64,000 nucleotides of DNA from the NCBI GenBank assembly GCA_021324575.1, contig JAJPIW010000012.1, positions 1 to 64,000 of the forward strand, in the 5' to 3' direction. This DNA comes from Intrasporangiaceae bacterium. Its GTDB lineage: Bacteria; Actinomycetota; Actinomycetes; Actinomycetales; Dermatophilaceae. The position numbers and the translations under genes were made by a program. Numbering within the stretch: the stretch's first letter is position 1; every line of letters begins with the position of its first letter. The notes under the pieces were generated by a model. That model worked only from the letters and a program-made list of their open reading frames with translations. It had not been told where the DNA came from and ran no database searches. Shown here piece after piece: positions 1 through 64,000 of this stretch.

Positions 1-513
1 ATGGCCGACCAGGCCCGCACCATCCGGATCCCGGTGCACATGGTCGAGGTCATCAACAAGCTGGCCCGGGTCCAGCGCCAGATGCTCCAGGACCTTGGCC
101 GCGAGCCCACCCCGGAGGAGCTGGCCCGCGAGCTGGACATGACGCCCGAGAAGGTCGTCGAGGTCCAGAAGTACGGCCGTGAGCCGATCTCGCTGCACAC
201 GCCCCTCGGTGAGGACGGCGACTCCGAGTTCGGTGACCTCATCGAGGACTCCGAGGCCGTCGTCCCCGCCGACGCCGTGAGCTTCACGCTCCTCCAGGAG
301 CAGCTGCACTCGGTTCTCGACACGCTCTCCGAGCGCGAGGCGGGTGTGGTGTCGATGCGCTTCGGTCTCACCGACGGCCAGCCCAAGACCCTCGACGAGA
401 TCGGCAAGGTCTACGGCGTGACCCGTGAGCGGATCCGTCAGATCGAGTCCAAGACGATGAGCAAGCTGCGCCACCCGAGCCGCAGCCAGGCGCTTCGCGA
501 CTACCTGGACTGA
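1..513 (+). CDS. sigA: RNA polymerase primary sigma factor, C-terminal part (5' end outside window)
   Basis: C-terminal 170 residues of the group 1 sigma factor that directs RNA polymerase to housekeeping promoters. The window opens inside the gene: the first ATG is an internal methionine near region 2.4/3.0 ([16 protein letters not shown]), so the real start and regions 1-2 lie upstream of base 1. Region 3 follows (residues about 15-95, with the 3.2 loop [18 protein letters not shown]). Region 4 (about 100-165) has the -35 recognition helix [13 protein letters not shown] and the usual ending LRDYLD. A strong hairpin terminator begins two bases after the stop, and the next genes run convergently. 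Family identity is near certain. Group 1 rather than group 2 rests on the typical region 3.2/4 sequence, because the N-terminus is missing. Confidence 0.96.
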
Positions 514-515
514 CC

Positions 516-565
516 GGCATACGACAGGGCCCCCGTCATCAAAGGGGGGGGCCCTGTCGTATGCC
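516..565 (+). terminator. sigA terminator built from an inverted pair of the GGCATAC word
   Basis: Perfect 19-bp inverted repeat: arm 516-534 (GGCATACGACAGGG plus five C) pairs with 547-565, with a 12-base loop. It starts two bases after the sigA stop. No U tract follows, as is common for actinobacterial hairpin terminators. Each arm ends in one copy of the GGCATAC/GTATGCC word that is over-represented across the window. Confidence 0.9.
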
Positions 566-607
566 GCGCCGGCTCGCGTCCGCTGTGGGAGCCAGACGCC
601 CCCCGTT

Positions 608-694
608 CCTAACCTTTGCCAGCAGAGCCTGGCTCGCTCAGCGCAGGGTGCAACCTCTGCTGAGTGGCCTAACCTTTGCTAGCAGAGGTTGGTT
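608..694. repeat. Direct and inverted repeats between convergent sigA and the transglutaminase gene
   Basis: A direct repeat beginning CCTAACCTTTGC occurs at 608 and again at 668, exactly 60 bases apart, with related sequence (AGCAGAG then TGG) after it. The second copy is part of a near-perfect 20-base palindrome at 671-690 (AACCTTTGCTAGCAGAGGTT, one mismatched pair). A 10-base inverted copy of its right half lies at 652-661. The element sits at the 3' ends of two convergent genes, so it may be the minus-strand operon's terminator. No gene is seen in 566-693. Confidence 0.55.
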
Positions 695-3042
695 CACCGG
701 GGCCGGAGGGAGCGGAGCCGAGCCCAAGCGCGCCGGGGCGCGTCGAGGGCTCCGTTGACTGCCTCGTGGACCTGGCTGCGCCCGTCGGTCGGGTTGAGGA
801 AGGCCCGCAGCCGGGCGGTGCGAGGGCGGGTCCGGCCGACGCTGGTGACCACGAGGCGCATCGGCTCGGCGAGGTCACCCACGGCGGTGCCCGGTGGGGC
901 ATACCGGGCCCGCTCGATGGTGTCGACCACCGACCGCATCCGCTCGACGTCGTCGGGTGCCAGGTGTGCGCTCACAGCCACGAACCTGCCGGTCTGCCGG
1001 GGCGTGCTCCCGGTCGGTGGCCGCACGCCGAGGTCGTCGATCTGGCGAAGAAAGGCCTGCCAGTGGGCCTCCGCGACGGCCGCCTCGTCGTCGGCCGCGG
1101 CGAGTGCCCGTCGACGGCGCAGGACCGCGGCGGTGGGGAGCGCGAGCGACCCGAGCACACCGAGTACGAGGATGACGAGCAGCCAGGCCCAGGCCGGCAA
1201 GGTGCTGATCCCGTGCCACAGCCGCGCGGGCGCCGACGCGGTGGGGGCCAGTGCGCCGGGGTTGTCCTGCTGGTTGTCGATCGGGCGACGGCTCGGCGTG
1301 GGGGTGCTCGTGGCGCCGCCGGTAGCGGTGGTGGACGGACCCGACGGGCCGTCCGCGATGGGTGCTGTCGTGTAGATAGGGGCGGCGCCGGACCGGCCGC
1401 TCGGGGTCGGCTCGAAGCGCAGCCAGCCCAGACCCGGGAACCACAGCTCGGGCCAGGCGTGGGCGTCGGTGCCCCGGACGGTCCACGACGTGTCCGGCTC
1501 GAGGTGCCCGGGCAGGAAGCCGATCGCCATCCGGGCCGGTATGCCGCGGTTGCGGGCCATCATGATCATCGCCGTCGCGAACTGGATGCAGTAGCCCTGC
1601 TTGGTCCGCAGGAACGACACGAGCGGGTCGTTGTTGTCCGCGGGAACCGGCTTGGCAAGGGTGAGGGAGTAGATGAACTGCGCGCTGCGCAGGTAGCCCT
1701 GGATGGCTCGGGCCGTGTCTATCGCGCTGGACCCCTTGGGGATGATCTTGGCCAGGGTGGCCTCCAGCGTCGGACGTGAGGACTCGTCGATGTCCAGGTC
1801 GTTCTGGGTCACACCGGAGTCGGCCAGGGTGACCGGGTCGGTCTGGGCGTTCTGCAGCTGCTGCTCGGTGGGTTGGACCCGCACGTAGCGGATCGTGTAC
1901 TTGTCCGGTCGACGGTCGGGCCGGATGCTGCCGTTGAGCGTTGCCGACCATTTCACCTTGCCCAGGTCCGCCGCCACGGCCGGTGCGGGCGCGGCCAGCT
2001 GCGGCGGGTCGACCCGGTTGCCGGTCACCGTGATCTGGGCCGTGGAGAGGGTCACGCCCGCCGACACGCCGAGGGGCGGGTTGTCCAGCTGGGCGGTGTC
2101 CGGGTCGACCGCGGTGTCGGTCCACTCACCCTGGGAGTAGTCGGTGAGCACCGCCACCCGAAGCGGGTCCACCGCGCCGGCGTTGCTGCGATAGCTGAGG
2201 ACCACGCCCTGGCTCTGGCTGTGCAGGCTCCGGGCGATGTCCAGGCTGCTGTTCAGGCGGCTGGTACCGCCGACACCCACCCCGCCGGGCGCGCGGCCCA
2301 GCCCGGAGAGCAGGAAGCGGGCCGGGAGGTGCGGGAGCACCATGGGCAGGACGACGGCGAGCGCGAGGGAGGCGACGGCCAGGCGACGCCCGGCCGAGAC
2401 GAAGCGCAGCGCGAGCGCGTCCTCCGTGGTCCGGCGTTCGGCGCCGTCGAGGGGGATGGGGGTGCCCCAACCCCGGAACGCGGTGGTGCCCTGTCGCCCG
2501 ACGAGCAGCACCCAGAACCCGGCGGCGAAGAGGAAGTACCAGATGGCCAGGCCGGTCCCGGAGTTGGCCGCGGAGAGCAGGTATGCCGTGAGCAGCGGCA
2601 GGCCGGCGGCGGCAGGGGAGCGGCGGGTCACCCCGATGGTGTCCACGACGACCGCGACCAGGGTCACGATGAGGGTGACGCCGAGGACGACGCCCCGCGT
2701 GGCGGGGGCCGGTGCCGAGTAGCTCTGGATGGTGCCCAGGGCATCGGAGAGGAGGTTCGCCCAGCCCTGGAACATCTCGAAGGTGGGCAGGGCGTGCCAC
2801 AGGTGCCCGCGGCCGTGGAGCCAGGAGACGACGAGCATCCCGACGACCAGCTGGACCATCGGCACCGGCCAGCGCAGCGGGGTGGCCGCCCGGACCGCAG
2901 CGCCGGTCGCCGCGACGACGAGCAGCATGAGCAGGCAGGGCCGGACGAAGTCGATGGGCGTGAACAGGCTGGTGAGGGGGAGCAGCGCCGCGGCCGTCGC
3001 CAGGGCGGCCAGCGCTGCGTCGACCGGGCGGGCCCGCCTCAT
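694..3042 (-). CDS. TgpA-like membrane transglutaminase-domain protein
   Basis: Membrane protein of 782 residues with the TgpA layout. An N-terminal block of hydrophobic helices fills roughly residues 10-240. An extracytoplasmic region then leads to a transglutaminase-like core with the catalytic Cys in KQGYCIQFATA (about residue 483) and His/Asp in GTDAHAWPE (about 527). A Pro/Thr linker, one more membrane helix near 618 and a cytoplasmic tail of the DUF4129 type follow. The start is the ATG overlapping the DUF58 stop as ATGA; the longer in-frame extension upstream is low-complexity Arg/Pro sequence over the DUF58 gene. It is the last gene of a moxR-DUF58-tgpA operon, an arrangement common in bacteria and thought to act on envelope proteins. 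The exact substrate is unknown. Confidence 0.88.
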   Translation of the reverse strand: MRRARPVDAALAALATAAALLPLTSLFTPIDFVRPCLLMLLVVAATGAAVRAATPLRWPVPMVQLVVGMLVVSWLHGRGHLWHALPTFEMFQGWANLLSDALGTIQSYSAPAPATRGVVLGVTLIVTLVAVVVDTIGVTRRSPAAAGLPLLTAYLLSAANSGTGLAIWYFLFAAGFWVLLVGRQGTTAFRGWGTPIPLDGAERRTTEDALALRFVSAGRRLAVASLALAVVLPMVLPHLPARFLLSGLGRAPGGVGVGGTSRLNSSLDIARSLHSQSQGVVLSYRSNAGAVDPLRVAVLTDYSQGEWTDTAVDPDTAQLDNPPLGVSAGVTLSTAQITVTGNRVDPPQLAAPAPAVAADLGKVKWSATLNGSIRPDRRPDKYTIRYVRVQPTEQQLQNAQTDPVTLADSGVTQNDLDIDESSRPTLEATLAKIIPKGSSAIDTARAIQGYLRSAQFIYSLTLAKPVPADNNDPLVSFLRTKQGYCIQFATAMIMMARNRGIPARMAIGFLPGHLEPDTSWTVRGTDAHAWPELWFPGLGWLRFEPTPSGRSGAAPIYTTAPIADGPSGPSTTATGGATSTPTPSRRPIDNQQDNPGALAPTASAPARLWHGISTLPAWAWLLVILVLGVLGSLALPTAAVLRRRRALAAADDEAAVAEAHWQAFLRQIDDLGVRPPTGSTPRQTGRFVAVSAHLAPDDVERMRSVVDTIERARYAPPGTAVGDLAEPMRLVVTSVGRTRPRTARLRAFLNPTDGRSQVHEAVNGALDAPRRAWARLRSLRPR

Positions 3043-4298
3043 GACGCGACCACCAGCCGCTCGCCGCCGGTGAGCCGTCGCCACGCATCGCCGATCGGCT
3101 GGTCGGGCGTCACCTGGAGGACCGACCAGCCGGCACCCAGCAGCGCAGCGGTGGTGGCTCCGGCCCGGTCCAGGCCCTGCTGGGAGCTGGCCCTTCGCGT
3201 ACGAGCCGGTTCCATGACGAAGGCGAGCGCGTTGGACCCGGGCTGGCGCAGGGCCGACATCGACCGCGCCGACTCCTCGTCCATGGCCGAGGTGATGGCG
3301 ACGACGAGTCCGCCGGAGGCAGTGACCACACTGGCCGAGCGCAGTACGTCGGTGAACGACTCGTCCCGCGTGGGGGCGGCCTCGGCGAGGGTGTCCAGGG
3401 CCGAGTCCAGGTCGACGTCCTGGTGGACGTGCGCCTCGGACCGGGGCTGGGCGGTGAGGAGGTGCACGGCATACCCGAGGTCGAGGAGGTGACTGACGAC
3501 CGAGGCCGCGGCCGTCACCGACCACTCAAAGGTCGCCGAGGCGCCATGGCCCTGGTGGCCGCTGGCGCGGGTGTCGAGCAGGACGGTGGCCCGGCGGGTT
3601 GCCGGGCGGTCCTCCTGGCGGACCATGAGCTCCCCGGTGCGTGCGGTCGCCGGCCAGTGGATGCGCCGCAGATCGTCACCGTCGCGGTACTCACGGATCG
3701 ACACGTCGTCCTCGCCGTGGAGGGCGACCATGTGCGGGATGTTGCCCTCGGCGCCCAGCTCGGACCCCTTGGCCCGGGCGGCCGACAACGGCACGACCCG
3801 GGGGAGGACGATGATCTCGATGTGGCCGGTGTGGGCGGCCGTCCGCGTCGTGAGCCCGAACGGGTCGCGGACGCGGATCCCGAGTGGCCCGAGGCGGTGT
3901 CGGCCCCGGGTGTGCGATCGGACCGTGTAGCGCATGACCCGACGCTCACCCTCGCGCATCGAGGGGATGACGAAGCGGGGCCGGTCACCGAGGGGGTAGT
4001 CGACGAACTCCTCGGCCATGATGAGCGGCGTCCGCTGTCGGTCCGGGTTCTCGACCGCGAGGGTGACCAGGCACGGCTCGTCGATGTGCACCCGCGCCGG
4101 CATCACCTGACGATCGACGACGAGGGCCAGGCGGTGCCGCCTGGTGAGGGCGGCGGCGATGAGCGGCAAGGTCATGGCCAGCACCCCGATGCGGGTCAGG
4201 TCGAGGACCCCGAGGGCGAGCCCGGCGAGCAGCATGACCACACCTGCGGCGAGGAACGCCTTGCCGCGTGTCGTGAGGAAGTCGGTGAGCCGGCCCAC
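3039..4298 (-). CDS. DUF58 domain protein, partner of MoxR ATPase
   Basis: Protein of 419 residues. Two hydrophobic helices lie near residues 12-60. A beta-rich region follows, then the DUF58 core with its signature VSIREYRDGDDLRRIHW and TARTGELMVRQ, followed by a von Willebrand A-like part (VLLDTRASG). DUF58 proteins are usually encoded directly after a MoxR AAA+ ATPase and are presumed to be its client or effector at the membrane; that applies here because the moxR stop lies 15 bases upstream. The 3' end overlaps the transglutaminase start by four bases, indicating translational coupling. The molecular role is not established. Confidence 0.9.
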   Translation of the reverse strand: MGRLTDFLTTRGKAFLAAGVVMLLAGLALGVLDLTRIGVLAMTLPLIAAALTRRHRLALVVDRQVMPARVHIDEPCLVTLAVENPDRQRTPLIMAEEFVDYPLGDRPRFVIPSMREGERRVMRYTVRSHTRGRHRLGPLGIRVRDPFGLTTRTAAHTGHIEIIVLPRVVPLSAARAKGSELGAEGNIPHMVALHGEDDVSIREYRDGDDLRRIHWPATARTGELMVRQEDRPATRRATVLLDTRASGHQGHGASATFEWSVTAAASVVSHLLDLGYAVHLLTAQPRSEAHVHQDVDLDSALDTLAEAAPTRDESFTDVLRSASVVTASGGLVVAITSAMDEESARSMSALRQPGSNALAFVMEPARTRRASSQQGLDRAGATTAALLGAGWSVLQVTPDQPIGDAWRRLTGGERLVVAS

Positions 4299-4313
4299 GG
4301 TCGGGTGCCGCGG

Positions 4314-5339
<1,026 letters not shown>

Positions 5340-5790
5340 CGCTGTCTGCCTCCTCGTCGTGGCCGGGGTCGCACGCCCTCGTATGCCGTGGTCCCCGGAT
5401 CTTGATCTTGCCTCACCCAAGCCGAACGTCGGGCCGGACTCGGGCAACAAATCGACATCGAACCGTCCTGGGCCGCCGCCGAGCGTCCCGGGCGGCAGGT
5501 CACCGGGCCATTCCCACTTCGCTCCACCGGGCTCCCGCGGCCCCTCGGTGGCCGCGGTCCACCCCCGGGTGAGGGCTGCGACCCAGCCGGGGAGAGGCGA
5601 CTCGAGCGGCATACGGCGAGGATTTGCCCCACTTCGCACCACGGCCACTGACCTGCGAAAACAGTGAGAAAAACTCGAAAAAAGCCCTCTGAGGTGGCCG
5701 ATGGTGACGGGTGGTGGGGTAAAGTGGAGGAACGCGGATCAGACGGGAGCCGCGCGACGGGATCGGGTCGATGGGTGGAGGTGAGTGCCG
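5340..5790. other. Divergent moxR/mraZ intergenic region
   Basis: 451 bases without a convincing gene. It must hold the moxR promoter (minus strand) and the mraZ promoter (plus strand). Two GGCATAC/GTATGCC words occur (5381, 5608). A short A-rich stretch at about 5655-5690 stands out in this GC-rich sequence. The mraZ-proximal part holds a TAAAGT -10-like hexamer at 5720-5725 and GTG-based direct repeats, annotated separately. I could not identify a clear moxR promoter. Confidence 0.6.
5704..5729 (+). promoter_or_regulatory. Candidate MraZ-binding repeats over the mraZ -10 region
   Basis: Three GTG-type hexamers at a 10-base period: GTGACG (5704), GTGGGG (5714) and GTGGAG (5724). MraZ proteins of other bacteria bind direct GTGGG-type repeats with a 10-base period upstream of their own operon. 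A -10-like TAAAGT (5720-5725) lies between the last two repeats, so binding would block initiation. No good -35 hexamer is visible. Autoregulation is therefore an inference. Confidence 0.55.
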
Positions 5791-6222
5791 GTGTTCCTCG
5801 GGACGCACACGCCTCGCCTGGACGACAAGGGCCGGCTCTTCCTGCCGGCCAAGTTCCGCGAGCGGCTCGCGCCGGGGCTCGTCGTCACCCGCGGCCAGGA
5901 GCGGTGCCTGCTCATCTACCCGATGGACGAGTTCGTCACCGTCGCAACCGCCATGCAGTCCGCCCCCGTCACCAGCAAGATCGCCCGCGACCACATCCGG
6001 GTGTTCCTCTCCGGTGCCTCCGACGAGATCCCCGACAAGCAGGGCCGGATCACCATCCCCGCCGCACTGCGCCACTACGCCGGCCTCGACCGCGACTGCA
6101 CCGTCATCGGCCAGGGCTCGCGCATCGAGCTCTGGGACTCCACCAAGTGGGAGGAGTACCTGGCTGCCCACGAGGAGTCCTACTCCGAGCAGTCCGAGGA
6201 GGTCATCCCAGGCCTGTTCTGA
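5791..6222 (+). CDS. mraZ: Transcriptional regulator MraZ
   Basis: MraZ, a DNA-binding protein with two AbrB-like SpoVT domains that regulates the division and cell wall (dcw) cluster. Starting at GTG 5791 gives 143 residues, the usual family length, and begins [18 protein letters not shown] after the initiator. GGAGGTGA at 5777-5784 is six bases upstream of this start; the in-frame GTG at 5785 abuts the ribosome site and is less likely. Both half-motifs are present: [13 protein letters not shown] (about 11-23) and [13 protein letters not shown] (about 83-95). It is the first gene of the dcw cluster and probably autorepresses through the repeats at 5704-5729. Confidence 0.96.
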
Positions 6223-6420
6223 CCGACGCCGTCCGCCGCTCCCGTCCCACCCGAACCCGTCCAGCCCCGCCCTGCCGACCGGCCTCCAGCCGCCCGATCC
6301 CGACACGACTTCCCCCGTGCCGGGCCCGGCGCGGATGGGGACCAGCCCGCAGGGACACCCCTGGCCCGACTCGCCGAGACCGACCACCCCGAAGACCACG
6401 AGCACCGAAGGACCAGCGCG
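6223..6420 (+). other. C-rich spacer between mraZ and rsmH
   Basis: 198 untranslated bases, the longest gap inside the mraZ-ftsQ block. The plus strand is rich in C and comparatively poor in G and A over much of the segment, unlike the balanced GC of neighbouring genes. GAAGGA about eight bases before ATG 6421 is the rsmH ribosome site. No stable hairpin or small gene stands out. It could be an untranslated leader or a Rho-sensitive stretch. Confidence 0.45.
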
Positions 6421-7404
6421 ATGACCTCACGCGGAGCGGCCGCCGAGCGGCACGTCCCGGTGCTTCGCGACCGCGTCCTGGACCTCCTCGCCCCCGCCCT
6501 CACCACGGCGGGGGCGGTCTACGTCGACGGCACCCTGGGCATGGGCGGCCACGCCGAGGCCGTCCTCCAGCGGTTCCCCGAAGCGGTGGTCGTGGGCATC
6601 GACCGCGACACCGAGGCGCTGCAGCTCGCGGCCGAGCGGCTGGCTCCGTATGCCGGTCGCCTCCACCTCGTCCACGCCGTCTACGACGAGGTCGGCGACG
6701 TACTCGACGACCTGGGGCACCCGGCATACGACGCCGGGCTCTTCGACCTCGGCGTCTCCTCCTTGCAGCTGGACGAGGCGGACCGTGGGTTCGCCTACAG
6801 CCAGGACGCACCGCTGGACATGCGGATGGACCAGACCACCGGGCCGACCGCCGCCGAGGTCCTCAACACGTATGCCGCGCCCGACCTGGAGCGCGTGCTG
6901 CGCGACTTCGGGGAGGAGCGGTTCGCCCGCAAGATCGCTGTGACCATCGTCCGGGAGCGAGAGGCCGAGCCGTTCAGCAGCTCCGCGCGGCTCGTCGAGC
7001 TGCTCCGCCGGGCGGTGCCGGCGCAGAGCCAGCGGACCGGCGGCAACCCGGCAAAGCGCACCTTCCAGGCGCTGCGGATCGAGGTCAACGCCGAGCTGTC
7101 GGTCTGGGCCCGGGCCGTCGACGTCGCCGTCGAGCGGCTGGCCGTCGGCGGGCGGCTGGCCGTGCTGTCGTACCACTCGCTGGAGGACCGGATCACCAAG
7201 CGCGCCTTCGCAGCCGGGCTGACCAGCTCCACCCCGGCCGGGCTGCCGGTCGACCTGCCCGAGCGCGCGGCATACCTGCGCTCCCTCACCCGTGGCGCCG
7301 AGCTCGCCGACCAGGCCGAGCAGGCCGCCAACCCCCGATCCGCCTCGGTCCGGCTCCGGGCCGTCGAACGCATCCGCACCACCACGAAGGGAACCACCCG
7401 ATGA
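6421..7404 (+). CDS. rsmH: 16S rRNA (cytosine1402-N4)-methyltransferase
   Basis: RsmH (MraW), the SAM-dependent enzyme that N4-methylates C1402 in the 16S rRNA decoding centre. 327 residues, normal length. It opens with [14 protein letters not shown]. The SAM loop [12 protein letters not shown] is near residues 37-48. The acidic motif IDRDTEAL and the downstream motifs [27 protein letters not shown] and [12 protein letters not shown] are all present. It follows mraZ as in most bacteria, and its stop overlaps the ftsL start as ATGA. Confidence 0.97.
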
Positions 7405-8129
7405 GCCAGCTCAGTGCCACCGCACGCGTCGCAGGCCGGCCGCACATCCAGACGCGGTCACCGCAGCGCAGCGCGCTCCGGGTCATCCGCGGCACCGTGG
7501 ACCGGCCGCGCGGCGGGGTGTTCGTCGCCATCTGCCTCGCCGTGCTCGTGAGCGGCTTCCTCGCCGTGCTGGTGCTCAACACCTCGATGGCCAAGGGAGC
7601 GTTCGTCCTGGACGACCTGGAAGGGCAGTCGGGGCAGCTCGCCGACACCCAGGAGTCCCTGCAGCACGCCATCGATGCCCAGAGCGCACCGGCCGAGCTG
7701 GCCCAGCGCGCCCTGAAGCTCGGGATGGTCCCGTCCTCGACCGCAGCCTTCCTCGACCTGTCGACCGGCAAGGTCCTCGGCGTGGCGAAGCCGGCCGAGA
7801 AGGTCTCCGGATTTACGGTGATCACCTCGCCGGTTCCGGTGCTCCCGGCGAAGCCGAAGCCGGCCGCGCCCACGACGACCGTGGTTCACAAGGGAACGGT
7901 GACGACGACGACCGTGGTGACGACGAAGGCGAACGGGGTGGTGGAGACGACCGTGACCAGCGTCGACTCGGCGACGGGTACGACGACGACCACCACCAGG
8001 ACGACCACGCCGGTGGCCAAGCCCGCGGCGACGGGGACCACGGCCAAGCCGGCCACCGTCAAGCCGGCCACAGCCAAGCCGGCGACCAAGCCCGCGACTG
8101 CGACCGGCACCCACGCGACTACGAGGTAG
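7401..8129 (+). CDS. ftsL: Cell division protein FtsL-like
   Basis: Bitopic division protein of 242 residues, identified by position (between rsmH and ftsI) and shape. A basic cytoplasmic head of about 35 residues leads to one membrane helix near residues 37-60 ([15 protein letters not shown]). An extracytoplasmic heptad-like segment ([18 protein letters not shown]) ends in the LGMVPSS motif typical of actinobacterial FtsL. The last 90 or so residues are an unusual Thr/Lys/Pro/Ala tail with runs of TTT and repeated KPAT, probably an unstructured periplasm-side or wall-interacting extension. FtsL works with FtsB/FtsQ to activate FtsW/FtsI. The ATG start overlaps the rsmH stop (ATGA). Confidence 0.85.
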
Positions 8130-8136
8130 ACCCACC

Positions 8137-10299
8137 GTGACCCCCCGCAGGCCCACCCCCCCGACGTCCAGCCCGGCGAGCCGTCGCCACGGCACTGGTC
8201 GTCCGGGAGCGCCCGGGCAGGCACGTCCAGCCTCCAGCCGAGCCGGCGCTCGACCGGCTGCCCCCCGCCAGGCTTCCCCGCGGTCGGCCGCCCCGCGCCC
8301 GGTCACGGCCCGCACCCCTGCGCCCCGACCGGCGACCCCCCGCGCCACAGTCGGCGCCTCCCCGACCGGCCCTTCGACCCGGCGGCCCGGGGACTCACGC
8401 CGGGCCCAGCGTCAGCCCGCGCCGGGAGGCCCCCGACGTCCTTCGCGCGGCAAGATCCGGCGGACCAAGGTCGGCAACCCGCGCCGGCGGATGCGGGCGA
8501 TGCTCATCGCCACCCTGTTCATCTTCAGCATCTTCGGCGCGCAGCTGTTCTGGGTCCAGGGGATCAACGCCTCCGGAGTGTCCGCCGCCGCGCTCAAGGA
8601 GCGGACCACCGAGGCGCTCATCCCCGCGCTGCGCGGGCAGATCCTCGATACCAACGGCGTGGTCCTGGCCTCCAGCCAGGAGCGGTTCACCATCAGCGTC
8701 AACCAGACGGCGGTGTGCACCTACGGGACCCGCAAGCCCAAGTGTGACCCGGCCACCTCGGCGACCGCCGTCGCCAAGGCGGCAGCGGTGCTGTCGCCCA
8801 TCGTCAAGGTTCCGCCCGACCAGCTCGTACCACTTATGACCGGCAACGCCCGCTACAACGTGCTCGTCAAGGACGTCACGCCCCTCACCTGGCGTCAGGT
8901 GGCCGCCAAGGGCATACCGGGCATCGGCGTCTCCGGCAGCGACCGCAGCGCGGTGCGCAACTACCCGCAGTCGACGACCGCAGCCTCACTCGTCGGGTAC
9001 CTGTACAAGAACAGCGAAGGCAAGCAGCGGGCCGCCGGGATCGAGGGCCTGGAGAACGCCGCCCTGGCAGGTCGCCCAGGGGTCGAGACCTATGAACAGG
9101 CTGCCGGCGGTGGAGCCATCCCGGACGGGAACTCGTCGATCACCCCGGCCGTCCCCGGCCATGACGTCCAGCTGACGATCAACTCCAACATCCAGTGGTA
9201 CGCCCAGAACGCCCTGGCCCAGGCGGTCCAGAGGACCGAGGCGCTCTCCGGCACCGTGGTCGTCCAGGACGTGAGGACCGGCCGGCTGCTCGCCGTCGCG
9301 TCGTACCCGACCTTCGACCCCAACCACGTGGGCAAGGCCACCGGGAGCCTGTCCAACACCGCCTTCACCGACGTCTTCGAGCCCGGGTCGACCCAGAAGG
9401 TCATCACCATGGCCTCGGCACTCTCCGAGGGGAAGGTCACCCCGTCGACGCCCGTGGTCATCCCCAGCGAGATGCACCGCTCCGACGGTGTCTTCCACGA
9501 CGCCGAGACCCACGGCACGGAGTACCGCACGGTCGCCGGCGCCCTCGCCGAGTCCAGCAACATGGGCACCATGCTCGTCGGCGAGACGGTCCCGTCCTCG
9601 GTCCTGTACAGCTACATGCGCAAGTTCGGGCTGGGCTCGCTGTCCGGCTCGAAGTTCCCGGGGGAGTCCGAGGGTCTGCTCGCCCCCAGCGACAAGTGGA
9701 ACGGCACCCAGCGCTACACGGTGATGTACGGCCAGGGCCTGTCGGTCACCGCGATCCAGGCCGCCGGCGTCTACCAGACCATCGCCAACGGCGGCCTGCG
9801 GATGCCGCCCAGCCTCGTCCAGTCGATCGGCGACGACTCCGGGACGCTCGTGCCGCAGCCGCTCCCGACCGGCATCCGCGTCGTCTCGCCGGGGGTGGCC
9901 AACAACCTGTCCCAGATGCTCGAGGGCGTCGTGAGCGCCCAGGGCACGGCTCCCGCGGCCCAGATCGCCGGCTACCGGGTGGCCGGCAAGACGGGCACCG
10001 CGGACCGGCCCGGCCCCAATGGCCACTACTCGGGCAAGACGGCGAGCTTCATCGGCTATGCCCCCGCCGACAAGCCGCAGATCGTCGTCGCGGTCATCCT
10101 CCAGAAGCCGATCAAGGGCTACTTCGGTGGCATCGTCGCCGCCCCTGTCTTCCACGACGTCATGACCTACGCGCTGCAGGAGCTGAAGATCCCCCCGACG
10201 GGCACGACGGCGCCCCAGCTGAAGACCAAGCTCGACGGCGCCCCGGCGGCCGACGACCCCACCGTGCTGCGCGACAAGCGGCAGAAGTCCGGCGGGTAG
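8137..10299 (+). CDS. ftsI: Septal peptidoglycan transpeptidase FtsI (PBP3, class B)
   Basis: Class B penicillin-binding protein that cross-links septal peptidoglycan together with FtsW. 720 residues. A Pro/Arg/Ala-rich cytoplasmic tail of about 115 residues precedes a membrane helix (about 119-142). The PBP dimerisation domain is followed by a transpeptidase domain with S-x-x-K in EPGSTQKV (Ser about 418), SSN in AESSNMG (about 473) and KTG in AGKTGTAD (about 618). The long basic tail is typical of actinobacteria. GTG 8137 is seven bases after the ftsL stop, with GAGG in the preceding codons as ribosome site. All catalytic motifs are intact. Confidence 0.96.
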   Translation: MTPRRPTPPTSSPASRRHGTGRPGAPGQARPASSRAGARPAAPRQASPRSAAPRPVTARTPAPRPATPRATVGASPTGPSTRRPGDSRRAQRQPAPGGPRRPSRGKIRRTKVGNPRRRMRAMLIATLFIFSIFGAQLFWVQGINASGVSAAALKERTTEALIPALRGQILDTNGVVLASSQERFTISVNQTAVCTYGTRKPKCDPATSATAVAKAAAVLSPIVKVPPDQLVPLMTGNARYNVLVKDVTPLTWRQVAAKGIPGIGVSGSDRSAVRNYPQSTTAASLVGYLYKNSEGKQRAAGIEGLENAALAGRPGVETYEQAAGGGAIPDGNSSITPAVPGHDVQLTINSNIQWYAQNALAQAVQRTEALSGTVVVQDVRTGRLLAVASYPTFDPNHVGKATGSLSNTAFTDVFEPGSTQKVITMASALSEGKVTPSTPVVIPSEMHRSDGVFHDAETHGTEYRTVAGALAESSNMGTMLVGETVPSSVLYSYMRKFGLGSLSGSKFPGESEGLLAPSDKWNGTQRYTVMYGQGLSVTAIQAAGVYQTIANGGLRMPPSLVQSIGDDSGTLVPQPLPTGIRVVSPGVANNLSQMLEGVVSAQGTAPAAQIAGYRVAGKTGTADRPGPNGHYSGKTASFIGYAPADKPQIVVAVILQKPIKGYFGGIVAAPVFHDVMTYALQELKIPPTGTTAPQLKTKLDGAPAADDPTVLRDKRQKSGG

Positions 10300-10311
10300 G
10301 CTCCCACTCCG

Positions 10312-11901
10312 ATGTCCCTTCCTCGGCCCAGCCCTGCCCTCCAGCTCTCGCTCCACGAACTCCTCGCCGGCGTGCCCGCCCTGGTGTCGCCAACGGTCGA
10401 CGGCGACGCCTCCTCCGTGGTCGGTGGCGTCAGCCTCGACTCCCGTGGGGTCCAGCCGGGCGACCTGTATGCCGCCCTCCCGGGCGCCCACGCGCACGGC
10501 GCCTCGTTCGCCGCCGCCGCCGTCGCCGCCGGAGCCGTTGCGGTGCTCACCGACCCGGCCGGCCTGGCCCTGGTGCGGGGCGCGGGCGTCCAGGTGCCCG
10601 TCGTCGTCGTCGAGGACCCCCGCGCCGTCCTCGGCGAGGTCGCCAGCCACCTCTACGGCACCGTCGGGACCGGGCTGAAGCTCGTCGGGGTGACGGGGAC
10701 CAACGGCAAGACGACGACGGCATACCTCATCACCTCCGCCCTCGAGGCGCTCGGCGAGGAGACCGGCCTGATCGGCACCGTCGAGACCCGGGTCGGCGCC
10801 GAGCGGATCAAGAGCGTGCGAACCACCCCGGAGGCCACCGACCTCCACGCCCTGCTCGCCGTCATGGCCGAGCGCGGCCTGCACACCTGCGTCATGGAGG
10901 TGTCCAGCCACGCGCTGAGCCTCCACCGGGTCGACGGGGTGGTCTACGACGTCGCCCTCTTCACCAACCTGTCCCAGGACCACCTCGACTTCCACCCGAC
11001 GATGCGCGACTACTTCGAGGCCAAGGCCTCGCTCTTCACACCAGTACGGTGTCGCCAGGGCATCGTCTGCGTCGACGACGAGTGGGGCCGCGAGCTGGCC
11101 TCTGCCGCAACGGTTCCCGTGACGACACTGAGCTCGGACCCGGCCGTTCCCGCCGACTGGCGGGTGACGCCGGACGATGCCGACGTCTCACTGTTCACCC
11201 TCGCCGGCACGGACACCACCCTGCACCTGCGCTCGGCGCTTCCGGGGGAGTTCAACCGGGTCAACACGGCGATGGCCGCGCTCACCCTGCTCCTGCTCGG
11301 CCGGTCGAACGCCGAGGTCGAGCAGGCGATCCTCGCCGACCCGCACGTGCCAGGGCGGATGGAGAGGGTCGACCCGACGTGCGGGACGATCGAAGCGCTA
11401 CCGCTGGCCGTCGTCGACTACGCACACACACCCGAGGCGGTGGAGGCCGCGCTGACCGCCTTGCGCCCCACGACGGTCGGGGGCCTCGTCGTCGTCCTCG
11501 GCGCCGGCGGTGACCGCGACCGCGGCAAGCGGGCCGCCATGGGCCGGGCAGCGGCCCAGGGCGCCGACATCGTCATCGTCACCGACGACAACCCGCGCAC
11601 CGAGGACCCAGCGGCGATCCGGTCCGCGATCCTGGCCGGTGCCCGGGCCGCCTACCCGGTCAATGCGCTGTCGGTCGAAGAGATCGCCGACCGGTCCCAC
11701 GCCATCCGCCGAGCCGTCGAGCAGGCCGTGGCCAGCGGCCCCGGGGCCACGGTGGCCGTCGTCGGCAAGGGCCATGAGACCGGGCAGGAGATCGCCGGCG
11801 TCGTCCACCCCTTCGATGACCGTGTCGCGTTGCGCGCAGCCCTCGACGAGACCGCCCGCGGACTCACCCCGACGCCGAGCTCGGCGGAGCAGCCGTCGTG
11901 A
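10312..11901 (+). CDS. murE: UDP-MurNAc-tripeptide synthetase MurE
   Basis: Mur ligase that adds the third stem-peptide residue to UDP-MurNAc-L-Ala-D-Glu using ATP. 529 residues in the three-domain Mur layout. The ATP loop is TGTNGKTTT (about residues 127-135), the central domain has the HxxD-type segment SQDHLDFHPTM, and the C-terminal domain carries DNPRTED (about 425). In this family DNPR marks diaminopimelate-specific enzymes rather than lysine-specific ones, so a DAP-type wall is expected. The gene lies 12 bases after ftsI, and its TGA overlaps the murF GTG start. Confidence 0.97.
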   Translation: MSLPRPSPALQLSLHELLAGVPALVSPTVDGDASSVVGGVSLDSRGVQPGDLYAALPGAHAHGASFAAAAVAAGAVAVLTDPAGLALVRGAGVQVPVVVVEDPRAVLGEVASHLYGTVGTGLKLVGVTGTNGKTTTAYLITSALEALGEETGLIGTVETRVGAERIKSVRTTPEATDLHALLAVMAERGLHTCVMEVSSHALSLHRVDGVVYDVALFTNLSQDHLDFHPTMRDYFEAKASLFTPVRCRQGIVCVDDEWGRELASAATVPVTTLSSDPAVPADWRVTPDDADVSLFTLAGTDTTLHLRSALPGEFNRVNTAMAALTLLLLGRSNAEVEQAILADPHVPGRMERVDPTCGTIEALPLAVVDYAHTPEAVEAALTALRPTTVGGLVVVLGAGGDRDRGKRAAMGRAAAQGADIVIVTDDNPRTEDPAAIRSAILAGARAAYPVNALSVEEIADRSHAIRRAVEQAVASGPGATVAVVGKGHETGQEIAGVVHPFDDRVALRAALDETARGLTPTPSSAEQPS

Positions 11902-13355
11902 TCCCGTTGTCCCTGGCCGAGGTGGCCGCCATCACCGGTGGTGAGCTGGCCGGCATACCTGCAGCTGATGCAGCCGATGTCGTCATCGACGGTCCGGTCG
12001 TCACCGACTCGCGAGAGGCAGGCCCGGGCAGTCTCTACATCGCACGCATCGGGGAGTCCATGGACGGCCACGCCTTCGTCCCGGCCGCCGCAGCCGCGGG
12101 AGCGGTGGCGGCCCTGGTCACCCGCCCGGTCGAGGGGTTCGCCTGCGTGGTCGTCGACGACGACCAGCGCGCCTTCGTCGCCCTCGCCCGCCACCTGGTC
12201 GACATCTCGCCCGACCTCACGGTCATAGGGATCACCGGCTCCTCGGGCAAGACGAGTACCAAGGACCTCGTGGCCGACGTGCTGCGTGGTGAAGGCGAGA
12301 CGGTGGCCCCGGTCGGGTCGCTCAACTCCGAGGTCGGCGTTCCGCTCACGGTGTGCCGGATCACGCCGTCGACCCGTTTCCTCGTCGTCGAGATGGGAGC
12401 CCGCGGCATCGGCCACATCCGCTACCTCACCCAGATCGTGCCCCCGCGCATCGGTGCCGTCCTCAACGTGGGCGTGGCCCACGTCGGGGAGTTCGGCTCC
12501 CGGGAGGCCATCGCCACCGCCAAGGCCGAGCTCGTCGAGGCGCTGCCGGCCGGGGGAGTGGCGGTGCTCAACGCCGACGACGTCGCCGTGCGAGCCATGG
12601 CCGAGCGTACCGACGCCGACGTCGTGCTCGTCGGTGAGGCGGAGGACGCCACCGTGCGGGCCGTCGACGTCGACCTCGACGACGAGGGCCGGGCCCGGTT
12701 CCGGCTGGTGACGCCCGTCGGTGCTGCCGACGTGCGGCTCGGTCTGGTCGGCCGGCACCACGTGGGAAACGCCCTCTCCGTCGCGGCCGTCGCGCTGGCC
12801 TGCGGCGTCGGCCTCGCCGACGTCGCGGCCCGGCTGTCCGCCGCACGACCCACCAGCCGCTGGCGGATGGAGGTGACCCGCCGGCCCGACGGGGTCGTCG
12901 TCGTCAACGACGCCTACAACGCCAACCCCGACTCGATGCGCGCCGCCCTCCACGCCGTCCGCGCGATGCGGGTCACCGCCCGGCGCTGGGCCGTCCTCGG
13001 CTCGATGCTCGAGCTCGGCGAGGAGGCCGAGGCCGACCACGCAGACATCGGCCGCGAGGCGGTGCGCTCCGGCATCGACGAGCTCGTCGTCGTGGGAGAG
13101 GTCGCGGCACCGATGGTGGCTGGTGCCCTCGCCGAGACCCGAGCCGGCGATGCCAGCGCCCGAGCCGTCACCCAGGTCCGGCACGTGGCCGACGCTGACG
13201 CGGCATACGAGCTGCTCACCGCGGAGATGCGCGCCGGTGACGTCGTGTTGCTCAAGTCCAGCCGCGATGCGGGGCTACGGTGGCTCGGAGAGCGGATCGC
13301 GACCGGATCGGAGAACCCCGAGGTGTCCTCGACCCAGGCGGTGGTAGCCCGGTGA
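11898..13355 (+). CDS. murF: UDP-MurNAc-tripeptide:D-Ala-D-Ala ligase MurF
   Basis: Adds D-Ala-D-Ala to complete the UDP-MurNAc pentapeptide. 485 residues. The N-terminal substrate domain includes [13 protein letters not shown]; the ATP loop is [13 protein letters not shown] (about 110-122). The central region [11 protein letters not shown] and [14 protein letters not shown] is typical of MurF, and the C-terminal motif [13 protein letters not shown] is clear. The start is GTG 11898, which overlaps the murE stop as GTGA; its own stop overlaps the mraY start in the same way. No D-Ala-D-Ala ligase gene occurs in this cluster, so ddl must be elsewhere. Confidence 0.97.
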
Positions 13356-14434
13356 AGGCCGTCCTCATCGGAGCCGTCGTCGCCCTCGTCGTCGGTCTGC
13401 TCGGCACGCCGGCGTTCATCAAGTTCCTCGTGCGCAAGGGCTACGGCCAGTTCATCCGCGACGACGGACCCACCTCGCACCACACCAAGCGCGGCACGCC
13501 GACCATGGGCGGCGCCATCATCATCGGGGCGACGTTCGCGGCATACGCGATGGCCCACCTGCTCACCCTCACCCCACCGACGTGGAGCGGGATGCTCGTC
13601 CTCTTCCTCATGGGCGGGCTCGGGCTGGTCGGGTTCCTCGACGACTTCCTCAAGATCTCCAAGCAGCGCAGCCTCGGCCTGCGCTCGGGACAGAAGCTCG
13701 CCGGGCAGGCCCTCGTCGCCGTGCTCTTCGCGGTCCTGGCCCTGCAGTTCCCCAACAGGAACTTCCGCACCCCGGCCTCGACGCACATCTCCTTCGTCCG
13801 CGACACGCGCCTCGACCTGGCCTTCGCTGGGACGATCGCCGGCCTCATCCTGTTCATCATCTGGGCCAACATCATGATCTCCGGCGCGAGCAACGGGGTG
13901 AACCTCACTGATGGCCTCGACGGCCTGGCGACCGGCGCGAGCACGATGGTGTTCGCCTCCTACGTCCTCATCGGGATCTGGGAGTTCAACCAGTCCTGCC
14001 AACGGGTCGCCAGCACCAAGTGCTACGAGGTCCGCGACCCGCACGACCTGGCCGTCGTCGCGGCGTGCGTCATGGGCGCCTGCTTCGGCTTCCTGTGGTG
14101 GAACGCCTCACCCGCCAAGATCTTCATGGGCGACACCGGGTCGCTCGCGCTCGGCGGTGGCATCGCCGGGCTCGCGATCACGACCCGGACCGAGCTGCTG
14201 ATGGTCGTCCTCGGCGGGCTCTTCGTGGCGATCACCTTGTCGGTCATCATCCAGGTCGCCTCCTACAAGACGACCGGCAAACGGGTCTTCCGGATGGCGC
14301 CGCTCCAACATCACTTCGAGCTGCTCGGGTGGGCCGAGGTCACCATCGTCATCCGGTTCTGGATCATCGCCGGCCTGTTCGTCGCCCTGGCGCTGGGGCT
14401 CTTCTACGCCGAATGGGTGGTGGGCGGCCAGTGA
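13352..14434 (+). CDS. mraY: Phospho-MurNAc-pentapeptide transferase MraY
   Basis: Integral membrane enzyme that makes lipid I from UDP-MurNAc-pentapeptide and undecaprenyl phosphate. 360 residues with about ten hydrophobic segments. The family motifs are present in order: GTPTMGG, the catalytic [40 protein letters not shown] and the histidine motif [11 protein letters not shown]. The start is set at GTG 13352 because it overlaps the murF stop (GTGA) and begins [15 protein letters not shown]; the ORF extends upstream only inside murF. The stop overlaps the murD GTG. Confidence 0.97.
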
Positions 14435-15918
14435 CGGCCGAGCGTCTCGCCGGGCTCACCCATCGCGACGCCGACTGGCAGGGCTTGCGGGTCGTCGTCG
14501 GCGGGGTCGGGGTGAGCGGCTTCGCGGCGGCTGACGCGCTCCTGGAGCGCGGCGCCGAGGTGACCGTCGTGGACGGGGCCCAACCGGCGCCGGGGTCGAC
14601 GGCTGCGGAGCGGGCCAAGATCCTGGACATCCTGGGAGCCCGCCTGGTCCTTGGGCCCGGAGCCTCCGACCGTATGCCGGAGGGCCCGGTCCCCGACGTC
14701 GTCGTCACCTCGCCGGGGTGGTCACCGGCACAGCCGCTGCTCGCCCAGGCGGCGGTTGCCGGCATCCCGATCTGGGGCGAGGTCGAGCTGGCCTGGCGGA
14801 TGCGGCCGGCCGTTGGGGCGGCGCCATGGCTGACGATCACTGGCACCAACGGCAAGACGACGACGGTGAAGATGCTCGAGTCCATCCTGCGGGCCGCAGG
14901 ACTGCGGACCACGGCGGCAGGCAACGTCGGCACGCCGATCATCGAGGCCGTCCTCCACCCCCAGCCCTACGACGTCATCGCCGTGGAGCTGTCGAGCTTC
15001 CAGCTGCACTGGTCCAGCTCCCTCGAGCCGCAGGCCTCGGCGTGCCTCAACATCGCCCCGGACCACGTCGACTGGCACGGCTCGGTCGGGGAGTACGCCC
15101 GGGCCAAGGGCAAGGTCTACGCCAACACCGAGATCGCCTGCGTCTACAACGTCGAGGACGAGCAGACGATGCACCTGGTCGAGGAGGCGGAGGTCCAGGA
15201 GGGCTGCCGCGCCATCGGGTTCACCCTGGGCGTGCCCGGTCCCTCGATGCTCGGGCTCGTCGACGACGTGCTCGCCGACCGGGCCTTCGTCGAGGAGCGG
15301 CGGACGAGTGCCGCCGAGCTCTGCACGCTCGCCGACCTCCGCGGCGAGGGGCCGCCGGTGGCACCCCACGTGGTCGCCAATGCGCTGGCCGCGGCCGCTC
15401 TGGCGCGAGCCCATGGCGTGCCGGCGGCAGCCGTCCGCGAGGGGTTGCGGGCATTCCGACCCGACCCGCACCGGATCGCCGAGGTGGCCACCGTCGACGG
15501 CGTCCGGTTCGTCAACGACTCCAAGGCGACCAACCCGCACGCCGCGCAGGCCAGCCTCACGGCATACGAGCACGTCGTCTGGGTGGCCGGCGGGCTGCTC
15601 AAGGGCGCCGATGTCGACGGCCTGGTGGCGGCCGTGGCGGGCCGGCTGCGCGGGGTGGTCCTCATCGGCCGGGACCGAGCCCAGGTTGCCGAGGCACTTG
15701 CACGACACGCCCCCGATGTCCCGGTCGTCGACATCGAACGGACCGACACTGGGGCGATGGATGTCGTCGTCGCGCGTGCCGCCGGTCTCGCAGAGCCCGG
15801 CGATGTGGTGCTGCTCGCGCCGGCCGCCGCTTCGATGGACATGTTCACCAACTACGCGGCCCGTGGGGACGCGTTCGCGGCGGCGGTCCTGCGGTACGCC
15901 GGGCCGGCCGAGGGCTGA
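14431..15918 (+). CDS. murD: UDP-MurNAc-L-Ala:D-Glu ligase MurD
   Basis: Adds D-glutamate to UDP-MurNAc-L-alanine in the cytoplasm. 495 residues. The N-terminal nucleotide-like domain has [18 protein letters not shown]; the ATP loop is [13 protein letters not shown] (about 135-147). [19 protein letters not shown] and the C-terminal [12 protein letters not shown] are typical of MurD. GTG 14431 overlaps the mraY stop as GTGA; the longer in-frame extension upstream is antiparallel shadow inside mraY. ftsW starts three bases after the stop. Confidence 0.97.
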
Positions 15919-15921
15919 TCG

Positions 15922-17175
15922 ATGACGAGCCACGCAGCCTCCGGGGAGGCCGGGGCGGCGCGTGACCGGCTGGCCGGCTGGGCCCGGCGACTGGACTCAC
16001 CCACCGCGACCTACTACCTCCTGCTCGCCGTGACCGGAGCCCTCGTCGCCATCGGCCTGGTCATGGTCCTCTCCGCGTCGTCGGTGATGTCGCTGGAGGA
16101 CACCAAGGCGTCCTCGGCCTACTCCATCTTCCAGAGTCAGGCCATCTTCGCCGCGATCGGTGCGGCCGCCCTGGTCGTCGCCAGCCGGCTGGGCATCACC
16201 GCCTGGAAGCGGCTGGCCTTCCCGGCGCTCCTCGGCGCGATCGCCCTCCAGCTGCTCGTCTTCATCCCCGGCGTCGGCGTCGCCGTCAACGGCAACGTCA
16301 ACTGGATCAAGGCCGGGCCGATCACGATCCAGCCGTCGGAGCTGATCAAGGTGGGCCTCGTCCTCGTCGGCGGACTGGTCCTCGCGGCCCGCCGCCATCG
16401 GCTCAACCGGGTCGTCGACATCGCCGTGCCTTTCCTCGTGCCGATCGTCGCCGTCGCTGTGGGCCTCGTTCTCGTCGGCCACGACCTGGGCACTGCCCTC
16501 ATCATGGGCGCGCTCATCGGGGGAATGCTCTACACCGCAGGCGTTCCCGGGCGGTTCTTCGCCGTCGCCTTCGCCGGCGCCGCGGCCGTGGTCACGGTGT
16601 TCGTCCTCACCAGCAGCAACCGGCTGGGCCGTCTGAGCATCTGGCTCGACCCCGCCAGCAACACCGACGCCGCCCGCCAGCCGATCCACGGCCGCTATGC
16701 CCTCGCCGACGGAGGGTGGTTCGGGCTCGGCCTGGGCGGCAGCCGGGAGAAGTGGCGCTACCTCTCCGAGCCGCACAACGACTTCATCTTCGCGATCATC
16801 GGCGAGGAGCTCGGCCTGCCCGGCACCCTCGTCATCCTCGGGCTGTTCAGCCTGCTCGCCTTCGCCTGCTTCCGGCTGGTCACCCGGACCACCGACGACT
16901 TCGTGCGGATCGTCTCGGCCGGGATCATGGCCTGGATCGTCATCCAGGCCATGATCAACATCGGCTCGGTCATCGGCCTGCTCCCCGTCATCGGGGTGCC
17001 GTTGCCGCTCGTGTCCTCCGGTGGCTCCTCACTCATCACGACCATGCTCGCGTTGGGAGTGCTCATCTCCTTCGCCCGCGCCGAACCCGGGTGTCGTGAG
17101 GCGTTGGCCACGCGCGCCTCCGTGGTCCGGCGCACGGTGGCCGTCGTGCCGGCGCGGCGCCGCGGTCGCTCCTGA
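15922..17175 (+). CDS. ftsW: SEDS-family septal glycan polymerase FtsW
   Basis: Polytopic membrane protein (417 residues, about ten helices) that polymerises septal glycan strands from lipid II with FtsI. Diagnostic segments are GVAVNGNVNWIKAGPITIQPSE (split over the second and third quarter), HDLGTALIMG, the EPHNDFIFAIIGEELG loop and the C-terminal GVPLPLVSSGGSS. The short basic tail is normal. The start is ATG 15922, three bases after murD. FtsW rather than RodA is supported by its place between murD and murG. The stop shares one base with the murG start (TGATG). Confidence 0.96.
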   Translation: MTSHAASGEAGAARDRLAGWARRLDSPTATYYLLLAVTGALVAIGLVMVLSASSVMSLEDTKASSAYSIFQSQAIFAAIGAAALVVASRLGITAWKRLAFPALLGAIALQLLVFIPGVGVAVNGNVNWIKAGPITIQPSELIKVGLVLVGGLVLAARRHRLNRVVDIAVPFLVPIVAVAVGLVLVGHDLGTALIMGALIGGMLYTAGVPGRFFAVAFAGAAAVVTVFVLTSSNRLGRLSIWLDPASNTDAARQPIHGRYALADGGWFGLGLGGSREKWRYLSEPHNDFIFAIIGEELGLPGTLVILGLFSLLAFACFRLVTRTTDDFVRIVSAGIMAWIVIQAMINIGSVIGLLPVIGVPLPLVSSGGSSLITTMLALGVLISFARAEPGCREALATRASVVRRTVAVVPARRRGRS

Positions 17176-18284
17176 TGGCAGGCGGCTCCCCGTCGTCGGT
17201 GCTGCTCGCGGGTGGTGGCACGGCTGGACACGTCTCCCCGCTGCTCGCCCTCGCCGACTGCCTGCGTCGGCGTGACCCCGAGGTCCGGGTCACCGCGCTC
17301 GGGACGGCCGAGGGCCTGGAGGCGCGGCTGGTCCCCGACCGCGGCTACGACCTGCTCACCGTTCCCAAGGTGCCGTTGCCGCGACGCCCGAACGCCGACC
17401 TGGTCCGCCTTCCGCGCAATCTGGCGGCTGCCGTCCGCGCCGCCGACGAGGCGATCGCGACGAGCGGAGCCGAGGTGGTGGTGGGCTTCGGCGGCTATGT
17501 GTCGACCCCGGCCTACCTCGCGGCCCGGCGTCGCGGCATACCGGTCGTCGTCCACGAGCAGAACGCCCGCCCGGGCATCGCCAACCGGGTCGGGGCGCGG
17601 CTCACCCGGTTCGTCGGCACCACGTTCGCCTCGACCGAGCTGGTCCACTCCAGGGTCGTCGGGATGCCGCTCCGCCGCGAGATCGCCACGCTCGACCGGG
17701 CCGCGCGCCGGGCCGAGGGCCTCGCGGCACACGGCCTCCAGGACGGTCCGCCGACCCTGCTCGTGACCGGTGGCTCACTCGGCGCCCAGCGTCTGAACGA
17801 AGCCTTCGAGCAGTGCGTCGAGGCTCTGCGGGCGGCCGGCATCCAGGTCATCCACGTGACCGGTCGCGGCAAGGAGTTCGACGTCCCGACCGGAGACGGT
17901 CCTGCGTATGTCGTTGTCCCGTATGCCGATCGGATGGATCTCGCGTATGCCGCGGCCGACCTGGTCGTTGCCCGCGCCGGGGCCAACACCGTCTGTGAGC
18001 TCACCGCCGTCGGGTTGCCCGGCGTCTACGTCCCCCTCCCCATCGGCAACGGCGAGCAACGGCTCAACGCACGGGACGTGGTCGCGGCGGGCGGCGGGCT
18101 GCTGGTCGACGACGCCGCCTTCGACCCGGCGTGGATCGACAGCCGGCTCATCCCCCTCCTGGGCGACCCTGCGCGGTTGCAACAGCTGGCCCACGCCGCG
18201 GCCTCGGTGGGAGAGGCCCACGGCGACGAGCACCTGGCCGACCTCGTGGACGAGGCCTTCGCCAGCAGGAGCGGTCGTGGCTGA
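17175..18284 (+). CDS. murG: Lipid II synthase MurG
   Basis: Peripheral membrane glycosyltransferase that transfers GlcNAc to lipid I, giving lipid II. 369 residues with the GT-B fold. The N-terminal glycine loop is AGGGTAGHVSPLLALAD; HEQNARPGIANR lies near residue 130; the second glycine loop is TGGSLGAQRLNEAF; the donor-binding part has VARAGANTVCELTAVGLPG and GEQRLNAR. All are intact. ATG 17175 overlaps the ftsW stop by one base. Its end overlaps murC by eight bases. Confidence 0.97.
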   Translation: MAGGSPSSVLLAGGGTAGHVSPLLALADCLRRRDPEVRVTALGTAEGLEARLVPDRGYDLLTVPKVPLPRRPNADLVRLPRNLAAAVRAADEAIATSGAEVVVGFGGYVSTPAYLAARRRGIPVVVHEQNARPGIANRVGARLTRFVGTTFASTELVHSRVVGMPLRREIATLDRAARRAEGLAAHGLQDGPPTLLVTGGSLGAQRLNEAFEQCVEALRAAGIQVIHVTGRGKEFDVPTGDGPAYVVVPYADRMDLAYAAADLVVARAGANTVCELTAVGLPGVYVPLPIGNGEQRLNARDVVAAGGGLLVDDAAFDPAWIDSRLIPLLGDPARLQQLAHAAASVGEAHGDEHLADLVDEAFASRSGRG

Positions 18285-19734
18285 CGGCACCAACCCGCGG
18301 TTCGACTTCGCTGCACCCCTGCCGCGACTCGCGGACCTGGGCCGGGTGCACTTCGTCGCCATCGGCGGCTCGGGGATGTCGGCGGTGGCCCGCCTCCTGC
18401 TCGGTCGCGGGGTGGCGGTGTCCGGCTCCGATGCGAAGGACTCGGCGACCCTGCAGGCCCTGGCCGCCGAGGGTGCGGCGGTGCACGTCGGGCACGACCC
18501 GGCGCTCCTGGACGGCGTAGACACCGTCGTCGTCTCCTCGGCGATCCCCGAGACCAACCCTGAGCTGGCCCGGGCCCGGGAGCTGGGCCTGCCGGTCCTG
18601 CACCGCTCCCAGGCCCTCACCGTCGCCGCCCAGGGCTTCCGACGGGTTGCGGTCGCCGGCGCCAACGGTAAGACGACGACCACCTCGATGATCGCGGTGG
18701 CGCTCCTTGCCGCGGGGGCCGATCCGTCTTTCGCCTCCGGCAGCGACCTGCCCGGCCATGACACCAACGCCCGGATCGGGGCGGGGGAGGGTTTCGTCAT
18801 CGAGGCCGACGAGAGCGACGGGTCGTTCCTCGTCTACCGCCCCGAGGTGGCCGTCGTGACCAACGTCCAGCCCGACCACCTCGACTTCTACGGCACCTTC
18901 GAGCGGGTCCAGGCGGCCTATGACGCCTTCGTCGCGACCCGTGCCGAGGGCGGCTTGCTCGTCGCCTGCCACGACGATGCGGGGTCGCTGGCCCTCGCCC
19001 GTCGCGATGCCGGAGCCGACCGGCGGGTCGTGACCTACGGTTTCGACCCGGCCGCAGACGTGGTGCTGTCCGACGCCGTGGCCGCAGTCCGTGACGAGGG
19101 TGGCTTCAGCGCCTCAGCGACGGTCACCGGACCCGACGGAGTCTCCCGGCCGCTCCGGGTGGCCATGCCGGGCAGGCACAACCTGCAGAACGCAGCTGCC
19201 GCGTATGCCGCTTCGGTGCTGGGTCTTGGCGTGGATGCCGACGCGGTCCTGGCCGGCCTGGCCGACTTCACCGGTGCCCGTCGCCGGTTCGAGGTGATCG
19301 GGACGGCCGGGGGAGTGACCGTCGTCGACGACTACGCCCACAACGCCGGCAAGGTCACCGCGCTCGTGCACACCGCGGTGGGCCTCGTGGGCTCTGACCG
19401 GGTGCGCGTGATCTTCCAGCCCCATCTGTACTCACGGACCCGTGACTTCGCCGATGGCTTCGGGGCCGGCTTGGCGGCGGCCGACGACGTGGTGCTCCTG
19501 CCGATCTACGGTGCCCGCGAGGAGCCGATGCCCGGTGTCACGAGCGAGCTGGTCGCCGACGCCGTCCGCCGGCACAACCCCAAGGCTCAGGTGGACGTTG
19601 AGACTGACCGCACGGAGCTGGTCCGCCGTCTCGCGGAGCGAGCGCGGCCGGGCGACCTCGTCCTCGTCGTCGGTGCGGGCGACGTCACGACGCTCGCACC
19701 GGAGATCCTCGCCGCGATCGGCGGCGCGCAGTGA
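18277..19734 (+). CDS. murC: UDP-MurNAc:L-alanine ligase MurC
   Basis: First Mur ligase, adding L-alanine to UDP-MurNAc. 485 residues. It shows HFVAIGGSGMSAVA, the ATP loop AGANGKTTTTSM, the metal and acyl-phosphate region EADESDGSFL and NVQPDHLDFYG, and the C-terminal VVDDYAHNAGKV. The start is GTG 18277, inside the murG stop region with an eight-base overlap; upstream in-frame sequence is murG shadow. The stop overlaps the ftsQ GTG. murB is not in the cluster. Confidence 0.96.
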   Translation: MADGTNPRFDFAAPLPRLADLGRVHFVAIGGSGMSAVARLLLGRGVAVSGSDAKDSATLQALAAEGAAVHVGHDPALLDGVDTVVVSSAIPETNPELARARELGLPVLHRSQALTVAAQGFRRVAVAGANGKTTTTSMIAVALLAAGADPSFASGSDLPGHDTNARIGAGEGFVIEADESDGSFLVYRPEVAVVTNVQPDHLDFYGTFERVQAAYDAFVATRAEGGLLVACHDDAGSLALARRDAGADRRVVTYGFDPAADVVLSDAVAAVRDEGGFSASATVTGPDGVSRPLRVAMPGRHNLQNAAAAYAASVLGLGVDADAVLAGLADFTGARRRFEVIGTAGGVTVVDDYAHNAGKVTALVHTAVGLVGSDRVRVIFQPHLYSRTRDFADGFGAGLAAADDVVLLPIYGAREEPMPGVTSELVADAVRRHNPKAQVDVETDRTELVRRLAERARPGDLVLVVGAGDVTTLAPEILAAIGGAQ

Positions 19735-20474
19735 CCGGGCTGACCGAGCGGCGAGGCGTCCGGTCGGCGAAGGACCGGTTCGAGGACCGCGCCAGAGCGG
19801 TGCGTCGACGGCCGCTGCGCCGCGCGGCATACGCGATCCTGACCCTCGCCCTGGCCGTCCTCGTCGGCTGGACCTTCTGGGGCTCGACCCTGCTCTCGGT
19901 CCGAGACGTGGCGGTCGACGGCCTGCCCACCGGCGAAGTGGCAGCCGTCCGGGCCGTGGCGACCGACCAGATCGGCACCCCGCTCGCGCGGGTCGACACC
20001 GGGGCGGTCAGCGCTCGAGTGCTCACCCGCGCGGAGATCGCCGAGGTCAAGGTGGTCCGGTCCTGGCCCCACACCCTGACGATCAAGGCCGTCCCCCGAA
20101 CGGCCGCCCTCGTCCTGCGCAACCCTCAGGGTCAACTGGAGGTCGTGGACGCGGGAGGTGTCCGGTTCGGCATCGTCCAGACGCGACCTGCGGGTGTACC
20201 ACTCGTCACGGCCACCTCGGCGGACGCGGTCACGCCCGGCGCGCTGACCGCTGCACTCAGCGTCGTCGGGGCGCTCCCGCCGGACCTGGCCAGGACGGTG
20301 TCCGGCATCACGGTCGGCGGTGCCAACCTGGTCACCTTCACCACCGGGTCGACCGAGGTCGTGTGGGGCGGCGCCGGGCAGGAGGACCTCAAGGTCCGGA
20401 TCGTGACGACGCTGTTGCGCACCCACCCCAAGCTCATCGACGTGTCGGCGCCGCAGACCCCGGTGAGCAGATGA
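19731..20474 (+). CDS. ftsQ: Cell division protein FtsQ
   Basis: Bitopic division scaffold of 247 residues. A basic cytoplasmic head (about 1-32) is followed by one membrane helix (about 33-52). An extracytoplasmic POTRA domain begins STLLSVRDVAVDGLPTGE, and the beta domain contains VVRSWPHTLTIKAVPRTAALVL, typical of FtsQ/DivIB. It recruits FtsB/FtsL and the septal synthases. GTG 19731 overlaps the murC stop (GTGA). It closes the tightly overlapped murE-ftsQ block; the following 241 bases hold a separate ftsZ promoter. Confidence 0.93.
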   Translation: MTGLTERRGVRSAKDRFEDRARAVRRRPLRRAAYAILTLALAVLVGWTFWGSTLLSVRDVAVDGLPTGEVAAVRAVATDQIGTPLARVDTGAVSARVLTRAEIAEVKVVRSWPHTLTIKAVPRTAALVLRNPQGQLEVVDAGGVRFGIVQTRPAGVPLVTATSADAVTPGALTAALSVVGALPPDLARTVSGITVGGANLVTFTTGSTEVVWGGAGQEDLKVRIVTTLLRTHPKLIDVSAPQTPVSR

Positions 20475-20569
20475 CGCGGGGTTCCTGAGACAGTTGTGCC
20501 TGATGGGGCGGACGTGATCTCACCGTGGCGAAATCGGCCGACGAACCGCACGACACGCCCGGCCTGTCG

Positions 20570-20648
20570 TTGCTTGACGTGACCTGAACGCCTAGCGTCG
20601 CTCACGCGCGAGGATCACAAAAGCATAACCGTGAACTTCACGTCAAGC
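20570..20648 (+). promoter_or_regulatory. Candidate ftsZ promoter inside an 11-bp inverted repeat
   Basis: The 241-base ftsQ-ftsZ gap carries TTGCTT (20570-20575), a 17-base spacer and TAGCGT (20593-20598), a plausible -35/-10 pair. Perfect 11-base inverted arms flank the -10 and start region: GCTTGACGTGA (20572-20582) and TCACGTCAAGC (20638-20648). Overlapping the right arm is a small palindrome GTGAACTTCAC (20631-20641). The arrangement looks like an operator, but the regulator is unknown. GAGAGG nine bases before GTG 20716 is the ribosome site. Confidence 0.5.
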
Positions 20649-20715
20649 GTTTGTCGGTCCCGCACCCACCCTGTACATCTCACTCAACACCCTGCTCCAC
20701 ACGAGAGGCGCCACC

Positions 20716-21930
20716 GTGGCATCACCCCAGAACTACCTCGCCGTCATCAAGGTCGTCGGTATCGGCGGCGGTGGCGTCAACGCCATCAACCGGATGATCG
20801 AGGTCGGGCTCAAGGGCGTCGAGTTCATCGCCATCAACACCGACGCCCAGGCGCTGCTCATGAGCGACGCCGACGTCAAGCTCGACGTCGGCCGGGAGCT
20901 GACCCGCGGTCTCGGCGCCGGCGCCGACCCGGAGGTCGGCAAGAAGGCCGCCGAGGACCACGCGGAGGAGATCGAGGAGGTGCTCAAGGGCGCCGACATG
21001 GTCTTCGTCACCGCCGGCGAGGGCGGCGGCACGGGCACCGGTGGTGCGCCGGTGGTGGCGCGCATCGCCAGGGGCCTGGGCGCCCTCACCATCGGCGTGG
21101 TCACCCGACCCTTCACTTTCGAGGGCCGCCGGCGGGCCAACCAGGCCGAGTCCGGCATCGGCGGCCTGCGCGAGGAGGTCGACACCCTCATCGTGATCCC
21201 CAACGACCGGTTGCTCTCCATCAGCGACCGCGGGGTGTCCATGCTGGACGCGTTCCGCAGCGCCGACCAGGTCCTCCTCTCCGGCGTCCAGGGCATCACC
21301 GACCTGATCACCACGCCGGGCCTGATCAACCTGGACTTCGCCGACGTCAAGTCGGTCATGCAGGGCGCCGGCTCGGCACTCATGGGCATCGGCTCCTCCC
21401 GCGGCGAGGACCGTGCCGTCCAGGCGGCCGAGCTGGCCATCTCCAGCCCGCTGCTCGAGGCGAGCATCGACGGGGCCCACGGCGTGCTGCTGTCCATCCA
21501 GGGCGGCAGCGACCTGGGTCTCTTCGAGATCAACGAGGCCGCCCGCCTGGTCCAGGAGGCCGCCCACCCCGAGGCCAACATCATCTTCGGTGCGGTCATC
21601 GACGACGCGCTGGGCGACGAGGTCCGGGTCACTGTCATCGCGGCCGGTTTCGACGGCGGCGCCCCGGTCCGTCGTGGCGACGACCGCGCGCTCGGCACCG
21701 TCCATGCCGGCGGGCGTCCGGCGCAGTCGGCTCCTCCGCAGGCTGCCGCAGCCCAGCGGCCGGCTCCCGAGCGGGCCGAGCCCGCCGCGGCGCAGCCGGC
21801 CGACGGCCAGTCAGGCGCTCGTCCCGAGGCCGCGCAGCGCCCCAGCCCGGCGGCGCCCGCCCAGCAGCCGCCGCGCACGGTCACCTTCGACGACGGTGAC
21901 GACCTGGACGTGCCCGACTTCCTCAAGTAG
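20716..21930 (+). CDS. ftsZ: Cell division GTPase FtsZ
   Basis: Tubulin-like GTPase that forms the Z ring. 404 residues. The N-terminal [17 protein letters not shown], the tubulin signature [10 protein letters not shown] (about 102-111), the synergy-loop region [13 protein letters not shown] and the GTPase domain to about residue 315 are standard. A Pro/Ala/Gln-rich linker of about 75 residues ends in the conserved C-terminal peptide [10 protein letters not shown], which in actinobacteria binds SepF, FtsW and other partners. SepF is encoded three genes downstream. Start GTG 20716 with GAGAGG upstream. Confidence 0.98.
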
Positions 21931-21997
21931 GTCGACCACGACTCTCCCCGCAGCCTCGGCGCCGACACGGCGCCGGGGCTGCGGCGTGTCCGGGCCG

Positions 21998-22738
21998 ATG
22001 GCATACGGTCGTCCTGTGTTCTTCTGGCGCGAGGCTGACGACGGGATCGACCGGTCCTTCACCGACCGGTCGGCAGGCCACAGCGTCGGGCCGTATGCCG
22101 GGCTCAACCTCGGGGGCAAGGTCGGCGACGACCCCGCGGTCGTCGAGGAGAACCGTCACGACCTGGCGGCCCAGGTCGGCGTCGAGCGCGACCACCTCCT
22201 GTTCATGGACCAGTGCCACGGCGCGCAGGTCGCGGTGGTCGACGGGCCGTATGTCGGTGGTGCGGTGCCACGCGTCGACGCGCTCGTCACGGCGAGACCG
22301 GGCCTGGCCCTGGCCGCACTCGTCGCGGACTGCACGCCGGTCCTGTTGTGGGACAACGAGTCTGGCGTCATTGCAGCAGTGCACTCGGGCCGCCCTGGGC
22401 TCATCGCCGGCGTGGTCCCGGCCGCCGTCACGGCGATGAGGGATCTCGGTGCAGGGCAGATCCGCGGCGTCGTCGGCCCCTCGGTCTGCGGCCGGTGCTA
22501 CGAGGTGCCCGAGCAGATGCAGGCCGACGCGGCCCGCGTCGCACCGAGCAGCCGGGCCCGCTCGTGGACCGGCACGACGGCCATCGACATCGCCACGGGA
22601 GTCGTGGACCAGCTCGTGTCGGCCGGTGTCGAGGTCGGCTGGGTCGCGGGGTGCACGCGGGAGACCGAGCGTCTCTACTCCTACCGCCGCGACGGCAGCA
22701 CCGGGCGCTTCGCCGGCGTCATCGTCCGCCGCCCATGA
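21998..22738 (+). CDS. pgeF: Peptidoglycan editing factor PgeF / multicopper polyphenol oxidase family (YfiH)
   Basis: YfiH-family enzyme of about 246 residues. In other bacteria PgeF removes misincorporated residues from muropeptide precursors; family members also show purine nucleoside phosphorylase or laccase-like activity. Zinc-site residues are visible in FMDQCHGAQV (His), LVADCTPVLLW (Cys) and IAAVHSGRPGLIAGV (His), and the C-terminal GVVGPSVCGRCYEVP is typical. The start is uncertain: ATG 21998 gives MAYGRPVFFWRE, while GTG 22016 would begin at VFFWRE; neither has a clear ribosome site. The stop overlaps the yggS ATG. Its place after ftsZ is conserved in Gram-positives. Confidence 0.88.
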   Translation: MAYGRPVFFWREADDGIDRSFTDRSAGHSVGPYAGLNLGGKVGDDPAVVEENRHDLAAQVGVERDHLLFMDQCHGAQVAVVDGPYVGGAVPRVDALVTARPGLALAALVADCTPVLLWDNESGVIAAVHSGRPGLIAGVVPAAVTAMRDLGAGQIRGVVGPSVCGRCYEVPEQMQADAARVAPSSRARSWTGTTAIDIATGVVDQLVSAGVEVGWVAGCTRETERLYSYRRDGSTGRFAGVIVRRP

Positions 22739-23433
22739 CCGACCGGCGCGAGGAGCTGTCCGCAGGCCTTGAGGCGGTGGAGAACCGGATCCTCGCTGCC
22801 TGCGCAGCTGCCGGACGGGACCGCTCTGAGATCACCCTCGTCGTCGTGACCAAGCACTTCCCGTCCGCCGACGTCGAGCTGCTCCGAGGTCTCGGCGTCA
22901 CCGACGTCGGGGAGAACCGGGACCAGGAGGCCGCCGAGAAGTTCGCCCACCTGCGCGACCGCGAGGACCTCACCCTGCACTTCGTGGGTCAGGTGCAGAC
23001 CAACAAGGCCGGCCACGTCGCGTCGTATGCCGATGTCGTCCACTCGGTCGACCGGCAGCGCCTCGTGACGGCGCTCGACCGCGGCGCCGAACGGGCCGGG
23101 CGTCGGGTTCGGTGCCTTGTCCAGATAGCTCTCGACGACGAGGTGGGGCGTGGCGGCGTACCGGCCGGCTCGGCGCGAGCTGTCGCCGACGCCGTGGCCG
23201 AGGCGTCGCACCTCGACCTCGGTGGCGTCATGGCGGTGGCCCCGCTCGGAGCCGACCCCGCGGCTGCGTTCACCCGACTGCGAGAGGTCGCGACCGGCAT
23301 ACGGGCTGACCATCCGGAGGCCTCCTGGGTCTCGGCCGGGATGAGCGGGGACCTGGAAGCAGCGATCGGCGCCGGTGCGACACACCTGCGTGTCGGCACG
23401 GCAATCCTCGGAACTCGCCTGTCACTTCGGTAA
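22735..23433 (+). CDS. yggS: PLP-binding homeostasis protein YggS family
   Basis: Single-domain PLP-binding TIM-barrel protein of 232 residues (PLPHP, YggS/YlmE), which buffers pyridoxal phosphate and has no known catalytic reaction. The PLP lysine lies in [13 protein letters not shown] (about 42). [43 protein letters not shown] and RVGTAILG are the usual motifs, although the MG.MS motif reads SAGMS and the common FG.R ending reads [11 protein letters not shown] 22735 overlaps the pgeF stop (ATGA). It sits in the same ftsZ-sepF interval in many Gram-positives. Confidence 0.94.
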
Positions 23434-23498
23434 CTTCATTCACGAACGGATCGGTCAGGCCACCCCTGGTCGTACGCACGGGAATGAGGGAGTTCGGC

Positions 23499-23966
23499 AT
23501 GGCTGGCGCGCTGCGCAAGACGATGGTCTACCTGGGTTTGGCCGAGGAGGACCAGCGCTACGACGGCTACGACGACTACGCCTACGACGACGAGCCGGCC
23601 GGCCACCACGAGGAGCACACGGCCGAGGTCACACCGATCCGGCGCACGCCGATGGCTCACGTCGTCCGCGACCCGGAGGTCGGTGCCCTGAACCGGATCA
23701 CGACGATCCACCCGCGGACCTACAACGAGGCCAAGACGATCGGCGAGAACTTCCGCGCCGGCACCCCGGTCATCATGAACCTCACCGACATGGACGACTC
23801 CGACGCCAAGCGTCTCGTCGACTTCGCCGCCGGTCTGGTCTTCGGCCTGCACGGCGCCATCGAGCGGGTCACCGCCAAGGTCTTCCTCCTTTCGCCCTCG
23901 CACGTCGAGGTGTCGGCCGAGGAGGCCGGCCCGGAGCCGGCCCGCGCCCTGTTCAACCAGTCCTGA
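23499..23966 (+). CDS. sepF: Cell division protein SepF
   Basis: SepF tethers FtsZ to the membrane and shapes the septum. 155 residues from ATG 23499, which has GAGGGAG six bases upstream; the in-frame ATG 23484 lacks such a site. The N-terminal amphipathic helix [17 protein letters not shown] is the membrane anchor. An acidic Tyr/Asp-rich linker ([12 protein letters not shown]) follows, then the SepF core (about 70-145) with [35 protein letters not shown] and [12 protein letters not shown] 65-base gap after yggS may hold its own promoter, but none is obvious. Confidence 0.95.
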
Positions 23967-24037
23967 CCGGTCTCACAGCCACCCCACAGCCAGTTCCCGG
24001 ACTGCGTGGGTGATGCTGGAGCCATGGTGAACCATCC

Positions 24038-24313
24038 ATGACCGCCATCCGTGAGGTCGTCGACCTCGTCCTTCTGCTCGCCCTCATCGTGCTGCTGGGC
24101 CGGCTCGTCCTGGACTGGATCCAGGTGTTCGCACGCGACTGGCGGCCCCGAGGGCCGGTCCTCGTCGTCGCCGAGGGCGTCTATACCGTGACCGATCCGC
24201 CGATCAAGGCGATCCGGCGTGTCATCCCGCCCTTGCGGATCGGTGGAATGAGCATCGATCTGGCGTTCATGGTTCTCCTCCTGGCGATCTACATCCTCCG
24301 AGCCATCGTCTAG
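24038..24313 (+). CDS. YggT family membrane protein
   Basis: Small integral membrane protein of 91 residues with two hydrophobic helices (about 8-28 and 71-90) joined by an amphipathic stretch with VTDPPIKAIRRVIPPLRIGG, the YggT signature (aromatic position, TDPxxxxxRRxIPP). YggT proteins almost always lie between sepF and divIVA in Gram-positives, as here. The biochemical role is unknown; links to division or osmotic stress are proposed. A 12-base palindrome ATGGTGAACCAT (24024-24035) ends just before the ATG and could influence its translation. Confidence 0.9.
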   Translation: MTAIREVVDLVLLLALIVLLGRLVLDWIQVFARDWRPRGPVLVVAEGVYTVTDPPIKAIRRVIPPLRIGGMSIDLAFMVLLLAIYILRAIV

Positions 24314-24379
24314 GGTTGGCTCTCGAGCCTGCGCCATCCGGTCGCGGCTGATGGTGATCCGATCCCCTCGAGGTGACAC

Positions 24380-25801
24380 ATGGCGCTCACGCCCGAAGAG
24401 GTCCTCAACAAGACCTTCACCCAGACCCAGTTCCGTCGTGGCTACGACGAGCGCGAGGTCGACGACTTCCTCGACGAGGTGGTCGCCGAGATGCGACGCC
24501 TGGCCAAGGACACCGAGGACACGCGCACCCAGCTCAACGAGTGCAGGGAGGGCCGCGGGCTGGATCCGGTCGCCGTCGCCCCCGTCTCGCTCGAGAAGGC
24601 CGATGCCGAGGACTCAGGCGCGGCCTTGGCCGAGGTGCAGGCGCGCAACGCCGAGCTGGAGAAGCTCGCTGCCGAGTACCAGGAGCGCATCGCCCAGCTC
24701 GAGGGCGAGCACGGACAGCTCCAGACCGAGCACGCCGACCTCCGCTCGGCCCACGAGGACGTCCAGGGCAGGCTCGCCTCGCTGACCGACGAGCACGCCA
24801 ACGTCACCGGCCAGCTCGACAGCCTCCGCGGCGACCACGACACCCTGCGCGGTCAGCACGACAGCCTCCGGTCCACCCTCGACCAGCGGGCCGCCGACGA
24901 CTCGGCCGCCGAGGAGAACGCCGACACGCACGTGTCCACACTCGCCTCGCGCGTCGAGGAGGCCGAGCGCGACGCCCAGGAGCGGATCGCCAAGGCCAAC
25001 GACGAGGCCCGGGCGGCCGAGCAGGAGGCTCAGGCGGCACAGGAGCGCGCCAAGGCAGCCGAGCAGGAGGCCGACGAGCGGATTGCCGCTGCCCAGTCGC
25101 GCCAGCCCGAGGAAACGGCCACCGGCTCTGACAGCGGCAACGGTGCCGAGCTCGCCGGTGCCGCGGCTGCCGGGGGCCTGGGTGCCGCCGGCGTCCTGGC
25201 CCTGGCCCAGCGCCTCCACGACGAGCACGTCGCGGCGGGTACCTCCCAGCGCCAGCAGCTCATCGACGAGGGCCAGAGCCGCCATGACGAGCTCGTCGCC
25301 AAGGGCCAGTCACACCACGACGACCTCATCGCGACAGCGACCTCCCAGCACGATGACCTCATTGCGACGGCGACCTCCCAGCACGACGACCTCATTGCGA
25401 CGGCGACCTCCCAGCACGACGACCTCATCGCGACGGCGACCTCCCAGCGCGACGAGATGCTCAGCACGGCCACCTCCCAGCGCGACGAGATGCTCAACAC
25501 CGCATCGGCCAAGCGCGACGAGATGCTGACCGAGGCGCGCGAGCGTTCGACCGGCATGGTGGCCGAGGCCCAGCAGAAGAAGGCGGCCATCCTCGCCGAG
25601 CTCGCCGCTGAGCAGGAGACGCTCGAGGGCCACATCGAGCAGCTGAAGTCCTTCGAGAGCTCCTACCGCTCGCAGCTGAAGAGCTACATCACCGACCAGC
25701 TCGACCAGCTCGACCAGACCGCAGTCGACCTTCCCAAGTCGTCTGCTGACGCCGAGGCTGCCGACGCGCCCAGCCCCGAGCACGAAGCACAGCAGGCCTG
25801 A
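24380..25801 (+). CDS. divIVA: DivIVA/Wag31 polar growth protein with hendecad repeats
   Basis: DivIVA-type coiled-coil protein of 473 residues that marks poles and septa and recruits the cell-wall growth machinery. The N-terminal DivIVA domain is clear: LTPEEVLNKTFTQTQFRRGYDEREVDDFLDEV (split around residues 3-35). A long coiled coil (about 85-235) is rich in Glu, Gln and Ala. A short Gly/Ala patch (AGAAAAGGLGAAG, about 255-268) leads to nine 11-residue repeats (about 290-388) of the form QHDDLIATATS, followed by an amphipathic segment (AEQETLEGHIEQLKSFESSYRS) resembling the DivIVA C-terminal tetramerisation part. The repeat block makes it longer than typical Wag31 (about 260-300 residues). 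A strong terminator follows. Confidence 0.92.
   Translation: MALTPEEVLNKTFTQTQFRRGYDEREVDDFLDEVVAEMRRLAKDTEDTRTQLNECREGRGLDPVAVAPVSLEKADAEDSGAALAEVQARNAELEKLAAEYQERIAQLEGEHGQLQTEHADLRSAHEDVQGRLASLTDEHANVTGQLDSLRGDHDTLRGQHDSLRSTLDQRAADDSAAEENADTHVSTLASRVEEAERDAQERIAKANDEARAAEQEAQAAQERAKAAEQEADERIAAAQSRQPEETATGSDSGNGAELAGAAAAGGLGAAGVLALAQRLHDEHVAAGTSQRQQLIDEGQSRHDELVAKGQSHHDDLIATATSQHDDLIATATSQHDDLIATATSQHDDLIATATSQRDEMLSTATSQRDEMLNTASAKRDEMLTEARERSTGMVAEAQQKKAAILAELAAEQETLEGHIEQLKSFESSYRSQLKSYITDQLDQLDQTAVDLPKSSADAEAADAPSPEHEAQQA
25247..25543 (+). repeat. Nine 33-bp coding repeats in divIVA (11-residue hendecads)
   Basis: Tandem 33-base units in frame. The four at 25313, 25346, 25379 and 25412 encode (H/Q)HDDLIATATS with only a few base changes. 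Those at 25445, 25478 and 25511 encode the related (Q/K)RDEML units; the two at 25247 and 25280 are diverged. The near identity of the central DNA copies indicates recent duplication or conversion, so copy number probably varies between strains. An 11-residue period fits a right-handed or straight coiled coil rather than the heptads before it. Confidence 0.85.
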
Positions 25802-25818
25802 GGGCCGGCTGCGCCGCT

Positions 25819-25858
25819 CACGGACGCCCGCACCCGGGCACGGGTGCGGACGTCCGTG
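25819..25858 (+). terminator. divIVA terminator
   Basis: 18-bp inverted repeat with one mismatch (arms 25819-25836 and 25841-25858) and a GGCA tetraloop, 18 bases after the divIVA stop. An outer GCGCCGC/GCGGCGC pair (25811 and 25868) could extend it. No U tract follows. Confidence 0.85.
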
Positions 25859-25975
25859 CGTGGTCACGCGGCGCGCCGACAGGGGGCCCGGTTTGGCTCG
25901 GGGGTGTGGGGGTCATATCCTTCGCAGCACTGCCTGAGCGCGGGCGGTCACGAGGCAGGCGAGACAAGGACGGTC

Positions 25976-26806
25976 ATGGCGGCACAGCGAGCGGTGTCTA
26001 CCCGACGCACGTCGAGCGCGACCAAGGCCGCGACCTCCAAACCGCCGGCAGCGAGCAGGGCCACACCTGCGAAGGCCGCCAAAACTGCTCCGGCCAAGGT
26101 GGCCAAGAGCAGCCCGGCGGCGCCGACGACGAGCGCTCCCTCACGGGCTTCGAAGGTGGCAACCACGAAGGCCGCGACGACGAAGGCTGTATCGACGAAG
26201 GCCGCGACGGCCACGGCCACCAAGGTCGCCCCGGCGAAAGCCACCAAGGCTGCTCCGGCGAAGGCTGCTCCGGCGAAGGCTGCTCCGGCGAAGGCTGCTC
26301 CGGCGAAGGCCGCTCCGGCGAAGGCTGCTCCGGCGAAGGCCACCAAGGCCGCTCCGGCGAAAGCGGCTCCGGCGAAGGCCGCTCCGGTCCGGGCGACGCG
26401 CGCCGCTGCGAAGGTGACCTTGCCCGTCCGTGGCGACGAGCAGCCGTGGACCGCCGCGGAGCTCAAGGGGGTCCGGGCCGAGATCGAGGCCGACATGGAG
26501 CGCCTGCGCGCCGAGATCGAGCAGGCCGAGTCCGAGCTCGTCGGCCTCATGCGCGACTCCGGGGACGGGGCCGGGGACGACCAGGCCGATGCCGGCACCA
26601 AGACCTACGAGCGGGAGCAGGAGATGTCGGTCGCCGCCAACGCTCGGGAGATGTTCCTCCAGAACGAGCACGCGCTCGAGCGGATCGCCAACGGCACCTA
26701 CGGCCTGTGCGAGTCCTGTGGCCGGCCGATCGGCAAGCTCCGGCTCCAGGCCGCGCCCCGAGCGACCCTCTGCCTGGACTGCAAGAAGAAGCAGGAACGG
26801 CGCTGA
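25976..26806 (+). CDS. DksA/TraR zinc-finger protein with H1-like Ala/Lys/Pro tail
   Basis: Two-part protein of 276 residues. Residues about 1-150 are a basic, low-complexity Ala/Lys/Pro/Thr tail with about ten APAK(A) units, resembling histone H1-like DNA-binding tails. The C-terminal 125 residues are a DksA/TraR-type domain: a coiled coil (ELKGVRAEIEADMERLRAEIEQ), TYEREQEMSVAANAREM, and a four-cysteine zinc finger CESCGRP...CLDCKKK. DksA-type proteins bind the RNA polymerase secondary channel; the coiled-coil tip here lacks an obvious DxxDxA motif. The ATG has AAGGA five bases upstream. The stop overlaps the apparent CTG start of lspA. Nucleic-acid binding by the tail is inferred. Confidence 0.85.
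   Translation: MAAQRAVSTRRTSSATKAATSKPPAASRATPAKAAKTAPAKVAKSSPAAPTTSAPSRASKVATTKAATTKAVSTKAATATATKVAPAKATKAAPAKAAPAKAAPAKAAPAKAAPAKAAPAKATKAAPAKAAPAKAAPVRATRAAAKVTLPVRGDEQPWTAAELKGVRAEIEADMERLRAEIEQAESELVGLMRDSGDGAGDDQADAGTKTYEREQEMSVAANAREMFLQNEHALERIANGTYGLCESCGRPIGKLRLQAAPRATLCLDCKKKQERR
26227..26397 (+). repeat. 15-bp coding repeats (APAKA) in the zinc-finger gene
   Basis: Tandem units close to GCTCCGGCGAAGGCT, encoding APAKA, interrupted by two ATKA variants. At least six consecutive copies are near identical at the DNA level, so slippage and length variation are likely. Because unit length is a multiple of three, changes in copy number keep the frame. Confidence 0.8.
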
Positions 26807-27369
26807 GCAGTCGCAGGACAACCTCTTCCGTCGTCGACCTCCACCCAGGCCGCCGGCGTGGCATTCGGGCTCTGCTCCTCGTCGTGGCTGCCATGGCCCT
26901 TGCTGCCGACCAGCTGACCAAGGTACTTGCCCTGGCCCACCTCACGCCGGGCCGGCCGGTCGACCTCGTGGGTTCGTGGTTGCGGCTCACCTTGATTCGC
27001 AACCCCGGCGCAGCGTTCTCCCTCGGTGACCGGGCGACCTGGCTGCTCACCATCATCGCCATCGGGGTCCTCATCGCGATCGGCACGATGGCCCGTCGGC
27101 TCGGTTCGCGCGCCTGGGCCGTCGCGCTCGGGCTCATCCTGGGTGGCGCTCTGGGCAACCTCGTCGACCGCTTCTTCCGGGCACCCGGACCCGGTCGGGG
27201 GCAGGTCGTCGACTTCATCGACTACTTCGGCCTGTTCATCGGCAACGTCGCGGACATCGCCATCGTGGGGGCCGCCGCCTATATTGCGGTTCTGTCGCTG
27301 CGCGGCGTCCCCGCGAGCGGAAAGCCGGCGGGCCGGCATACCCAGGACGCCGTGGGGCACGGCGCGTGA
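26803..27369 (+). CDS. lspA: Lipoprotein signal peptidase LspA (probable CTG start)
   Basis: Signal peptidase II, an aspartic protease in the membrane that cleaves prolipoprotein signal peptides. 188 residues, four helices. Motifs are intact: [34 protein letters not shown] (first catalytic Asp), VVDFIDYF and GNVADIAIV (second catalytic Asp). There is no ATG, GTG or TTG before the first membrane helix. CTG at 26803 overlaps the upstream stop as CTGA, mirrors the ATGA/GTGA couplings elsewhere here, and has AGGA six bases upstream. The next in-frame GTG (about 26884) would cut the first helix. The family call is firm; the CTG start is inferred. Confidence 0.9.
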
Positions 27370-28289
27370 GCGAGCAGCGCGCAGTCCTCGTCCCCGACGG
27401 CCTGGACGGGGAGCGGGTCGACGCCGCGATCGCGCGCCTCTTCGGGTTGTCACGCACCAAGGCCGCCGACCTCGCCGCCGAGGGCCTGGTCGTGAGTGCC
27501 GGTCAGACCGTGGGCAAGTCGCACCGGGTGACCGCCGGCGACCTGCTCGAGGTGAGCCTGCCGGATGCCCCGACCAGCCCGACCCTGCAGGTCATCGCCG
27601 AGCCTGTGCCGGGGATGAAGATCATCCACGACGACGACGACATCGTCGTCGTCGACAAGCCGGTCGGGGTCGCGGCCCACGCGAGTGTCGGCTGGACCGG
27701 GCCGACCGTCGTGGGTGGTCTGGCCGCCGCCGGCTACCGGATCTCGACGTCCGGGGCGAGCGAGCGCCAGGGGGTCGTCTCCCGGCTCGACGTGGGTACA
27801 TCGGGGCTGATGGTCGTGGCCAAGAGCGAGTACGCCTACAGCCGGCTCAAACAGGCCTTCCGCTCGCGCACGGTCGACAAGACCTACCACGCGCTCGTGC
27901 AGGGGCTGCCCGACCCGGTCGTCGGCACCATCGACGCCCCCATCGGGCGGCATCCGGGGCACGACTACAAGTTCGCCGTCATGGAGAGCGGGCGCCCGTC
28001 GGTCACCCACTACGAGGTGATGGAGGCGTTCCGGGCCGCGTCGCTGCTCGACATCCACCTCGAGACCGGTCGGACGCACCAGATCCGGGTGCACTTCTCG
28101 GCCCTGCACCACCCGTGCGTCGGCGACCTCACCTACGGCGCCGACCCGGTCCTCGCCAAGCGGGTCGGGCTGGAGCGGCAGTGGCTGCACGCGGTCGGGC
28201 TCGGCTTCGAGCACCCGGGGACGGGGGAGTACGTGTCGTTCACCAGCGAGTACCCCGAGGACCTCGAGCGGGCGCTCGACCTGCTCTGA
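27366..28289 (+). CDS. RluA-family 23S rRNA pseudouridine synthase (RluD-like)
   Basis: Pseudouridine synthase of 307 residues. An N-terminal S4 RNA-binding domain (about 13-75, [18 protein letters not shown]) precedes the RluA-type catalytic domain with [15 protein letters not shown], the catalytic Asp in [17 protein letters not shown] (about 142), KTYHALVQG, and [23 protein letters not shown]. Position directly after lspA is conserved for RluD/YlyB-type enzymes, which modify helix 69 of 23S rRNA, but specificity cannot be read from sequence alone. GTG 27366 overlaps the lspA stop (GTGA). Confidence 0.93.
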
Positions 28290-28293
28290 GGGC

Positions 28294-28374
28294 ACCCACC
28301 TTCGCAGGACAAACGCCCGCCTCGCCCGGGTTGACAACCCTTGCGAAGCTGGGTTTCCCGGTTGGGGCGGGAAA
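28294..28374. terminator. Nested inverted repeats after the pseudouridine synthase gene
   Basis: Three elements in 80 bases. Long arms 28294-28306 and 28342-28354 (ACCCACCTTCGCA / TGCGAAGCTGGGT, 12 of 13 paired) enclose a palindrome GGGTTGACAACCC (28328-28340). A TTTCCCG/CGGGAAA hairpin (28354-28360, 28368-28374) follows. The most direct reading is the terminator of the divergently spaced operon before dnaE; an operator role is possible. Confidence 0.55.
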
Positions 28375-28445
28375 GGTGTGACGGGTGGGGTGCAGGGGGA
28401 CATAGACCTCGGCGTGCCCCATCCGGGGCTGTCGGAGCGGGCCTT

Positions 28446-28451
28446 TAGACT
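28446..28451 (+). promoter_or_regulatory. -10 element for probably leaderless dnaE mRNA
   Basis: TAGACT (28446-28451) matches the actinobacterial TANNNT -10 consensus and ends nine bases before the dnaE ATG at 28461. There is no ribosome site between them, which would fit transcription starting at or next to the ATG. No clear -35 is seen. Confidence 0.45.
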
Positions 28452-28460
28452 CTCCAGACG

Positions 28461-31400
28461 ATGTCAGATCAGCCCCCCGCCCCGACCGGATCGAAGGACA
28501 GCTTCGTCCACCTCCACGTGCACACCGAGTACTCCATGCTCGACGGTGCGGCCCGGATCGACGAGCTGCTCAAGTCGGCCTCGGCGATGGGGATGCCGGC
28601 CATCGCGACCACCGACCACGGCTATGTCTTCGGGGCCTACGAGTTCTGGTCCAAGGCCAAGAAGTACGGCATCAAGCCGATCATCGGTGTCGAGGCCTAC
28701 CTCACGCCGGGTACCCGCCGCCAGGACAAGGTCCGGGTCAACTTCGGCGATGGCGGGCGCGACGACGTGGGAGGCTCGGGCGCCTACACCCACATGACCT
28801 TGCTGGCGCGCAACAACACCGGGATGCACAACCTGTTCCGGATGAGCTCGCTCGCCTCCCTCGAAGGCCAGTACTTCAAGCCGCGCATCGACCGCGAGCT
28901 GCTCAACCTCTACGGCGAGGGGCTCATCGCGACGACCGGCTGCGTCGGTGGCGAGGTGCAGACCCGGCTCCGGCTCGGCCAGTACAAGGAGGCCCGCGAG
29001 GCGGCGGCCGAGCTTCGCGACATCTTCGGGGCCGAGAACTTCTACGCCGAGATCATGGACCACGGGATCGCCATCGAGCGGCAGTCCAGCAAGGAGCTGC
29101 TCCGGCTGGCCAAGGACCTGGGCCTGCCGCTGCTCGCGACCAACGACCTGCACTACACCAACGCCCACGACGCCCAGGCCCACGCGGCCCTGCTGTGCGT
29201 CCAGTCCGGGTCGACCCTGATGGACCCGGGCCGGTTCAAGTTCGACGCCGACGAGTTCTACCTCAAGACCCCGGCCGAGATGAGGCACCTCTTCCGCGAG
29301 CTGCCCGAGGCGTGCGACAACAGCCTGCTCATCGCCGAGCGGTGCGAGGTCTCCTTCACCGAGGGCGAGGGCCGGTTCATGCCGCGCTTCCCGACCCCGC
29401 CGGGCGAGGACGAGAGCAGCTGGTTCATCAAGGAGGTCGAGAAGGGCCTGCAGGAGCGGTTCCCCGGCGGAGTGCCCGACTACGCCCGCAAGCAGGCGGC
29501 ATACGAGACCGACGTGATCCTCGCCAAGTCCTACGGCGGCTACTTCCTCGTCGTCGCCGACTTCATCAACTGGGCCAAGAACAACGGGATCCGGGTCGGA
29601 CCGGGCCGTGGCTCGGGCGCCGGGTCGATGTGCGCGTATGCCATGAAGATCACCGACCTCGACCCGGTCCCGCACGGCCTGATCTTCGAGCGGTTCCTCA
29701 ACCCCGAGCGTCCCTCGATGCCCGACTTCGACGTGGACTTCGACGAGCGCCGGCGCGGTGAGGTGATCCGCTACGTCACCGAGAAGTACGGCGAGGAGCG
29801 GGTCGCCCAGATCGTCACCTACGGCACGATCAAGGCCAAGCAGGCGGTCAAGGACGCCGCCCGGGTCATGGGGCACCCCTTCGTCGTCGGGGAGAAGCTC
29901 ACCAAGGCGATGCCGGCCGACGTCATGGGCAAGGGCGTGCCCCTCTCGGGGATCTTCGACAAGGAACACCCCCGGTATGCCGACGGCACCGAGTTCCGCT
30001 CGCTGCACGACGACGACCCGCTCACCAAGGAGATCGTGGCCACCGCGCTCGGCCTGGAGGGGCTCAAGCGGCAGTGGGGCGTGCACGCCGCCGGCGTCAT
30101 CATGTCCAGTGAGCCGCTCATCGACCTGATCCCGATCATGCGCCGGGAGCAGGACGGCCAGATCATCACCCAGTTCGACTACCCGAGCTGCGAGAACCTC
30201 GGCCTGGTCAAGATGGACTTCCTCGGGTTGCGCAACCTGACCATCCTGGACGACGCCATCGACAACATCGTGGCCAACCGCGGCGAGACGATCGACCTGG
30301 ACGAGCTGTCCAAGACCCTCGACGACCAGGCCACCTACGACCTGCTCGCGCGCGGTGACACCCTCGGCGTCTTCCAGCTCGACGGCGGCGGCATGCGGAC
30401 CTTGCTGCGGCTCATGCAGCCGGACAACTTCGAGGACATCTCCGCCGCCCTCGCGCTCTACCGCCCCGGCCCGATGGGGGTCAACGCGCACACCAACTTC
30501 GCCCTGCGCAAGAACGGAAAGCAGGAGGCCGTCCCGCTCGACCCCCAGCTCAAGGGCAAGCTCCAGCAGGAGATGATCGACGCCCTCGAGCCGATCCTCG
30601 GCACCACCCATGGCCTGGTGATCTACCAGGAGCAGGTCATGGAGATCGCCCAGAAGCTGGCCGGCTACACCCTCGGTACCGCCGACCTGCTCCGTCGCGC
30701 CATGGGCAAGAAGAAGAAGGAGGTCCTGGACGCCGAGTTCGTCAACTTCGAGGCCGGCATGAAGGCCCAGGGCTTCAACCCCGCCTCGATCGCCGCCCTG
30801 TGGGGTGTCCTGGTCCCGTTCTCGGACTACGCGTTCAACAAGGCCCACACCGCGGCATACGGGCTCGTCTCGTACTGGACCGGCTACCTCAAGGCCAACT
30901 ACCCGGCCGAGTACATGGCCGCCCTGCTCACGAGCGTCCATGACGACAAGGACAAGTCGGCCCTCTACCTCGGCGAGTGCCGCCGGATGGGGATCAAGGT
31001 CCTCCTGCCCGACGTCAACGAGTCGGTCGCCCGGTTCGCCGCTGTCGGGACCGACATCCGCTTCGGTCTGGAGGCCATCCGCAACGTCGGGACGCATGTC
31101 GTCTCGGCGATCATCGAGGCCCGCGAGACCAAGGGTCGGTTCACCTCGTTCAAGGACTTCCTGTCCAAGTGTCCGCCCGTCGTCGCCAACAAGCGGACCA
31201 TCGAGTCGCTCATCAAGGGTGGCGCCTTCGACGGGCTGGGCGAGCCGCGGGCCGGGCTGGTGCGGATCCACGAGGACTACGTCGACGCGTTCGTCGCGAT
31301 CAAGCGGCAGGAGGCGATCGGGCAGGACTCGCTCTTCGGCGGGTTCGGTGACGACGACAGCGACATGGGCGATGCCGCGATGGGACTGCCGCCGGTGCCC

Positions 31401-32048
31401 AACACCGAGTGGGACAAGCAGACCCTGCTCACCCAGGAGCGGGAGATGCTCGGCCTCTACGTCTCGGACCACCCGCTCTTCGGGATCGAGCACATCCTCA
31501 CCCAGCGCGCCGACCACTCGATCGCGGTCGTCTCCTCCGAGGAGGGCCCGGCCGACGGCGCCCAGGTCACCATCGCCGGCCTCGTCACGGGTCTGGCGAT
31601 CAAGCGCAACAAGAAGGGCGACCTGTATGCCGTGGCACAGGTTGAGGACCTCGAGGGCGCCCTGGAGGTGTTCTTCTTCCCCAAGACCTACCTCACCGTC
31701 GCCGGTCTGCTCACCCAGGACGCCGTCGTCGTCGTGCGCGGTCGGGTCAGCCGTCGCGACGACGGCGTGGCCCTGTACGCGAGCGAGATGACGCTGCCCG
31801 ACACGACCGACGGCCCACGCGGGCCGGTCGTCCTCGTCATGGAGCAGACCCGGGCCACGATGCCGCGGATCAACGCGCTCAAGGGCGTGCTGTCGGCGCA
31901 CCCGGGCTCGACCGAGGTGCGCCTGCGCCTCACCCGGCCCGGTCGCTCGATGCTCATGACCCTCGACAACGCCTACCGGGTCAACGCCACCGAGGCCCTC
32001 TTCGGTGACCTCAAGGCGTTGCTCGGGCCGCGGTGCCTGGCCGGCTGA
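28461..32048 (+). CDS. dnaE: DNA polymerase III alpha subunit DnaE (DnaE1 type)
   Basis: Replicative DNA polymerase of 1195 residues. The N-terminal PHP domain has intact metal motifs (HLHVHTEYSMLDGA at about 17-30, TTDHGYVFG); in mycobacterial DnaE1 this domain is the proofreading exonuclease, so the same is likely here. The polymerase core follows, with GPGRGSGAGS and the catalytic acidic triad region MPDFDVDFDERRR (about 422-434). The tandem helix-hairpin-helix region (about 870-930) and an OB fold near the C-terminus (GAQVTIAGLVTGLAIKRNKKGD, split) complete the standard layout. Length fits DnaE1 rather than DnaE2 of mutasome clusters. It shares one base with the next gene (TGATG). Confidence 0.97.
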   Translation: MSDQPPAPTGSKDSFVHLHVHTEYSMLDGAARIDELLKSASAMGMPAIATTDHGYVFGAYEFWSKAKKYGIKPIIGVEAYLTPGTRRQDKVRVNFGDGGRDDVGGSGAYTHMTLLARNNTGMHNLFRMSSLASLEGQYFKPRIDRELLNLYGEGLIATTGCVGGEVQTRLRLGQYKEAREAAAELRDIFGAENFYAEIMDHGIAIERQSSKELLRLAKDLGLPLLATNDLHYTNAHDAQAHAALLCVQSGSTLMDPGRFKFDADEFYLKTPAEMRHLFRELPEACDNSLLIAERCEVSFTEGEGRFMPRFPTPPGEDESSWFIKEVEKGLQERFPGGVPDYARKQAAYETDVILAKSYGGYFLVVADFINWAKNNGIRVGPGRGSGAGSMCAYAMKITDLDPVPHGLIFERFLNPERPSMPDFDVDFDERRRGEVIRYVTEKYGEERVAQIVTYGTIKAKQAVKDAARVMGHPFVVGEKLTKAMPADVMGKGVPLSGIFDKEHPRYADGTEFRSLHDDDPLTKEIVATALGLEGLKRQWGVHAAGVIMSSEPLIDLIPIMRREQDGQIITQFDYPSCENLGLVKMDFLGLRNLTILDDAIDNIVANRGETIDLDELSKTLDDQATYDLLARGDTLGVFQLDGGGMRTLLRLMQPDNFEDISAALALYRPGPMGVNAHTNFALRKNGKQEAVPLDPQLKGKLQQEMIDALEPILGTTHGLVIYQEQVMEIAQKLAGYTLGTADLLRRAMGKKKKEVLDAEFVNFEAGMKAQGFNPASIAALWGVLVPFSDYAFNKAHTAAYGLVSYWTGYLKANYPAEYMAALLTSVHDDKDKSALYLGECRRMGIKVLLPDVNESVARFAAVGTDIRFGLEAIRNVGTHVVSAIIEARETKGRFTSFKDFLSKCPPVVANKRTIESLIKGGAFDGLGEPRAGLVRIHEDYVDAFVAIKRQEAIGQDSLFGGFGDDDSDMGDAAMGLPPVPNTEWDKQTLLTQEREMLGLYVSDHPLFGIEHILTQRADHSIAVVSSEEGPADGAQVTIAGLVTGLAIKRNKKGDLYAVAQVEDLEGALEVFFFPKTYLTVAGLLTQDAVVVVRGRVSRRDDGVALYASEMTLPDTTDGPRGPVVLVMEQTRATMPRINALKGVLSAHPGSTEVRLRLTRPGRSMLMTLDNAYRVNATEALFGDLKALLGPRCLAG

Positions 32049-34168
32049 TGGGCGACCCGACAACCTCCGTGCCTCCGGTGGCGCGGCGCCTGGAGCACGT
32101 GCGCGAGCACCATGGCGACCGGTTCGTCGACGCCTACGAGTGGCTCCGCGACAAGGACAACCCGGAGGTCATCGCCTACCTCGAGGCCGAGAACGCCTAC
32201 GCCGACGCGGTCACGGCCGGCCTGGAACCGTTGCGGCGCAAGCTGTTCGGCGAGATCAAGGCTCGCGTTCAGGAGACCGACGTCTCGGTCCCGGCGGCCA
32301 GCGGACCGTGGTGGTACTACTCGCGGACCGTCGAAGGCGGTGAGTATGCCGTGCACGCGCGGGCCCCGCTCACCGACCGGTCCGTGCGCCCCGACCTGGA
32401 CGCGACTGGACCGATCGCGGGGGAGCAGGTGCTGCTCGACGGCAACAAGCTCGGCGCGGGCCACGACTTCTTCTCGGTCGGGGCTCTGGCCGTCTCGCCC
32501 GACCACGCGCGCGTCGCCTACGGGATCGACGTCGTCGGCGACGAGCGCTTCGACGTGACCATTCGTGACATCGCGACCGGGGAGCTGCTCGACGACGCCA
32601 TCACCGGCATCGGCTACGGGGTCGAGTTCTCCCTCGACGGACGGTGGCTGTTCTACACCCGGGTCGACGAGGCGTGGCGTCCGCACGAGGTGTGGCGGCA
32701 CCGCATCGGTGGACCGGTCGCCGACGACGTGCTCGTCCACCGCGAGGAGGACGAGCGCTTCTGGCTCGGCCTCGGCGCGTCCCGCGACGACCGGTGGCTG
32801 CTGCTCGGCCTCGGGTCACGCACGACGAGCGAGGTGCGCATCCTGTCCGCCGCCGACCCCGAGGGCGAGTTCCGGGTCGTCGCTCCGCGCCGTGAGGGGG
32901 TCGAGTACGACGTCGAGCCGGCCGCAGACCGGCTGCTCGTCGTCCACAACCGGGACAGCCAGGACTTCGACCTCGCCTGGGCGCCGCTCGCCGCGACGAG
33001 CGACAGCCAGTGGGAGCCGATCGCCGCGGCAGCCCCGGGCGAGCGGTTCCTCGGAGCCGACGCCTTCGACGACTTCGCCGTCCTCTCGCTGCGCAGCGAC
33101 GGCATCACCGCCCTGCGGATCCTGCCGCGCGACGCGGCGAGCCCGACCGGGTTCGGTGTGCCGCAACAGATCTCGTTCGAGGAGGAGCTCTACACCGTCG
33201 GCCTCGGCGACAACCCGGAGTCCGACAGCTCGACCATCCAGCTCGGCTACGAGTCCTTCGTCACGCCGCGGTCGGTCTACGACCTCGACGTGGCGACCGG
33301 TGAGCGGACCCTGCTCAAGCGGCAGCCGGTCCGCGGCGGCTACGACCCCACGGCATACGTCCAGCGGCGCGAATGGGCCTCGGCGAGCGACGGGGCCAGG
33401 GTCCCGATCTCGGTGGTGGCAGCCGCGGACGCGGCACCCGACGGCGGGCACCCTTGTCTCCTCACCGCATACGGCGCCTATGAGATCTCCAGCGACCCGT
33501 ACTTCTCGGTGGCGCGGCTGTCGCTGCTCGAGCGCGGGGTCGTGTATGCCGTCGCGCACGTGCGTGGAGGCGGGGAGATGGGACGATCCTGGTACGAAGC
33601 CGGCCGCTACGGGCGCAAGGCCAACACCTTCACCGACTTCGTGGCGTGCGCCGACCGGGTCGTCGAGCTCGGCTGGTCGGCGCCCGATCGCCTTGCGGCA
33701 GAGGGCGGTTCGGCCGGAGGGCTGCTCATGGGAGCCATCACCAACCTTGCCCCCGACCGGTTCCGGGTGGTCCACGCGTCGGTCCCGTTCGTCGACGCAC
33801 TGACGACGATCCTGCGGCCTGACCTGCCGCTCACGGTGGGGGAGTGGGACGAGTGGGGCAACCCACTGGCTGACCCCGAGATCTATGCGGCCATGAAGGC
33901 CTACAGCCCCTACGAGAACGTCGCCGCCCGCCCGTACCCCGCGATCCTGGCGACGACATCGCTCAACGACACCCGCGTCTTCTTCACCGAGCCGGCCAAG
34001 TGGGTGGCCCAGCTGCGGGCGACCGTGACCAACGACCCGGCCACCCGGCCGATCCTGTTGCGCACCGAGATGGCCGCGGGTCATGGTGGACGAAGCGGCC
34101 GGTATGCCGCGTGGGAGCAGGTCGCCTGGGAATGGGCGTTCGTGCTGGACCAGCTGGAGGCGACATGA
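32048..34168 (+). CDS. S9 family peptidase, oligopeptidase B-like
   Basis: Serine peptidase of 706 residues with the prolyl oligopeptidase layout: an N-terminal seven-bladed propeller (about 60-400) gating a C-terminal alpha/beta hydrolase. The nucleophile is in EGGSAGGLLMG (Ser about 555), Asp in TSLNDTRV (about 640) and His in AAGHGGRSGRY (about 679). The propeller starts after RLEHVREHHGDRFVDAYEWLRD, the usual opening of oligopeptidase B, which cuts peptides after basic residues. No signal peptide, so cytoplasmic. ATG 32048 overlaps dnaE by one base. Substrate specificity (PtrB versus another S9A member) is not certain. Confidence 0.91.
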   Translation: MGDPTTSVPPVARRLEHVREHHGDRFVDAYEWLRDKDNPEVIAYLEAENAYADAVTAGLEPLRRKLFGEIKARVQETDVSVPAASGPWWYYSRTVEGGEYAVHARAPLTDRSVRPDLDATGPIAGEQVLLDGNKLGAGHDFFSVGALAVSPDHARVAYGIDVVGDERFDVTIRDIATGELLDDAITGIGYGVEFSLDGRWLFYTRVDEAWRPHEVWRHRIGGPVADDVLVHREEDERFWLGLGASRDDRWLLLGLGSRTTSEVRILSAADPEGEFRVVAPRREGVEYDVEPAADRLLVVHNRDSQDFDLAWAPLAATSDSQWEPIAAAAPGERFLGADAFDDFAVLSLRSDGITALRILPRDAASPTGFGVPQQISFEEELYTVGLGDNPESDSSTIQLGYESFVTPRSVYDLDVATGERTLLKRQPVRGGYDPTAYVQRREWASASDGARVPISVVAAADAAPDGGHPCLLTAYGAYEISSDPYFSVARLSLLERGVVYAVAHVRGGGEMGRSWYEAGRYGRKANTFTDFVACADRVVELGWSAPDRLAAEGGSAGGLLMGAITNLAPDRFRVVHASVPFVDALTTILRPDLPLTVGEWDEWGNPLADPEIYAAMKAYSPYENVAARPYPAILATTSLNDTRVFFTEPAKWVAQLRATVTNDPATRPILLRTEMAAGHGGRSGRYAAWEQVAWEWAFVLDQLEAT

Positions 34169-34959
34169 CGGACATCGGAGCACACGTCGAGCAGGAGGAC
34201 CCGGTCGCCGAGGCGCGCGCCCGCGACACCACGGTGGTCCAGTTCTTCCTCGGCGACCCGCAGAGCTACAAGGGCCCGGTCGTCCGGTATGCCGGGGGCG
34301 CGGCCGGGCTGCGGGCCGACGCCGAGGCGGCCGGGATCTCGCTCTACGTCCACGCTCCGTACCCGATCAACGTCGCCGCCACCAACAACCGGATCCGGAT
34401 CCCCGGCCGCAAGCTGCTCCAGCAGCACCTCCTCGCAGCCGCCGAGATCGGTGCCAAGGGGGTCATCGTGCACGGTGGTCACCTGGGCAAGGACGAGGAC
34501 GCCTCGATCGGCTTCGACAACTGGCGCAAGTGCGTCGACGGGCTCGACCTGCCCATCCCGCTGCTCATCGAGAACACCGCAGGCGGAGACAACGCGATGG
34601 CCCGCCGGGTCGATGCGATCGCCCGGCTCTGGGATGCCATCGGGTCCGCGTCGGGCAGTGACGACGTCGGCTTCTGCCTGGACACCTGCCATGCCCACGC
34701 CGGTGGCAACGACCTGTCGACGATCGTCGACCAGGTGCTCGCCATCACCGGTCGGATCGACCTCGTCCACGCCAACGACTCGCGCGACGAGTTCGACTCA
34801 GGAGCCGACCGGCATACGAACTTCGGGTCGGGGTTCATCGACGCGGCCGAGCTGGCCGACGTGGTGCGTGCCGCCGGTGCCCCCGCCGTCTGCGAGACGC
34901 CCGGTGGCGTCGACGGCCAGTCCGCCGACATCCAGTGGCTTCGCGGGCGCCTCGGCTGA
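34165..34959 (+). CDS. nfo: Endonuclease IV-type AP endonuclease
   Basis: TIM-barrel AP endonuclease of 264 residues that incises DNA at abasic sites. Metal ligands are recognisable along the barrel: HAPYPIN (His), VHGGHLGKDED (His), IENTAGGDN (Glu), CLDTCHAHAGG (Asp, His), LVHANDSRDEFDSGADRH (His, Asp, His) and CETPGG (Glu). The ATG overlaps the peptidase stop (ATGA) with GGAGG just upstream. It lies convergent to the universal stress gene, seven bases away. A sugar-phosphate isomerase-like barrel is the alternative, but the full ligand set and the PYPINVAATNNRIR segment favour Nfo. Confidence 0.88.
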   Translation: MTDIGAHVEQEDPVAEARARDTTVVQFFLGDPQSYKGPVVRYAGGAAGLRADAEAAGISLYVHAPYPINVAATNNRIRIPGRKLLQQHLLAAAEIGAKGVIVHGGHLGKDEDASIGFDNWRKCVDGLDLPIPLLIENTAGGDNAMARRVDAIARLWDAIGSASGSDDVGFCLDTCHAHAGGNDLSTIVDQVLAITGRIDLVHANDSRDEFDSGADRHTNFGSGFIDAAELADVVRAAGAPAVCETPGGVDGQSADIQWLRGRLG

Positions 34960-34971
34960 CTGCCGGTCAGC
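34955..34971. terminator. Short bidirectional hairpin over both stop codons (nfo / universal stress gene)
   Basis: GCTGAC (34955-34960), loop TGCCG, GTCAGC (34966-34971). The arms contain the nfo TGA and the complement of the convergent gene's stop. A 6-bp stem is weak on its own but serves both strands. Confidence 0.4.
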
Positions 34972-35854
34972 GCTTGGCCGGGGGAATCCTGGTGATGAGC
35001 AGCGGACAGCTCGTGTGTCCCATCAGACCTCGGGTGACCGAGCCGATGTGCAGGCCCTCGAAGCCGCCGATGCCGCGGTTGCCGGCTGCCACGAGGTCCG
35101 CTGACCGGCTGCGTTCGATCAGCGTGCGCAGCGGGTCGGCCCGGACGACTTCGTGGGTGACCTTGACCTCCGGGTGTGCGGCGACGGCGCTCGCCAGCTC
35201 GCCGGACACCTTCGCCTGGGACGTCTCCACGTAGCGCTCCCACTCCGAACCCTGGGCAAGACTCGGGTCGCGCCGACCGCGTGCCTGCCAGGCCGTGACG
35301 ACGTCGAGCTGGGCGCCGCGCTCGGCAGCCTGCTCGAAGGCCTCGCGCAGTGCGAGCATGCTGGGGTCCGAGCCGTCGACACCGACGAGCACCCGGCCGA
35401 AGGGCGTCGACGTCCCGTTGTCCCGGCCGACGATGACGACCGGGGACTTCGCGTGCGACGCCACCTGGCCGGTCACGGCGCCGAGCGAGAGGTTGGCGAG
35501 CAGCCCGTGCCCGACCGACCCGACGACGGTGTAGACCGCTCCCGCCGACGCCCGGATGAGGGACGGTGCGGCGAAGCCGCCCACGCACGCGGTGGCGACC
35601 TCCAGCGCGGGGTCGACGGCGTGGGCGCGGGTGGCGGCGGTCGCCAACAGCTGCTCACCGGAGGAGCGGATGGCGTCGTCGCTGTCCAGCGACCCGAAGC
35701 CCAACATCGGCAGGTCGGCCGAGAACGCGTGGATGAGCACGAGCGGAACCCCGCGAGCACTCGCGCGGCGGGCTGCCCAGTCCAGGGCCGCATTGCTGAT
35801 GGCAGAGCCGTCGACGCCTACGACGATGCTTCCGCGGGTGGTGACCAGATCCAT
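34967..35854 (-). CDS. Tandem universal stress protein (two UspA domains)
   Basis: Cytoplasmic protein of 295 residues made of two UspA domains (about 8-145 and 155-293). Each begins with a beta strand ending in an acidic loop (GSIVVGVDGSAISNAAL; GRVLVGVDGSDPSMLAL) and ends with an ATP-loop type G-x2-G-x9-G(S/T): GSVGHGLLANLSLGAVT and GNRGIGGFEGLHIGSVT. The second matches the ATP-binding consensus better. Tandem Usp proteins in actinobacteria often respond to dormancy or hypoxia. The start is ATG 35854, with AAGAGGAAG nine bases upstream. It is divergent from mtnA. Confidence 0.93.
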   Translation of the reverse strand: MDLVTTRGSIVVGVDGSAISNAALDWAARRASARGVPLVLIHAFSADLPMLGFGSLDSDDAIRSSGEQLLATAATRAHAVDPALEVATACVGGFAAPSLIRASAGAVYTVVGSVGHGLLANLSLGAVTGQVASHAKSPVVIVGRDNGTSTPFGRVLVGVDGSDPSMLALREAFEQAAERGAQLDVVTAWQARGRRDPSLAQGSEWERYVETSQAKVSGELASAVAAHPEVKVTHEVVRADPLRTLIERSRSADLVAAGNRGIGGFEGLHIGSVTRGLMGHTSCPLLITRIPPAKR

Positions 35855-35996
35855 GGAGCGACACTTCCTCTTGACGATGTCCGGCGGCGGTGGCGTCCTG
35901 GGGGAGAGGGATGGCTCCGCGGGCGTCAACCGCCGTCGCGGGCCGTCTTTGGTCCGTCCCTCCACGCTAGAACCGGCCTCTGGGAGGTCGCTGGGA

Positions 35997-37085
35997 ATGT
36001 GCTTGGGTGTTCCCGTGACCGATGACCCAGCGCCCCCGGACACGGGCCGGCCCGAAGAGATCGTGGCGATCGGTTGGGACGACGCGGCCGGTGCGGTCCG
36101 GCTCCTCGACCAGACCCTCCTACCCGGGCAGACCCGGACGCGTGTCGTCCGCAGCACCGCCGAGCTCGTCCGGGCCATCGCCGAGCTCGCCGTGCGCGGC
36201 GCGCCGGCGCTCGGCGTGGCCGGTGCACTGGGGGTCGTCCTCGCCCTCGACGAAGCCGCGCGCGAGGGCTGGGGCGACACCCGGCGCGACGCCGCCATCG
36301 ATGCCGTCCGCGATGCCCGACCGACGGCAGTGAACCTCGCGTGGGGCGTTGACCAGGTCCGTCCGCTCATCGGGCAGGGCAGCGACGCCGTCCTGGCCGC
36401 CGCCCGCGCCCTGGCCACGGCCGACACGGCCGCCAACCGTGAGCTGAGCCGTCGGGCGGCCGACTGGCTGCTCGAGCGGATCGACCGGCCGCGTCTGCGT
36501 GCCCTCACGCACTGCAATGCCGGCGCCCTCGCGACCTCCGGCTGGGGCACTGCCCTCGGTGTGCTCCGGGAGCTGCACGAACGCGGCCGACTCGAGCTCG
36601 TGTATACCGACGAGACCCGCCCGCTCCTGCAGGGAGCCCGGCTGACGGCATACGAGCTCGCTGCGATGGGCATCCCGCACGTCGTCCAGGTCGACTCGGC
36701 CGCGGCCTCGACGATCCTCCGTGGGCTCGTCGACTTCGCCGTCGTCGGTGCCGACCGGATCGCGGCCAACGGCGACACGGCCAACAAGGTGGGGACGCTC
36801 GGCGTGGCTCTGGCCTGCGACGCGGCCGGCATCCCACTCGTCGTCGCCGCACCGTGGTCGACCGTCGACCTGACGACCGAGGACGGGTCCGGGATCGTCA
36901 TCGAGAAGCGCGCCTCGGAGGAGGTGGTCACCTGGGCCGGGGAACGGACGGCCCCGCCGGGGACGGCCGGGTTCAACCCGGCGTTCGACGTCACCCCCGC
37001 GCGCTGGGTGAGTGCGGTCGCGACCGAGCGCGGGCTGGTCGAACCCGCCCGGGGGACAACCCCGCGGGACCTCTCGGGAACCTGA
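35997..37085 (+). CDS. mtnA: S-methyl-5-thioribose-1-phosphate isomerase
   Basis: Methionine-salvage enzyme converting methylthioribose-1-phosphate to the ribulose form; related to eIF2B subunits. 362 residues. Signature segments are VRGAPALGVAGALG, LTHCNAGALATSGWGTALG (catalytic Cys), VYTDETRPLLQGARLTAYEL and VVGADRIAANGDTANKVGT (catalytic Asp), with FDVTPA near the end. ATG 35997 is favoured because GGGAGG lies nine bases upstream; GTG 36015 is the alternative. No other methionine-salvage genes adjoin; the class II aldolase at 37833-38456 is MtnB-like in fold but only loosely linked. Confidence 0.93.
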   Translation: MCLGVPVTDDPAPPDTGRPEEIVAIGWDDAAGAVRLLDQTLLPGQTRTRVVRSTAELVRAIAELAVRGAPALGVAGALGVVLALDEAAREGWGDTRRDAAIDAVRDARPTAVNLAWGVDQVRPLIGQGSDAVLAAARALATADTAANRELSRRAADWLLERIDRPRLRALTHCNAGALATSGWGTALGVLRELHERGRLELVYTDETRPLLQGARLTAYELAAMGIPHVVQVDSAAASTILRGLVDFAVVGADRIAANGDTANKVGTLGVALACDAAGIPLVVAAPWSTVDLTTEDGSGIVIEKRASEEVVTWAGERTAPPGTAGFNPAFDVTPARWVSAVATERGLVEPARGTTPRDLSGT

Positions 37086-37111
37086 CCCGATCGCCCCCGC
37101 GTTGGGCGGGC

Positions 37112-37828
37112 ATGGGACTCCTCGACCGGCTCCTCGGCCGCACCTCCACGACCAACCCGCAGCCCACGGCATACGGCCGTCCGTCGTATGCCGGGAGCGA
37201 GCCTGCCGGCGCGGGTCCTCGCACCAGCGAGCAGAGCGAGGACGAGCGGGCCGTGGCCCGCTACAAGTACCTCCTGCGAACTGCGACCCCCGACCAGCTC
37301 GAGCAGGTCCACGCCGAGGCGTTCGCCCGGTTGACACCCGCGCAGCGGCAGCAGCTGCTGCGCGAGCTGAGCACGAACCTTCCCGCCGGCGAGCAGGTGG
37401 CATCGGACCAGCCCGCGGACCTGGCGCGCGCGGCCACTCGCGCGGAGATGCGTCAGCCCGGCTTCCTGCAGGGCACCCTCGGCCGGTCGTCGTTCGGCGG
37501 CGGGTACGGCGGGATGGGGATGGGCGGCACCATCATGGGCTCGATGATGGGCACGATCGGTGGCGTGATCATCGGGTCGGCGATCGCCGACGCGCTCTTC
37601 GACGGGTTCGACTCCTCACCGGAGGCTTCCGCGGCCGGCGATGACAGCGGATCGACCGATGCCGCCGACGCGGACGGCTCCTCGGACTCCGGAAGCGCGG
37701 GCTCGGACCCGGGAGGCTACGACGCGGCCGGTGACGCCGGTGGCTACGACAGCGGTGGGTCGGACTTCGGCGGCTTCGACGGGGGCGGGTCGGACTTCGG
37801 GGGCGGTGACTTCGGCGGCGGGTTCTGA
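37112..37828 (+). CDS. Uncharacterised protein with glycine-zipper segment and Gly/Asp/Ser tail
   Basis: No family recognised with confidence. 238 residues from ATG 37112 (GGGCGGG just upstream). It opens MGLLDRLLGR, then a helical part (about 50-115, VARYKYLLRTATPDQLEQVHAEAFARL, LTPAQRQQLLRELS). A glycine-zipper hydrophobic stretch (about 132-165, many GG and GM pairs) could insert in a membrane. The C-terminal 65 residues are almost only Gly, Ser, Asp, Ala and Tyr, ending in repeats of GGSDFGG and DFGGG. Ending close to the convergent aldolase gene, it appears to be a single-gene unit after mtnA. Two copies of the GGCATAC word lie inverted near its start. Confidence 0.75.
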   Translation: MGLLDRLLGRTSTTNPQPTAYGRPSYAGSEPAGAGPRTSEQSEDERAVARYKYLLRTATPDQLEQVHAEAFARLTPAQRQQLLRELSTNLPAGEQVASDQPADLARAATRAEMRQPGFLQGTLGRSSFGGGYGGMGMGGTIMGSMMGTIGGVIIGSAIADALFDGFDSSPEASAAGDDSGSTDAADADGSSDSGSAGSDPGGYDAAGDAGGYDSGGSDFGGFDGGGSDFGGGDFGGGF

Positions 37829-37837
37829 CCGGTCAGA
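37824..37837. terminator. 14-bp palindrome over two convergent stops
   Basis: TCTGACCGGTCAGA is a perfect palindrome that includes the stop of the plus-strand gene (37826-37828) and the complement of the aldolase stop (37833-37835). It has no loop as DNA and could be a minimal bidirectional terminator or a coincidence of TGA...TCA. Confidence 0.35.
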
Positions 37838-38456
37838 CCTCGATGATCCGGTCGCGGTACTCCGGCGGGAACTGCACCGACGTGTCGCCGAGGAGGAGCA
37901 GCCGGTAGGTCATCGTGGCCGCCTCCTCGAGGTTGGCGGCCCGCCGCAGCGCCATCCGGACCGTCTCGCCGAGCGCGCTGCAGCCGTGGTGGGCGAGGAC
38001 GAGCGCATCGTGACCGTCGGCGACGGCCGCGGCGGCGGCTTCGGCGAGGGCCTCCGACCCTGACGGCAGGAACGGTATGCGGACCACCTCGCGCAGGTAG
38101 TAGGCGTGGTCCAGGGTGATGAGCCGGATGCCGTGGCCCAGCGCGTCGACGAGGACGGCGTACTGGGGATGCAGGTGGACGATGGCACCGACGTCGGGGC
38201 GGCCGGCATACGTGCGGCTGTGCAGCTGCCACTCGACGCTCGGCCGTGGTCCGTCGACGTGCCGGCCTTCGAGGTCGATCGTCGCGAAGTCCCCGGCCGT
38301 CAGCCGGTCCAGCCACGTTCCGGTGCCGGTGACAACGAAGCCCGCGCCGTCCGGCAGGCGAGCCGACAGGTTGCCGCCGGAAGCGTTGACCAGACCCCGC
38401 TGCACGGCATAGGAGCCGGCGTCGATCAGCTGGTCGATGAGGTCGGTGACGGTCAC
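37833..38456 (-). CDS. Class II aldolase/adducin family protein
   Basis: Zinc-dependent class II aldolase-fold protein of 207 residues, a family that includes L-fuculose- and L-ribulose-phosphate enzymes and the MtnB dehydratase. Metal ligands are visible in VHLHPQYAV (His-x-His) and VLAHHGCSALG (His). The phosphate/substrate loops NASGGNLSAR and VTGTGTWL are conserved. GTG 38456 is chosen because AGGA lies about eight bases upstream and the length fits; the longer ORF adds a non-homologous N-terminus. Substrate unknown. MtnB activity is possible given mtnA 1.4 kb away, but the genes are on opposite strands. Confidence 0.85.
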   Translation of the reverse strand: MTVTDLIDQLIDAGSYAVQRGLVNASGGNLSARLPDGAGFVVTGTGTWLDRLTAGDFATIDLEGRHVDGPRPSVEWQLHSRTYAGRPDVGAIVHLHPQYAVLVDALGHGIRLITLDHAYYLREVVRIPFLPSGSEALAEAAAAAVADGHDALVLAHHGCSALGETVRMALRRAANLEEAATMTYRLLLLGDTSVQFPPEYRDRIIEV

Positions 38457-38578
38457 CTGCCCATCCTGCCGGTTCCACGCAGCCAATGGCTCGCGCCCCT
38501 GTCGCCCGTCCGGATGCAGTGCCATGATGGCGAGTGCGCACCATCGCAGACCATCCCCCAACGCAAGGGAGCGCGCAG

Positions 38579-38977
38579 ATGACCGAAGTCCAGGTGGAGC
38601 AGTCCGCAGACGCAAAGGCGGCGGTGTCGCGCACGATCGCGGCACCGCCTCTTCATGTCTGGGAGGTCCTCGTCAGTCCGGCCGGCGCTGAGGCGCTGCT
38701 CGGTCACGGGGCGAGCATCGGCAGCAAGGGTCAGTCGTGGCACAACGACGACGGCGCCTTCGGCATGGTGCGAAGTCTCCATCCGGTCGAGCAGGTCCGG
38801 GTCTCCTGGCACGAGACCCCCGACGCGCCCCGCTCGGTCGTCGCCATCGACCTCGCCGCTGATGCCGGCGGCACGCGGGTCGACCTCGCGCACGACCCGG
38901 TGAGCGGTGACGTGGCGGCCGACGAGGCGCGGTGGCACGAGGCGCTCGGCCGGTTCGAGGGCGTCGTCCTGGGCTGA
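38579..38977 (+). CDS. SRPBCC (START-like) domain protein
   Basis: Small soluble protein of 132 residues with the SRPBCC/AHSA1-like fold: the N-terminal strand VSRTIAAPPLHVWEVLVSPAGAEALLG (split) and a C-terminal helix EARWHEALGRFEGVVLG, with central strands VEQVRVSWHETPD and GGTRVDLAHDPVSG. These proteins bind hydrophobic ligands or act as chaperone-like domains; no specific function can be assigned. ATG 38579 has AAGGGAG seven bases upstream. The gene is divergent from the aldolase across 122 bases and ends before a 330-base gap. Confidence 0.82.
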   Translation: MTEVQVEQSADAKAAVSRTIAAPPLHVWEVLVSPAGAEALLGHGASIGSKGQSWHNDDGAFGMVRSLHPVEQVRVSWHETPDAPRSVVAIDLAADAGGTRVDLAHDPVSGDVAADEARWHEALGRFEGVVLG

Positions 38978-39049
38978 GCACCCGCTGGCCGGCGCGACGC
39001 TTCGTCCAGGTGACGCGGCGCCTGCCGCGTTTCGCTACGGCCGAGTGGC

Positions 39050-39097
39050 CGTTTGTCGCGAGAGTGGCCGAACGTTCGACCACGCTTGCGACAAGCG
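39050..39097. repeat. 48-bp imperfect palindrome centred on CGAACGTTCG
   Basis: Left half 39050-39073 and right half 39074-39097 pair at 20 of 24 positions, with no loop and a perfect 10-base centre CGAACGTTCG. As RNA it would be a long hairpin; as DNA it offers several nested two-fold sites. It lies 72 bases after the SRPBCC stop and 210 before the next start, so a terminator for the former is possible, though the perfect loopless centre looks more like a protein-binding site. Confidence 0.6.
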
Positions 39098-39213
39098 AGC
39101 ACCCCCGAGAACCCGTCCCCGCCCGCGCTTGGCTTCCAGAAGGTCGTCGTCCACCACCTTGCCGGACTCCACCAAAACGTGACCGTGCCGGACATCGCGG
39201 CGTTGTGCCTGTA

Positions 39214-39238
39214 CGGAGGGTCCGCAACCGACCCTCCG
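39214..39238 (+). terminator. Hairpin upstream of the membrane protein gene
   Basis: Nine-base arms CGGAGGGTC (39214-39222) and GACCCTCCG (39230-39238) with a 7-base loop. It lies 69 bases before ATG 39308. It may end upstream transcription or form part of the leader. Confidence 0.4.
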
Positions 39239-39307
39239 GCCGCTCGTGACGTCCGGTCATCTGCCGGGGCGGGGCGGTCATGATTTCCGAATCAGGAAGG
39301 GCGCGAC

Positions 39308-40534
39308 ATGAATCTGAACGCCATCAACTGGTCGAACATCGCCGTGAAAGCCGGAACTGCGGTCATCGTCCTCATCGTCACCTGGGTCATTGCCAAGGTC
39401 GTCAAGAGTCTCCTGACGAAATACCTGGCCAAGATCAAGGCTCTTGACCGCCAGACAGAGAGCGGCCAACCCCTGTCGGCGTCGCTGGGCTCGATCGGCG
39501 CGCTCCTGGTATGGCTGTTCGGTCTCATGGCCATCCTGAACCTGTTCGCGCTCAACGAGGTGCTGACGCCGATCCGCGATCTGCTGAGCGGACTCTTCGG
39601 TGCCCTGCCACGGGTGGCCGGTGCGGCCTTCATCCTCGTGATCGGTGTCGTGCTCGCGCGCATCGTGCGGGAGCTGGTGGTCACCGCGCTCCAGGCCGCC
39701 AACGTCGACCGGCACCTCCAGCGTCTGAGCAGTCGGGTCGCCGCCGATGTGGCCACCGACCCCCAGTCGGCCCCCGCTTCAGGGCCGGAGGCCGCCTCCA
39801 CCGGCAGCACCCTGAAGGTCTCCTCGATCGTCGGCCAGCTGCTCTTCGCCCTGATCGTGCTCGTCGTCGGCATCTCGGCGCTGCAGGTTCTGGGGGTCCA
39901 CGCGATCTCGGACCCCGCGACCCAGATGCTCAGCACCATCCTGGACGCCGTCCCGCTCGTCATCGGTGCGGGGATCCTCCTGGCCATCGGCGTGGTCATC
40001 GCCCGACTCATCGGCGGCCTCGTCGAGTCCGCGCTGCGGGGTCTTGGCATCGAACGTGCCCTGGAGCAGGCCGGCATCGCCACCCGCGACAAGAACGCCG
40101 CCGGCATTCTCACCCGGGTGGTGCAGATCGCCATCGTGCTCTTCTTCGCCGTTGCGGCGACCAGGATGCTCGGCTTCCCCCAGGTCACGGAGATGCTCAA
40201 CGCGGTCCTGGCCCTCGGCGGTCGGGTCCTCTTCGGGGCAGTCGTCATCGTCGCCGGAATCTTCCTGGCCGGCCTGCTGGCCCGCACGATCGGGGAAGGT
40301 CGCTCAGGTCAGGTCGTCCGCTGGGCAACCATCGCCCTGTTCGTCGCGATGGGACTCAAGTACATGGGGGTTGCCGACTCGATCGTCAACCTCGCCTTCG
40401 GCGCCGTCGTCGTCGGCGCGGCCGTGGCCGCCGCCATTGCCTTCGGGTTCGGTGGGCGCGAAGCCGCGGCGCGTCAGCTCCAGCGCATCGAGTCCGCCGC
40501 ACCGGCCGTCCCCCAAGGGCCCACACCGCTCTGA
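39308..40534 (+). CDS. Multi-helix membrane protein, CmpX / mechanosensitive channel-like (TM_helix repeats)
   Basis: Integral membrane protein of 408 residues with about nine hydrophobic segments, each followed by a basic or amphipathic stretch (for example VVLARIVRELVVTAL and VVIARLIGGLVESAL, which are repeats of one motif). This repeated helix pattern is that of the conserved TM_helix family (CmpX in Pseudomonas), related to small-conductance mechanosensitive channels. No full MscS beta domain is present. AGGAAGGG lies about 10 bases before ATG 39308. It is a single-gene unit, with an upstream region holding the 48-bp palindrome. Channel activity is inferred from family only. Confidence 0.82.
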   Translation: MNLNAINWSNIAVKAGTAVIVLIVTWVIAKVVKSLLTKYLAKIKALDRQTESGQPLSASLGSIGALLVWLFGLMAILNLFALNEVLTPIRDLLSGLFGALPRVAGAAFILVIGVVLARIVRELVVTALQAANVDRHLQRLSSRVAADVATDPQSAPASGPEAASTGSTLKVSSIVGQLLFALIVLVVGISALQVLGVHAISDPATQMLSTILDAVPLVIGAGILLAIGVVIARLIGGLVESALRGLGIERALEQAGIATRDKNAAGILTRVVQIAIVLFFAVAATRMLGFPQVTEMLNAVLALGGRVLFGAVVIVAGIFLAGLLARTIGEGRSGQVVRWATIALFVAMGLKYMGVADSIVNLAFGAVVVGAAVAAAIAFGFGGREAAARQLQRIESAAPAVPQGPTPL

Positions 40535-40564
40535 CCCGTTCTGGGTGCTCTTCCGGCGCATCCC

Positions 40565-40598
40565 CGGACCCCGGGTCGGCACCGCGAGTCGGGGTCCG
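40565..40598 (+). terminator. Candidate terminator after the membrane protein gene
   Basis: CGGACCCC (40565-40572) and GGGGTCCG (40591-40598) with an 18-base loop, 31 bases after the stop. The remaining 220 bases to the next gene hold one GGCATAC word and the operator-like site at 40761. Confidence 0.45.
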
Positions 40599-40760
40599 CG
40601 GCGCCGGCCGTGGACCCCGACCTGGGGGGAGAGGCCGGCGCCCGGCATACGACGACCTCCACCACGATCTCGGGACTCCCGGCCCGTCTGTCGATCGAGG
40701 TCGCGGCCTTCGCCTGGTGGGCGGGCGACCAGGTCGGCACGGTAGTCTCTCGACCCAGGC

Positions 40761-40782
40761 GTCGAATGATTGACGCTAGAGT
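40761..40782 (+). promoter_or_regulatory. Operator A and -10-like TAGAGT upstream of the first flavoprotein
   Basis: GTCGAATGATTGAC (40761-40774) is close to palindromic around AATGATT and is followed by TAGAGT (40777-40782), a TANNNT -10 candidate. The core TC(G)AATGATTG recurs at 43395-43414 in front of the ligase gene. The TetR gene between the two sites is the likely regulator (inference). Confidence 0.5.
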
Positions 40783-40821
40783 CAGTGAGACACTCGCGTC
40801 GGGCTACCTGGAGGAGGCTGC

Positions 40822-42381
40822 GTGGAACTGTCGACCGTCGCCGTTCTCGGTGGTGGACCTGGTGGCCTGTATGCCGCTCGCCTGCTCAAGCTGCGCAGTC
40901 CACAGTGCAGGGTGGCGGTGTACGAGCAAGCCGTGCCGGGGGAGACCTTCGGCTTCGGTGTCGGCATAGCGACCCGGACCCAGCGCAACCTGGAGGGGGC
41001 GGATGCAGCGAGCCTGGCTTCGATGGTCGAACATGCCTGGGGGCACGACATGTCCATGGCGGTGGAGGACCGTCGGGTGTTGCTGCCTACCGACGAGCTT
41101 CTCGCCATCGGACGATCGACGCTGCTCGACATCCTGCGGACCCACGCCGAGGAGGTGGGCGTCGAGGTCCACTACGGCCAGCGCGTCGACATCGATGACC
41201 TCGACGCCGAGCTCGTCATCGCTGCTGATGGTGTCGGCAGCGCCACTCGCGAGAAGTACGCGGTGGACTTCGGCGCACGTGTCCAGACGGAGCAGGCGCT
41301 CTACCTGTGGTGCGGCGCTGACTTCGCGCTGCCGCATGCGCTCTTTCGACCGATCGAGACCGAGCACGGGGTCTTCGTGGTGCACGGGTACCCCTACGCG
41401 GCGGACCGCAGCACGTTCCTCGTCGAGACCGACGAAGACACCTGGCGTCGCGCCGGCTTTGACCGCCCGCTCGACGACCAGTCATTCGGCGCCAGCGACG
41501 AGGCGGCACTGGAGTACCTCTCCGAGGTCTTCGCCGAGGACCTCCAAGGTCGGCGCCTGATCGGCAACCGCACCCGCTGGATGCGCTTCCGCTCGGTCTC
41601 CTGTGACCGGTGGTCGCGTGGCAACCTGGTGCTCCTCGGCGACGCGGCGCACACAGCGCACTACTCCATCGGCTCGGGCACCAAGCTGGCGATGGAGTCA
41701 GCCATCGAGCTCGACCGGGCGATCGCTGCGGCCGGGACGCTTGATGAAGCACTGGCCGCCTATGAGGCCGCACGGCGTCCCGGCGTCGAGTACTTCCAGT
41801 CGATCGCCCACCGCAGCATGCTGTGGTGGGACTCGTTCCCGGGCCGACTCGACCTGAGCGTCGAGCGGCTGCTGATCTCGTTCATGAGTCGCGCCGGCAA
41901 GGTGCTGTTGTCCCGGTTCGCCGCGATGGCGCCGGACGTCGTCCGGCAGGGACTCGCCGACTTCGCCGGCTGTATGCCGGAACTGGTGCCTGAGGACGGT
42001 CGTGTCGACTGGGTCTTCACACAGCCCTGGGAACGCGCCGGCCGGCGTCGCAGCGACCGGATCATGGCGGAGACGGCCGGTGCCCTCGAGGTGGCGCTGA
42101 AGGCACCGCACGCCTGGGGCGCCGAGGCGGAGCAGCTCCTTGCTGCCGTGAGAGCGCGGGTTGCCGCGACGGACGGCGTGGTCATCGTGACGTCCGATGA
42201 CGACCTCGACTCGGTCCTGACCGCGTGCGACCTCGCCGAGCGACTCCGCCGTGAGGCGGGCGTGATGGTGTGCGTGCGGGCTGGGTCCCGGTGGGGAGAG
42301 CTGTTGGCCACGGCGGTCGTGAGCGGCCGGGTCGACCTCGTCGACCTGGTTGCCGCCCCACTTCTCCTGGCACCCGGCTGA
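40822..42381 (+). CDS. FAD monooxygenase, salicylyl-CoA 5-hydroxylase-like, truncated C-terminal domain
   Basis: Flavoprotein hydroxylase of 519 residues. Residues about 1-375 match the N-terminal half of bifunctional salicylyl-CoA 5-hydroxylase / 2-aminobenzoyl-CoA monooxygenase proteins: VAVLGGGPGGLYAARLL (FAD), TFGFGVGIAT, AADGVGSATREKY, EHGVFVVHGYPYAADRSTFLVE (split) and LLGDAAHTAHYSIGSGTKLA. In those about 770-residue proteins an old-yellow-enzyme barrel follows. Here only about 140 residues remain, and their end (LAERLRREAGVMV ... SGRVDLVDLVAAPLL) resembles the last strand-helix unit of such a barrel. Likely reaction: NAD(P)H-dependent hydroxylation of an ortho-substituted aryl-CoA. GTG 40822 has GAGGAGG upstream. 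First gene of the catabolic region. Confidence 0.83.
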   Translation: MELSTVAVLGGGPGGLYAARLLKLRSPQCRVAVYEQAVPGETFGFGVGIATRTQRNLEGADAASLASMVEHAWGHDMSMAVEDRRVLLPTDELLAIGRSTLLDILRTHAEEVGVEVHYGQRVDIDDLDAELVIAADGVGSATREKYAVDFGARVQTEQALYLWCGADFALPHALFRPIETEHGVFVVHGYPYAADRSTFLVETDEDTWRRAGFDRPLDDQSFGASDEAALEYLSEVFAEDLQGRRLIGNRTRWMRFRSVSCDRWSRGNLVLLGDAAHTAHYSIGSGTKLAMESAIELDRAIAAAGTLDEALAAYEAARRPGVEYFQSIAHRSMLWWDSFPGRLDLSVERLLISFMSRAGKVLLSRFAAMAPDVVRQGLADFAGCMPELVPEDGRVDWVFTQPWERAGRRRSDRIMAETAGALEVALKAPHAWGAEAEQLLAAVRARVAATDGVVIVTSDDDLDSVLTACDLAERLRREAGVMVCVRAGSRWGELLATAVVSGRVDLVDLVAAPLLLAPG

Positions 42382-42452
42382 GCCAGAGGCCGCACCACCC
42401 AGGATCTGTCGCCGATGGCAACCGTCGCCGGTGCGAGGCGAAGGAGTGCTGA

Positions 42453-43229
42453 CTACTCCTTCTGCAGCATCTCCTCGAGCAGGAGCAGGTCGGCCCTGAT
42501 CATCTTGATCGCCGACGTCGGGCTGTTCGCCGGTCCCCGGCCGTCGGTCCCTGCGGTCAAGCCGGCCACCGCCAGGTCTGCCAGCTGGCGGCTGATCGCA
42601 TCGAGGTCATCGCCATGGTCGGCTCGGAACCACCACGCAACCCAGTTCGTCATCCCCAGCAACCCCAGGGCCGCGACCCGGGCATCCATCGGCCGGAAGG
42701 CTCTCGCCGTGATGCCCTCCTCAACCACGGCGGTGAGGGCGCGCAGCACCATCCGCCGGCTCTCGAAGTGGGTGGCCGCGACCGACTCGGGCAAGCTGGC
42801 CTCGGAACGGACCAGGAGCTGGAAGCGAGCGCTGTGCTCACCCTGCCGACGAACATTGGCGCGGACGATCTGGTGGATCTTCTCCACGGCGTCCATGTCC
42901 TCGCGCTGGGCGATCGCCCGAATGCTCGTGGCGGCGTCCTGGGTGTTCTCCGCGACCAAGCGGGCGAGAAGGTCCTCCTTGCTGCTCACGTAGTGGTAGA
43001 GAGCAGGTCGTGTCAGTCCGACCGCGTCCGCGATGTCCTGGAAGTTCGTGCCGGCAAAGCCACGCTCGGCGAAGAGCTGGATCGCCTGCTCGTAGATCTC
43101 CTGCTCGATCAGGCCCCGGCGCATGCTGACCCGATCTTTGGACGTACGCGCCTCGGCCGCTGCGTTCTTCCGAGGAGGACGGGCACCGTCCTTCGACGCG
43201 GCAGCTCGGCGCGCACGGCTCTCGGTCAT
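42453..43229 (-). CDS. TetR-family regulator (1)
   Basis: Regulator of 258 residues. After a basic, disordered head of about 35 residues, the TetR N-terminal domain (about 38-90) has QAIQLFAERGFAGTNFQDIADAVG and the recognition helix LTRPALYHYVSSKEDLL. The C-terminal ligand domain contains NWVAWWFRADHGDDLDAI, a pattern common in TetR regulators of acyl-CoA and aromatic catabolism. It is convergent with the flavoprotein and divergent from the ligase operon, separated from the latter by 243 bases that contain the operator-like palindrome 43395-43414. A CoA thioester of the pathway is a likely inducer (inference). Confidence 0.92.
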   Translation of the reverse strand: MTESRARRAAASKDGARPPRKNAAAEARTSKDRVSMRRGLIEQEIYEQAIQLFAERGFAGTNFQDIADAVGLTRPALYHYVSSKEDLLARLVAENTQDAATSIRAIAQREDMDAVEKIHQIVRANVRRQGEHSARFQLLVRSEASLPESVAATHFESRRMVLRALTAVVEEGITARAFRPMDARVAALGLLGMTNWVAWWFRADHGDDLDAISRQLADLAVAGLTAGTDGRGPANSPTSAIKMIRADLLLLEEMLQKE

Positions 43230-43394
43230 GACCCGACTTTATCCGCCAAGCCCGGCTCGGCCGCCGACGCCGTGCCGGACATCCGCCAGGGCGACAAGCT
43301 CGACGCGCCGCCGCCACTGCGGCTTGCGCCCGCCGCCGCCCGGTTCGCGGGCCTCGCACGGCTACGCGCCACTCCAAGGCAATCGCTCTACCCG

Positions 43395-43437
43395 AGTGTC
43401 AATGATTGGACACTTCGGTAAGTCGACTCGCTATGCT
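43395..43437 (+). promoter_or_regulatory. Operator B and promoter of the ligase operon
   Basis: Palindromic AGTGTCAATGATTGGACACT (43395-43414) with inner CAATGATTG, sharing its core with operator A at 40761. TTGGAC (43406-43411) inside it and TATGCT (43432-43437) downstream could be the -35 and -10, though their 20-base spacing is long. Binding here would block the ligase operon. The site also lies upstream of the divergent TetR gene, allowing autoregulation. Confidence 0.55.
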
Positions 43438-43472
43438 GTGGGCCACACCGGAGACAGAGGAGTCTGACGAGC

Positions 43473-45134
43473 ATGATCGATTGGGCGGGACGTGTCGTCC
43501 CCTTTCCGGCCGAGCTCGTCACGCGTTACCGGGCCGAAGGCCTCTGGGGTGACAACACCATCGCGACCGAGCTCCATCGGACCGCCAGCCGGTTCCCCGA
43601 CCGCGAGGCAGTCGTCGCCAGCGCCGGCCGGTATACGTACCGCGAGCTCGACGAGCGCACTGACCAGGTCGCCCTGGGTCTGATCCGTCTCGGGTTCGAG
43701 CCGGGCAACCGGGTGGTCCTGCAGCTCACGAACCGCCCGGAGACCGTCCTCGCCTGGTACGGCCTGCTGAAGGCTGGACTGATCCCGGTGTGCACCCTCG
43801 CTGCCCACCGCGCGCACGAGATCGGCGCGATAAGCCGCCTGGCCGAGGCGGTCGGGCACCTGGTCGACGGCGGCACGTCGTTCGACCTGGTCTCGTTCGC
43901 AGTGGAGCAGCAGCACGACCATCCGACCCTGCGTCACATACTCACGGTCGGTGCTGATCCGGACGCCAAGGGCGTCCGGATCGAGGACCTGTACGACGTC
44001 GACACGGCCGCCGCGGCCCGCGCCGCCGTGAGGGCGAGGCAGTCACACGTCGACCCGGACGACGTGGCCGTCTTCCAGCTGTCGGGCGGCACGACGGGCG
44101 TCCCGAAGGTGATCCCGCGGCTCCATGCCGAGTACTGGTACAACGCACGTGCCTTTGCCGAGGCGTGGGAGTGGGACGAGACGACCCGCGACGCCCACTT
44201 GATCCCTTTGGTGCACAACGCGGGAGTGGTGTGCGGAATGCACGCCGTCCACTCCGTCGGTGGTTGTCTGATCGTGGGCACAGCTGCCCCGTCCGAAGCC
44301 CTGCCCCTCCTCGTTGCCGAGCATCCGACCGACATCCTCATCGGACACAGCCACTACACCTGGGCCTCGCAGCCCGAGTTCCGTCCCGTCGCCGAGAGAC
44401 TGCGCACCGTCATCTTCTCCGGCGCAAAGGTGCCACCAGCCCTCTTCGAGGCCGTCGAGTCGGCGGGCGCCGTGCCGGGGCAGCTCTTCGGGATGGGGGA
44501 GGGGCTGTGCATGGTCACCGGGAGAAGCGCACCGCGTCAGGCCCGGCTCAGCACCGTCGGCGCTCCCATCTCCCCGCTCGACGAGATCCGGGTGCTCGAG
44601 CCCGGGACGGAGGACGAGGTGGCCAAGGGGGAGGTCGGCGAGCTGGCCTGTCGGGGGCCCTACACGTTGCACGGCTACTACGACCTCCCCGGACACAACG
44701 CCGTGGCGTTCACCTCCGACGGCTTCTACCGCACTGGCGATCTCGTGGCGATCCGCACCATCGAGGGCGGGTGCCACGTGTCGGTCGAGGGTCGCATCAA
44801 GGACCTGATCAACCGAGGCGGCGAGAAGATCAGCGCCGAAGAGGTCGAGCTCCTGCTGCTCCAGCACCCCGGGATCCAGTCCGCTGCTGTGGTCGCGATG
44901 CCCGACGAGCGGCTGGGTGAGCGCGCGTGCGCGTACCTGGTGGCCACCGACCAGCCCATCGACCTGGTCGAGCTCCGCCGCCATCTGGACATTCTCGGCG
45001 TCGCCAAGTTCAAGTGGCCCGAGCGGCTGGAGTGGCGCACGGCCCTGCCCCTGACCCCGGTCGGCAAGCTGGACAAGAAACGGCTCAGCGCCGAGATCGG
45101 GGCACTGGTCACCGCGGAGCAACGAACGAGATGA
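43473..45134 (+). CDS. Aryl-acid adenylate-forming ligase (salicylate/2,3-dihydroxybenzoate-AMP ligase type)
   Basis: ANL-superfamily ligase of 553 residues that should activate an aromatic acid to acyl-AMP and then the CoA thioester. The P-loop is FQLSGGTTGVPKVIPR (about 206-221), followed by an EntE/DhbE-like AEYWYNARAFAEAW. LIPLVHNAG has the His-Asn of aryl-acid ligases; FGMGEGLCMVT, YRTGDLVAI, the hinge GRIKDLINRGGEKISAEEVE and the catalytic Lys in LTPVGKLDKKRL are intact. SdgA of the Streptomyces salicylate pathway is of this type, and the salicylyl-CoA hydroxylase-like gene nearby supports an ortho-substituted benzoate. There is no carrier protein nearby, so CoA rather than a siderophore synthetase is the likely acceptor. 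The stop overlaps the next ATG. Confidence 0.87.
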   Translation: MIDWAGRVVPFPAELVTRYRAEGLWGDNTIATELHRTASRFPDREAVVASAGRYTYRELDERTDQVALGLIRLGFEPGNRVVLQLTNRPETVLAWYGLLKAGLIPVCTLAAHRAHEIGAISRLAEAVGHLVDGGTSFDLVSFAVEQQHDHPTLRHILTVGADPDAKGVRIEDLYDVDTAAAARAAVRARQSHVDPDDVAVFQLSGGTTGVPKVIPRLHAEYWYNARAFAEAWEWDETTRDAHLIPLVHNAGVVCGMHAVHSVGGCLIVGTAAPSEALPLLVAEHPTDILIGHSHYTWASQPEFRPVAERLRTVIFSGAKVPPALFEAVESAGAVPGQLFGMGEGLCMVTGRSAPRQARLSTVGAPISPLDEIRVLEPGTEDEVAKGEVGELACRGPYTLHGYYDLPGHNAVAFTSDGFYRTGDLVAIRTIEGGCHVSVEGRIKDLINRGGEKISAEEVELLLLQHPGIQSAAVVAMPDERLGERACAYLVATDQPIDLVELRRHLDILGVAKFKWPERLEWRTALPLTPVGKLDKKRLSAEIGALVTAEQRTR

Positions 45135-45967
45135 ATGCCAGGGACCTCGGAAAGGGCGCATCGCCAATGCTGGAGATCGACTTCACGAACCTGGGCCCAC
45201 GCAAGGGCACCAGGGTTGCCATCATCGGGAGCCATGGCGGCATCGGCGCCGCCATGACGTCGCGGGCTCGCGAGGCCGGCGCCGAGGTCATCGCCTTCGA
45301 CACTCCGGCAGCCATCGAGGAGCACGGTGAGATCGCAGGAGTCCTCACTCGGGAGATCGACGTCCTTCACGAAGACTCCGTCACAGCGGCCGCCGAGGCG
45401 GTCCGGCAGCTTTGGGGAGGGGTGGACGCGGTCATCTACGTGAGCGGCATCGGCGACCAGGACACCCCGACGCTGGAGTACTCGGTTGAGCGGTGGGACA
45501 AGGTCCACGGGGTCAACCTGCGGGGAGCCTTCCTGGCCACCCAGGCATTCGTACCCCTGATCACCACGGGGTCCGGCACGTTGATCTTCATCAGCTCGAC
45601 AGTCGCGCTCCAGCCGCCGCCGAAGCTCGGTGCCTACAGTGCGTCCAAGGCTGGCATGGTGGCCTTCGCCAAGTCGGTCGCGAAGGAGCTCGCTCCGGAC
45701 ATCCGGGTGAACGTGATCTGCCCCGGCATCACCGAGACGGCCTTCCTGGCGGGCGGGGCGGGCCAGGGTCACGGCGGCGGACAGACCTTCTCAGGTGAGA
45801 GCTGGTTCGGTGAGGAGGCCTACCGGAAGCGCCTGGCGATGATCCTGCAAGGCCGGTTGGCCAACCCCGACGACATCGTCGCCCCCACGCTGTTCCTGCT
45901 GAGTCCGGGGGCCCGCTACATCACCGGCCAGACGATCCACGTCAACGGCGGCATCTACCTGCCCTGA
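45131..45967 (+). CDS. Short-chain dehydrogenase/reductase
   Basis: NAD(P)-dependent SDR of 278 residues from ATG 45131 (overlapping the ligase stop as ATGA); ATG 45167, giving MLEIDFTNLG, is an alternative. The nucleotide loop is IIGSHGGIGAAM, where the usual TG is replaced by GS. The catalytic Ser is in FISSTVAL and the Tyr/Lys in YSASKAGM. The Asn-Ala-Gly motif is replaced by VSGIGD. The C-terminus ITGQTIHVNGGIYLP is typical. It may oxidise an alcohol intermediate that the following aldehyde dehydrogenase takes further. Substrate unknown. Confidence 0.9.
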   Translation: MNARDLGKGASPMLEIDFTNLGPRKGTRVAIIGSHGGIGAAMTSRAREAGAEVIAFDTPAAIEEHGEIAGVLTREIDVLHEDSVTAAAEAVRQLWGGVDAVIYVSGIGDQDTPTLEYSVERWDKVHGVNLRGAFLATQAFVPLITTGSGTLIFISSTVALQPPPKLGAYSASKAGMVAFAKSVAKELAPDIRVNVICPGITETAFLAGGAGQGHGGGQTFSGESWFGEEAYRKRLAMILQGRLANPDDIVAPTLFLLSPGARYITGQTIHVNGGIYLP

Positions 45968-46002
45968 TCCGGTCACGTACAGATTGAAAGGCTGAGCACG
46001 CG

Positions 46003-47460
46003 ATGGAGACGTTCAAGATGCGAATCGGTGGCGAGTGGCGTGAAGCCGCATCCGGTGAGTGGATCGCTTCCGAGAACCCCTTTACCGGTGAGGAGTGGGC
46101 ACGCATCCCGCGAGGCGGCGAAACCGACGCCGTGTCTGCGGTCGACGCCGCATACGAGGCGGGCCAGGGTGAGTGGAAGTCCCTGACGGCGACCCAACGC
46201 GGCCGGTTGCTCTTCAACCTCGCGCGGCTCATCCGCGAGAAGGGCCAGCGCCTGGCCGACCTGGAGGTCACCGATGTCGGTCGGCGGCGCAAGGAAGCGC
46301 TAGGCGTCGTTGAGCACCTCGCCGGCTACTACGAGTACTACGCGGGGCTGGCCGACAAGATCGAGGGCTCCGTGACGCCCTTCGACAAGCCGGGGTTCTT
46401 GCACTACACGGTCTACGAGCCCATGGGCGTGGTGGTCTGCATCGTGCCGTGGAACGGACCCCTGCTGCTCGCGACGACGAAGATCGCGCCGGCCCTCGCC
46501 GCCGGTTGCACCGTCGTGGTGAAGCCCTCCGAGTTCGCCTCGGCCTCGATCATCCACCTCGCCGAGCTGGCCGAGGAAGCCGGCTTCCCGCCGGGCGTCC
46601 TCAACGTGGTGACGGGGTACGGCGCGGAGATCGGCGGAACACTGACCTCGCATCCGCTCGTCCGCAAGGTTGCCTTCACCGGCGGACACGTCGGCGGCCG
46701 GGCCGTCGCACAGTCGGCAGCCCAGGGGTTCAAGCACGTCACGCTGGAGCTCGGCGGAAAGTCACCCAACATCGTCTTCGAGGACGCCGACCAGGAGGCG
46801 GCGGTCGAAGGCGTCAGCATGGCGATCTTCAACACCTCCGGCCAGGCGTGCCTCGCAGGCTCACGACTGCTGGTGCAACGTTCGGTCGCCGACACCTTCG
46901 TCAAGAAGCTCGTCGACCACATGAGCGGCGCCAAGCTGGGCGACCCGACCGAGCTGGACACCGACATCGGACCGCTCGCCACCCGGCCGCAGTTCGAGAA
47001 CGTCCTCACCCATCTCCAGGTTGCCAAGGAACAGGGCGCCACGGCCGTCCTGGGAGGCGGCCGGGGCCGGCCTCTGGGAGGCGAGAACGGGCTGTTCGTG
47101 GAACCCACGATCCTCACCGATGTCACCAATGACATGCCGATCGCCCGCGAGGAGATCTTCGGCCCCGTGCTGGTCGCGATTCCGTTCGACACCGACGAGG
47201 AGGCAGTTCAGATCGCGAACGACTCCGACTTCGGTCTGGCGGCCGGGCTGTGGACCTCCAGTCTGCGGCGCGCCCTGGAGATCCCGCGTCGCCTGCAGGC
47301 CGGCACGGTCTGGGTCAACACCTACCGCACGGTCAGCGTGATGGCCCCGTTCGGGGGGTTCAAGGACTCAGGCATCGGCCGGGAGAACGGGAAAGAGGCC
47401 ATCAAGGACTACCTCGAGGCGAAGAGCATCGTCATCCGGCCCAGCACAGCGAACGCCTGA
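46003..47460 (+). CDS. NAD(P)-dependent aldehyde dehydrogenase
   Basis: Aldehyde dehydrogenase of 485 residues oxidising an aldehyde to the acid. VPWNGPLLL, KPSEFASAS, the general-base Glu in LELGGKSPN (about 249) and catalytic Cys in NTSGQACLAGSR (about 283) are intact, as is EEIFGPVL and the C-terminal PFGGFKDSGIGRENG. The cofactor-loop motif, normally FTGS, reads FTGGHVGG, which is unusual. The start is ATG 46003. It lies 35 bases after the SDR and 26 before the flavoprotein, probably one operon with the ligase. With the SDR and P450 it could turn a methyl or hydroxymethyl group into a carboxylate (inference). Confidence 0.93.
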   Translation: METFKMRIGGEWREAASGEWIASENPFTGEEWARIPRGGETDAVSAVDAAYEAGQGEWKSLTATQRGRLLFNLARLIREKGQRLADLEVTDVGRRRKEALGVVEHLAGYYEYYAGLADKIEGSVTPFDKPGFLHYTVYEPMGVVVCIVPWNGPLLLATTKIAPALAAGCTVVVKPSEFASASIIHLAELAEEAGFPPGVLNVVTGYGAEIGGTLTSHPLVRKVAFTGGHVGGRAVAQSAAQGFKHVTLELGGKSPNIVFEDADQEAAVEGVSMAIFNTSGQACLAGSRLLVQRSVADTFVKKLVDHMSGAKLGDPTELDTDIGPLATRPQFENVLTHLQVAKEQGATAVLGGGRGRPLGGENGLFVEPTILTDVTNDMPIAREEIFGPVLVAIPFDTDEEAVQIANDSDFGLAAGLWTSSLRRALEIPRRLQAGTVWVNTYRTVSVMAPFGGFKDSGIGRENGKEAIKDYLEAKSIVIRPSTANA

Positions 47461-47486
47461 CAAAACAACGAGCAGGAGACCTGGCG

Positions 47487-48746
47487 ATGAAGGTAGTGGT
47501 CAGCGGTGGCGGGATCGGCGGCCTCACCCTCGCCCTGTCGCTGCATCAGCGCCTCGACGACGCCCAGGTCCACGTCTACGAGGCGGCACCTGAGTTCAGG
47601 GCACTCGGGCTCGGAATCAACCTGATGCCGCACGCCATCCGCGTGCTCGCGGAGCTGGGACTGCTGGAGCGTCTGTCGGAGCTGGCCGTCGAGGCCAAGG
47701 AGTTCGCCTTCTACAGCTCCAAGGGCCAGCACATCTACAGCGAGCCGACCGGCATACTCTCCGGCCACGCCTACCCCCATCTCTCGATCCACCGTGGCGA
47801 CCTGCATCGGGTGCTGGTCGATGCGGTGGTGGAGCGAATCGGCGCAGGTCACTTCCACACCGATCACAGGCTGGTGGACCTGGCTCAGATCGACGACGGT
47901 GTCACCGTCGAGTTCGTCGACCACTTGGGCCTGCCGACCGACCCGGCCACGGGCGACGTGCTCATCGGAGCCGACGGTCTGCACTCTGCGGTGCGGAAGA
48001 AGTTCTACCCCGATCAGGGTGACCCGGTCTTCCACGGCATCAACATGTGGCGCGGTGTCACCAAGGCCAAGCCGTTCCTCACGGGCGCGAGCGCTACCCG
48101 CATCGGTGCGCTCAGCAGGACCGGCAAGCTCGTGGTCTACCCGATGCGCAACGACATCGACGGCGAGGGCACACAGCTGATCAACTGGGTTGCCGAGATC
48201 ATGACCGACGAGGTGTCCCCGACGGACTGGAGTGCCCCGGGACGGATCGAGGACTTCATCGGCCACTTCGAGGACTGGAAGTTCGACTGGTTGGACTGCG
48301 ACGCTCTGATCCGCGACGCCGAGATCATCCTGTCCTACCCGATGGTCGACCGTGACCCGGTGGACCAGTGGGCGTTCGGCCGGGTGGCCCTGCTCGGGGA
48401 TGCCGCTCACCCGATGTATCCGCGGGGTGGCAACGGTGCTGCGCAGGCGATCCTCGACGCCGAGGCACTCGCCACTCACCTGTCGCGCACTCGGGATCTG
48501 ACGGCCGCCCTGGCCGACTACGAACGGGAGCGCCTGCCGGTTGTCAACAGGATCGTCCTCACCAACCGCTCCACCCCGCCCGATGTCCTCATCGAGACGG
48601 TGGAGGAGCGGACCGGCGGCGGCACCTTCGACCGGATCGAGGACGTCATCTCACGCGAGGAGATCGAGGCGATCAGCAAGGGCTACCAGAAGGTGGCCGG
48701 CTACGACACCGACACGGTGTCGAGCAAGTCGTCCGCGGTCAGCTGA
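47487..48746 (+). CDS. FAD-dependent monooxygenase, PhzS/salicylate-hydroxylase-like
   Basis: Group A flavoprotein monooxygenase of 419 residues. VVVSGGGIGGLTLALSLH binds FAD, the DG motif is LIGADGLHSAVRKKF, and the second FAD motif is FGRVALLGDAAHPMYPRGGNGAAQAILDAEAL. The SYPMVDRDPVDQW segment is typical of the PhzS-like branch that hydroxylates or decarboxylates aromatic acids, so ring hydroxylation is likely. ATG 47487 has CAGGAGA upstream. It is the last gene of the plus-strand ligase operon; its 3' end overlaps the convergent ferredoxin reductase by eight bases. Confidence 0.9.
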   Translation: MKVVVSGGGIGGLTLALSLHQRLDDAQVHVYEAAPEFRALGLGINLMPHAIRVLAELGLLERLSELAVEAKEFAFYSSKGQHIYSEPTGILSGHAYPHLSIHRGDLHRVLVDAVVERIGAGHFHTDHRLVDLAQIDDGVTVEFVDHLGLPTDPATGDVLIGADGLHSAVRKKFYPDQGDPVFHGINMWRGVTKAKPFLTGASATRIGALSRTGKLVVYPMRNDIDGEGTQLINWVAEIMTDEVSPTDWSAPGRIEDFIGHFEDWKFDWLDCDALIRDAEIILSYPMVDRDPVDQWAFGRVALLGDAAHPMYPRGGNGAAQAILDAEALATHLSRTRDLTAALADYERERLPVVNRIVLTNRSTPPDVLIETVEERTGGGTFDRIEDVISREEIEAISKGYQKVAGYDTDTVSSKSSAVS

Positions 48747-49938
48747 TCCGCGCGAAGTCGCGCGTCGCGGGCGCGAGCGCCTCGACGACCTCCTCGACCG
48801 TGGGGTCGCCCTGCTGGAGGAGTCTCCGGGCCGCTACGCAGAGCGCCTGGGCGTTGATCGTGGTCACGCCGGTCACCAGCTGGTCGGTGGCCGAGATGGC
48901 CAGGTGCACACCGTTGCCTGACGCGAAGTGCAGCTCTTCGGTCCCGACCCGTCCGATGGCCTGCAACCTCCAGCCGAGCTGGTCGGACCATACGTAGGGG
49001 ACCTCCGCCATCGGTGAGGTCGATGCGGTGGCGATGGATCTCGCGACGTGTTGGGCGTGCCGACCGGCCGTTGTCCAGTGCTCGTGACGCTCGAGTCGCC
49101 CATAGCGGGCGTTGACCCACCGCGCGCAGTCACCGACGGCCCACACGCCGGGCGCTGCCGCGAGGTTCGCATCGCACACGACGCCGTCCTCGATGGTCAG
49201 CCCCGAGCCGGCCAGCCACTCCACGTTGGGCAGGGCGCCGACCGACACCAGCGCATAGTCCCCCCGAGCGCCGTCGACCCGGACCGTTTGATCGTCGCCG
49301 TCCAGCACCGGACCCTGCGCGCCGAGCCGCAGCTCCACCCCTGCGTCGACGTGCCGTGCGGCAACGCGTTCGGCAACAGTCGTTGGTATGCCGCGCATGA
49401 GCACCCGTGGCGCAACGTCGACGACCGTGACCTCCATGCCCAGGCTGACGGCCGCAGCGGCCGCCTCCAGCCCGAGGAAGCCCGCACCCACGACGACCAG
49501 TCGTCCGCCGCGGGTCACCGCCTCCTTCAGTTGCCGCCAGTCGTCCCTGGTCCGCAGGTACCCCGCCTGCGCCGGCAGGGGGTGAGCCAACGGCCTGGGT
49601 CGGCAGCCGGTGGCGATGACCAGCTCGTCGAACGGGACCGGACCGCCCGCGGTCTCTACGACGCCAGTCGCCAGGTCGAGCCCGGTAGCAGCGACAGCGG
49701 GGCGAAAGTCGATCCGCAGCTCCCGCAGGGTGGACTCCTCGACGATCAGGTCCAGCCGGGCGGCACTGTCGATGCGCTTGGACAGCTGCGGCTTGTCGTA
49801 CGGGGCTCCGGCGTCGCTGTCGAGCAGCACCACCGTGCCCTCGAATCCGGCGTTGCGCAGCGAGGTGGCGCATCGCACGCCGGCGACCGAGGCGCCGACG
49901 ATGACGACCGTGCGGTCGGATCCGGCAGCGGCGTTCAC
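48739..49938 (-). CDS. Ferredoxin reductase of the P450 system
   Basis: FAD- and NAD(P)H-binding reductase of 399 residues (putidaredoxin/rubredoxin reductase type). VVIVGASVAGVRCATSLR binds FAD; APYDKPQLSK, LVIATGCRPRPL, the NAD(P) loop VVVGAGFLGLEAAA and GVWAVGDCARW are in the expected order. GTG 49938 overlaps the ferredoxin stop as GTGA; upstream in-frame sequence is ferredoxin shadow. It should pass electrons from NAD(P)H to the ferredoxin encoded just before it. Order P450-ferredoxin-reductase on one strand with 4-base overlaps indicates a single coupled operon. Confidence 0.94.
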   Translation of the reverse strand: MNAAAGSDRTVVIVGASVAGVRCATSLRNAGFEGTVVLLDSDAGAPYDKPQLSKRIDSAARLDLIVEESTLRELRIDFRPAVAATGLDLATGVVETAGGPVPFDELVIATGCRPRPLAHPLPAQAGYLRTRDDWRQLKEAVTRGGRLVVVGAGFLGLEAAAAAVSLGMEVTVVDVAPRVLMRGIPTTVAERVAARHVDAGVELRLGAQGPVLDGDDQTVRVDGARGDYALVSVGALPNVEWLAGSGLTIEDGVVCDANLAAAPGVWAVGDCARWVNARYGRLERHEHWTTAGRHAQHVARSIATASTSPMAEVPYVWSDQLGWRLQAIGRVGTEELHFASGNGVHLAISATDQLVTGVTTINAQALCVAARRLLQQGDPTVEEVVEALAPATRDFARIS

Positions 49939-50177
49939 CCGAGTGCATCCCGCTTGCGCAGTCGGAGGGCGCCGGCCGGGCAGTCCGCGACGGCTGCGGC
50001 CAGGGCCTCCCGCTCGCCGTCCGACCACTCCGCCTTGAGGAGGATCGGGACGTTGGATGCCAGATCGAGCTCGAACATCTCGGGCGCTGCGAACACGCAG
50101 TTGCCGTAGCCGTTGCACTTGTCGAGGTCGAGCTCGAGCACCTCGCTGGGGGAGGACACGGTGATCGGATCGGTCAT
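49935..50177 (-). CDS. [3Fe-4S] ferredoxin
   Basis: Ferredoxin of 80 residues with three cluster cysteines: LDKCNGYGNCVFAAPEMF (C-x5-C) and AVADCPAGAL (C-P). The position that would hold the extra cysteine of a 4Fe-4S cluster is Tyr/Gly, so a 3Fe-4S cluster is expected, as usual for actinobacterial P450 partners. ATG 50177 overlaps the P450 stop and its own stop overlaps the reductase start. Confidence 0.94.
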   Translation of the reverse strand: MTDPITVSSPSEVLELDLDKCNGYGNCVFAAPEMFELDLASNVPILLKAEWSDGEREALAAAVADCPAGALRLRKRDALG

Positions 50178-51370
50178 CTCCAGGCTCCGGCGCCGTCGGG
50201 GGAACGGTTCGACGTGAAGCGCAGTGGGAGGTACGAGGGGCCGCTCATGGCACCCCCCTCAAGACCGCCGAAATCTGGCGCGCCCGCGTACTCGACCTCC
50301 GGCATCGTCACGAGCTTCTCGAGGACCAAGCGCAGCTCGGTGCGCGCCAACAGTGCGCCCGCACATTGGTGACGACCGAAACCGAAGGCCAGGTGGCCTG
50401 CCGCGCCCCGGTCCACGTCGAACGCGTCGGCGTGGTCGAACCTCGCCGTGTCCCGGTTGGCGCCCGCGTACACGAGCAGGACCCGCGAGCCGGCCGGGAT
50501 GCGCACTCCGCCGATCTCGACGTCGCGGGTCGTGCAGCGACCGATGCACTGCACGGGTGAGCTGTAGCGCAGGACCTCTTCGACGAACGCCGGGATCAGC
50601 TCGGGCTTCTCGCGCAGCCGACCCTGACGGGCCGGATCTTCCACGAGGTAGCGGAGCATCGAGCCCGAGGCGTTCATGGTGGTCTCGTGGCCGGCGACGG
50701 CGAACGCCAGCAGGAGCCGCTGCAGCTCGTCGTCGGTGATCGGCCGACCGTCGATCTCCTTCCCGATCAACGACGTGATGTAGTCGTCGGGACGGGTCTC
50801 TCGGTGCCGTTGCAGCTCGCGACGAACCAGCTCGAACAGACCGGCGCGCGCCGCGAACAGATCCTGCTCGCTGATCTGCTTCCAGGACTGCGCGGTGAGA
50901 TCACGGAACTGGGCGACCGTTTCCGGGGCGAACCCGACCACCTGGACCAACACGTTGAGCGGAAGCGGTAGTCCCACCTCGGCGACCCAGTCGCCACCCC
51001 CTTTGGCGTGGAAGCCGTCGATGAGCCCGTCGATCATCTCGCGCAGCCCGGGGACCATTCCGCGCACCGACTCGGGCGTGACGTGCTCAGTGATCAGCGC
51101 ACGGTACGCCGTGTGCCCGGGTGGGTCGAAGTCGAGCGGAATGATCATTCCGTCGCCAATCGCCGGGATGCGCGTGCCCTGCCCGGAGGCGAACGTGTCA
51201 GGGTCGCGCAGCGCGGCGAGGACGTGCTCGTACCGCGACAGCACGTAGAAGCCACCGTGCTCCCGCGAGTGCGTCACGCCCTGGTCACGCAGCTGGTCGT
51301 AGGTGCCCCACGCGGCCTCGGCGTCGGTGATCGCGTGGTGGTCGAACGGGCACTGGGGGACTGCCTGCAT
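50174..51370 (-). CDS. Cytochrome P450 (class I, bacterial)
   Basis: Soluble P450 of 398 residues that inserts one oxygen atom using electrons from the adjacent ferredoxin and reductase. The I-helix motif is FAVAGHETTMNA (acid/alcohol replaced by HETT, normal for CYPs of this size), ExxR is in VEEVLRYSSPVQ, and the heme loop is LAFGFGRHQCAGALLAR with the Cys ligand. The start is ATG 51370 with GGAGGAG six bases upstream. It is divergent from a TetR gene, and two palindromes lie between them. The substrate cannot be read from sequence; the surrounding SDR, ALDH and CoA genes suggest oxidation of an alkyl group on a cyclic compound. Confidence 0.94.
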   Translation of the reverse strand: MQAVPQCPFDHHAITDAEAAWGTYDQLRDQGVTHSREHGGFYVLSRYEHVLAALRDPDTFASGQGTRIPAIGDGMIIPLDFDPPGHTAYRALITEHVTPESVRGMVPGLREMIDGLIDGFHAKGGGDWVAEVGLPLPLNVLVQVVGFAPETVAQFRDLTAQSWKQISEQDLFAARAGLFELVRRELQRHRETRPDDYITSLIGKEIDGRPITDDELQRLLLAFAVAGHETTMNASGSMLRYLVEDPARQGRLREKPELIPAFVEEVLRYSSPVQCIGRCTTRDVEIGGVRIPAGSRVLLVYAGANRDTARFDHADAFDVDRGAAGHLAFGFGRHQCAGALLARTELRLVLEKLVTMPEVEYAGAPDFGGLEGGAMSGPSYLPLRFTSNRSPDGAGAWR

Positions 51371-51395
51371 GGGACGCTCCTCCGACTCGATGTGG

Positions 51396-51434
51396 GTGAC
51401 TCAGGTCACGGTAAAACAGAACGATACGTTTCGT
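51396..51434. promoter_or_regulatory. Two palindromes in the divergent P450 / TetR region
   Basis: GTGAC-TCAG-GTCAC (51396-51409) is a perfect 5-base inverted repeat. ACGATACGTTTCGT (51421-51434) is symmetric at 12 of 14 positions around ACGT. Both lie between the divergent starts at 51370 and 51459, where a TetR repressor would control both genes. TAGCCT (51447-51452), six bases before ATG 51459, is a -10 candidate that would make the TetR mRNA leaderless. Confidence 0.5.
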
Positions 51435-51458
51435 CTAGTGCGGGTGTAGCCTCGCGCC

Positions 51459-52118
51459 ATGAACGAGCCGACCGGGGCCCGGGGCCAGGGAGGCGGCACC
51501 ACCGCGCTCGGCCCTCGGGTGCGCGTCCGTCGAGCGGTGATGGAGGCGACCAAGGCGCTGCTGGAGGAGGTCGGCTTCGCCCGCCTGACGGTGGACGCGA
51601 TCGCCGAGCGGAGTGGCGTCGGCAAGGCCACCATCTACCGATGGTGGAACAACCGCGCCGACGTCGCGATGGACGCTCTGCTCGAGGAGCGCGACCCGGA
51701 GGGCTGGTTCGTCGGTGAGGGCCCGGCGATCGACAGCCTGCGCAACCAGCTGTCCGTCGCCTCGGACTTCCTCGGTGGACCGCGCGGCACGATCGTCGCC
51801 GGCTTGCTCGGAGACGCCCAGCATGACCCGGAGATCGCCCGAGCGTTCCGGCAGCGGTTCCTGGGACCACTGCTCGAGCTGACCGGTGAGCTGCTGACGG
51901 CGGCGGCGAAGGAGGGCGACGTCCGGGCGGACCTGGATCACGACACGCTCATCGACATGCTCACCGGACCCCTCTATTTTCGCCTGTTGGTCACCGGCCA
52001 ACCACTCTCGGCGGCTGCCACCCGGCAGCTCGTGGATGCGGCCTTGCAGGGGGTGAGCCCGGCGGCCGCGCGTGGACACGTCTCGGGGGTGGCGCGGCGA
52101 TCCGGGCGGCGGGCTTGA
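51459..52118 (+). CDS. TetR-family regulator (2)
   Basis: Regulator of 219 residues. The DNA-binding domain (about 22-75) has ATKALLEEVGFARLTVDAIAERSG followed by VGKATIYRWWNNRADVAMDAL. The C-terminal domain (TetR_C-like, about 95-210) includes RQRFLGPLLELTGELLTAAAKEGDVRADLD. Divergent from the P450 operon, so probably its repressor, acting through the palindromes at 51396-51434. The stop overlaps the next gene's TTG start as TTGA, so it may also set expression of the MaoC gene. Confidence 0.92.
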   Translation: MNEPTGARGQGGGTTALGPRVRVRRAVMEATKALLEEVGFARLTVDAIAERSGVGKATIYRWWNNRADVAMDALLEERDPEGWFVGEGPAIDSLRNQLSVASDFLGGPRGTIVAGLLGDAQHDPEIARAFRQRFLGPLLELTGELLTAAAKEGDVRADLDHDTLIDMLTGPLYFRLLVTGQPLSAAATRQLVDAALQGVSPAAARGHVSGVARRSGRRA

Positions 52119-52549
52119 GCGAGCTCATGTTCGCCGAGGACCTCATTCCGGGTACGGCATACGACCTCGGGGAGTACGTCCTCACCACTGCCGACATTGT
52201 CGGGTTCGCCCGTCAGTGGGACCCCCAGGAGTTCCACACGGACGAGTCGACGACCGGCTTCTTCGGGGGAGTGGTCGCCAGTGGTCTGCACTCCATGGCC
52301 GTCCTGCAAAGGCTCTCGGTGCTCAATGCCTACTGCGACTGGGCGGTGCTCGCCGGTCGTCGGATCCGTGAGGCCAGCTTCCTCGCTCCGGCCCGGCCCG
52401 GCATGACGCTGCGCGCCTGCCTGGTCATCGACCGCGTCGACTTCCGCGACGACGAGAGGGCATTGGTCACCGTCAGCAGCACCCTGACCGCGGGCGGCAC
52501 GGTCATTCTCGCGACCGTCAACGAGCTCTACGTCCTGCGCCGGCGGTGA
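52115..52549 (+). CDS. MaoC-like hot-dog hydratase
   Basis: Single hot-dog protein of 144 residues with the (R)-enoyl-CoA hydratase dyad in FARQWDPQEFHTDE (Asp about 36, His about 41) and the helix GGVVASGLHSMAVLQRL. MaoC proteins hydrate enoyl-CoA or mesaconyl-CoA-type thioesters. TTG 52115 overlaps the TetR stop (TTGA); ATG 52127 is a plausible alternative. In this setting it could hydrate an unsaturated CoA ester formed by the CaiB transferase (inference). Confidence 0.86.
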   Translation: MSELMFAEDLIPGTAYDLGEYVLTTADIVGFARQWDPQEFHTDESTTGFFGGVVASGLHSMAVLQRLSVLNAYCDWAVLAGRRIREASFLAPARPGMTLRACLVIDRVDFRDDERALVTVSSTLTAGGTVILATVNELYVLRRR

Positions 52550-52588
52550 GCGCACCGGGCGCCAAAGTTTGACGGAGGTGTCTACCTA

Positions 52589-52618
52589 TTGACGACTGAG
52601 TAATCACGTTTGTATGTT
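52589..52618 (+). promoter_or_regulatory. Candidate promoter of the hyuAB operon
   Basis: TTGACG (52589-52594), 18-base spacer, TATGTT (52613-52618), 37 bases before ATG 52655. The region is relatively AT-rich for this genome. AAAGGAG ahead of the ATG is the ribosome site. Confidence 0.55.
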
Positions 52619-52654
52619 GTGACCCACACCACCCAGCAGACAAAGGAGTCGGCA

Positions 52655-54757
52655 ATGGCGTACGTCATTGGCGTTGACGTCGGAGGCACCTTCACGGACG
52701 CGGTCCTGGATGACGGCGACGGAAGGGTCGTCGCCGCGAAGTCACCGTCCACCCCGCCCGACTACTCCCAGGGCGTCATGGACGCCATCGCCCAGCTGGC
52801 GGAGAACCTGGGCGAGCCACTCGACGTCATGTTGGGAAACACCCACCACATCGCCCACGGGACGACGTCGTCGCTCAACGCGCTGGTGATGGGGAAGGTG
52901 CCTCCCGTCGGCTTCCTGACGACCTTCGGCCACCGCGACTCGATCTACATCATGAACGTGGAGGGGCGCTACCTGGGTTCGGCGCCGCACGAGCTGCAGG
53001 ACGTCATGGGTCAGACCAAGACCCACCTGATCCCCAAGAGCCAGGCGTTCGAGATCGCTGAGCGGATCGACCACGCGGGCAAGGTCGTCGTCGGGCTGGA
53101 CGAGCAGTCGGTGCGCGACTCGGTCGGCGCGCTGCTCGCGCAGGGGATCCGGTCGATGGCCGTCTCGCTGCTGTGGTCGTTCCGCAACCCGGTCCACGAG
53201 CTGCGCGTGCGCGAGATCATCCACGAGATGGACCCGGACGTCTTCGTGGCGCTCTCCCACGAGGTGAGTCCTCGAATTCGCGAGTTCGCGCGCTCCTCGA
53301 CCACGATCATGAGCGCCCAGATCGGCCCTGGTCTGCGCGACTACCTCGGTGAGCTCGAGGCCCGACTCGCTGATGCTGGTCTGCGGGGGCCCCTGCTCGT
53401 GATGCAGAGCAACGGCGGGGCCATCGCCGCGGCGGAGGCGCCGGCGACAGCGATCAGCACCATCGGCTCAGTGCTCACCGGCGGTGTCATCGGGGCGGTG
53501 AACCTCGGCAACCAGCTCGGGCACAAGAACATCATCTCGACCGACGTCGGCGGCACCACCTTCCTCGTCGGGCTCATCGTCGGCGGCGAGCCGGTGCGCG
53601 CCAGCCAGACCATCATCAACCACCACCCGATCAACGTGCCGACGCTCGAGGTGCACGCCATCGGGTCCGGAGGCGGCGCCATCGCCTGGATCGACCGCGG
53701 CGGGAACCTGCAGGTGGGTCCGCGTTCGGCGCAGTCGGTCCCCGGCCCCGCCTGCTACGGCGCGGGCGGCCTGGAGCCGACGAACACCGACGCCAACCTG
53801 GTGCTGGGCATCCTTCCCGAGACCGGTCTGGTCGGCGGACGAAAGCAGCTCGATGTCGAGGCCGCGCGGGAGGCGATCCGAACCCACATCGCCGAGCCCC
53901 TCGGGCTCTCCGTCGAAGACGCGGCGGCGGCCATCTACGCGATCCAGAACGCGCAGACCGGCGACCTCCTGCGCAAGACCGTGGTCGAGGCCGGGCGGGA
54001 CCCTCGCGACTTCGTGCTCTACGCATTCGGTGGTGCCGGCCCGGCGTACTGCGCGGCATACGCGGCGGAGGTCGGCATCCGTGAGGTGATCGTGCCGCTC
54101 GGCCCGGTCGCCTCCGGCTTCTCGGCCTTCGGCCTCGCATCCTCCGACGTCGTCCTGGCGCAGGAGCTCTCGGACCCGGGACTGATGCCGGTGTCATCGG
54201 AGGTGACCCAACAGCACTTCGAGGAGCTCGAACGGCAGCTCGGCAAGGCCCTGGAACGTCAGGGCCTCACCTTCAGCGAGGTCCACTTCCTGCGCGAGAT
54301 GGACCTGCGGTACACCGCCCAGCTGGCCGAGGTCAGCGTCACCGTTCCCTCGGGCTCCCTGACGCCGGCCGACATGGCCAACGCGATGAACGAGTTCGAG
54401 CGCAAGTACGCCGGCCTGTACGGCGAGGGCACGGGGTTCTCGGCGGCTGGCATCCAGTCGATCACCCTCCGGGTGCAGGCCACCGGCGTGCTGCCCTTCG
54501 AGCCCAAGATGCCCGAGCTGGACAAGGCATCGGGCGCCGACCCGTGCGACGCCCAGGTCGCTACCCGACGCGTGTGCCTGGACTCCCGGGTGGGCTACGT
54601 GGATACCTCGATCTACGACTACCGCAAGCTGCTCTCCGGCCACGTGATCACGGGCCCCGCGGTCATCGAGGTGGAGACCACGACCGTGGTCGTCCCCCCG
54701 AAGATGACTGGCACTGTCGACCACCTCGGCAACCTCAACATCGTCACCCGCGGCTGA
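52655..54757 (+). CDS. Hydantoinase A / oxoprolinase / acetone carboxylase beta-type ATPase subunit
   Basis: HyuA-family subunit of 700 residues, with the ATP-binding fold of ASKHA type. The N-terminal HydA_N part has VIGVDVGGTFTDAVLDD and ATIAHGTT-like HHIAHGTTSSLNAL; the central hydantoinase_A domain contains HEVSPRIREFARSSTT, LLVMQSNGGAIAAAEA, ISTDVGGTTFLVGLI, AIGSGGGAIAW, SVPGPACYGAGG and FGGAGPAYC. The family includes 5-oxoprolinase, N-methylhydantoinase, acetone carboxylase and acetophenone carboxylase subunits, all using ATP to phosphorylate a carbonyl or enol oxygen. ATG 52655 has AAAGGAG six bases upstream; ATG/GTG upstream extends only into the promoter. Partner of the next gene. 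Confidence 0.9.
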   Translation: MAYVIGVDVGGTFTDAVLDDGDGRVVAAKSPSTPPDYSQGVMDAIAQLAENLGEPLDVMLGNTHHIAHGTTSSLNALVMGKVPPVGFLTTFGHRDSIYIMNVEGRYLGSAPHELQDVMGQTKTHLIPKSQAFEIAERIDHAGKVVVGLDEQSVRDSVGALLAQGIRSMAVSLLWSFRNPVHELRVREIIHEMDPDVFVALSHEVSPRIREFARSSTTIMSAQIGPGLRDYLGELEARLADAGLRGPLLVMQSNGGAIAAAEAPATAISTIGSVLTGGVIGAVNLGNQLGHKNIISTDVGGTTFLVGLIVGGEPVRASQTIINHHPINVPTLEVHAIGSGGGAIAWIDRGGNLQVGPRSAQSVPGPACYGAGGLEPTNTDANLVLGILPETGLVGGRKQLDVEAAREAIRTHIAEPLGLSVEDAAAAIYAIQNAQTGDLLRKTVVEAGRDPRDFVLYAFGGAGPAYCAAYAAEVGIREVIVPLGPVASGFSAFGLASSDVVLAQELSDPGLMPVSSEVTQQHFEELERQLGKALERQGLTFSEVHFLREMDLRYTAQLAEVSVTVPSGSLTPADMANAMNEFERKYAGLYGEGTGFSAAGIQSITLRVQATGVLPFEPKMPELDKASGADPCDAQVATRRVCLDSRVGYVDTSIYDYRKLLSGHVITGPAVIEVETTTVVVPPKMTGTVDHLGNLNIVTRG

Positions 54758-54779
54758 ACCCACAAGTGAGGAACCATTC

Positions 54780-57098
54780 ATGCCAGCTATGACCATCCCG
54801 GGCTCGGAACGCTTCTCGAGTCGGCCGGTCGACCCCGACGTCCTGATCAAGGGCCTCGACGGCATCCTGCCGGTCCACACGGTCACCCAGGAGCAGATCG
54901 ACGATCTTGACCCCCTCACCTACGAGGTGATCCGCCACCGCCTGTGGTCGGTGACCAACGAGATGGGCGAGACCCTCAAGCGCATGTCGGGTTCGCCGAT
55001 CGTCACCGACGCGAACGACTTCGACTTCGCGATCTGCGACGAGGTGGGGCAGGAGGTCCAGGTCGGTCTGTACAACTGCATGCTCGCGGGCGCCATCGAC
55101 CTGGCCATCTACTGGACGCTGCAGAACAGGGTGAAGAACCCGGGCGTCCACGAGGGGGACATGTTCCTCGCGAATGACCCGTGGGTCGGCGGCGGCATGC
55201 ACCAGAACGACGTGATCGTGTTCCAGCCGATCTTCCACGACGGATTGCTGTTCGGTTGGACGTCGGCGGTCTGTCACGAGCCCGACCTGGGCGGCGTCGG
55301 ACTGGGTTCGTTCAGCCCGTCCGCCACGGACGTGTTCTCCGAGGCACTCCCCACACCACCCATCAAGGTGGTGCGCGACTTCGAGGTCCAGGAGGACGTC
55401 GCTGACGCCTGGGTGCGTCGTTCCCGGGTCCCGCTGTTGGTGGGCTTGGACATGCGCGCCAAGGTCGGCGCCAACACGGTGGGTCGCAAGCGGCTGCTCG
55501 AGGTCATCGAGATCTACGGCGCGGACACCGTCAAGGCGGTGATGAAGCGGATGATGAACGACGCCGAGGGCCGCCTGCGGGGCAAGCTCCGGAGCCTGCC
55601 CGACGGCACCTGGTCCACGTCCGGCTACCAGGACCAGTCGCACACGGGCGATCGGGGCGTCCACAAGATCCAGCTGAAGATGACCAAGGTCGAGGACCAC
55701 CTGACCTTCGACTTCACCGGAACCGACGAGCAGAGCGGTGTCATCAACTGCACGTATGCCGGTATGCGCGGCGGAGCGATGCTCGCCATCATGCCCATGC
55801 TCGCCGACGACATCCCGTGGGCGGCCGGCGGTCTGATGCGCTGCTTCGACCTGGTCGCCGACGAAGGCTCCATCGTCAACGCCACCTATCCGGCCGCCGT
55901 CAGTCGCGCGCCGATCGGGCCTGCGTGGGCGCTCGGGCAGCTGGTCGCCGAGTGCCTGAGCCAGATGATGGACCGGACCGTCGAGTTCCGCGACCGGGTG
56001 CAGGCAGCCTGCTGCGGCACCTTCGACACGGCCGTGGTGGCCGGCCTGGACCAGCGCGGACCGTTCCCGGTGCCGTTCCTCAACATCGTCATGGACTCGG
56101 TCGCCGCCGGCTACGGTGCGCGCCCGAAGACCGACGGCATGGACACCGGTGGAGTGTTCCCGATCCCGATGGGCCGTCTCCCGGACGTCGAGATGACCGA
56201 GTACCTGTACCCGCTCATGACGGTGTGGAGGCGCGAGGAGCCCGACACCGGTGGACCCGGGCGACGGCGCGGCGGACTGAGCGGCTCGGCTGCATTGATC
56301 ACCTACGGAACTGACTTCCCGGTGGGACTCGTGGTGGCCTCGGCAGGCAAGGGTGTCTCGCAGAACGGCGGGCTCGCCGGCGGCTACCCGGGCAACACCG
56401 CGGTCGGCATCGTGGCGCGGAACACCGGCGTCAAGGACGGGTTCGCCCAGGGCAAGCTGCCGTTCGACCTCGCCTCGCTGGCCGGTGACCAGGAGCTCCA
56501 GCAGTGCTACGGGGAGACCTACATCGCTCCTGGGGACGCTCTCTACCTGCACTGGCAGAGTGGTGGCGGCTACGGCGACCCGTTGTTGCGTGACCCGCAG
56601 CTGGTTGCGCACGACCTGGCTGAGGGCAAGGTGACCCTCGCCGGGGCCTCGGGTTCATACGGTGTGGTCATCGATGACGGGCAGGTGGACGTGGCGGCCA
56701 CCGAGGCGCTGCGGGCCGAGGTCAAGCAGGAGCGGATGTCGCGCTCGACGGCGCCCGCGCGCGACTCGGGCAACAGCTATGAGCCGGGCTCGGGCAAGCG
56801 GATCGACGACAACCTGGTCGCCGTCGACTCCGGTGGCGTCGACGTCGTCGCGTGCGCGCACTGCGGCCACGAGCTGGGCAACCCCCGCACCGGCGCGTCC
56901 CTCAACCTGGCCTTCTTCGAGGGCCCGACCGCGTTGGCCGGACCACACGTGACGGCGCAACCCGAGCTGTACGTCGATGAGACGGTCGTCTTCCGGCAGC
57001 TGTGCTGCCCGAGCTGCTTCACCGCCGTCTACTCCGGCGTGGTGCCGTCCTCGCACGTGGACCACGTGCTGGACCTCGATCGCTACCTCACCGTCTGA
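54780..57098 (+). CDS. Hydantoinase B / acetone carboxylase alpha-type subunit fused to a zinc-ribbon domain
   Basis: HyuB-family subunit of 772 residues. Residues about 35-590 form the hydantoinase_B domain with LTYEVIRHRLWSVTNEMG, NDFDFAICDEVG, LANDPWVGGGMHQNDV (metal or substrate loop), DFTGTDEQSGVINCTY and GGGYGDPLLRDP. The last 90 or so residues add CAHCGHELGN and CCPSCF, two Cys pairs of a zinc ribbon, resembling the separate small gamma subunit (AcxC type) of acetone carboxylase. Such a fusion points to a ketone or enol carboxylase rather than a simple hydantoinase (inference). ATG 54780 has GAGGAA about six bases upstream. A very strong hairpin ends the operon. Confidence 0.88.
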   Translation: MPAMTIPGSERFSSRPVDPDVLIKGLDGILPVHTVTQEQIDDLDPLTYEVIRHRLWSVTNEMGETLKRMSGSPIVTDANDFDFAICDEVGQEVQVGLYNCMLAGAIDLAIYWTLQNRVKNPGVHEGDMFLANDPWVGGGMHQNDVIVFQPIFHDGLLFGWTSAVCHEPDLGGVGLGSFSPSATDVFSEALPTPPIKVVRDFEVQEDVADAWVRRSRVPLLVGLDMRAKVGANTVGRKRLLEVIEIYGADTVKAVMKRMMNDAEGRLRGKLRSLPDGTWSTSGYQDQSHTGDRGVHKIQLKMTKVEDHLTFDFTGTDEQSGVINCTYAGMRGGAMLAIMPMLADDIPWAAGGLMRCFDLVADEGSIVNATYPAAVSRAPIGPAWALGQLVAECLSQMMDRTVEFRDRVQAACCGTFDTAVVAGLDQRGPFPVPFLNIVMDSVAAGYGARPKTDGMDTGGVFPIPMGRLPDVEMTEYLYPLMTVWRREEPDTGGPGRRRGGLSGSAALITYGTDFPVGLVVASAGKGVSQNGGLAGGYPGNTAVGIVARNTGVKDGFAQGKLPFDLASLAGDQELQQCYGETYIAPGDALYLHWQSGGGYGDPLLRDPQLVAHDLAEGKVTLAGASGSYGVVIDDGQVDVAATEALRAEVKQERMSRSTAPARDSGNSYEPGSGKRIDDNLVAVDSGGVDVVACAHCGHELGNPRTGASLNLAFFEGPTALAGPHVTAQPELYVDETVVFRQLCCPSCFTAVYSGVVPSSHVDHVLDLDRYLTV

Positions 57099-57108
57099 GG
57101 CAGACGTT

Positions 57109-57147
57109 CGTTCGCGCCGGTCCCGATGGAGGGGACCGGCGCGAACG
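57109..57147 (+). terminator. Terminator of the hyuAB operon
   Basis: Perfect 16-bp stem: 57109-57124 with 57132-57147 around a 7-base loop, eleven bases after the stop. It separates hyuAB from the isomerase operon. No U tract. Confidence 0.9.
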
Positions 57148-57180
57148 CATGTAGCTCGGTGTCGCGGATCGACAGAAGTG

Positions 57181-57209
57181 TTGACTTTTCGTCTTCGACG
57201 TCCAAGAAT
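57181..57209 (+). promoter_or_regulatory. Candidate promoter of the isomerase operon (leaderless)
   Basis: TTGACT (57181-57186), 17-base spacer, AAGAAT (57204-57209). The expected start of transcription falls at about 57216-57217, at the ATG chosen for the next gene, and no ribosome site precedes it. Confidence 0.45.
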
Positions 57210-57216
57210 GGTTGTC

Positions 57217-58005
57217 ATGAGCGCGGTCGCCGTCAGCAGACACCGCATCGGGCTGGTGGTCCCGAGCTCCAACGTCACGGTGGAGACCGAGATCCCGCAG
57301 ATCCTGGGCCGGCATACGGCCGCGCGCTTCTCCTACCACTCGACCCGGATGCGGATGTCGAAGGTCTCGCCGGAACAGCTCGCCGCCATGAACGCCCAAC
57401 GGGAGCGCTGCATCATCGAGATCGCCGACGCCGGTCCGGACGTCATCCTGTACGGGTGCCTGGTCGCGCTGATGTCGGCGGGCCTCGCTGAGCACCGGCG
57501 GGTCGAGGGCCTCGTCGCCGAGCAGCTCGCCACCGGTGGCTCAGCAGCCAAGGTGCGCTCGAGCGCCGGTGCACTCCTGGAGGCTCTGCGCGCCCTGGGC
57601 GCCCAGCGGATCGCGCTCGTGATGCCCTACGCGCGTCCGCTCGCGGAGCGGGTCGTCGCATACCTGGAGCACGAGGGTTTCGACGTGCACGACTGGAGGG
57701 CGCTGGAGGTCGAGGACAACCACGCTGTCGCCCGAATCCCGGCTGCCGACGTGATGGGGGCAGCACGGTCGCTGGACCGCGAAGGCGTCGACGCCCTGGT
57801 GATCTCCTGCTGCGTGCAGATGCCGTCACTGGACCTGGTCGAGACGGCCGAGCAGGAGCTCGGGCTGCCGGTGCTCTCGGCCGCGACGGCGGGGGCCTAC
57901 AGCATCCTGCGGGCCTGCGGTCTCCCGGTCGACATCCCGTATGCCGGCTCGCTGCTGCGCATCGACGCACTTCACCACGCCGAGCTCCGCTCAGGCAGCC
58001 AATGA
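57217..58005 (+). CDS. Maleate cis-trans isomerase-like (Asp/Glu racemase superfamily)
   Basis: Cofactor-free isomerase of 262 residues. It aligns over its length with maleate isomerases: RIGLVVPSSNVTVETEIPQIL, FSYHSTRMRMSKVSPEQLAAM and VDALVISCCVQMPSLDLVE. Both catalytic cysteines are present: ILYGCLVALMSAG (about 83) and ISCCVQMPS (about 198); arylmalonate decarboxylases lack the first, so isomerase is favoured. Likely reaction: maleate or a substituted maleate (such as citraconate) to the trans isomer. ATG 57217 is chosen because it matches the promoter spacing; ATG 57208 is in frame nine bases upstream. First gene of an operon running to the CoA transferase. Confidence 0.87.
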   Translation: MSAVAVSRHRIGLVVPSSNVTVETEIPQILGRHTAARFSYHSTRMRMSKVSPEQLAAMNAQRERCIIEIADAGPDVILYGCLVALMSAGLAEHRRVEGLVAEQLATGGSAAKVRSSAGALLEALRALGAQRIALVMPYARPLAERVVAYLEHEGFDVHDWRALEVEDNHAVARIPAADVMGAARSLDREGVDALVISCCVQMPSLDLVETAEQELGLPVLSAATAGAYSILRACGLPVDIPYAGSLLRIDALHHAELRSGSQ

Positions 58006-58036
58006 GCCACGCCCACCCACGAAAGGACGGCCCACG

Positions 58037-58696
58037 ATGACATCACTCCACGACGAGCACCTGGTGGCCGGAGTCGACCACGCAGCCTTCCCCACGTTCG
58101 ACCCGGCCGGCACCGTCCGGTTCTACCGGGACACGCTCGGGTTCCCCGTCGTCCACTCGATCTGCGCCGCAGGGTGGGGGGCCAAGGACCACCCCGACTT
58201 CATCCACTTCTTCTTCGACATCGGCAATGAGGACCGCATTGCGTTCTTCTACTACTTCGGCCTCGAAGGGCCGGACCTCACCCAGGGCGCCGGCGACGTC
58301 TACGCCCGGTTCCCCGAGGGCACGGCGGACTGGTTCGTGCGCTCGCGCCACCTGGCGCTGCACGTCGCCTCCTCCGAAGAGCTGATGGAGTACCGACGTC
58401 GTCTTGACGCCAGCGACTGGCCGGTGGAGATGCAGATCCAGCACGAGACGATCGAGTCGATCTACACCCACGACCCCAACGGCTACATGATCGAGTTCAC
58501 CCGCGCACTGCGCCCCGTCGAACCCCAGGAGGACCTCGATGCCAACCTGACGATCGACGCCCTCGTGGAGGTCGTCCAGCAGCCTCACCCCACCATGGAC
58601 AAGCTCCTGGTGCGCAAGGCCGAGCTGATCGTCCAGCGTGCCGAGAAGTGGCAGGAGGCACAGCAGGCCGCCGTGTCCGACGAGGTCCGGCGATGA
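58037..58696 (+). CDS. VOC-superfamily metalloenzyme (glyoxalase/dioxygenase fold)
   Basis: VOC protein of 219 residues. The core (about 10-160) has the paired beta-alpha-beta units with a possible His/His/Glu metal triad: GVDHAAFPT, RHLALHVASS and NGYMIEFTRAL. FFYYFGLEGPDL and the DTLGFPVVH segment are typical of VOC domains. A helical tail of about 50 residues (QPHPTMDKLLVRKAELIVQR) is extra. Extradiol cleavage, isomerisation or hydration are all possible for this fold. ATG 58037 has AAAGGA about nine bases upstream. Being between an isomerase and a hydrolase it could be a ring-cleaving or ring-adduct enzyme (inference). Confidence 0.85.
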   Translation: MTSLHDEHLVAGVDHAAFPTFDPAGTVRFYRDTLGFPVVHSICAAGWGAKDHPDFIHFFFDIGNEDRIAFFYYFGLEGPDLTQGAGDVYARFPEGTADWFVRSRHLALHVASSEELMEYRRRLDASDWPVEMQIQHETIESIYTHDPNGYMIEFTRALRPVEPQEDLDANLTIDALVEVVQQPHPTMDKLLVRKAELIVQRAEKWQEAQQAAVSDEVRR

Positions 58697-58938
58697 GTCG
58701 CCTCTACCTGCTCGACATCCCCGAGAACGAGCCGATCCTGGCTGTCGCGCGCACCATCGCGGGTGCCGAGGTCATCGAGGTCGGCCCGTACTTCGCGATC
58801 TGCTCGTCGGACCCGATCTCCATCGATCGGCGTGCCACCGGCGTGCGGCACGCCGTTTGGTACAGCTGGGTCGCAGGTCTCAGCGGCTGGCGAATCTCGC
58901 AGTGGGACAAGGACGCTCTGACAGTGGCCGACCGGTGA
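58693..58938 (+). CDS. Conserved-context hypothetical protein (81 residues)
   Basis: Not recognised. Soluble protein of 81 residues that begins MSRLYLLDIPENEPILAVAR, with mixed strands and helices (GAEVIEVGPYFAICSSD, RHAVWYSWVAGLSGWRISQW). No metal motif or signal. It is real by context: ATG 58693 overlaps the VOC stop (ATGA) and its own TGA overlaps the hydrolase GTG start, so it is co-translated with enzymes on both sides. It may be a small subunit of the VOC enzyme or of the hydrolase. Confidence 0.75.
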   Translation: MSRLYLLDIPENEPILAVARTIAGAEVIEVGPYFAICSSDPISIDRRATGVRHAVWYSWVAGLSGWRISQWDKDALTVADR

Positions 58939-60167
58939 GCCAGGCAGCCCACCGGCTCGGGGAGGGTCGCTACCTGGAGGTCGAGGAGCTCCCCGAGTCG
59001 ACGACGACCACCATCCATCACCTCACGACCTCCGACGGCGCGAAGGTCACCGGGGTCCTGCGGGTGCCGCCGGGTGCGCGCACGGTGGTCACCCTCATGC
59101 ATCCTCGAGCGGACCTGACCGACCACGGGCTGGTGCCGCGTCTTGTTCGCTCGAGCTACGCGGTGTGGACGCAGGGTTCCCGTTCGCCGAACAACGACCT
59201 CAACCTGATTCACGAGCAAGCCATCATCGACTACGCGGCTGGTCAGGTGTTCTTGCGCCAGGCGGGCTTCGAACACGTCGTACAGCTCGGTCACTCCGGC
59301 GGCGGTACCCTCTCCGCGTTCTACTGCCAACAGGCCGCACTGGCGCCCGCACAACGGCTCGGCACCGCCCCCTCGGGGCGCGGAGTGGGGCTGGCCGACA
59401 CCGACATGCCGCTGCCAGACGGCGTCATGTTCGTCGCGCCCCATCCCGGCCAGGGCGAGCTCATCCGGCGGATGATCGACCCGTCCGTGGTCGACGAGAG
59501 CGACCCGATGTCGGTCGACCCCGCGCTCGACCCGTTCAACCCGGACCACGGCTTCCGGGATGCGCCGGAGTCGACGACCTACGACCAGGCGTTCGTCGAC
59601 CGCTACCGCTTCGCCCAGGAGGAGCGAGTGGCGCGGATCGACGCACGGGCCCAAGCCCTTGTCGCGGCGTCCGGGGTGGCCAACCGTGCCTTCAAACGTG
59701 ATGGTCTCGCCCAGGACCGCCGCCGCGCCATCGCCCCCTCGCTGGTCACCGTCTACCGGACGGACGCGGACCTGCGCAGCGTCGACCTGTCCATGGATCC
59801 GAGCAAGCGGCCGTACGGCTCGGTGTTCGGTAGGCGACCGGACCTGACGAACTATGGGCTCGTGGGCTTCGGTCGGCTCTCGACCGCGGAGGCGTGGATG
59901 TCGACGTGGAGTCCGAACACCACGAATGCCAGCTTCCTCGGGTGTGCCCCAGGAGTCACCGTGCCGACGTTGCTGGTCGAGCTCACCGGTGACCAGGCGT
60001 CGTACCCCTCGGACACCGCTGCCTTCGCAGACGCACTCGGCGCGTCGGACCTCACCGTCGATGCCGTTGACGGCACGCACTTCGGTGGGCCGATTCGTCC
60101 GGGGGAGCCGACCGGGTACGACAACGCGATGACGGTGCTCGCTCCTTGGCTCGCCCAGCGGTTCTGA
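58935..60167 (+). CDS. Alpha/beta hydrolase
   Basis: Alpha/beta-fold hydrolase of 410 residues. The nucleophile elbow is VVQLGHSGGGTLSAFYCQQ (Ser about 119), the acid is probably in LLVELTGDQASYPSD and the His in AVDGTHFGGPIRPGE near the C-terminus. A long insertion (about 130-330, with many Arg and Asp) forms the lid and is larger than in common esterases. No signal peptide. GTG 58935 overlaps the small upstream gene (GTGA). Likely cleaves an ester, lactone or carbon-carbon bond (beta-diketone type) of a pathway intermediate; which one is not decidable here. Confidence 0.85.
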   Translation: MSQAAHRLGEGRYLEVEELPESTTTTIHHLTTSDGAKVTGVLRVPPGARTVVTLMHPRADLTDHGLVPRLVRSSYAVWTQGSRSPNNDLNLIHEQAIIDYAAGQVFLRQAGFEHVVQLGHSGGGTLSAFYCQQAALAPAQRLGTAPSGRGVGLADTDMPLPDGVMFVAPHPGQGELIRRMIDPSVVDESDPMSVDPALDPFNPDHGFRDAPESTTYDQAFVDRYRFAQEERVARIDARAQALVAASGVANRAFKRDGLAQDRRRAIAPSLVTVYRTDADLRSVDLSMDPSKRPYGSVFGRRPDLTNYGLVGFGRLSTAEAWMSTWSPNTTNASFLGCAPGVTVPTLLVELTGDQASYPSDTAAFADALGASDLTVDAVDGTHFGGPIRPGEPTGYDNAMTVLAPWLAQRF

Positions 60168-60169
60168 GC

Positions 60170-61105
60170 ATGGTCGCGGTCGACATCGTCGAAGTCGGGC
60201 CGCGTGACGGTCTACAGAACGAGCGCCGGGTCCTCGAGGTCGACACGCGCATCGAGCTCATCCGCAGGATGGTGGAGCGCGGGGCGCACCGGATCGAGGC
60301 TGCCAGCTTCGTCCGGCCAGATCGGGTCCCGCAGATGGCCAGCGCCGAGGAGGTGCTTGCCGGTGTGCCGCGTCCGGCCGACGTCAGCTACATCGGGCTG
60401 GTGCTGAACGGTCGTGGCGCTCAGCGCGCGGTCGACGCGGGCTGCGACGAGATCAACGTGGTCGTACCGGTCTCGGAGGAGTTCTCCCGGCGCAACCAGG
60501 GCATGGGCGTCGCGGAGATGCTTGGCCACGCGGGGTCCGCGATCGCGCTCGCCCGCCAGGGGGGAGCACGAGTCTCGGTCACCCTTGCCGTGGCGTTCGG
60601 CTGTCCGTTCTCGGGCGTCGTGGACGACCGCGTTCCCGAGATCTACGACCGGGTGGCCGATCTCGGCCTGGATGAGATCGCCTTCGCCGACACGGTCGGC
60701 GTGGGAGTCCCACGACAGGTCCGGGAGCTGGTCCGGCTCGTCGAGGCTGACGGCCGCGTGCCGGACCTCCGCTTTCATTTCCACAACACTCGCAACACGG
60801 GCTATGCGAACGCCATGGCGGCGTGGGAGGCGACGACCCGGGACCGGATCGCGCTCGATGCCTCGGTCGGCGGCTTCGGGGGCTGCCCCTTCGCACCTCG
60901 AGCGACCGGCAACATCGCCACCGAGGATCTCGCCTACCTGATGATCGGCGAGGGTCTCGAGGTCGACCTGGACCTGGCCGACCTCCTCCAGGACGCCGAG
61001 TGGCTCGCCGCCGAGCTGGGCAGTCCCGTGCAGGCACTCCTCGGCCGATCCGGCGGCTTCGGGACCGCGACGCCGACCGGCGCCGGGCGGAGGGCCCGTG
61101 CCTGA
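60170..61105 (+). CDS. HMG-CoA lyase-like enzyme (possible citramalyl-CoA lyase)
   Basis: DRE-TIM metallolyase of 311 residues in the HMG-CoA lyase family. EVGPRDGLQNERR (catalytic Arg/Asp), EAASFVRPDRVPQM, ADTVGVG, LRFHFHNTRNTGYAN (metal His pair) and the catalytic-loop Cys in GGFGGCPFAPRATGNIATED are all intact. Family members cleave HMG-CoA or related 3-hydroxy-3-methyl acyl-CoA esters; (R)-citramalyl-CoA lyase of Chloroflexus belongs here and is encoded with a CaiB-type CoA transferase, the same pairing seen at this locus. ATG 60170 is three bases after the hydrolase stop. Product would be acetyl-CoA plus a keto acid. Confidence 0.87.
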   Translation: MVAVDIVEVGPRDGLQNERRVLEVDTRIELIRRMVERGAHRIEAASFVRPDRVPQMASAEEVLAGVPRPADVSYIGLVLNGRGAQRAVDAGCDEINVVVPVSEEFSRRNQGMGVAEMLGHAGSAIALARQGGARVSVTLAVAFGCPFSGVVDDRVPEIYDRVADLGLDEIAFADTVGVGVPRQVRELVRLVEADGRVPDLRFHFHNTRNTGYANAMAAWEATTRDRIALDASVGGFGGCPFAPRATGNIATEDLAYLMIGEGLEVDLDLADLLQDAEWLAAELGSPVQALLGRSGGFGTATPTGAGRRARA

Positions 61106-62324
61106 CGACGTCGGGACGTCAACAACATCGACCGAGCAGCCACTTGCCGGGATCCGTGTCATCGAGCTCGGCAACTACATTGCCGCGCCCATGGCGGGGC
61201 GGCTTCTCGCGGACTTCGGCGCCGAGGTGATCAAGGTGGAGCGCCCCCGAACCGGTGACGAGCTGCGCAGCTGGCGGCTGTACGAGGGCGACACGTCGCT
61301 GCTCTACCGCACCATCAACCGCAACAAGCTGTCCATCGAGCTGGATCTGCGGTCCGACACCGGGCGGCATACGGTGCTCGAGCTGATTGCCGGCGCCGAC
61401 GTCCTGCTCGAGAACTTCCGTCCCGGAACCCTCGACCGGTGGGGGCTGGATGTGCAGACCTTGGCGGCGGCCAACCCGGCCCTGGTCGTGGCGCGCGTGT
61501 CAGCGTTCGGGCAGACCGGGCCGCTGGCTGACCGCGCGGGCTTCGCCGCAGTCGCAGAGGCCTATGGCGGCCTGCGTGAGCTGGTCGGTGAACCGGACCG
61601 ACCGCCGTCCCGGACCGGAGTCTCGATCGGGGACTCGATCGCCGGCCTGTATGCCGCGTTCGGCGTGATGATGTCGCTCTTCGACCGTGAGGCGCGACGT
61701 GGCCAAGGCCTTGAGCCGGTGCCGCCGACCGAGCGGGAGATCGACGTCGCGCTCCACGAGGCCGTCTTCTCGATGATGGAGTCACTGGTCCCGGACTTCT
61801 CGGCCCACGGCGTGCGCCGCGAGCGCGCTGGCGGCCGCATGGAGGGGATCTCCCCGTCCAATGGCTACACCTGCGGTGACGGGTCGAGCGTGGTCATCGC
61901 CGGCAACGGGGACTCGATCTTCGCTCGGTACATGACCGTGATCGGGCGCCCGGACCTCGCGACCGACACCGAGCTGGCCGGGAACGCGGGCCGCTGGGAG
62001 CGTCGGGTCGAGCTCGATGAGGCCATCGGCGCGTGGACGAGCACGTTGTCGCGTGAGGAGGTGCTCTCCCGCCTGCACGCGGCCCAGGTGCCCGCGGGGC
62101 CGATCCACACGGCCGAGGACATCGTCCACGACGCCCAGTTCCGTGCACGGGGGATGGTGCAGGACCTGCCCGTGGATGTCGCCGGCGAGACCCGGCTGGT
62201 CAGCTTCCCCGGGGTCGTCCCCGTGCTCAACGGTGTCTCGGTGCGGGTGCGAAACGTCGGACCGGACCTGGGGGAGCACACCGACCTCGTCCTGAACACG
62301 ATGCTCGGCGGCCCCCGCCCCTAG
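61098..62324 (+). CDS. CaiB/BaiF family (class III) CoA transferase
   Basis: Class III CoA transferase of 408 residues that moves CoA between carboxylic acids through an aspartyl-CoA intermediate. LAGIRVIELGNYIAAPMAGRLLADFGAEVIKVE (split), NRNKLSIELDLRS, VLLENFRPGTLDRWGL and the catalytic Asp in GVSIGDSIAGLYAAF (about 178) are conserved; the tail PAGPIHTAEDIVHDAQFRARGM is typical. GTG 61098 overlaps the lyase gene by eight bases, so the two are translationally coupled. With the lyase it resembles the succinyl-CoA:(R)-citramalate transferase / citramalyl-CoA lyase pair; mesaconate, itaconate or an HMG-like acid are other candidate acceptors. Confidence 0.9.
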   Translation: MPDDVGTSTTSTEQPLAGIRVIELGNYIAAPMAGRLLADFGAEVIKVERPRTGDELRSWRLYEGDTSLLYRTINRNKLSIELDLRSDTGRHTVLELIAGADVLLENFRPGTLDRWGLDVQTLAAANPALVVARVSAFGQTGPLADRAGFAAVAEAYGGLRELVGEPDRPPSRTGVSIGDSIAGLYAAFGVMMSLFDREARRGQGLEPVPPTEREIDVALHEAVFSMMESLVPDFSAHGVRRERAGGRMEGISPSNGYTCGDGSSVVIAGNGDSIFARYMTVIGRPDLATDTELAGNAGRWERRVELDEAIGAWTSTLSREEVLSRLHAAQVPAGPIHTAEDIVHDAQFRARGMVQDLPVDVAGETRLVSFPGVVPVLNGVSVRVRNVGPDLGEHTDLVLNTMLGGPRP

Positions 62325-62382
62325 GCCTCCACCAGGTCCCCGCTGGGCTGGTGATCACCCGGGCAGCTGTGGTCCGACGCAG

Positions 62383-62435
62383 ACGAGTCCGCCCGCGCTG
62401 CCGTTGGGTTGTGCTGGCAGCACGGGCGGACTCGT
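62383..62435. terminator. Bidirectional terminator between the CoA transferase gene and glnA
   Basis: 20-bp inverted repeat with one C-A mismatch (62383-62402 and 62416-62435), 13-base loop. It lies between the ends of two convergent genes (62324 and 62479) and can serve both. No U tract on either side. Confidence 0.85.
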
Positions 62436-62478
62436 TCGGCTCTGACACGACAAAGCCGTCGGTCAGACCGGGTGAATC

Positions 62479-63903
62479 TCAGAGGTCGTAGTACATCTCG
62501 AACTCGTGCGGGTGCGGGCGGAAGCGGATCGGGTCCACCTCGTTCTTGCGCTTCCAGTCGACCCAGGTGGCGATGAGGTCCTCGGTGAACACGTCGCCCT
62601 CGAGCAGGAAGTCGTGGTCGGCCTCCAGGGCGTCCAGCACCTCCGGCAGCGACCCGGGAACCTGCTGGATCGACTCGTGCTCCTCGGGCGGGAGCTCGTA
62701 GAGGTCCTTGTCGACCGGCTCCGGGGGCTCGATCCGGTTCTTGATGCCGTCCAGGCCCGCCATCAGCTGGGCCGCGAAGCACAGGTAGGGGTTCGCCGAC
62801 GGGTCCGGCACGCGGAACTCGATGCGCTTGGCCTTGGGGTTGTCCCCCGTGATCGGGATGCGCACGCAGGCGGAGCGGTTGCGGGCCGAGTAGACCAGGT
62901 TGACCGGGGCCTCGTAGCCGGGGACCAGGCGGTGGTAGGAGTTCACCGTCGGGTTGGTGAAGGCGAGCAGCGCCGGGGCGTGCTTGAGCAGGCCGCCGAT
63001 GTACCAGCGCGCGATGTCGGACAGGCCGCCGTAGCCGCGCTCGTCGTAGAAGAGCGGCTCGCCGTCCTTCCAGAGCGACTGGTGGGTGTGCATGCCGGAG
63101 CCGTTGTCCCCGAAGATCGGCTTGGGCATGAAGGTGGCCGTCTTGCCGTACTCCCAGACGGTGTTCTTGACGACGTACTTGAACTTCATGATGTCGTCGC
63201 CGGACTGGAGCAGGGTGTTGAACCGGTAGTTGATCTCCTGCTGACCGGCCGTGCCCACCTCGTGGTGCGACCGCTCGACGATCAGGCCGACCTCGGCGAG
63301 GTTGAGGCAGATCTTGTCGCGGACGTCGGCGAAGTGGTCGACCGGCGGGACCGGGAAGTAGCCGCCCTTGTAGCGCGTCTTGTAGCCGCGGTTGCCGCCC
63401 TCTTCGACCCGGCCGGTGTTCCACGCGGCCTCGATGGAGTCGATGTAGTAGTACGAGGCGTTGGCCTTGGTCTCGAAGCGCACGTCGTCGAACACGTAGA
63501 ACTCGGCCTCGGCACCGAAGAACGCCGTGTCGCCGATGCCGGTCGACTTCAGGTAGGCCTCGGCCTTGGACGCGATGTTGCGCGGGTCGCGGGAGTACTC
63601 CTCACCGGTGAACGGGTCGACGATGGAGAAGTTCATGATGAGCGTCTTCTCGACACGGAACGGGTCGAGGTAGGCCGTCGTCGGGTCGGGGATGAGCTTC
63701 ATGTCGGACTCGTGGATGGCCTGGAAGCCGCGGATCGAGGACCCGTCGAACATCTGGCCGTTCTTGAAGAAGTCCGCGTCAACCGACTGCGCGGGCACGT
63801 TGAAGTGCTGCATCACGCCGGGCAAGTCGCAGAACCGGATGTCGACGAACTTGACGTCCTCGTCCTTGATGAACGCGAGGACATCGTCAGCGTTGCTGAA
63901 CAA
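62479..63903 (-). CDS. glnA: Type I glutamine synthetase
   Basis: Glutamine synthetase I (GSI-beta type), making glutamine from glutamate, ammonia and ATP as a dodecamer. 474 residues. The start is TTG 63903: AGGAGG lies six bases upstream and it begins [18 protein letters not shown] after the initiator, as in actinobacterial GlnA1. [43 protein letters not shown] and [17 protein letters not shown] are intact. The adenylylation tyrosine is in [10 protein letters not shown] (near 400), so activity should be controlled by GlnE. The preceding 97 bases to the window end contain TAGCCT on the minus strand, a -10 candidate. Confidence 0.97.
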
Positions 63904-64000
63904 TCCAAACCTCCTGATGTGGTTGGGCGCGTGACGCCGGCCCAAGTGCGTTGCCGATGAGGCTAGGGGTCCGCCATTACTCGGTCATGACTCGTGTGTT
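63904..64000 (-). promoter_or_regulatory. glnA upstream region (cut by window end)
   Basis: On the minus strand the region carries AGGAGG six bases before the TTG start and TAGCCT about 57 bases before it, a -10 candidate. No convincing -35 or GlnR site could be recognised in the 97 bases available. Confidence 0.4.

What the first reader, a model, noticed from the sequence alone, without database searches (positions are those of the whole stretch)
1..64000. Highly over-represented 8-base word CGGCATAC / GTATGCCG across the window
Scanning by eye, the 7-base core GGCATAC/GTATGCC occurs 57 times (27 GTATGCC, 30 GGCATAC) and 53 copies share the eighth base (CGGCATAC). At about 70% GC the 8-mer is expected two or three times. 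Strands are balanced, so it is not a polar KOPS or Chi-like word. Copies lie in different reading frames and recruit otherwise rare codons: GCA-TAC and TAT-GCC (Ala/Tyr), GGC-ATA-C (Gly-Ile with rare ATA, e.g. 8911, 11952, 17538, 23297, 47752) and CGT/TGT-ATG-CCG. That argues for selection or accumulation at the DNA level, not protein level. Comparable words are DNA uptake sequences, cyanobacterial HIP1 and methyltransferase-associated motifs. Which applies here is unknown.
Basis: partly seen in the sequence, partly recalled or inferred. Interest (0 to 1): 0.82.

Follow-up and report, generated by a model that had tools for sequence, protein, structure and literature searches.

The report
DNA-uptake-like barcode with dialects in actinobacteria
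An eight-letter DNA word occurs thousands of times in this actinobacterium and in many relatives, with one-letter 'dialects' in different genera, and it looks like the self-recognition tag that some bacteria use to choose which loose DNA to take up, a kind of tag that the review consulted places in only two other, unrelated bacterial families.

Summary
CGGCATAC occurs 53 times in the window and 4,724 times in the 4.24 Mb genome, strands balanced (2,348/2,376; reversed control 388). In genes it occurs 376 times against 27.5 +/- 5.2 after synonymous shuffling. The genome belongs to the Dermatophilaceae/Intrasporangiaceae (names).

The best explanation is a DNA uptake sequence: a tag enriched by biased uptake and recombination of kin DNA. 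It shows DUS hallmarks: about one per kb, all frames, sharp core, convergent pairs forming stem-loops, many orthologous sites kept, 1 copy where 12 are expected in an inserted mobile element, and lineage dialects. CGGCATAC is replaced by CGGCATCC, CGGCGTAC or CGCCGTAC in other genera, once within a genus, and one genus carries two at once. Homologues of the two Micrococcus luteus tad loci, comEA and comEC are present. Of 13 genomes without intact tad-1 tadA, 11 lack the words (Fisher p=1.3e-4, not phylogeny-corrected).

Not shown: uptake itself and the receptor. Minor-pilin trees do not sort by dialect, and 44 genomes have tad-1 tadA but none of these words. No actinobacterial DUS appeared in the rows of my paper searches.

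The parts
515..522 (+). word CGGCATAC; with 559 a convergent intergenic pair after the gene ending at 513
   Evidence: stem-loop -52.8 kcal/mol, z -7.6
559..566 (-). word; second arm of the stem-loop
1539..1546 (-). word
2581..2588 (-). word
3467..3474 (+). word
5381..5388 (-). word
5607..5614 (+). word
6648..6655 (-). word
6722..6729 (+). word
6870..6877 (-). word
7268..7275 (+). word
10467..10474 (-). word
10718..10725 (+). word
11951..11958 (+). word
13201..13208 (+). word
13539..13546 (+). word
14672..14679 (-). word
15560..15567 (+). word
17534..17541 (+). word
17921..17928 (-). word
17945..17952 (-). word
19203..19210 (-). word
19825..19832 (+). word
22093..22100 (-). word
23025..23032 (-). 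word
23295..23302 (+). word
27334..27341 (+). word
29497..29504 (+). word
29975..29982 (-). word
30853..30860 (+). word
31625..31632 (-). word
32344..32351 (-). word
33351..33358 (+). word
33544..33551 (-). word
34102..34109 (-). word
34287..34294 (-). word
34810..34817 (+). word
36646..36653 (+). word
37167..37174 (+). word; convergent pair with 37186, inside a called gene
   Evidence: stem-loop -24.7 kcal/mol, z -4.7
37186..37193 (-). word; second arm of the pair
38204..38211 (+). word
40643..40650 (+). word
40869..40876 (-). word
41972..41979 (-). word
47750..47757 (+). word
49386..49393 (-). word
52155..52162 (+). word
54054..54061 (+). word
55754..55761 (-). word
57310..57317 (+). word
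57939..57946 (-). word
61365..61372 (+). word
61649..61656 (-). word

Best explanation
CGGCATAC, with soft flanks (C preferred at -2, T disfavoured at -1, G preferred just after), is a DNA uptake sequence (DUS-like tag) of a naturally transformable actinobacterial family. Competent cells bind free DNA with a Tad/Flp-type competence pilus, pass it inward through ComEA/ComEC and recombine it; a receptor on or near the pilus prefers DNA with the word, so word-bearing alleles enter the chromosome more often and the word accumulates. When receptor specificity changes in a lineage, the sites drift to a new one-base dialect; when the machinery is lost, the word decays. Shown here: the enrichment, its DNA-level nature, partial site conservation, dialects, the inverted pairs, and the presence of tad and com homologues. 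Inferred: competence, uptake bias, the receptor and the drive.
For: 4,724 copies in 4.24 Mb, strands 2,348/2,376. 416 copies against 9.8 expected in 377 kb; the 24 one-mismatch neighbours total 261 against 291 expected (summed). In genes 376 against 27.5 on synonymous shuffling; fully intergenic copies 94 of 482 in 13% of the sequence; of 40 pairs under 70 bp apart 21 are convergent and 11 divergent; stem-loops. Window words fully kept at orthologous sites: 9 of 16 in L003, 7 of 15 in L013, 7 of 15 in L002, 6 of 13 in L040, against 14-18% of all 8-mers. An 11 kb element inserted in tadA holds 1 copy where 12.4 are expected. Top 8-mer after synonymous shuffling: CGGCATAC in G000, CGGCATCC in G026 and G016, CGGCGTAC in G120 and G023, CGCCGTAC in G117. 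One genus holds two CGGCATAC species and G117; genus g59 holds CGGCATCC and CGGCATAC together. ComEC in 32 of 35 genomes; ComEA-like protein and two tad loci in G000. Of 13 genomes without intact tad-1 tadA 11 lack the words (Fisher p=1.3e-4). M. luteus transformation needs both its tad clusters (PMC4322843, abstract and passages).
Against: No uptake experiment, and no report of natural transformation in this family among the rows I saw. No receptor: trees of TadE, TadF-like and TadG-like proteins do not sort by dialect (30 of 34 loci, and G117, the within-genus switch, had no usable copy). By my tally 44 of 150 genomes with a tad-1 tadA match have none of the words (15 of them genus g66, whose one tested genome has a different word), so tad-1 is not sufficient. 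G140 has the word but only distant tadA hits, G145 the word with tadA fragments. In the window's own genome tad-1 tadA is split by a mobile element, so this strain may not transform now. Site conservation is weak in L015, L024 and L020 (2 of 5, 1 of 8, 0 of 9). Intergenic enrichment is absent in G120, and close pairs are mostly divergent in G026 (5 against 2). The two CGTAC dialects contain a palindromic CGTACG when G follows, and overlapping palindromic copies occur.
Confidence: 0.78

Rival explanations
1. A HIP1-like repeat: an orphan methyltransferase plus methylation-dependent mismatch repair creates and maintains the word, and a change of methyltransferase specificity makes the dialects.
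For: HIP1 is also an over-represented octamer, and alternate HIPs replace it in some cyanobacteria together with methyltransferases specific for them (PMC4390886, abstract and passages). The CGGCGTAC and CGCCGTAC dialects include overlapping palindromic copies.
Against: The HIPs in the passages read are palindromic; CGGCATAC, CGGCATCC and CCCCTTCG are not. A methylation model does not by itself predict convergent stem-loop pairs, or word absence where tad-1 is lost. I did not search for methyltransferases.
Confidence: 0.1
2. A binding site for a nucleoid, replication or segregation protein, spread by selection for chromosome organisation.
For: Copies in every sizeable stretch examined, in coding and intergenic DNA.
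Against: No strand polarity; switching of thousands of sites between dialects in related genera and absence from whole genera.
Confidence: 0.07
3. Mutation or repair bias that converts near-words into the word without any uptake system.
For: In strong CGGCATAC genomes CGGCGTAC is depleted (25 against 62.3 in G000; 33 against control 160 in G134). Over the 24 one-mismatch neighbours in G000, 15 lie below expectation.
Against: Depletion over the neighbours is mild (261 against 291, summed), far short of the about 400 surplus copies; an eight-base context raised 12-fold (synonymous null) to 42-fold (Markov null) is more than context-dependent mutation is known to give (my knowledge); many sites are kept between species at about 75% identity.
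Confidence: 0.04

Closest known systems
Neisseriaceae DUS (ATGCCGTCTGAA and its dialects)
   Same: Hundreds to thousands of copies, inverted pairs associated with terminators, dialects by lineage, deviations rare (PMC3630211 and PMC5031613, passages read).
   Different: Different word (8-base core), different phylum, 70% GC; type IVa pilus marker PilM absent from 33 of 35 genomes, Tad/Flp-like genes instead; no receptor identified; one dialect difference lies within a genus.
Pasteurellaceae USS (AAGTGCGGT)
   Same: Abundant tag with dialects in different species (PMC5031613, passage); density near one per kb is recalled.
   Different: Unrelated word and phylum.
Micrococcus luteus Flp/Tad competence system
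   Same: Two tad loci plus comEA and comEC orthologues (PMC4322843 passages); likely counterparts of all are seen in the window's genome.
   Different: The passages I read report no uptake sequence for M. luteus. I did not test M. luteus for these words.
Cyanobacterial HIP1 and alternate HIPs
   Same: Very over-represented octamer with alternate versions in some lineages (PMC4390886, passages).
   Different: HIPs in those passages are palindromic and tied to methyltransferases.

Membership tests
DNA uptake sequence (DUS/USS) | Genome-wide over-representation near one per kb, beyond codon usage | tested here: met
DNA uptake sequence (DUS/USS) | Both orientations equally common | tested here: met
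   2,348/2,376; 234/248 in 477 kb
DNA uptake sequence (DUS/USS) | Inverted pairs forming stem-loops, often intergenic | tested here: met
   G000: 9 of 17 close intergenic pairs convergent, 3 divergent, 5 tandem; stem-loops. Not seen as clearly in other dialects: G026 2 convergent, 5 divergent
DNA uptake sequence (DUS/USS) | Lineage dialects differing by single bases | tested here: met
   CGGCATAC, CGGCATCC, CGGCGTAC; CGCCGTAC in G117 differs by one base from CGGCGTAC and by two from CGGCATAC
DNA uptake sequence (DUS/USS) | Low in recently acquired DNA | tested here: met
   1 copy in an 11,089-bp inserted element, 12.4 expected; one element only
DNA uptake sequence (DUS/USS) | Natural competence machinery present | tested here: met
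   ComEC 32 of 35; ComEA-like protein and two tad loci in G000, one tadA interrupted; competence itself untested
DNA uptake sequence (DUS/USS) | A sequence-specific receptor (ComP-like) | tested here: inconclusive
   TadE/TadF-like/TadG-like trees do not sort by dialect; no other candidate tested
DNA uptake sequence (DUS/USS) | Word-bearing DNA is preferentially taken up | not testable with these tools
   needs a transformation assay
HIP1-like repeat | Palindromic core | tested here: not met
   the four 8-base words are not self-complementary (sequence itself); overlapping palindromic copies occur in the CGTAC dialects
HIP1-like repeat | Matching orphan methyltransferase | not tested
   no methyltransferase search or methylome was run
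Chi / KOPS | Strand polarity | tested here: not met
   both orientations in 19 of 21 stretches, the others having one copy and none; polarity relative to the replication origin was not mapped
REP or mobile repeat | Extended homology beyond the word | tested here: not met
   flank information is low beyond about -2 and +1 of the core

The most novel reading that the evidence does not exclude
A family of Gram-positive actinobacteria has its own DNA uptake sequence system working through a Tad/Flp pilus, with at least four dialects one or two bases apart and repeated dialect switching, including a genus caught with two dialects at once; the Janibacter-like genus may use an unrelated word (CCCCTTCG), and mobile elements repeatedly break the tad-1 ATPase gene of this machinery.
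Probability: 0.65. Interest if true: 0.92.

Novelty: new variant of a known kind. Interest (0 to 1): 0.86.

Why it matters
The review I consulted places sequence-specific DNA uptake in two families, Pasteurellaceae and Neisseriaceae (PMC5031613, passage). A third, independent case in another phylum, with Tad rather than type IVa pilus genes, would show that self-tagging of DNA evolves repeatedly. Related species with different dialects, one genus carrying two dialects and one within-genus difference give a natural experiment on how a receptor and thousands of genomic sites change together. It also points to a probable, testable competence system in a family of environmental actinobacteria.

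Tried and rejected
Polar word: the listing seemed to show only + copies beyond 43 kb of contig C1; the fetched DNA shows both strands, so that was a truncated listing.

Sequencing adapter: a paper search for the word returned, among its 20 rows, abstracts that print a sequencing primer containing it. Rejected, because copies lie in ordinary genes with unrelated flanks and at conserved orthologous sites.

Codon usage or base context: rejected by two shuffles.

Type IVa pilus: PilM in 2 of 35 genomes, so not the likely filament. ComEC does not discriminate (32 of 35), nor does the broad T2SSE family (35 of 35).

Receptor by tree incongruence: minor-pilin trees did not sort by dialect. A first attempt failed on duplicate names. 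Of 34 loci 30 entered the trees; G117, G059, G190 and G026 had no usable copy.

Other words in genomes without these words: none comparable in G136, G057, G002 or G009 samples of 78-112 kb; G002 has a weak CGGCATCC excess (32 against 13.0).

Site-for-site dialect swaps with CGGCATCC: in 28 comparisons of L008 and L009 (rich in CGGCATCC) with the window and six CGGCATAC loci the swap was seen at 0 to 2 of 3 to 17 sites; weak.

Rfam and tRNA scans of the window found nothing. No structure prediction was run. After the filing check I mended several numbers and statements; the odds did not need to change.
Full report
What was checked. The window is 64 kb at 70.1% GC. GTATGCC occurs 27 times and GGCATAC 30 times, and 53 copies share CGGCATAC. 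The window is part of contig C100 of a 4.24 Mb, 103-contig assembly. Its FtsW is 90% identical to that of a Nostocoides sp. metagenome assembly; the next rows, at 57 to 66%, include Phycicoccus, Ornithinibacter, Tetrasphaera, Terrabacter and Intrasporangium, so the family is Dermatophilaceae/Intrasporangiaceae.

Strength of the signal. The genome has 2,348 + 2,376 copies; the pattern read backwards has 202 + 186. In 377 kb of this genome 416 copies stand against 9.8 expected from an order-2 Markov model. The 24 one-mismatch neighbours range from 0 to about 3 times expectation, the highest ratios on small counts; 15 of 24 lie below expectation, and together they are 261 against 291 (summed). 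Beyond the core the flanks prefer C at -2 (250 of 415), disfavour T at -1 and prefer G just after the word (289 of 415). With genes called by a simple codon-usage caller of my own, 376 genic copies compare with 27.5 +/- 5.2 in 60 synonymous shuffles, and with 44.3 +/- 3.9 in 20 shuffles that also kept neighbouring bases. All six frame and strand placements occur, unevenly. Fully intergenic copies are 94 of 482, in 13% of the sequence.

Arrangement. Of 40 pairs of copies less than 70 bp apart, 21 are convergent (+-), 11 divergent, 5 same-strand minus and 3 same-strand plus; of the 17 with both copies fully intergenic, 9 are convergent. The pair at 515-566, after the gene ending at 513 (a sigma factor by my reading), folds with -52.8 kcal/mol (z -7.6); the pair at 37167-37193, inside a called gene, folds with -24.7 (z -4.7). 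Such inverted pairs are described for Neisseriaceae DUS (PMC3630211, passages read). In other dialects the habit is less clear: G016 has 4 convergent and 1 divergent pair under 60 bp, G026 has 2 and 5, and the convergent pairs shown for G120, G023 and G117 are overlapping 12-base palindromes. Intergenic share against intergenic sequence: G000 0.20/0.138, G026 0.27/0.153, G117 0.18/0.142, G090 0.23/0.109, but G120 0.10/0.143.

Conservation and mobile DNA. In alignments of the dcw region, window words keep all eight bases at 8 of 15 aligned sites in L001, 9 of 16 in L003, 7 of 15 in L013, 2 of 5 in L015, 1 of 8 in L024, 7 of 15 in L002, 6 of 13 in L040 and 0 of 9 in L020. All 8-mers do so at 29%, 14%, 14%, 17%, 14%, 18%, 15% and 13%, and one-mismatch neighbours at 5 of 14, 2 of 12, 0 of 14, 2 of 7, 2 of 9, 0 of 13, 2 of 12 and 0 of 11. 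An 11,089-bp element with a serine recombinase, inserted in a tadA gene of the same genome, holds 1 copy where the genome mean predicts 12.4; its flanks hold 27 in 28.9 kb.

Relatives and dialects. Among 57 genomes (own, 1 of the same genus, 33 of the same family, 22 of other families of the order) the word is high only in the family, and patchy there. In 163 family genomes at least 90% complete (48 genera), CGGCATAC, CGGCGTAC and CGGCATCC were counted with reversed controls. My hand tally, with thresholds set by eye: 93 genomes with CGGCATAC (at least 361 copies; three of them, genus g59, with CGGCATCC as well), 9 with CGGCGTAC, 3 with CGGCATCC alone, 1 (G117) with CGCCGTAC, 2 weak for CGGCGTAC (G060, G019), and 55 with none of these. 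Borderline cases: five CGGCATAC genomes of genera g58 and g15 reach only 2.5 to 3.1 times control; G071 and G073, counted as none, reach 5.7 and 4.6 times at about 0.1 per kb; genus g2, counted as none, reaches about 3.5 to 6 times control for CGGCGTAC, but G002 shows no such excess over synonymous shuffling (12 against 9.6).

Examples, count against control: G118 CGGCATAC 3,681/184; G120 CGGCGTAC 4,185/207; G026 CGGCATCC 3,949/289; G078 CGGCATCC 4,480/262 with CGGCATAC 361/42; G079 2,195/207 with 1,217/97; G080 2,099/200 with 1,189/85. G117 (CGGCATAC 19) shares a genus with G118 and G025 (1,062).

In a ranking of all 8-mers of samples against synonymous shuffles, the top word was CGGCATAC in G000 (319 against 25.5), CGGCATCC in G026 (88/15.2) and G016 (66/17.3), CGGCGTAC in G120 (75/19.5) and G023 (54/13.8), CGCCGTAC in G117 (112/27.1; CGGCGTAC there 47/20.5) and CCCCTTCG in G090 (66/13.9); G136, G057, G002 and G009 had no comparable word. 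In G000 the sister dialect CGGCGTAC is depleted (25 against 62.3). In the tad-1 locus CGGCATAC in G074 reads CGGCGTAC at 2 of 2 aligned sites in G120, 2 of 3 in G121, G058 and G023, and 0 of 2 in G024; from G004 it is 2 of 4, 2 of 3, 2 of 4, 0 of 2 and 0 of 3 in G120, G121, G058, G023 and G024; from G005 1 of 3 in G023 and 0 in the four others. These are few sites, probably shared between comparisons.

Machinery. ComEC is found in 32 of 35 genomes. G000 has a ComEA-like protein (SLBB and HhH domains) and at least two tad loci. Type B lies next to a gene I recognise as prfB and has TadE and TadG-like proteins by Pfam; its TadF-like and Flp-like proteins have no Pfam hit and are named by me. Type A has a T2SSE ATPase and a short pilin-like DUF4244 protein. 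Micrococcus luteus needs both its tad clusters for transformation (tadB alone not strictly; PMC4322843, abstract and passages) and carries comEA and comEC, whose requirement I recall. By eye the M. luteus pilin N-termini printed in PMC6370729 (passages) resemble type A for Flp and type B for TadE and TadF; I therefore call type B tad-1-like. This was not tested by alignment.

A type-B TadA query at E <= 1e-60 matched 150 of 163 genomes. Of the 13 others, 11 have none of the words and come from seven genera; G140 (word present) has only hits at 38-39% identity, and G145 (word present) has fragments at up to 69%. The table 11/2 against 44/106, the two weak genomes counted as word-bearing, gives Fisher p = 1.3e-4, without correction for kinship. 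So tad-1 loss goes with word absence, but 44 genomes keep a tadA match without these words. Trees of the minor pilins did not sort by dialect, so the receptor is unknown.

Literature. PMC5031613 (passage) places sequence-specific uptake in two families, Pasteurellaceae and Neisseriaceae, and PMC10526031 (passage) notes none reported for mycobacteria. Searches combining uptake-sequence terms with Actinobacteria, Actinomycetota, Intrasporangiaceae, Micrococcus luteus and genus names showed no report of an actinobacterial uptake sequence in the rows listed; one search listed 15 of 163 papers and 15 of 39. The library is open-access only.

Verdict. The word is real, acts at the DNA level, and behaves like a DNA uptake sequence with dialects. 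It meets most sequence features tested; the functional test is open and the receptor unknown. HIP-like methylation is the main rival.

Noticed in passing
L153:9224-20000 and L154:1-1506 (G000 contig C43): The tad-1-like tadA gene of the window's own genome is split by an 11 kb element with a serine recombinase. Other family genomes show partial or split tadA matches breaking near residues 194-235 (G175, G188, G114, G143, G158, G166); G175, G143 and G158 are single-contig assemblies. This looks like a recurrent insertion site in a probable competence gene; some partial matches elsewhere may be contig ends.
   Followed up: partly
L187, L194, L203, L166: In G117, G059, G190 and G026 unrelated genes (in G190 first a serine-recombinase-like gene, by eye) sit after tadC where flp/tadE/tadF would be expected.
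   Followed up: partly
L180-L181, L204, L212-L216 (G090); L029, L030, L031, L044, L062 (Janibacter): A different word, CCCCTTCG, is the top 8-mer of G090 (66 against 13.9) and is raised in five Janibacter loci (31 against 13.2); in G090 it lies in several frames and in intergenic DNA. Whether G090 is a Janibacter was not established.
   Followed up: partly
window 1-64000: The word is denser in the first 42 kb (44 copies; cell-wall, division and replication genes) than in the remaining 22 kb (9 copies; catabolic-looking genes), counted; gene roles are my reading of the translations.
   Followed up: no
G078-G080 (genus g59): Three species carry CGGCATCC and CGGCATAC together, as if between dialects.
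   Followed up: no
G136 (genus g71): The only one of 28 species of its genus without the word, although its tad-1-like tadA match is full length; no other word was found in 78 kb.
   Followed up: partly
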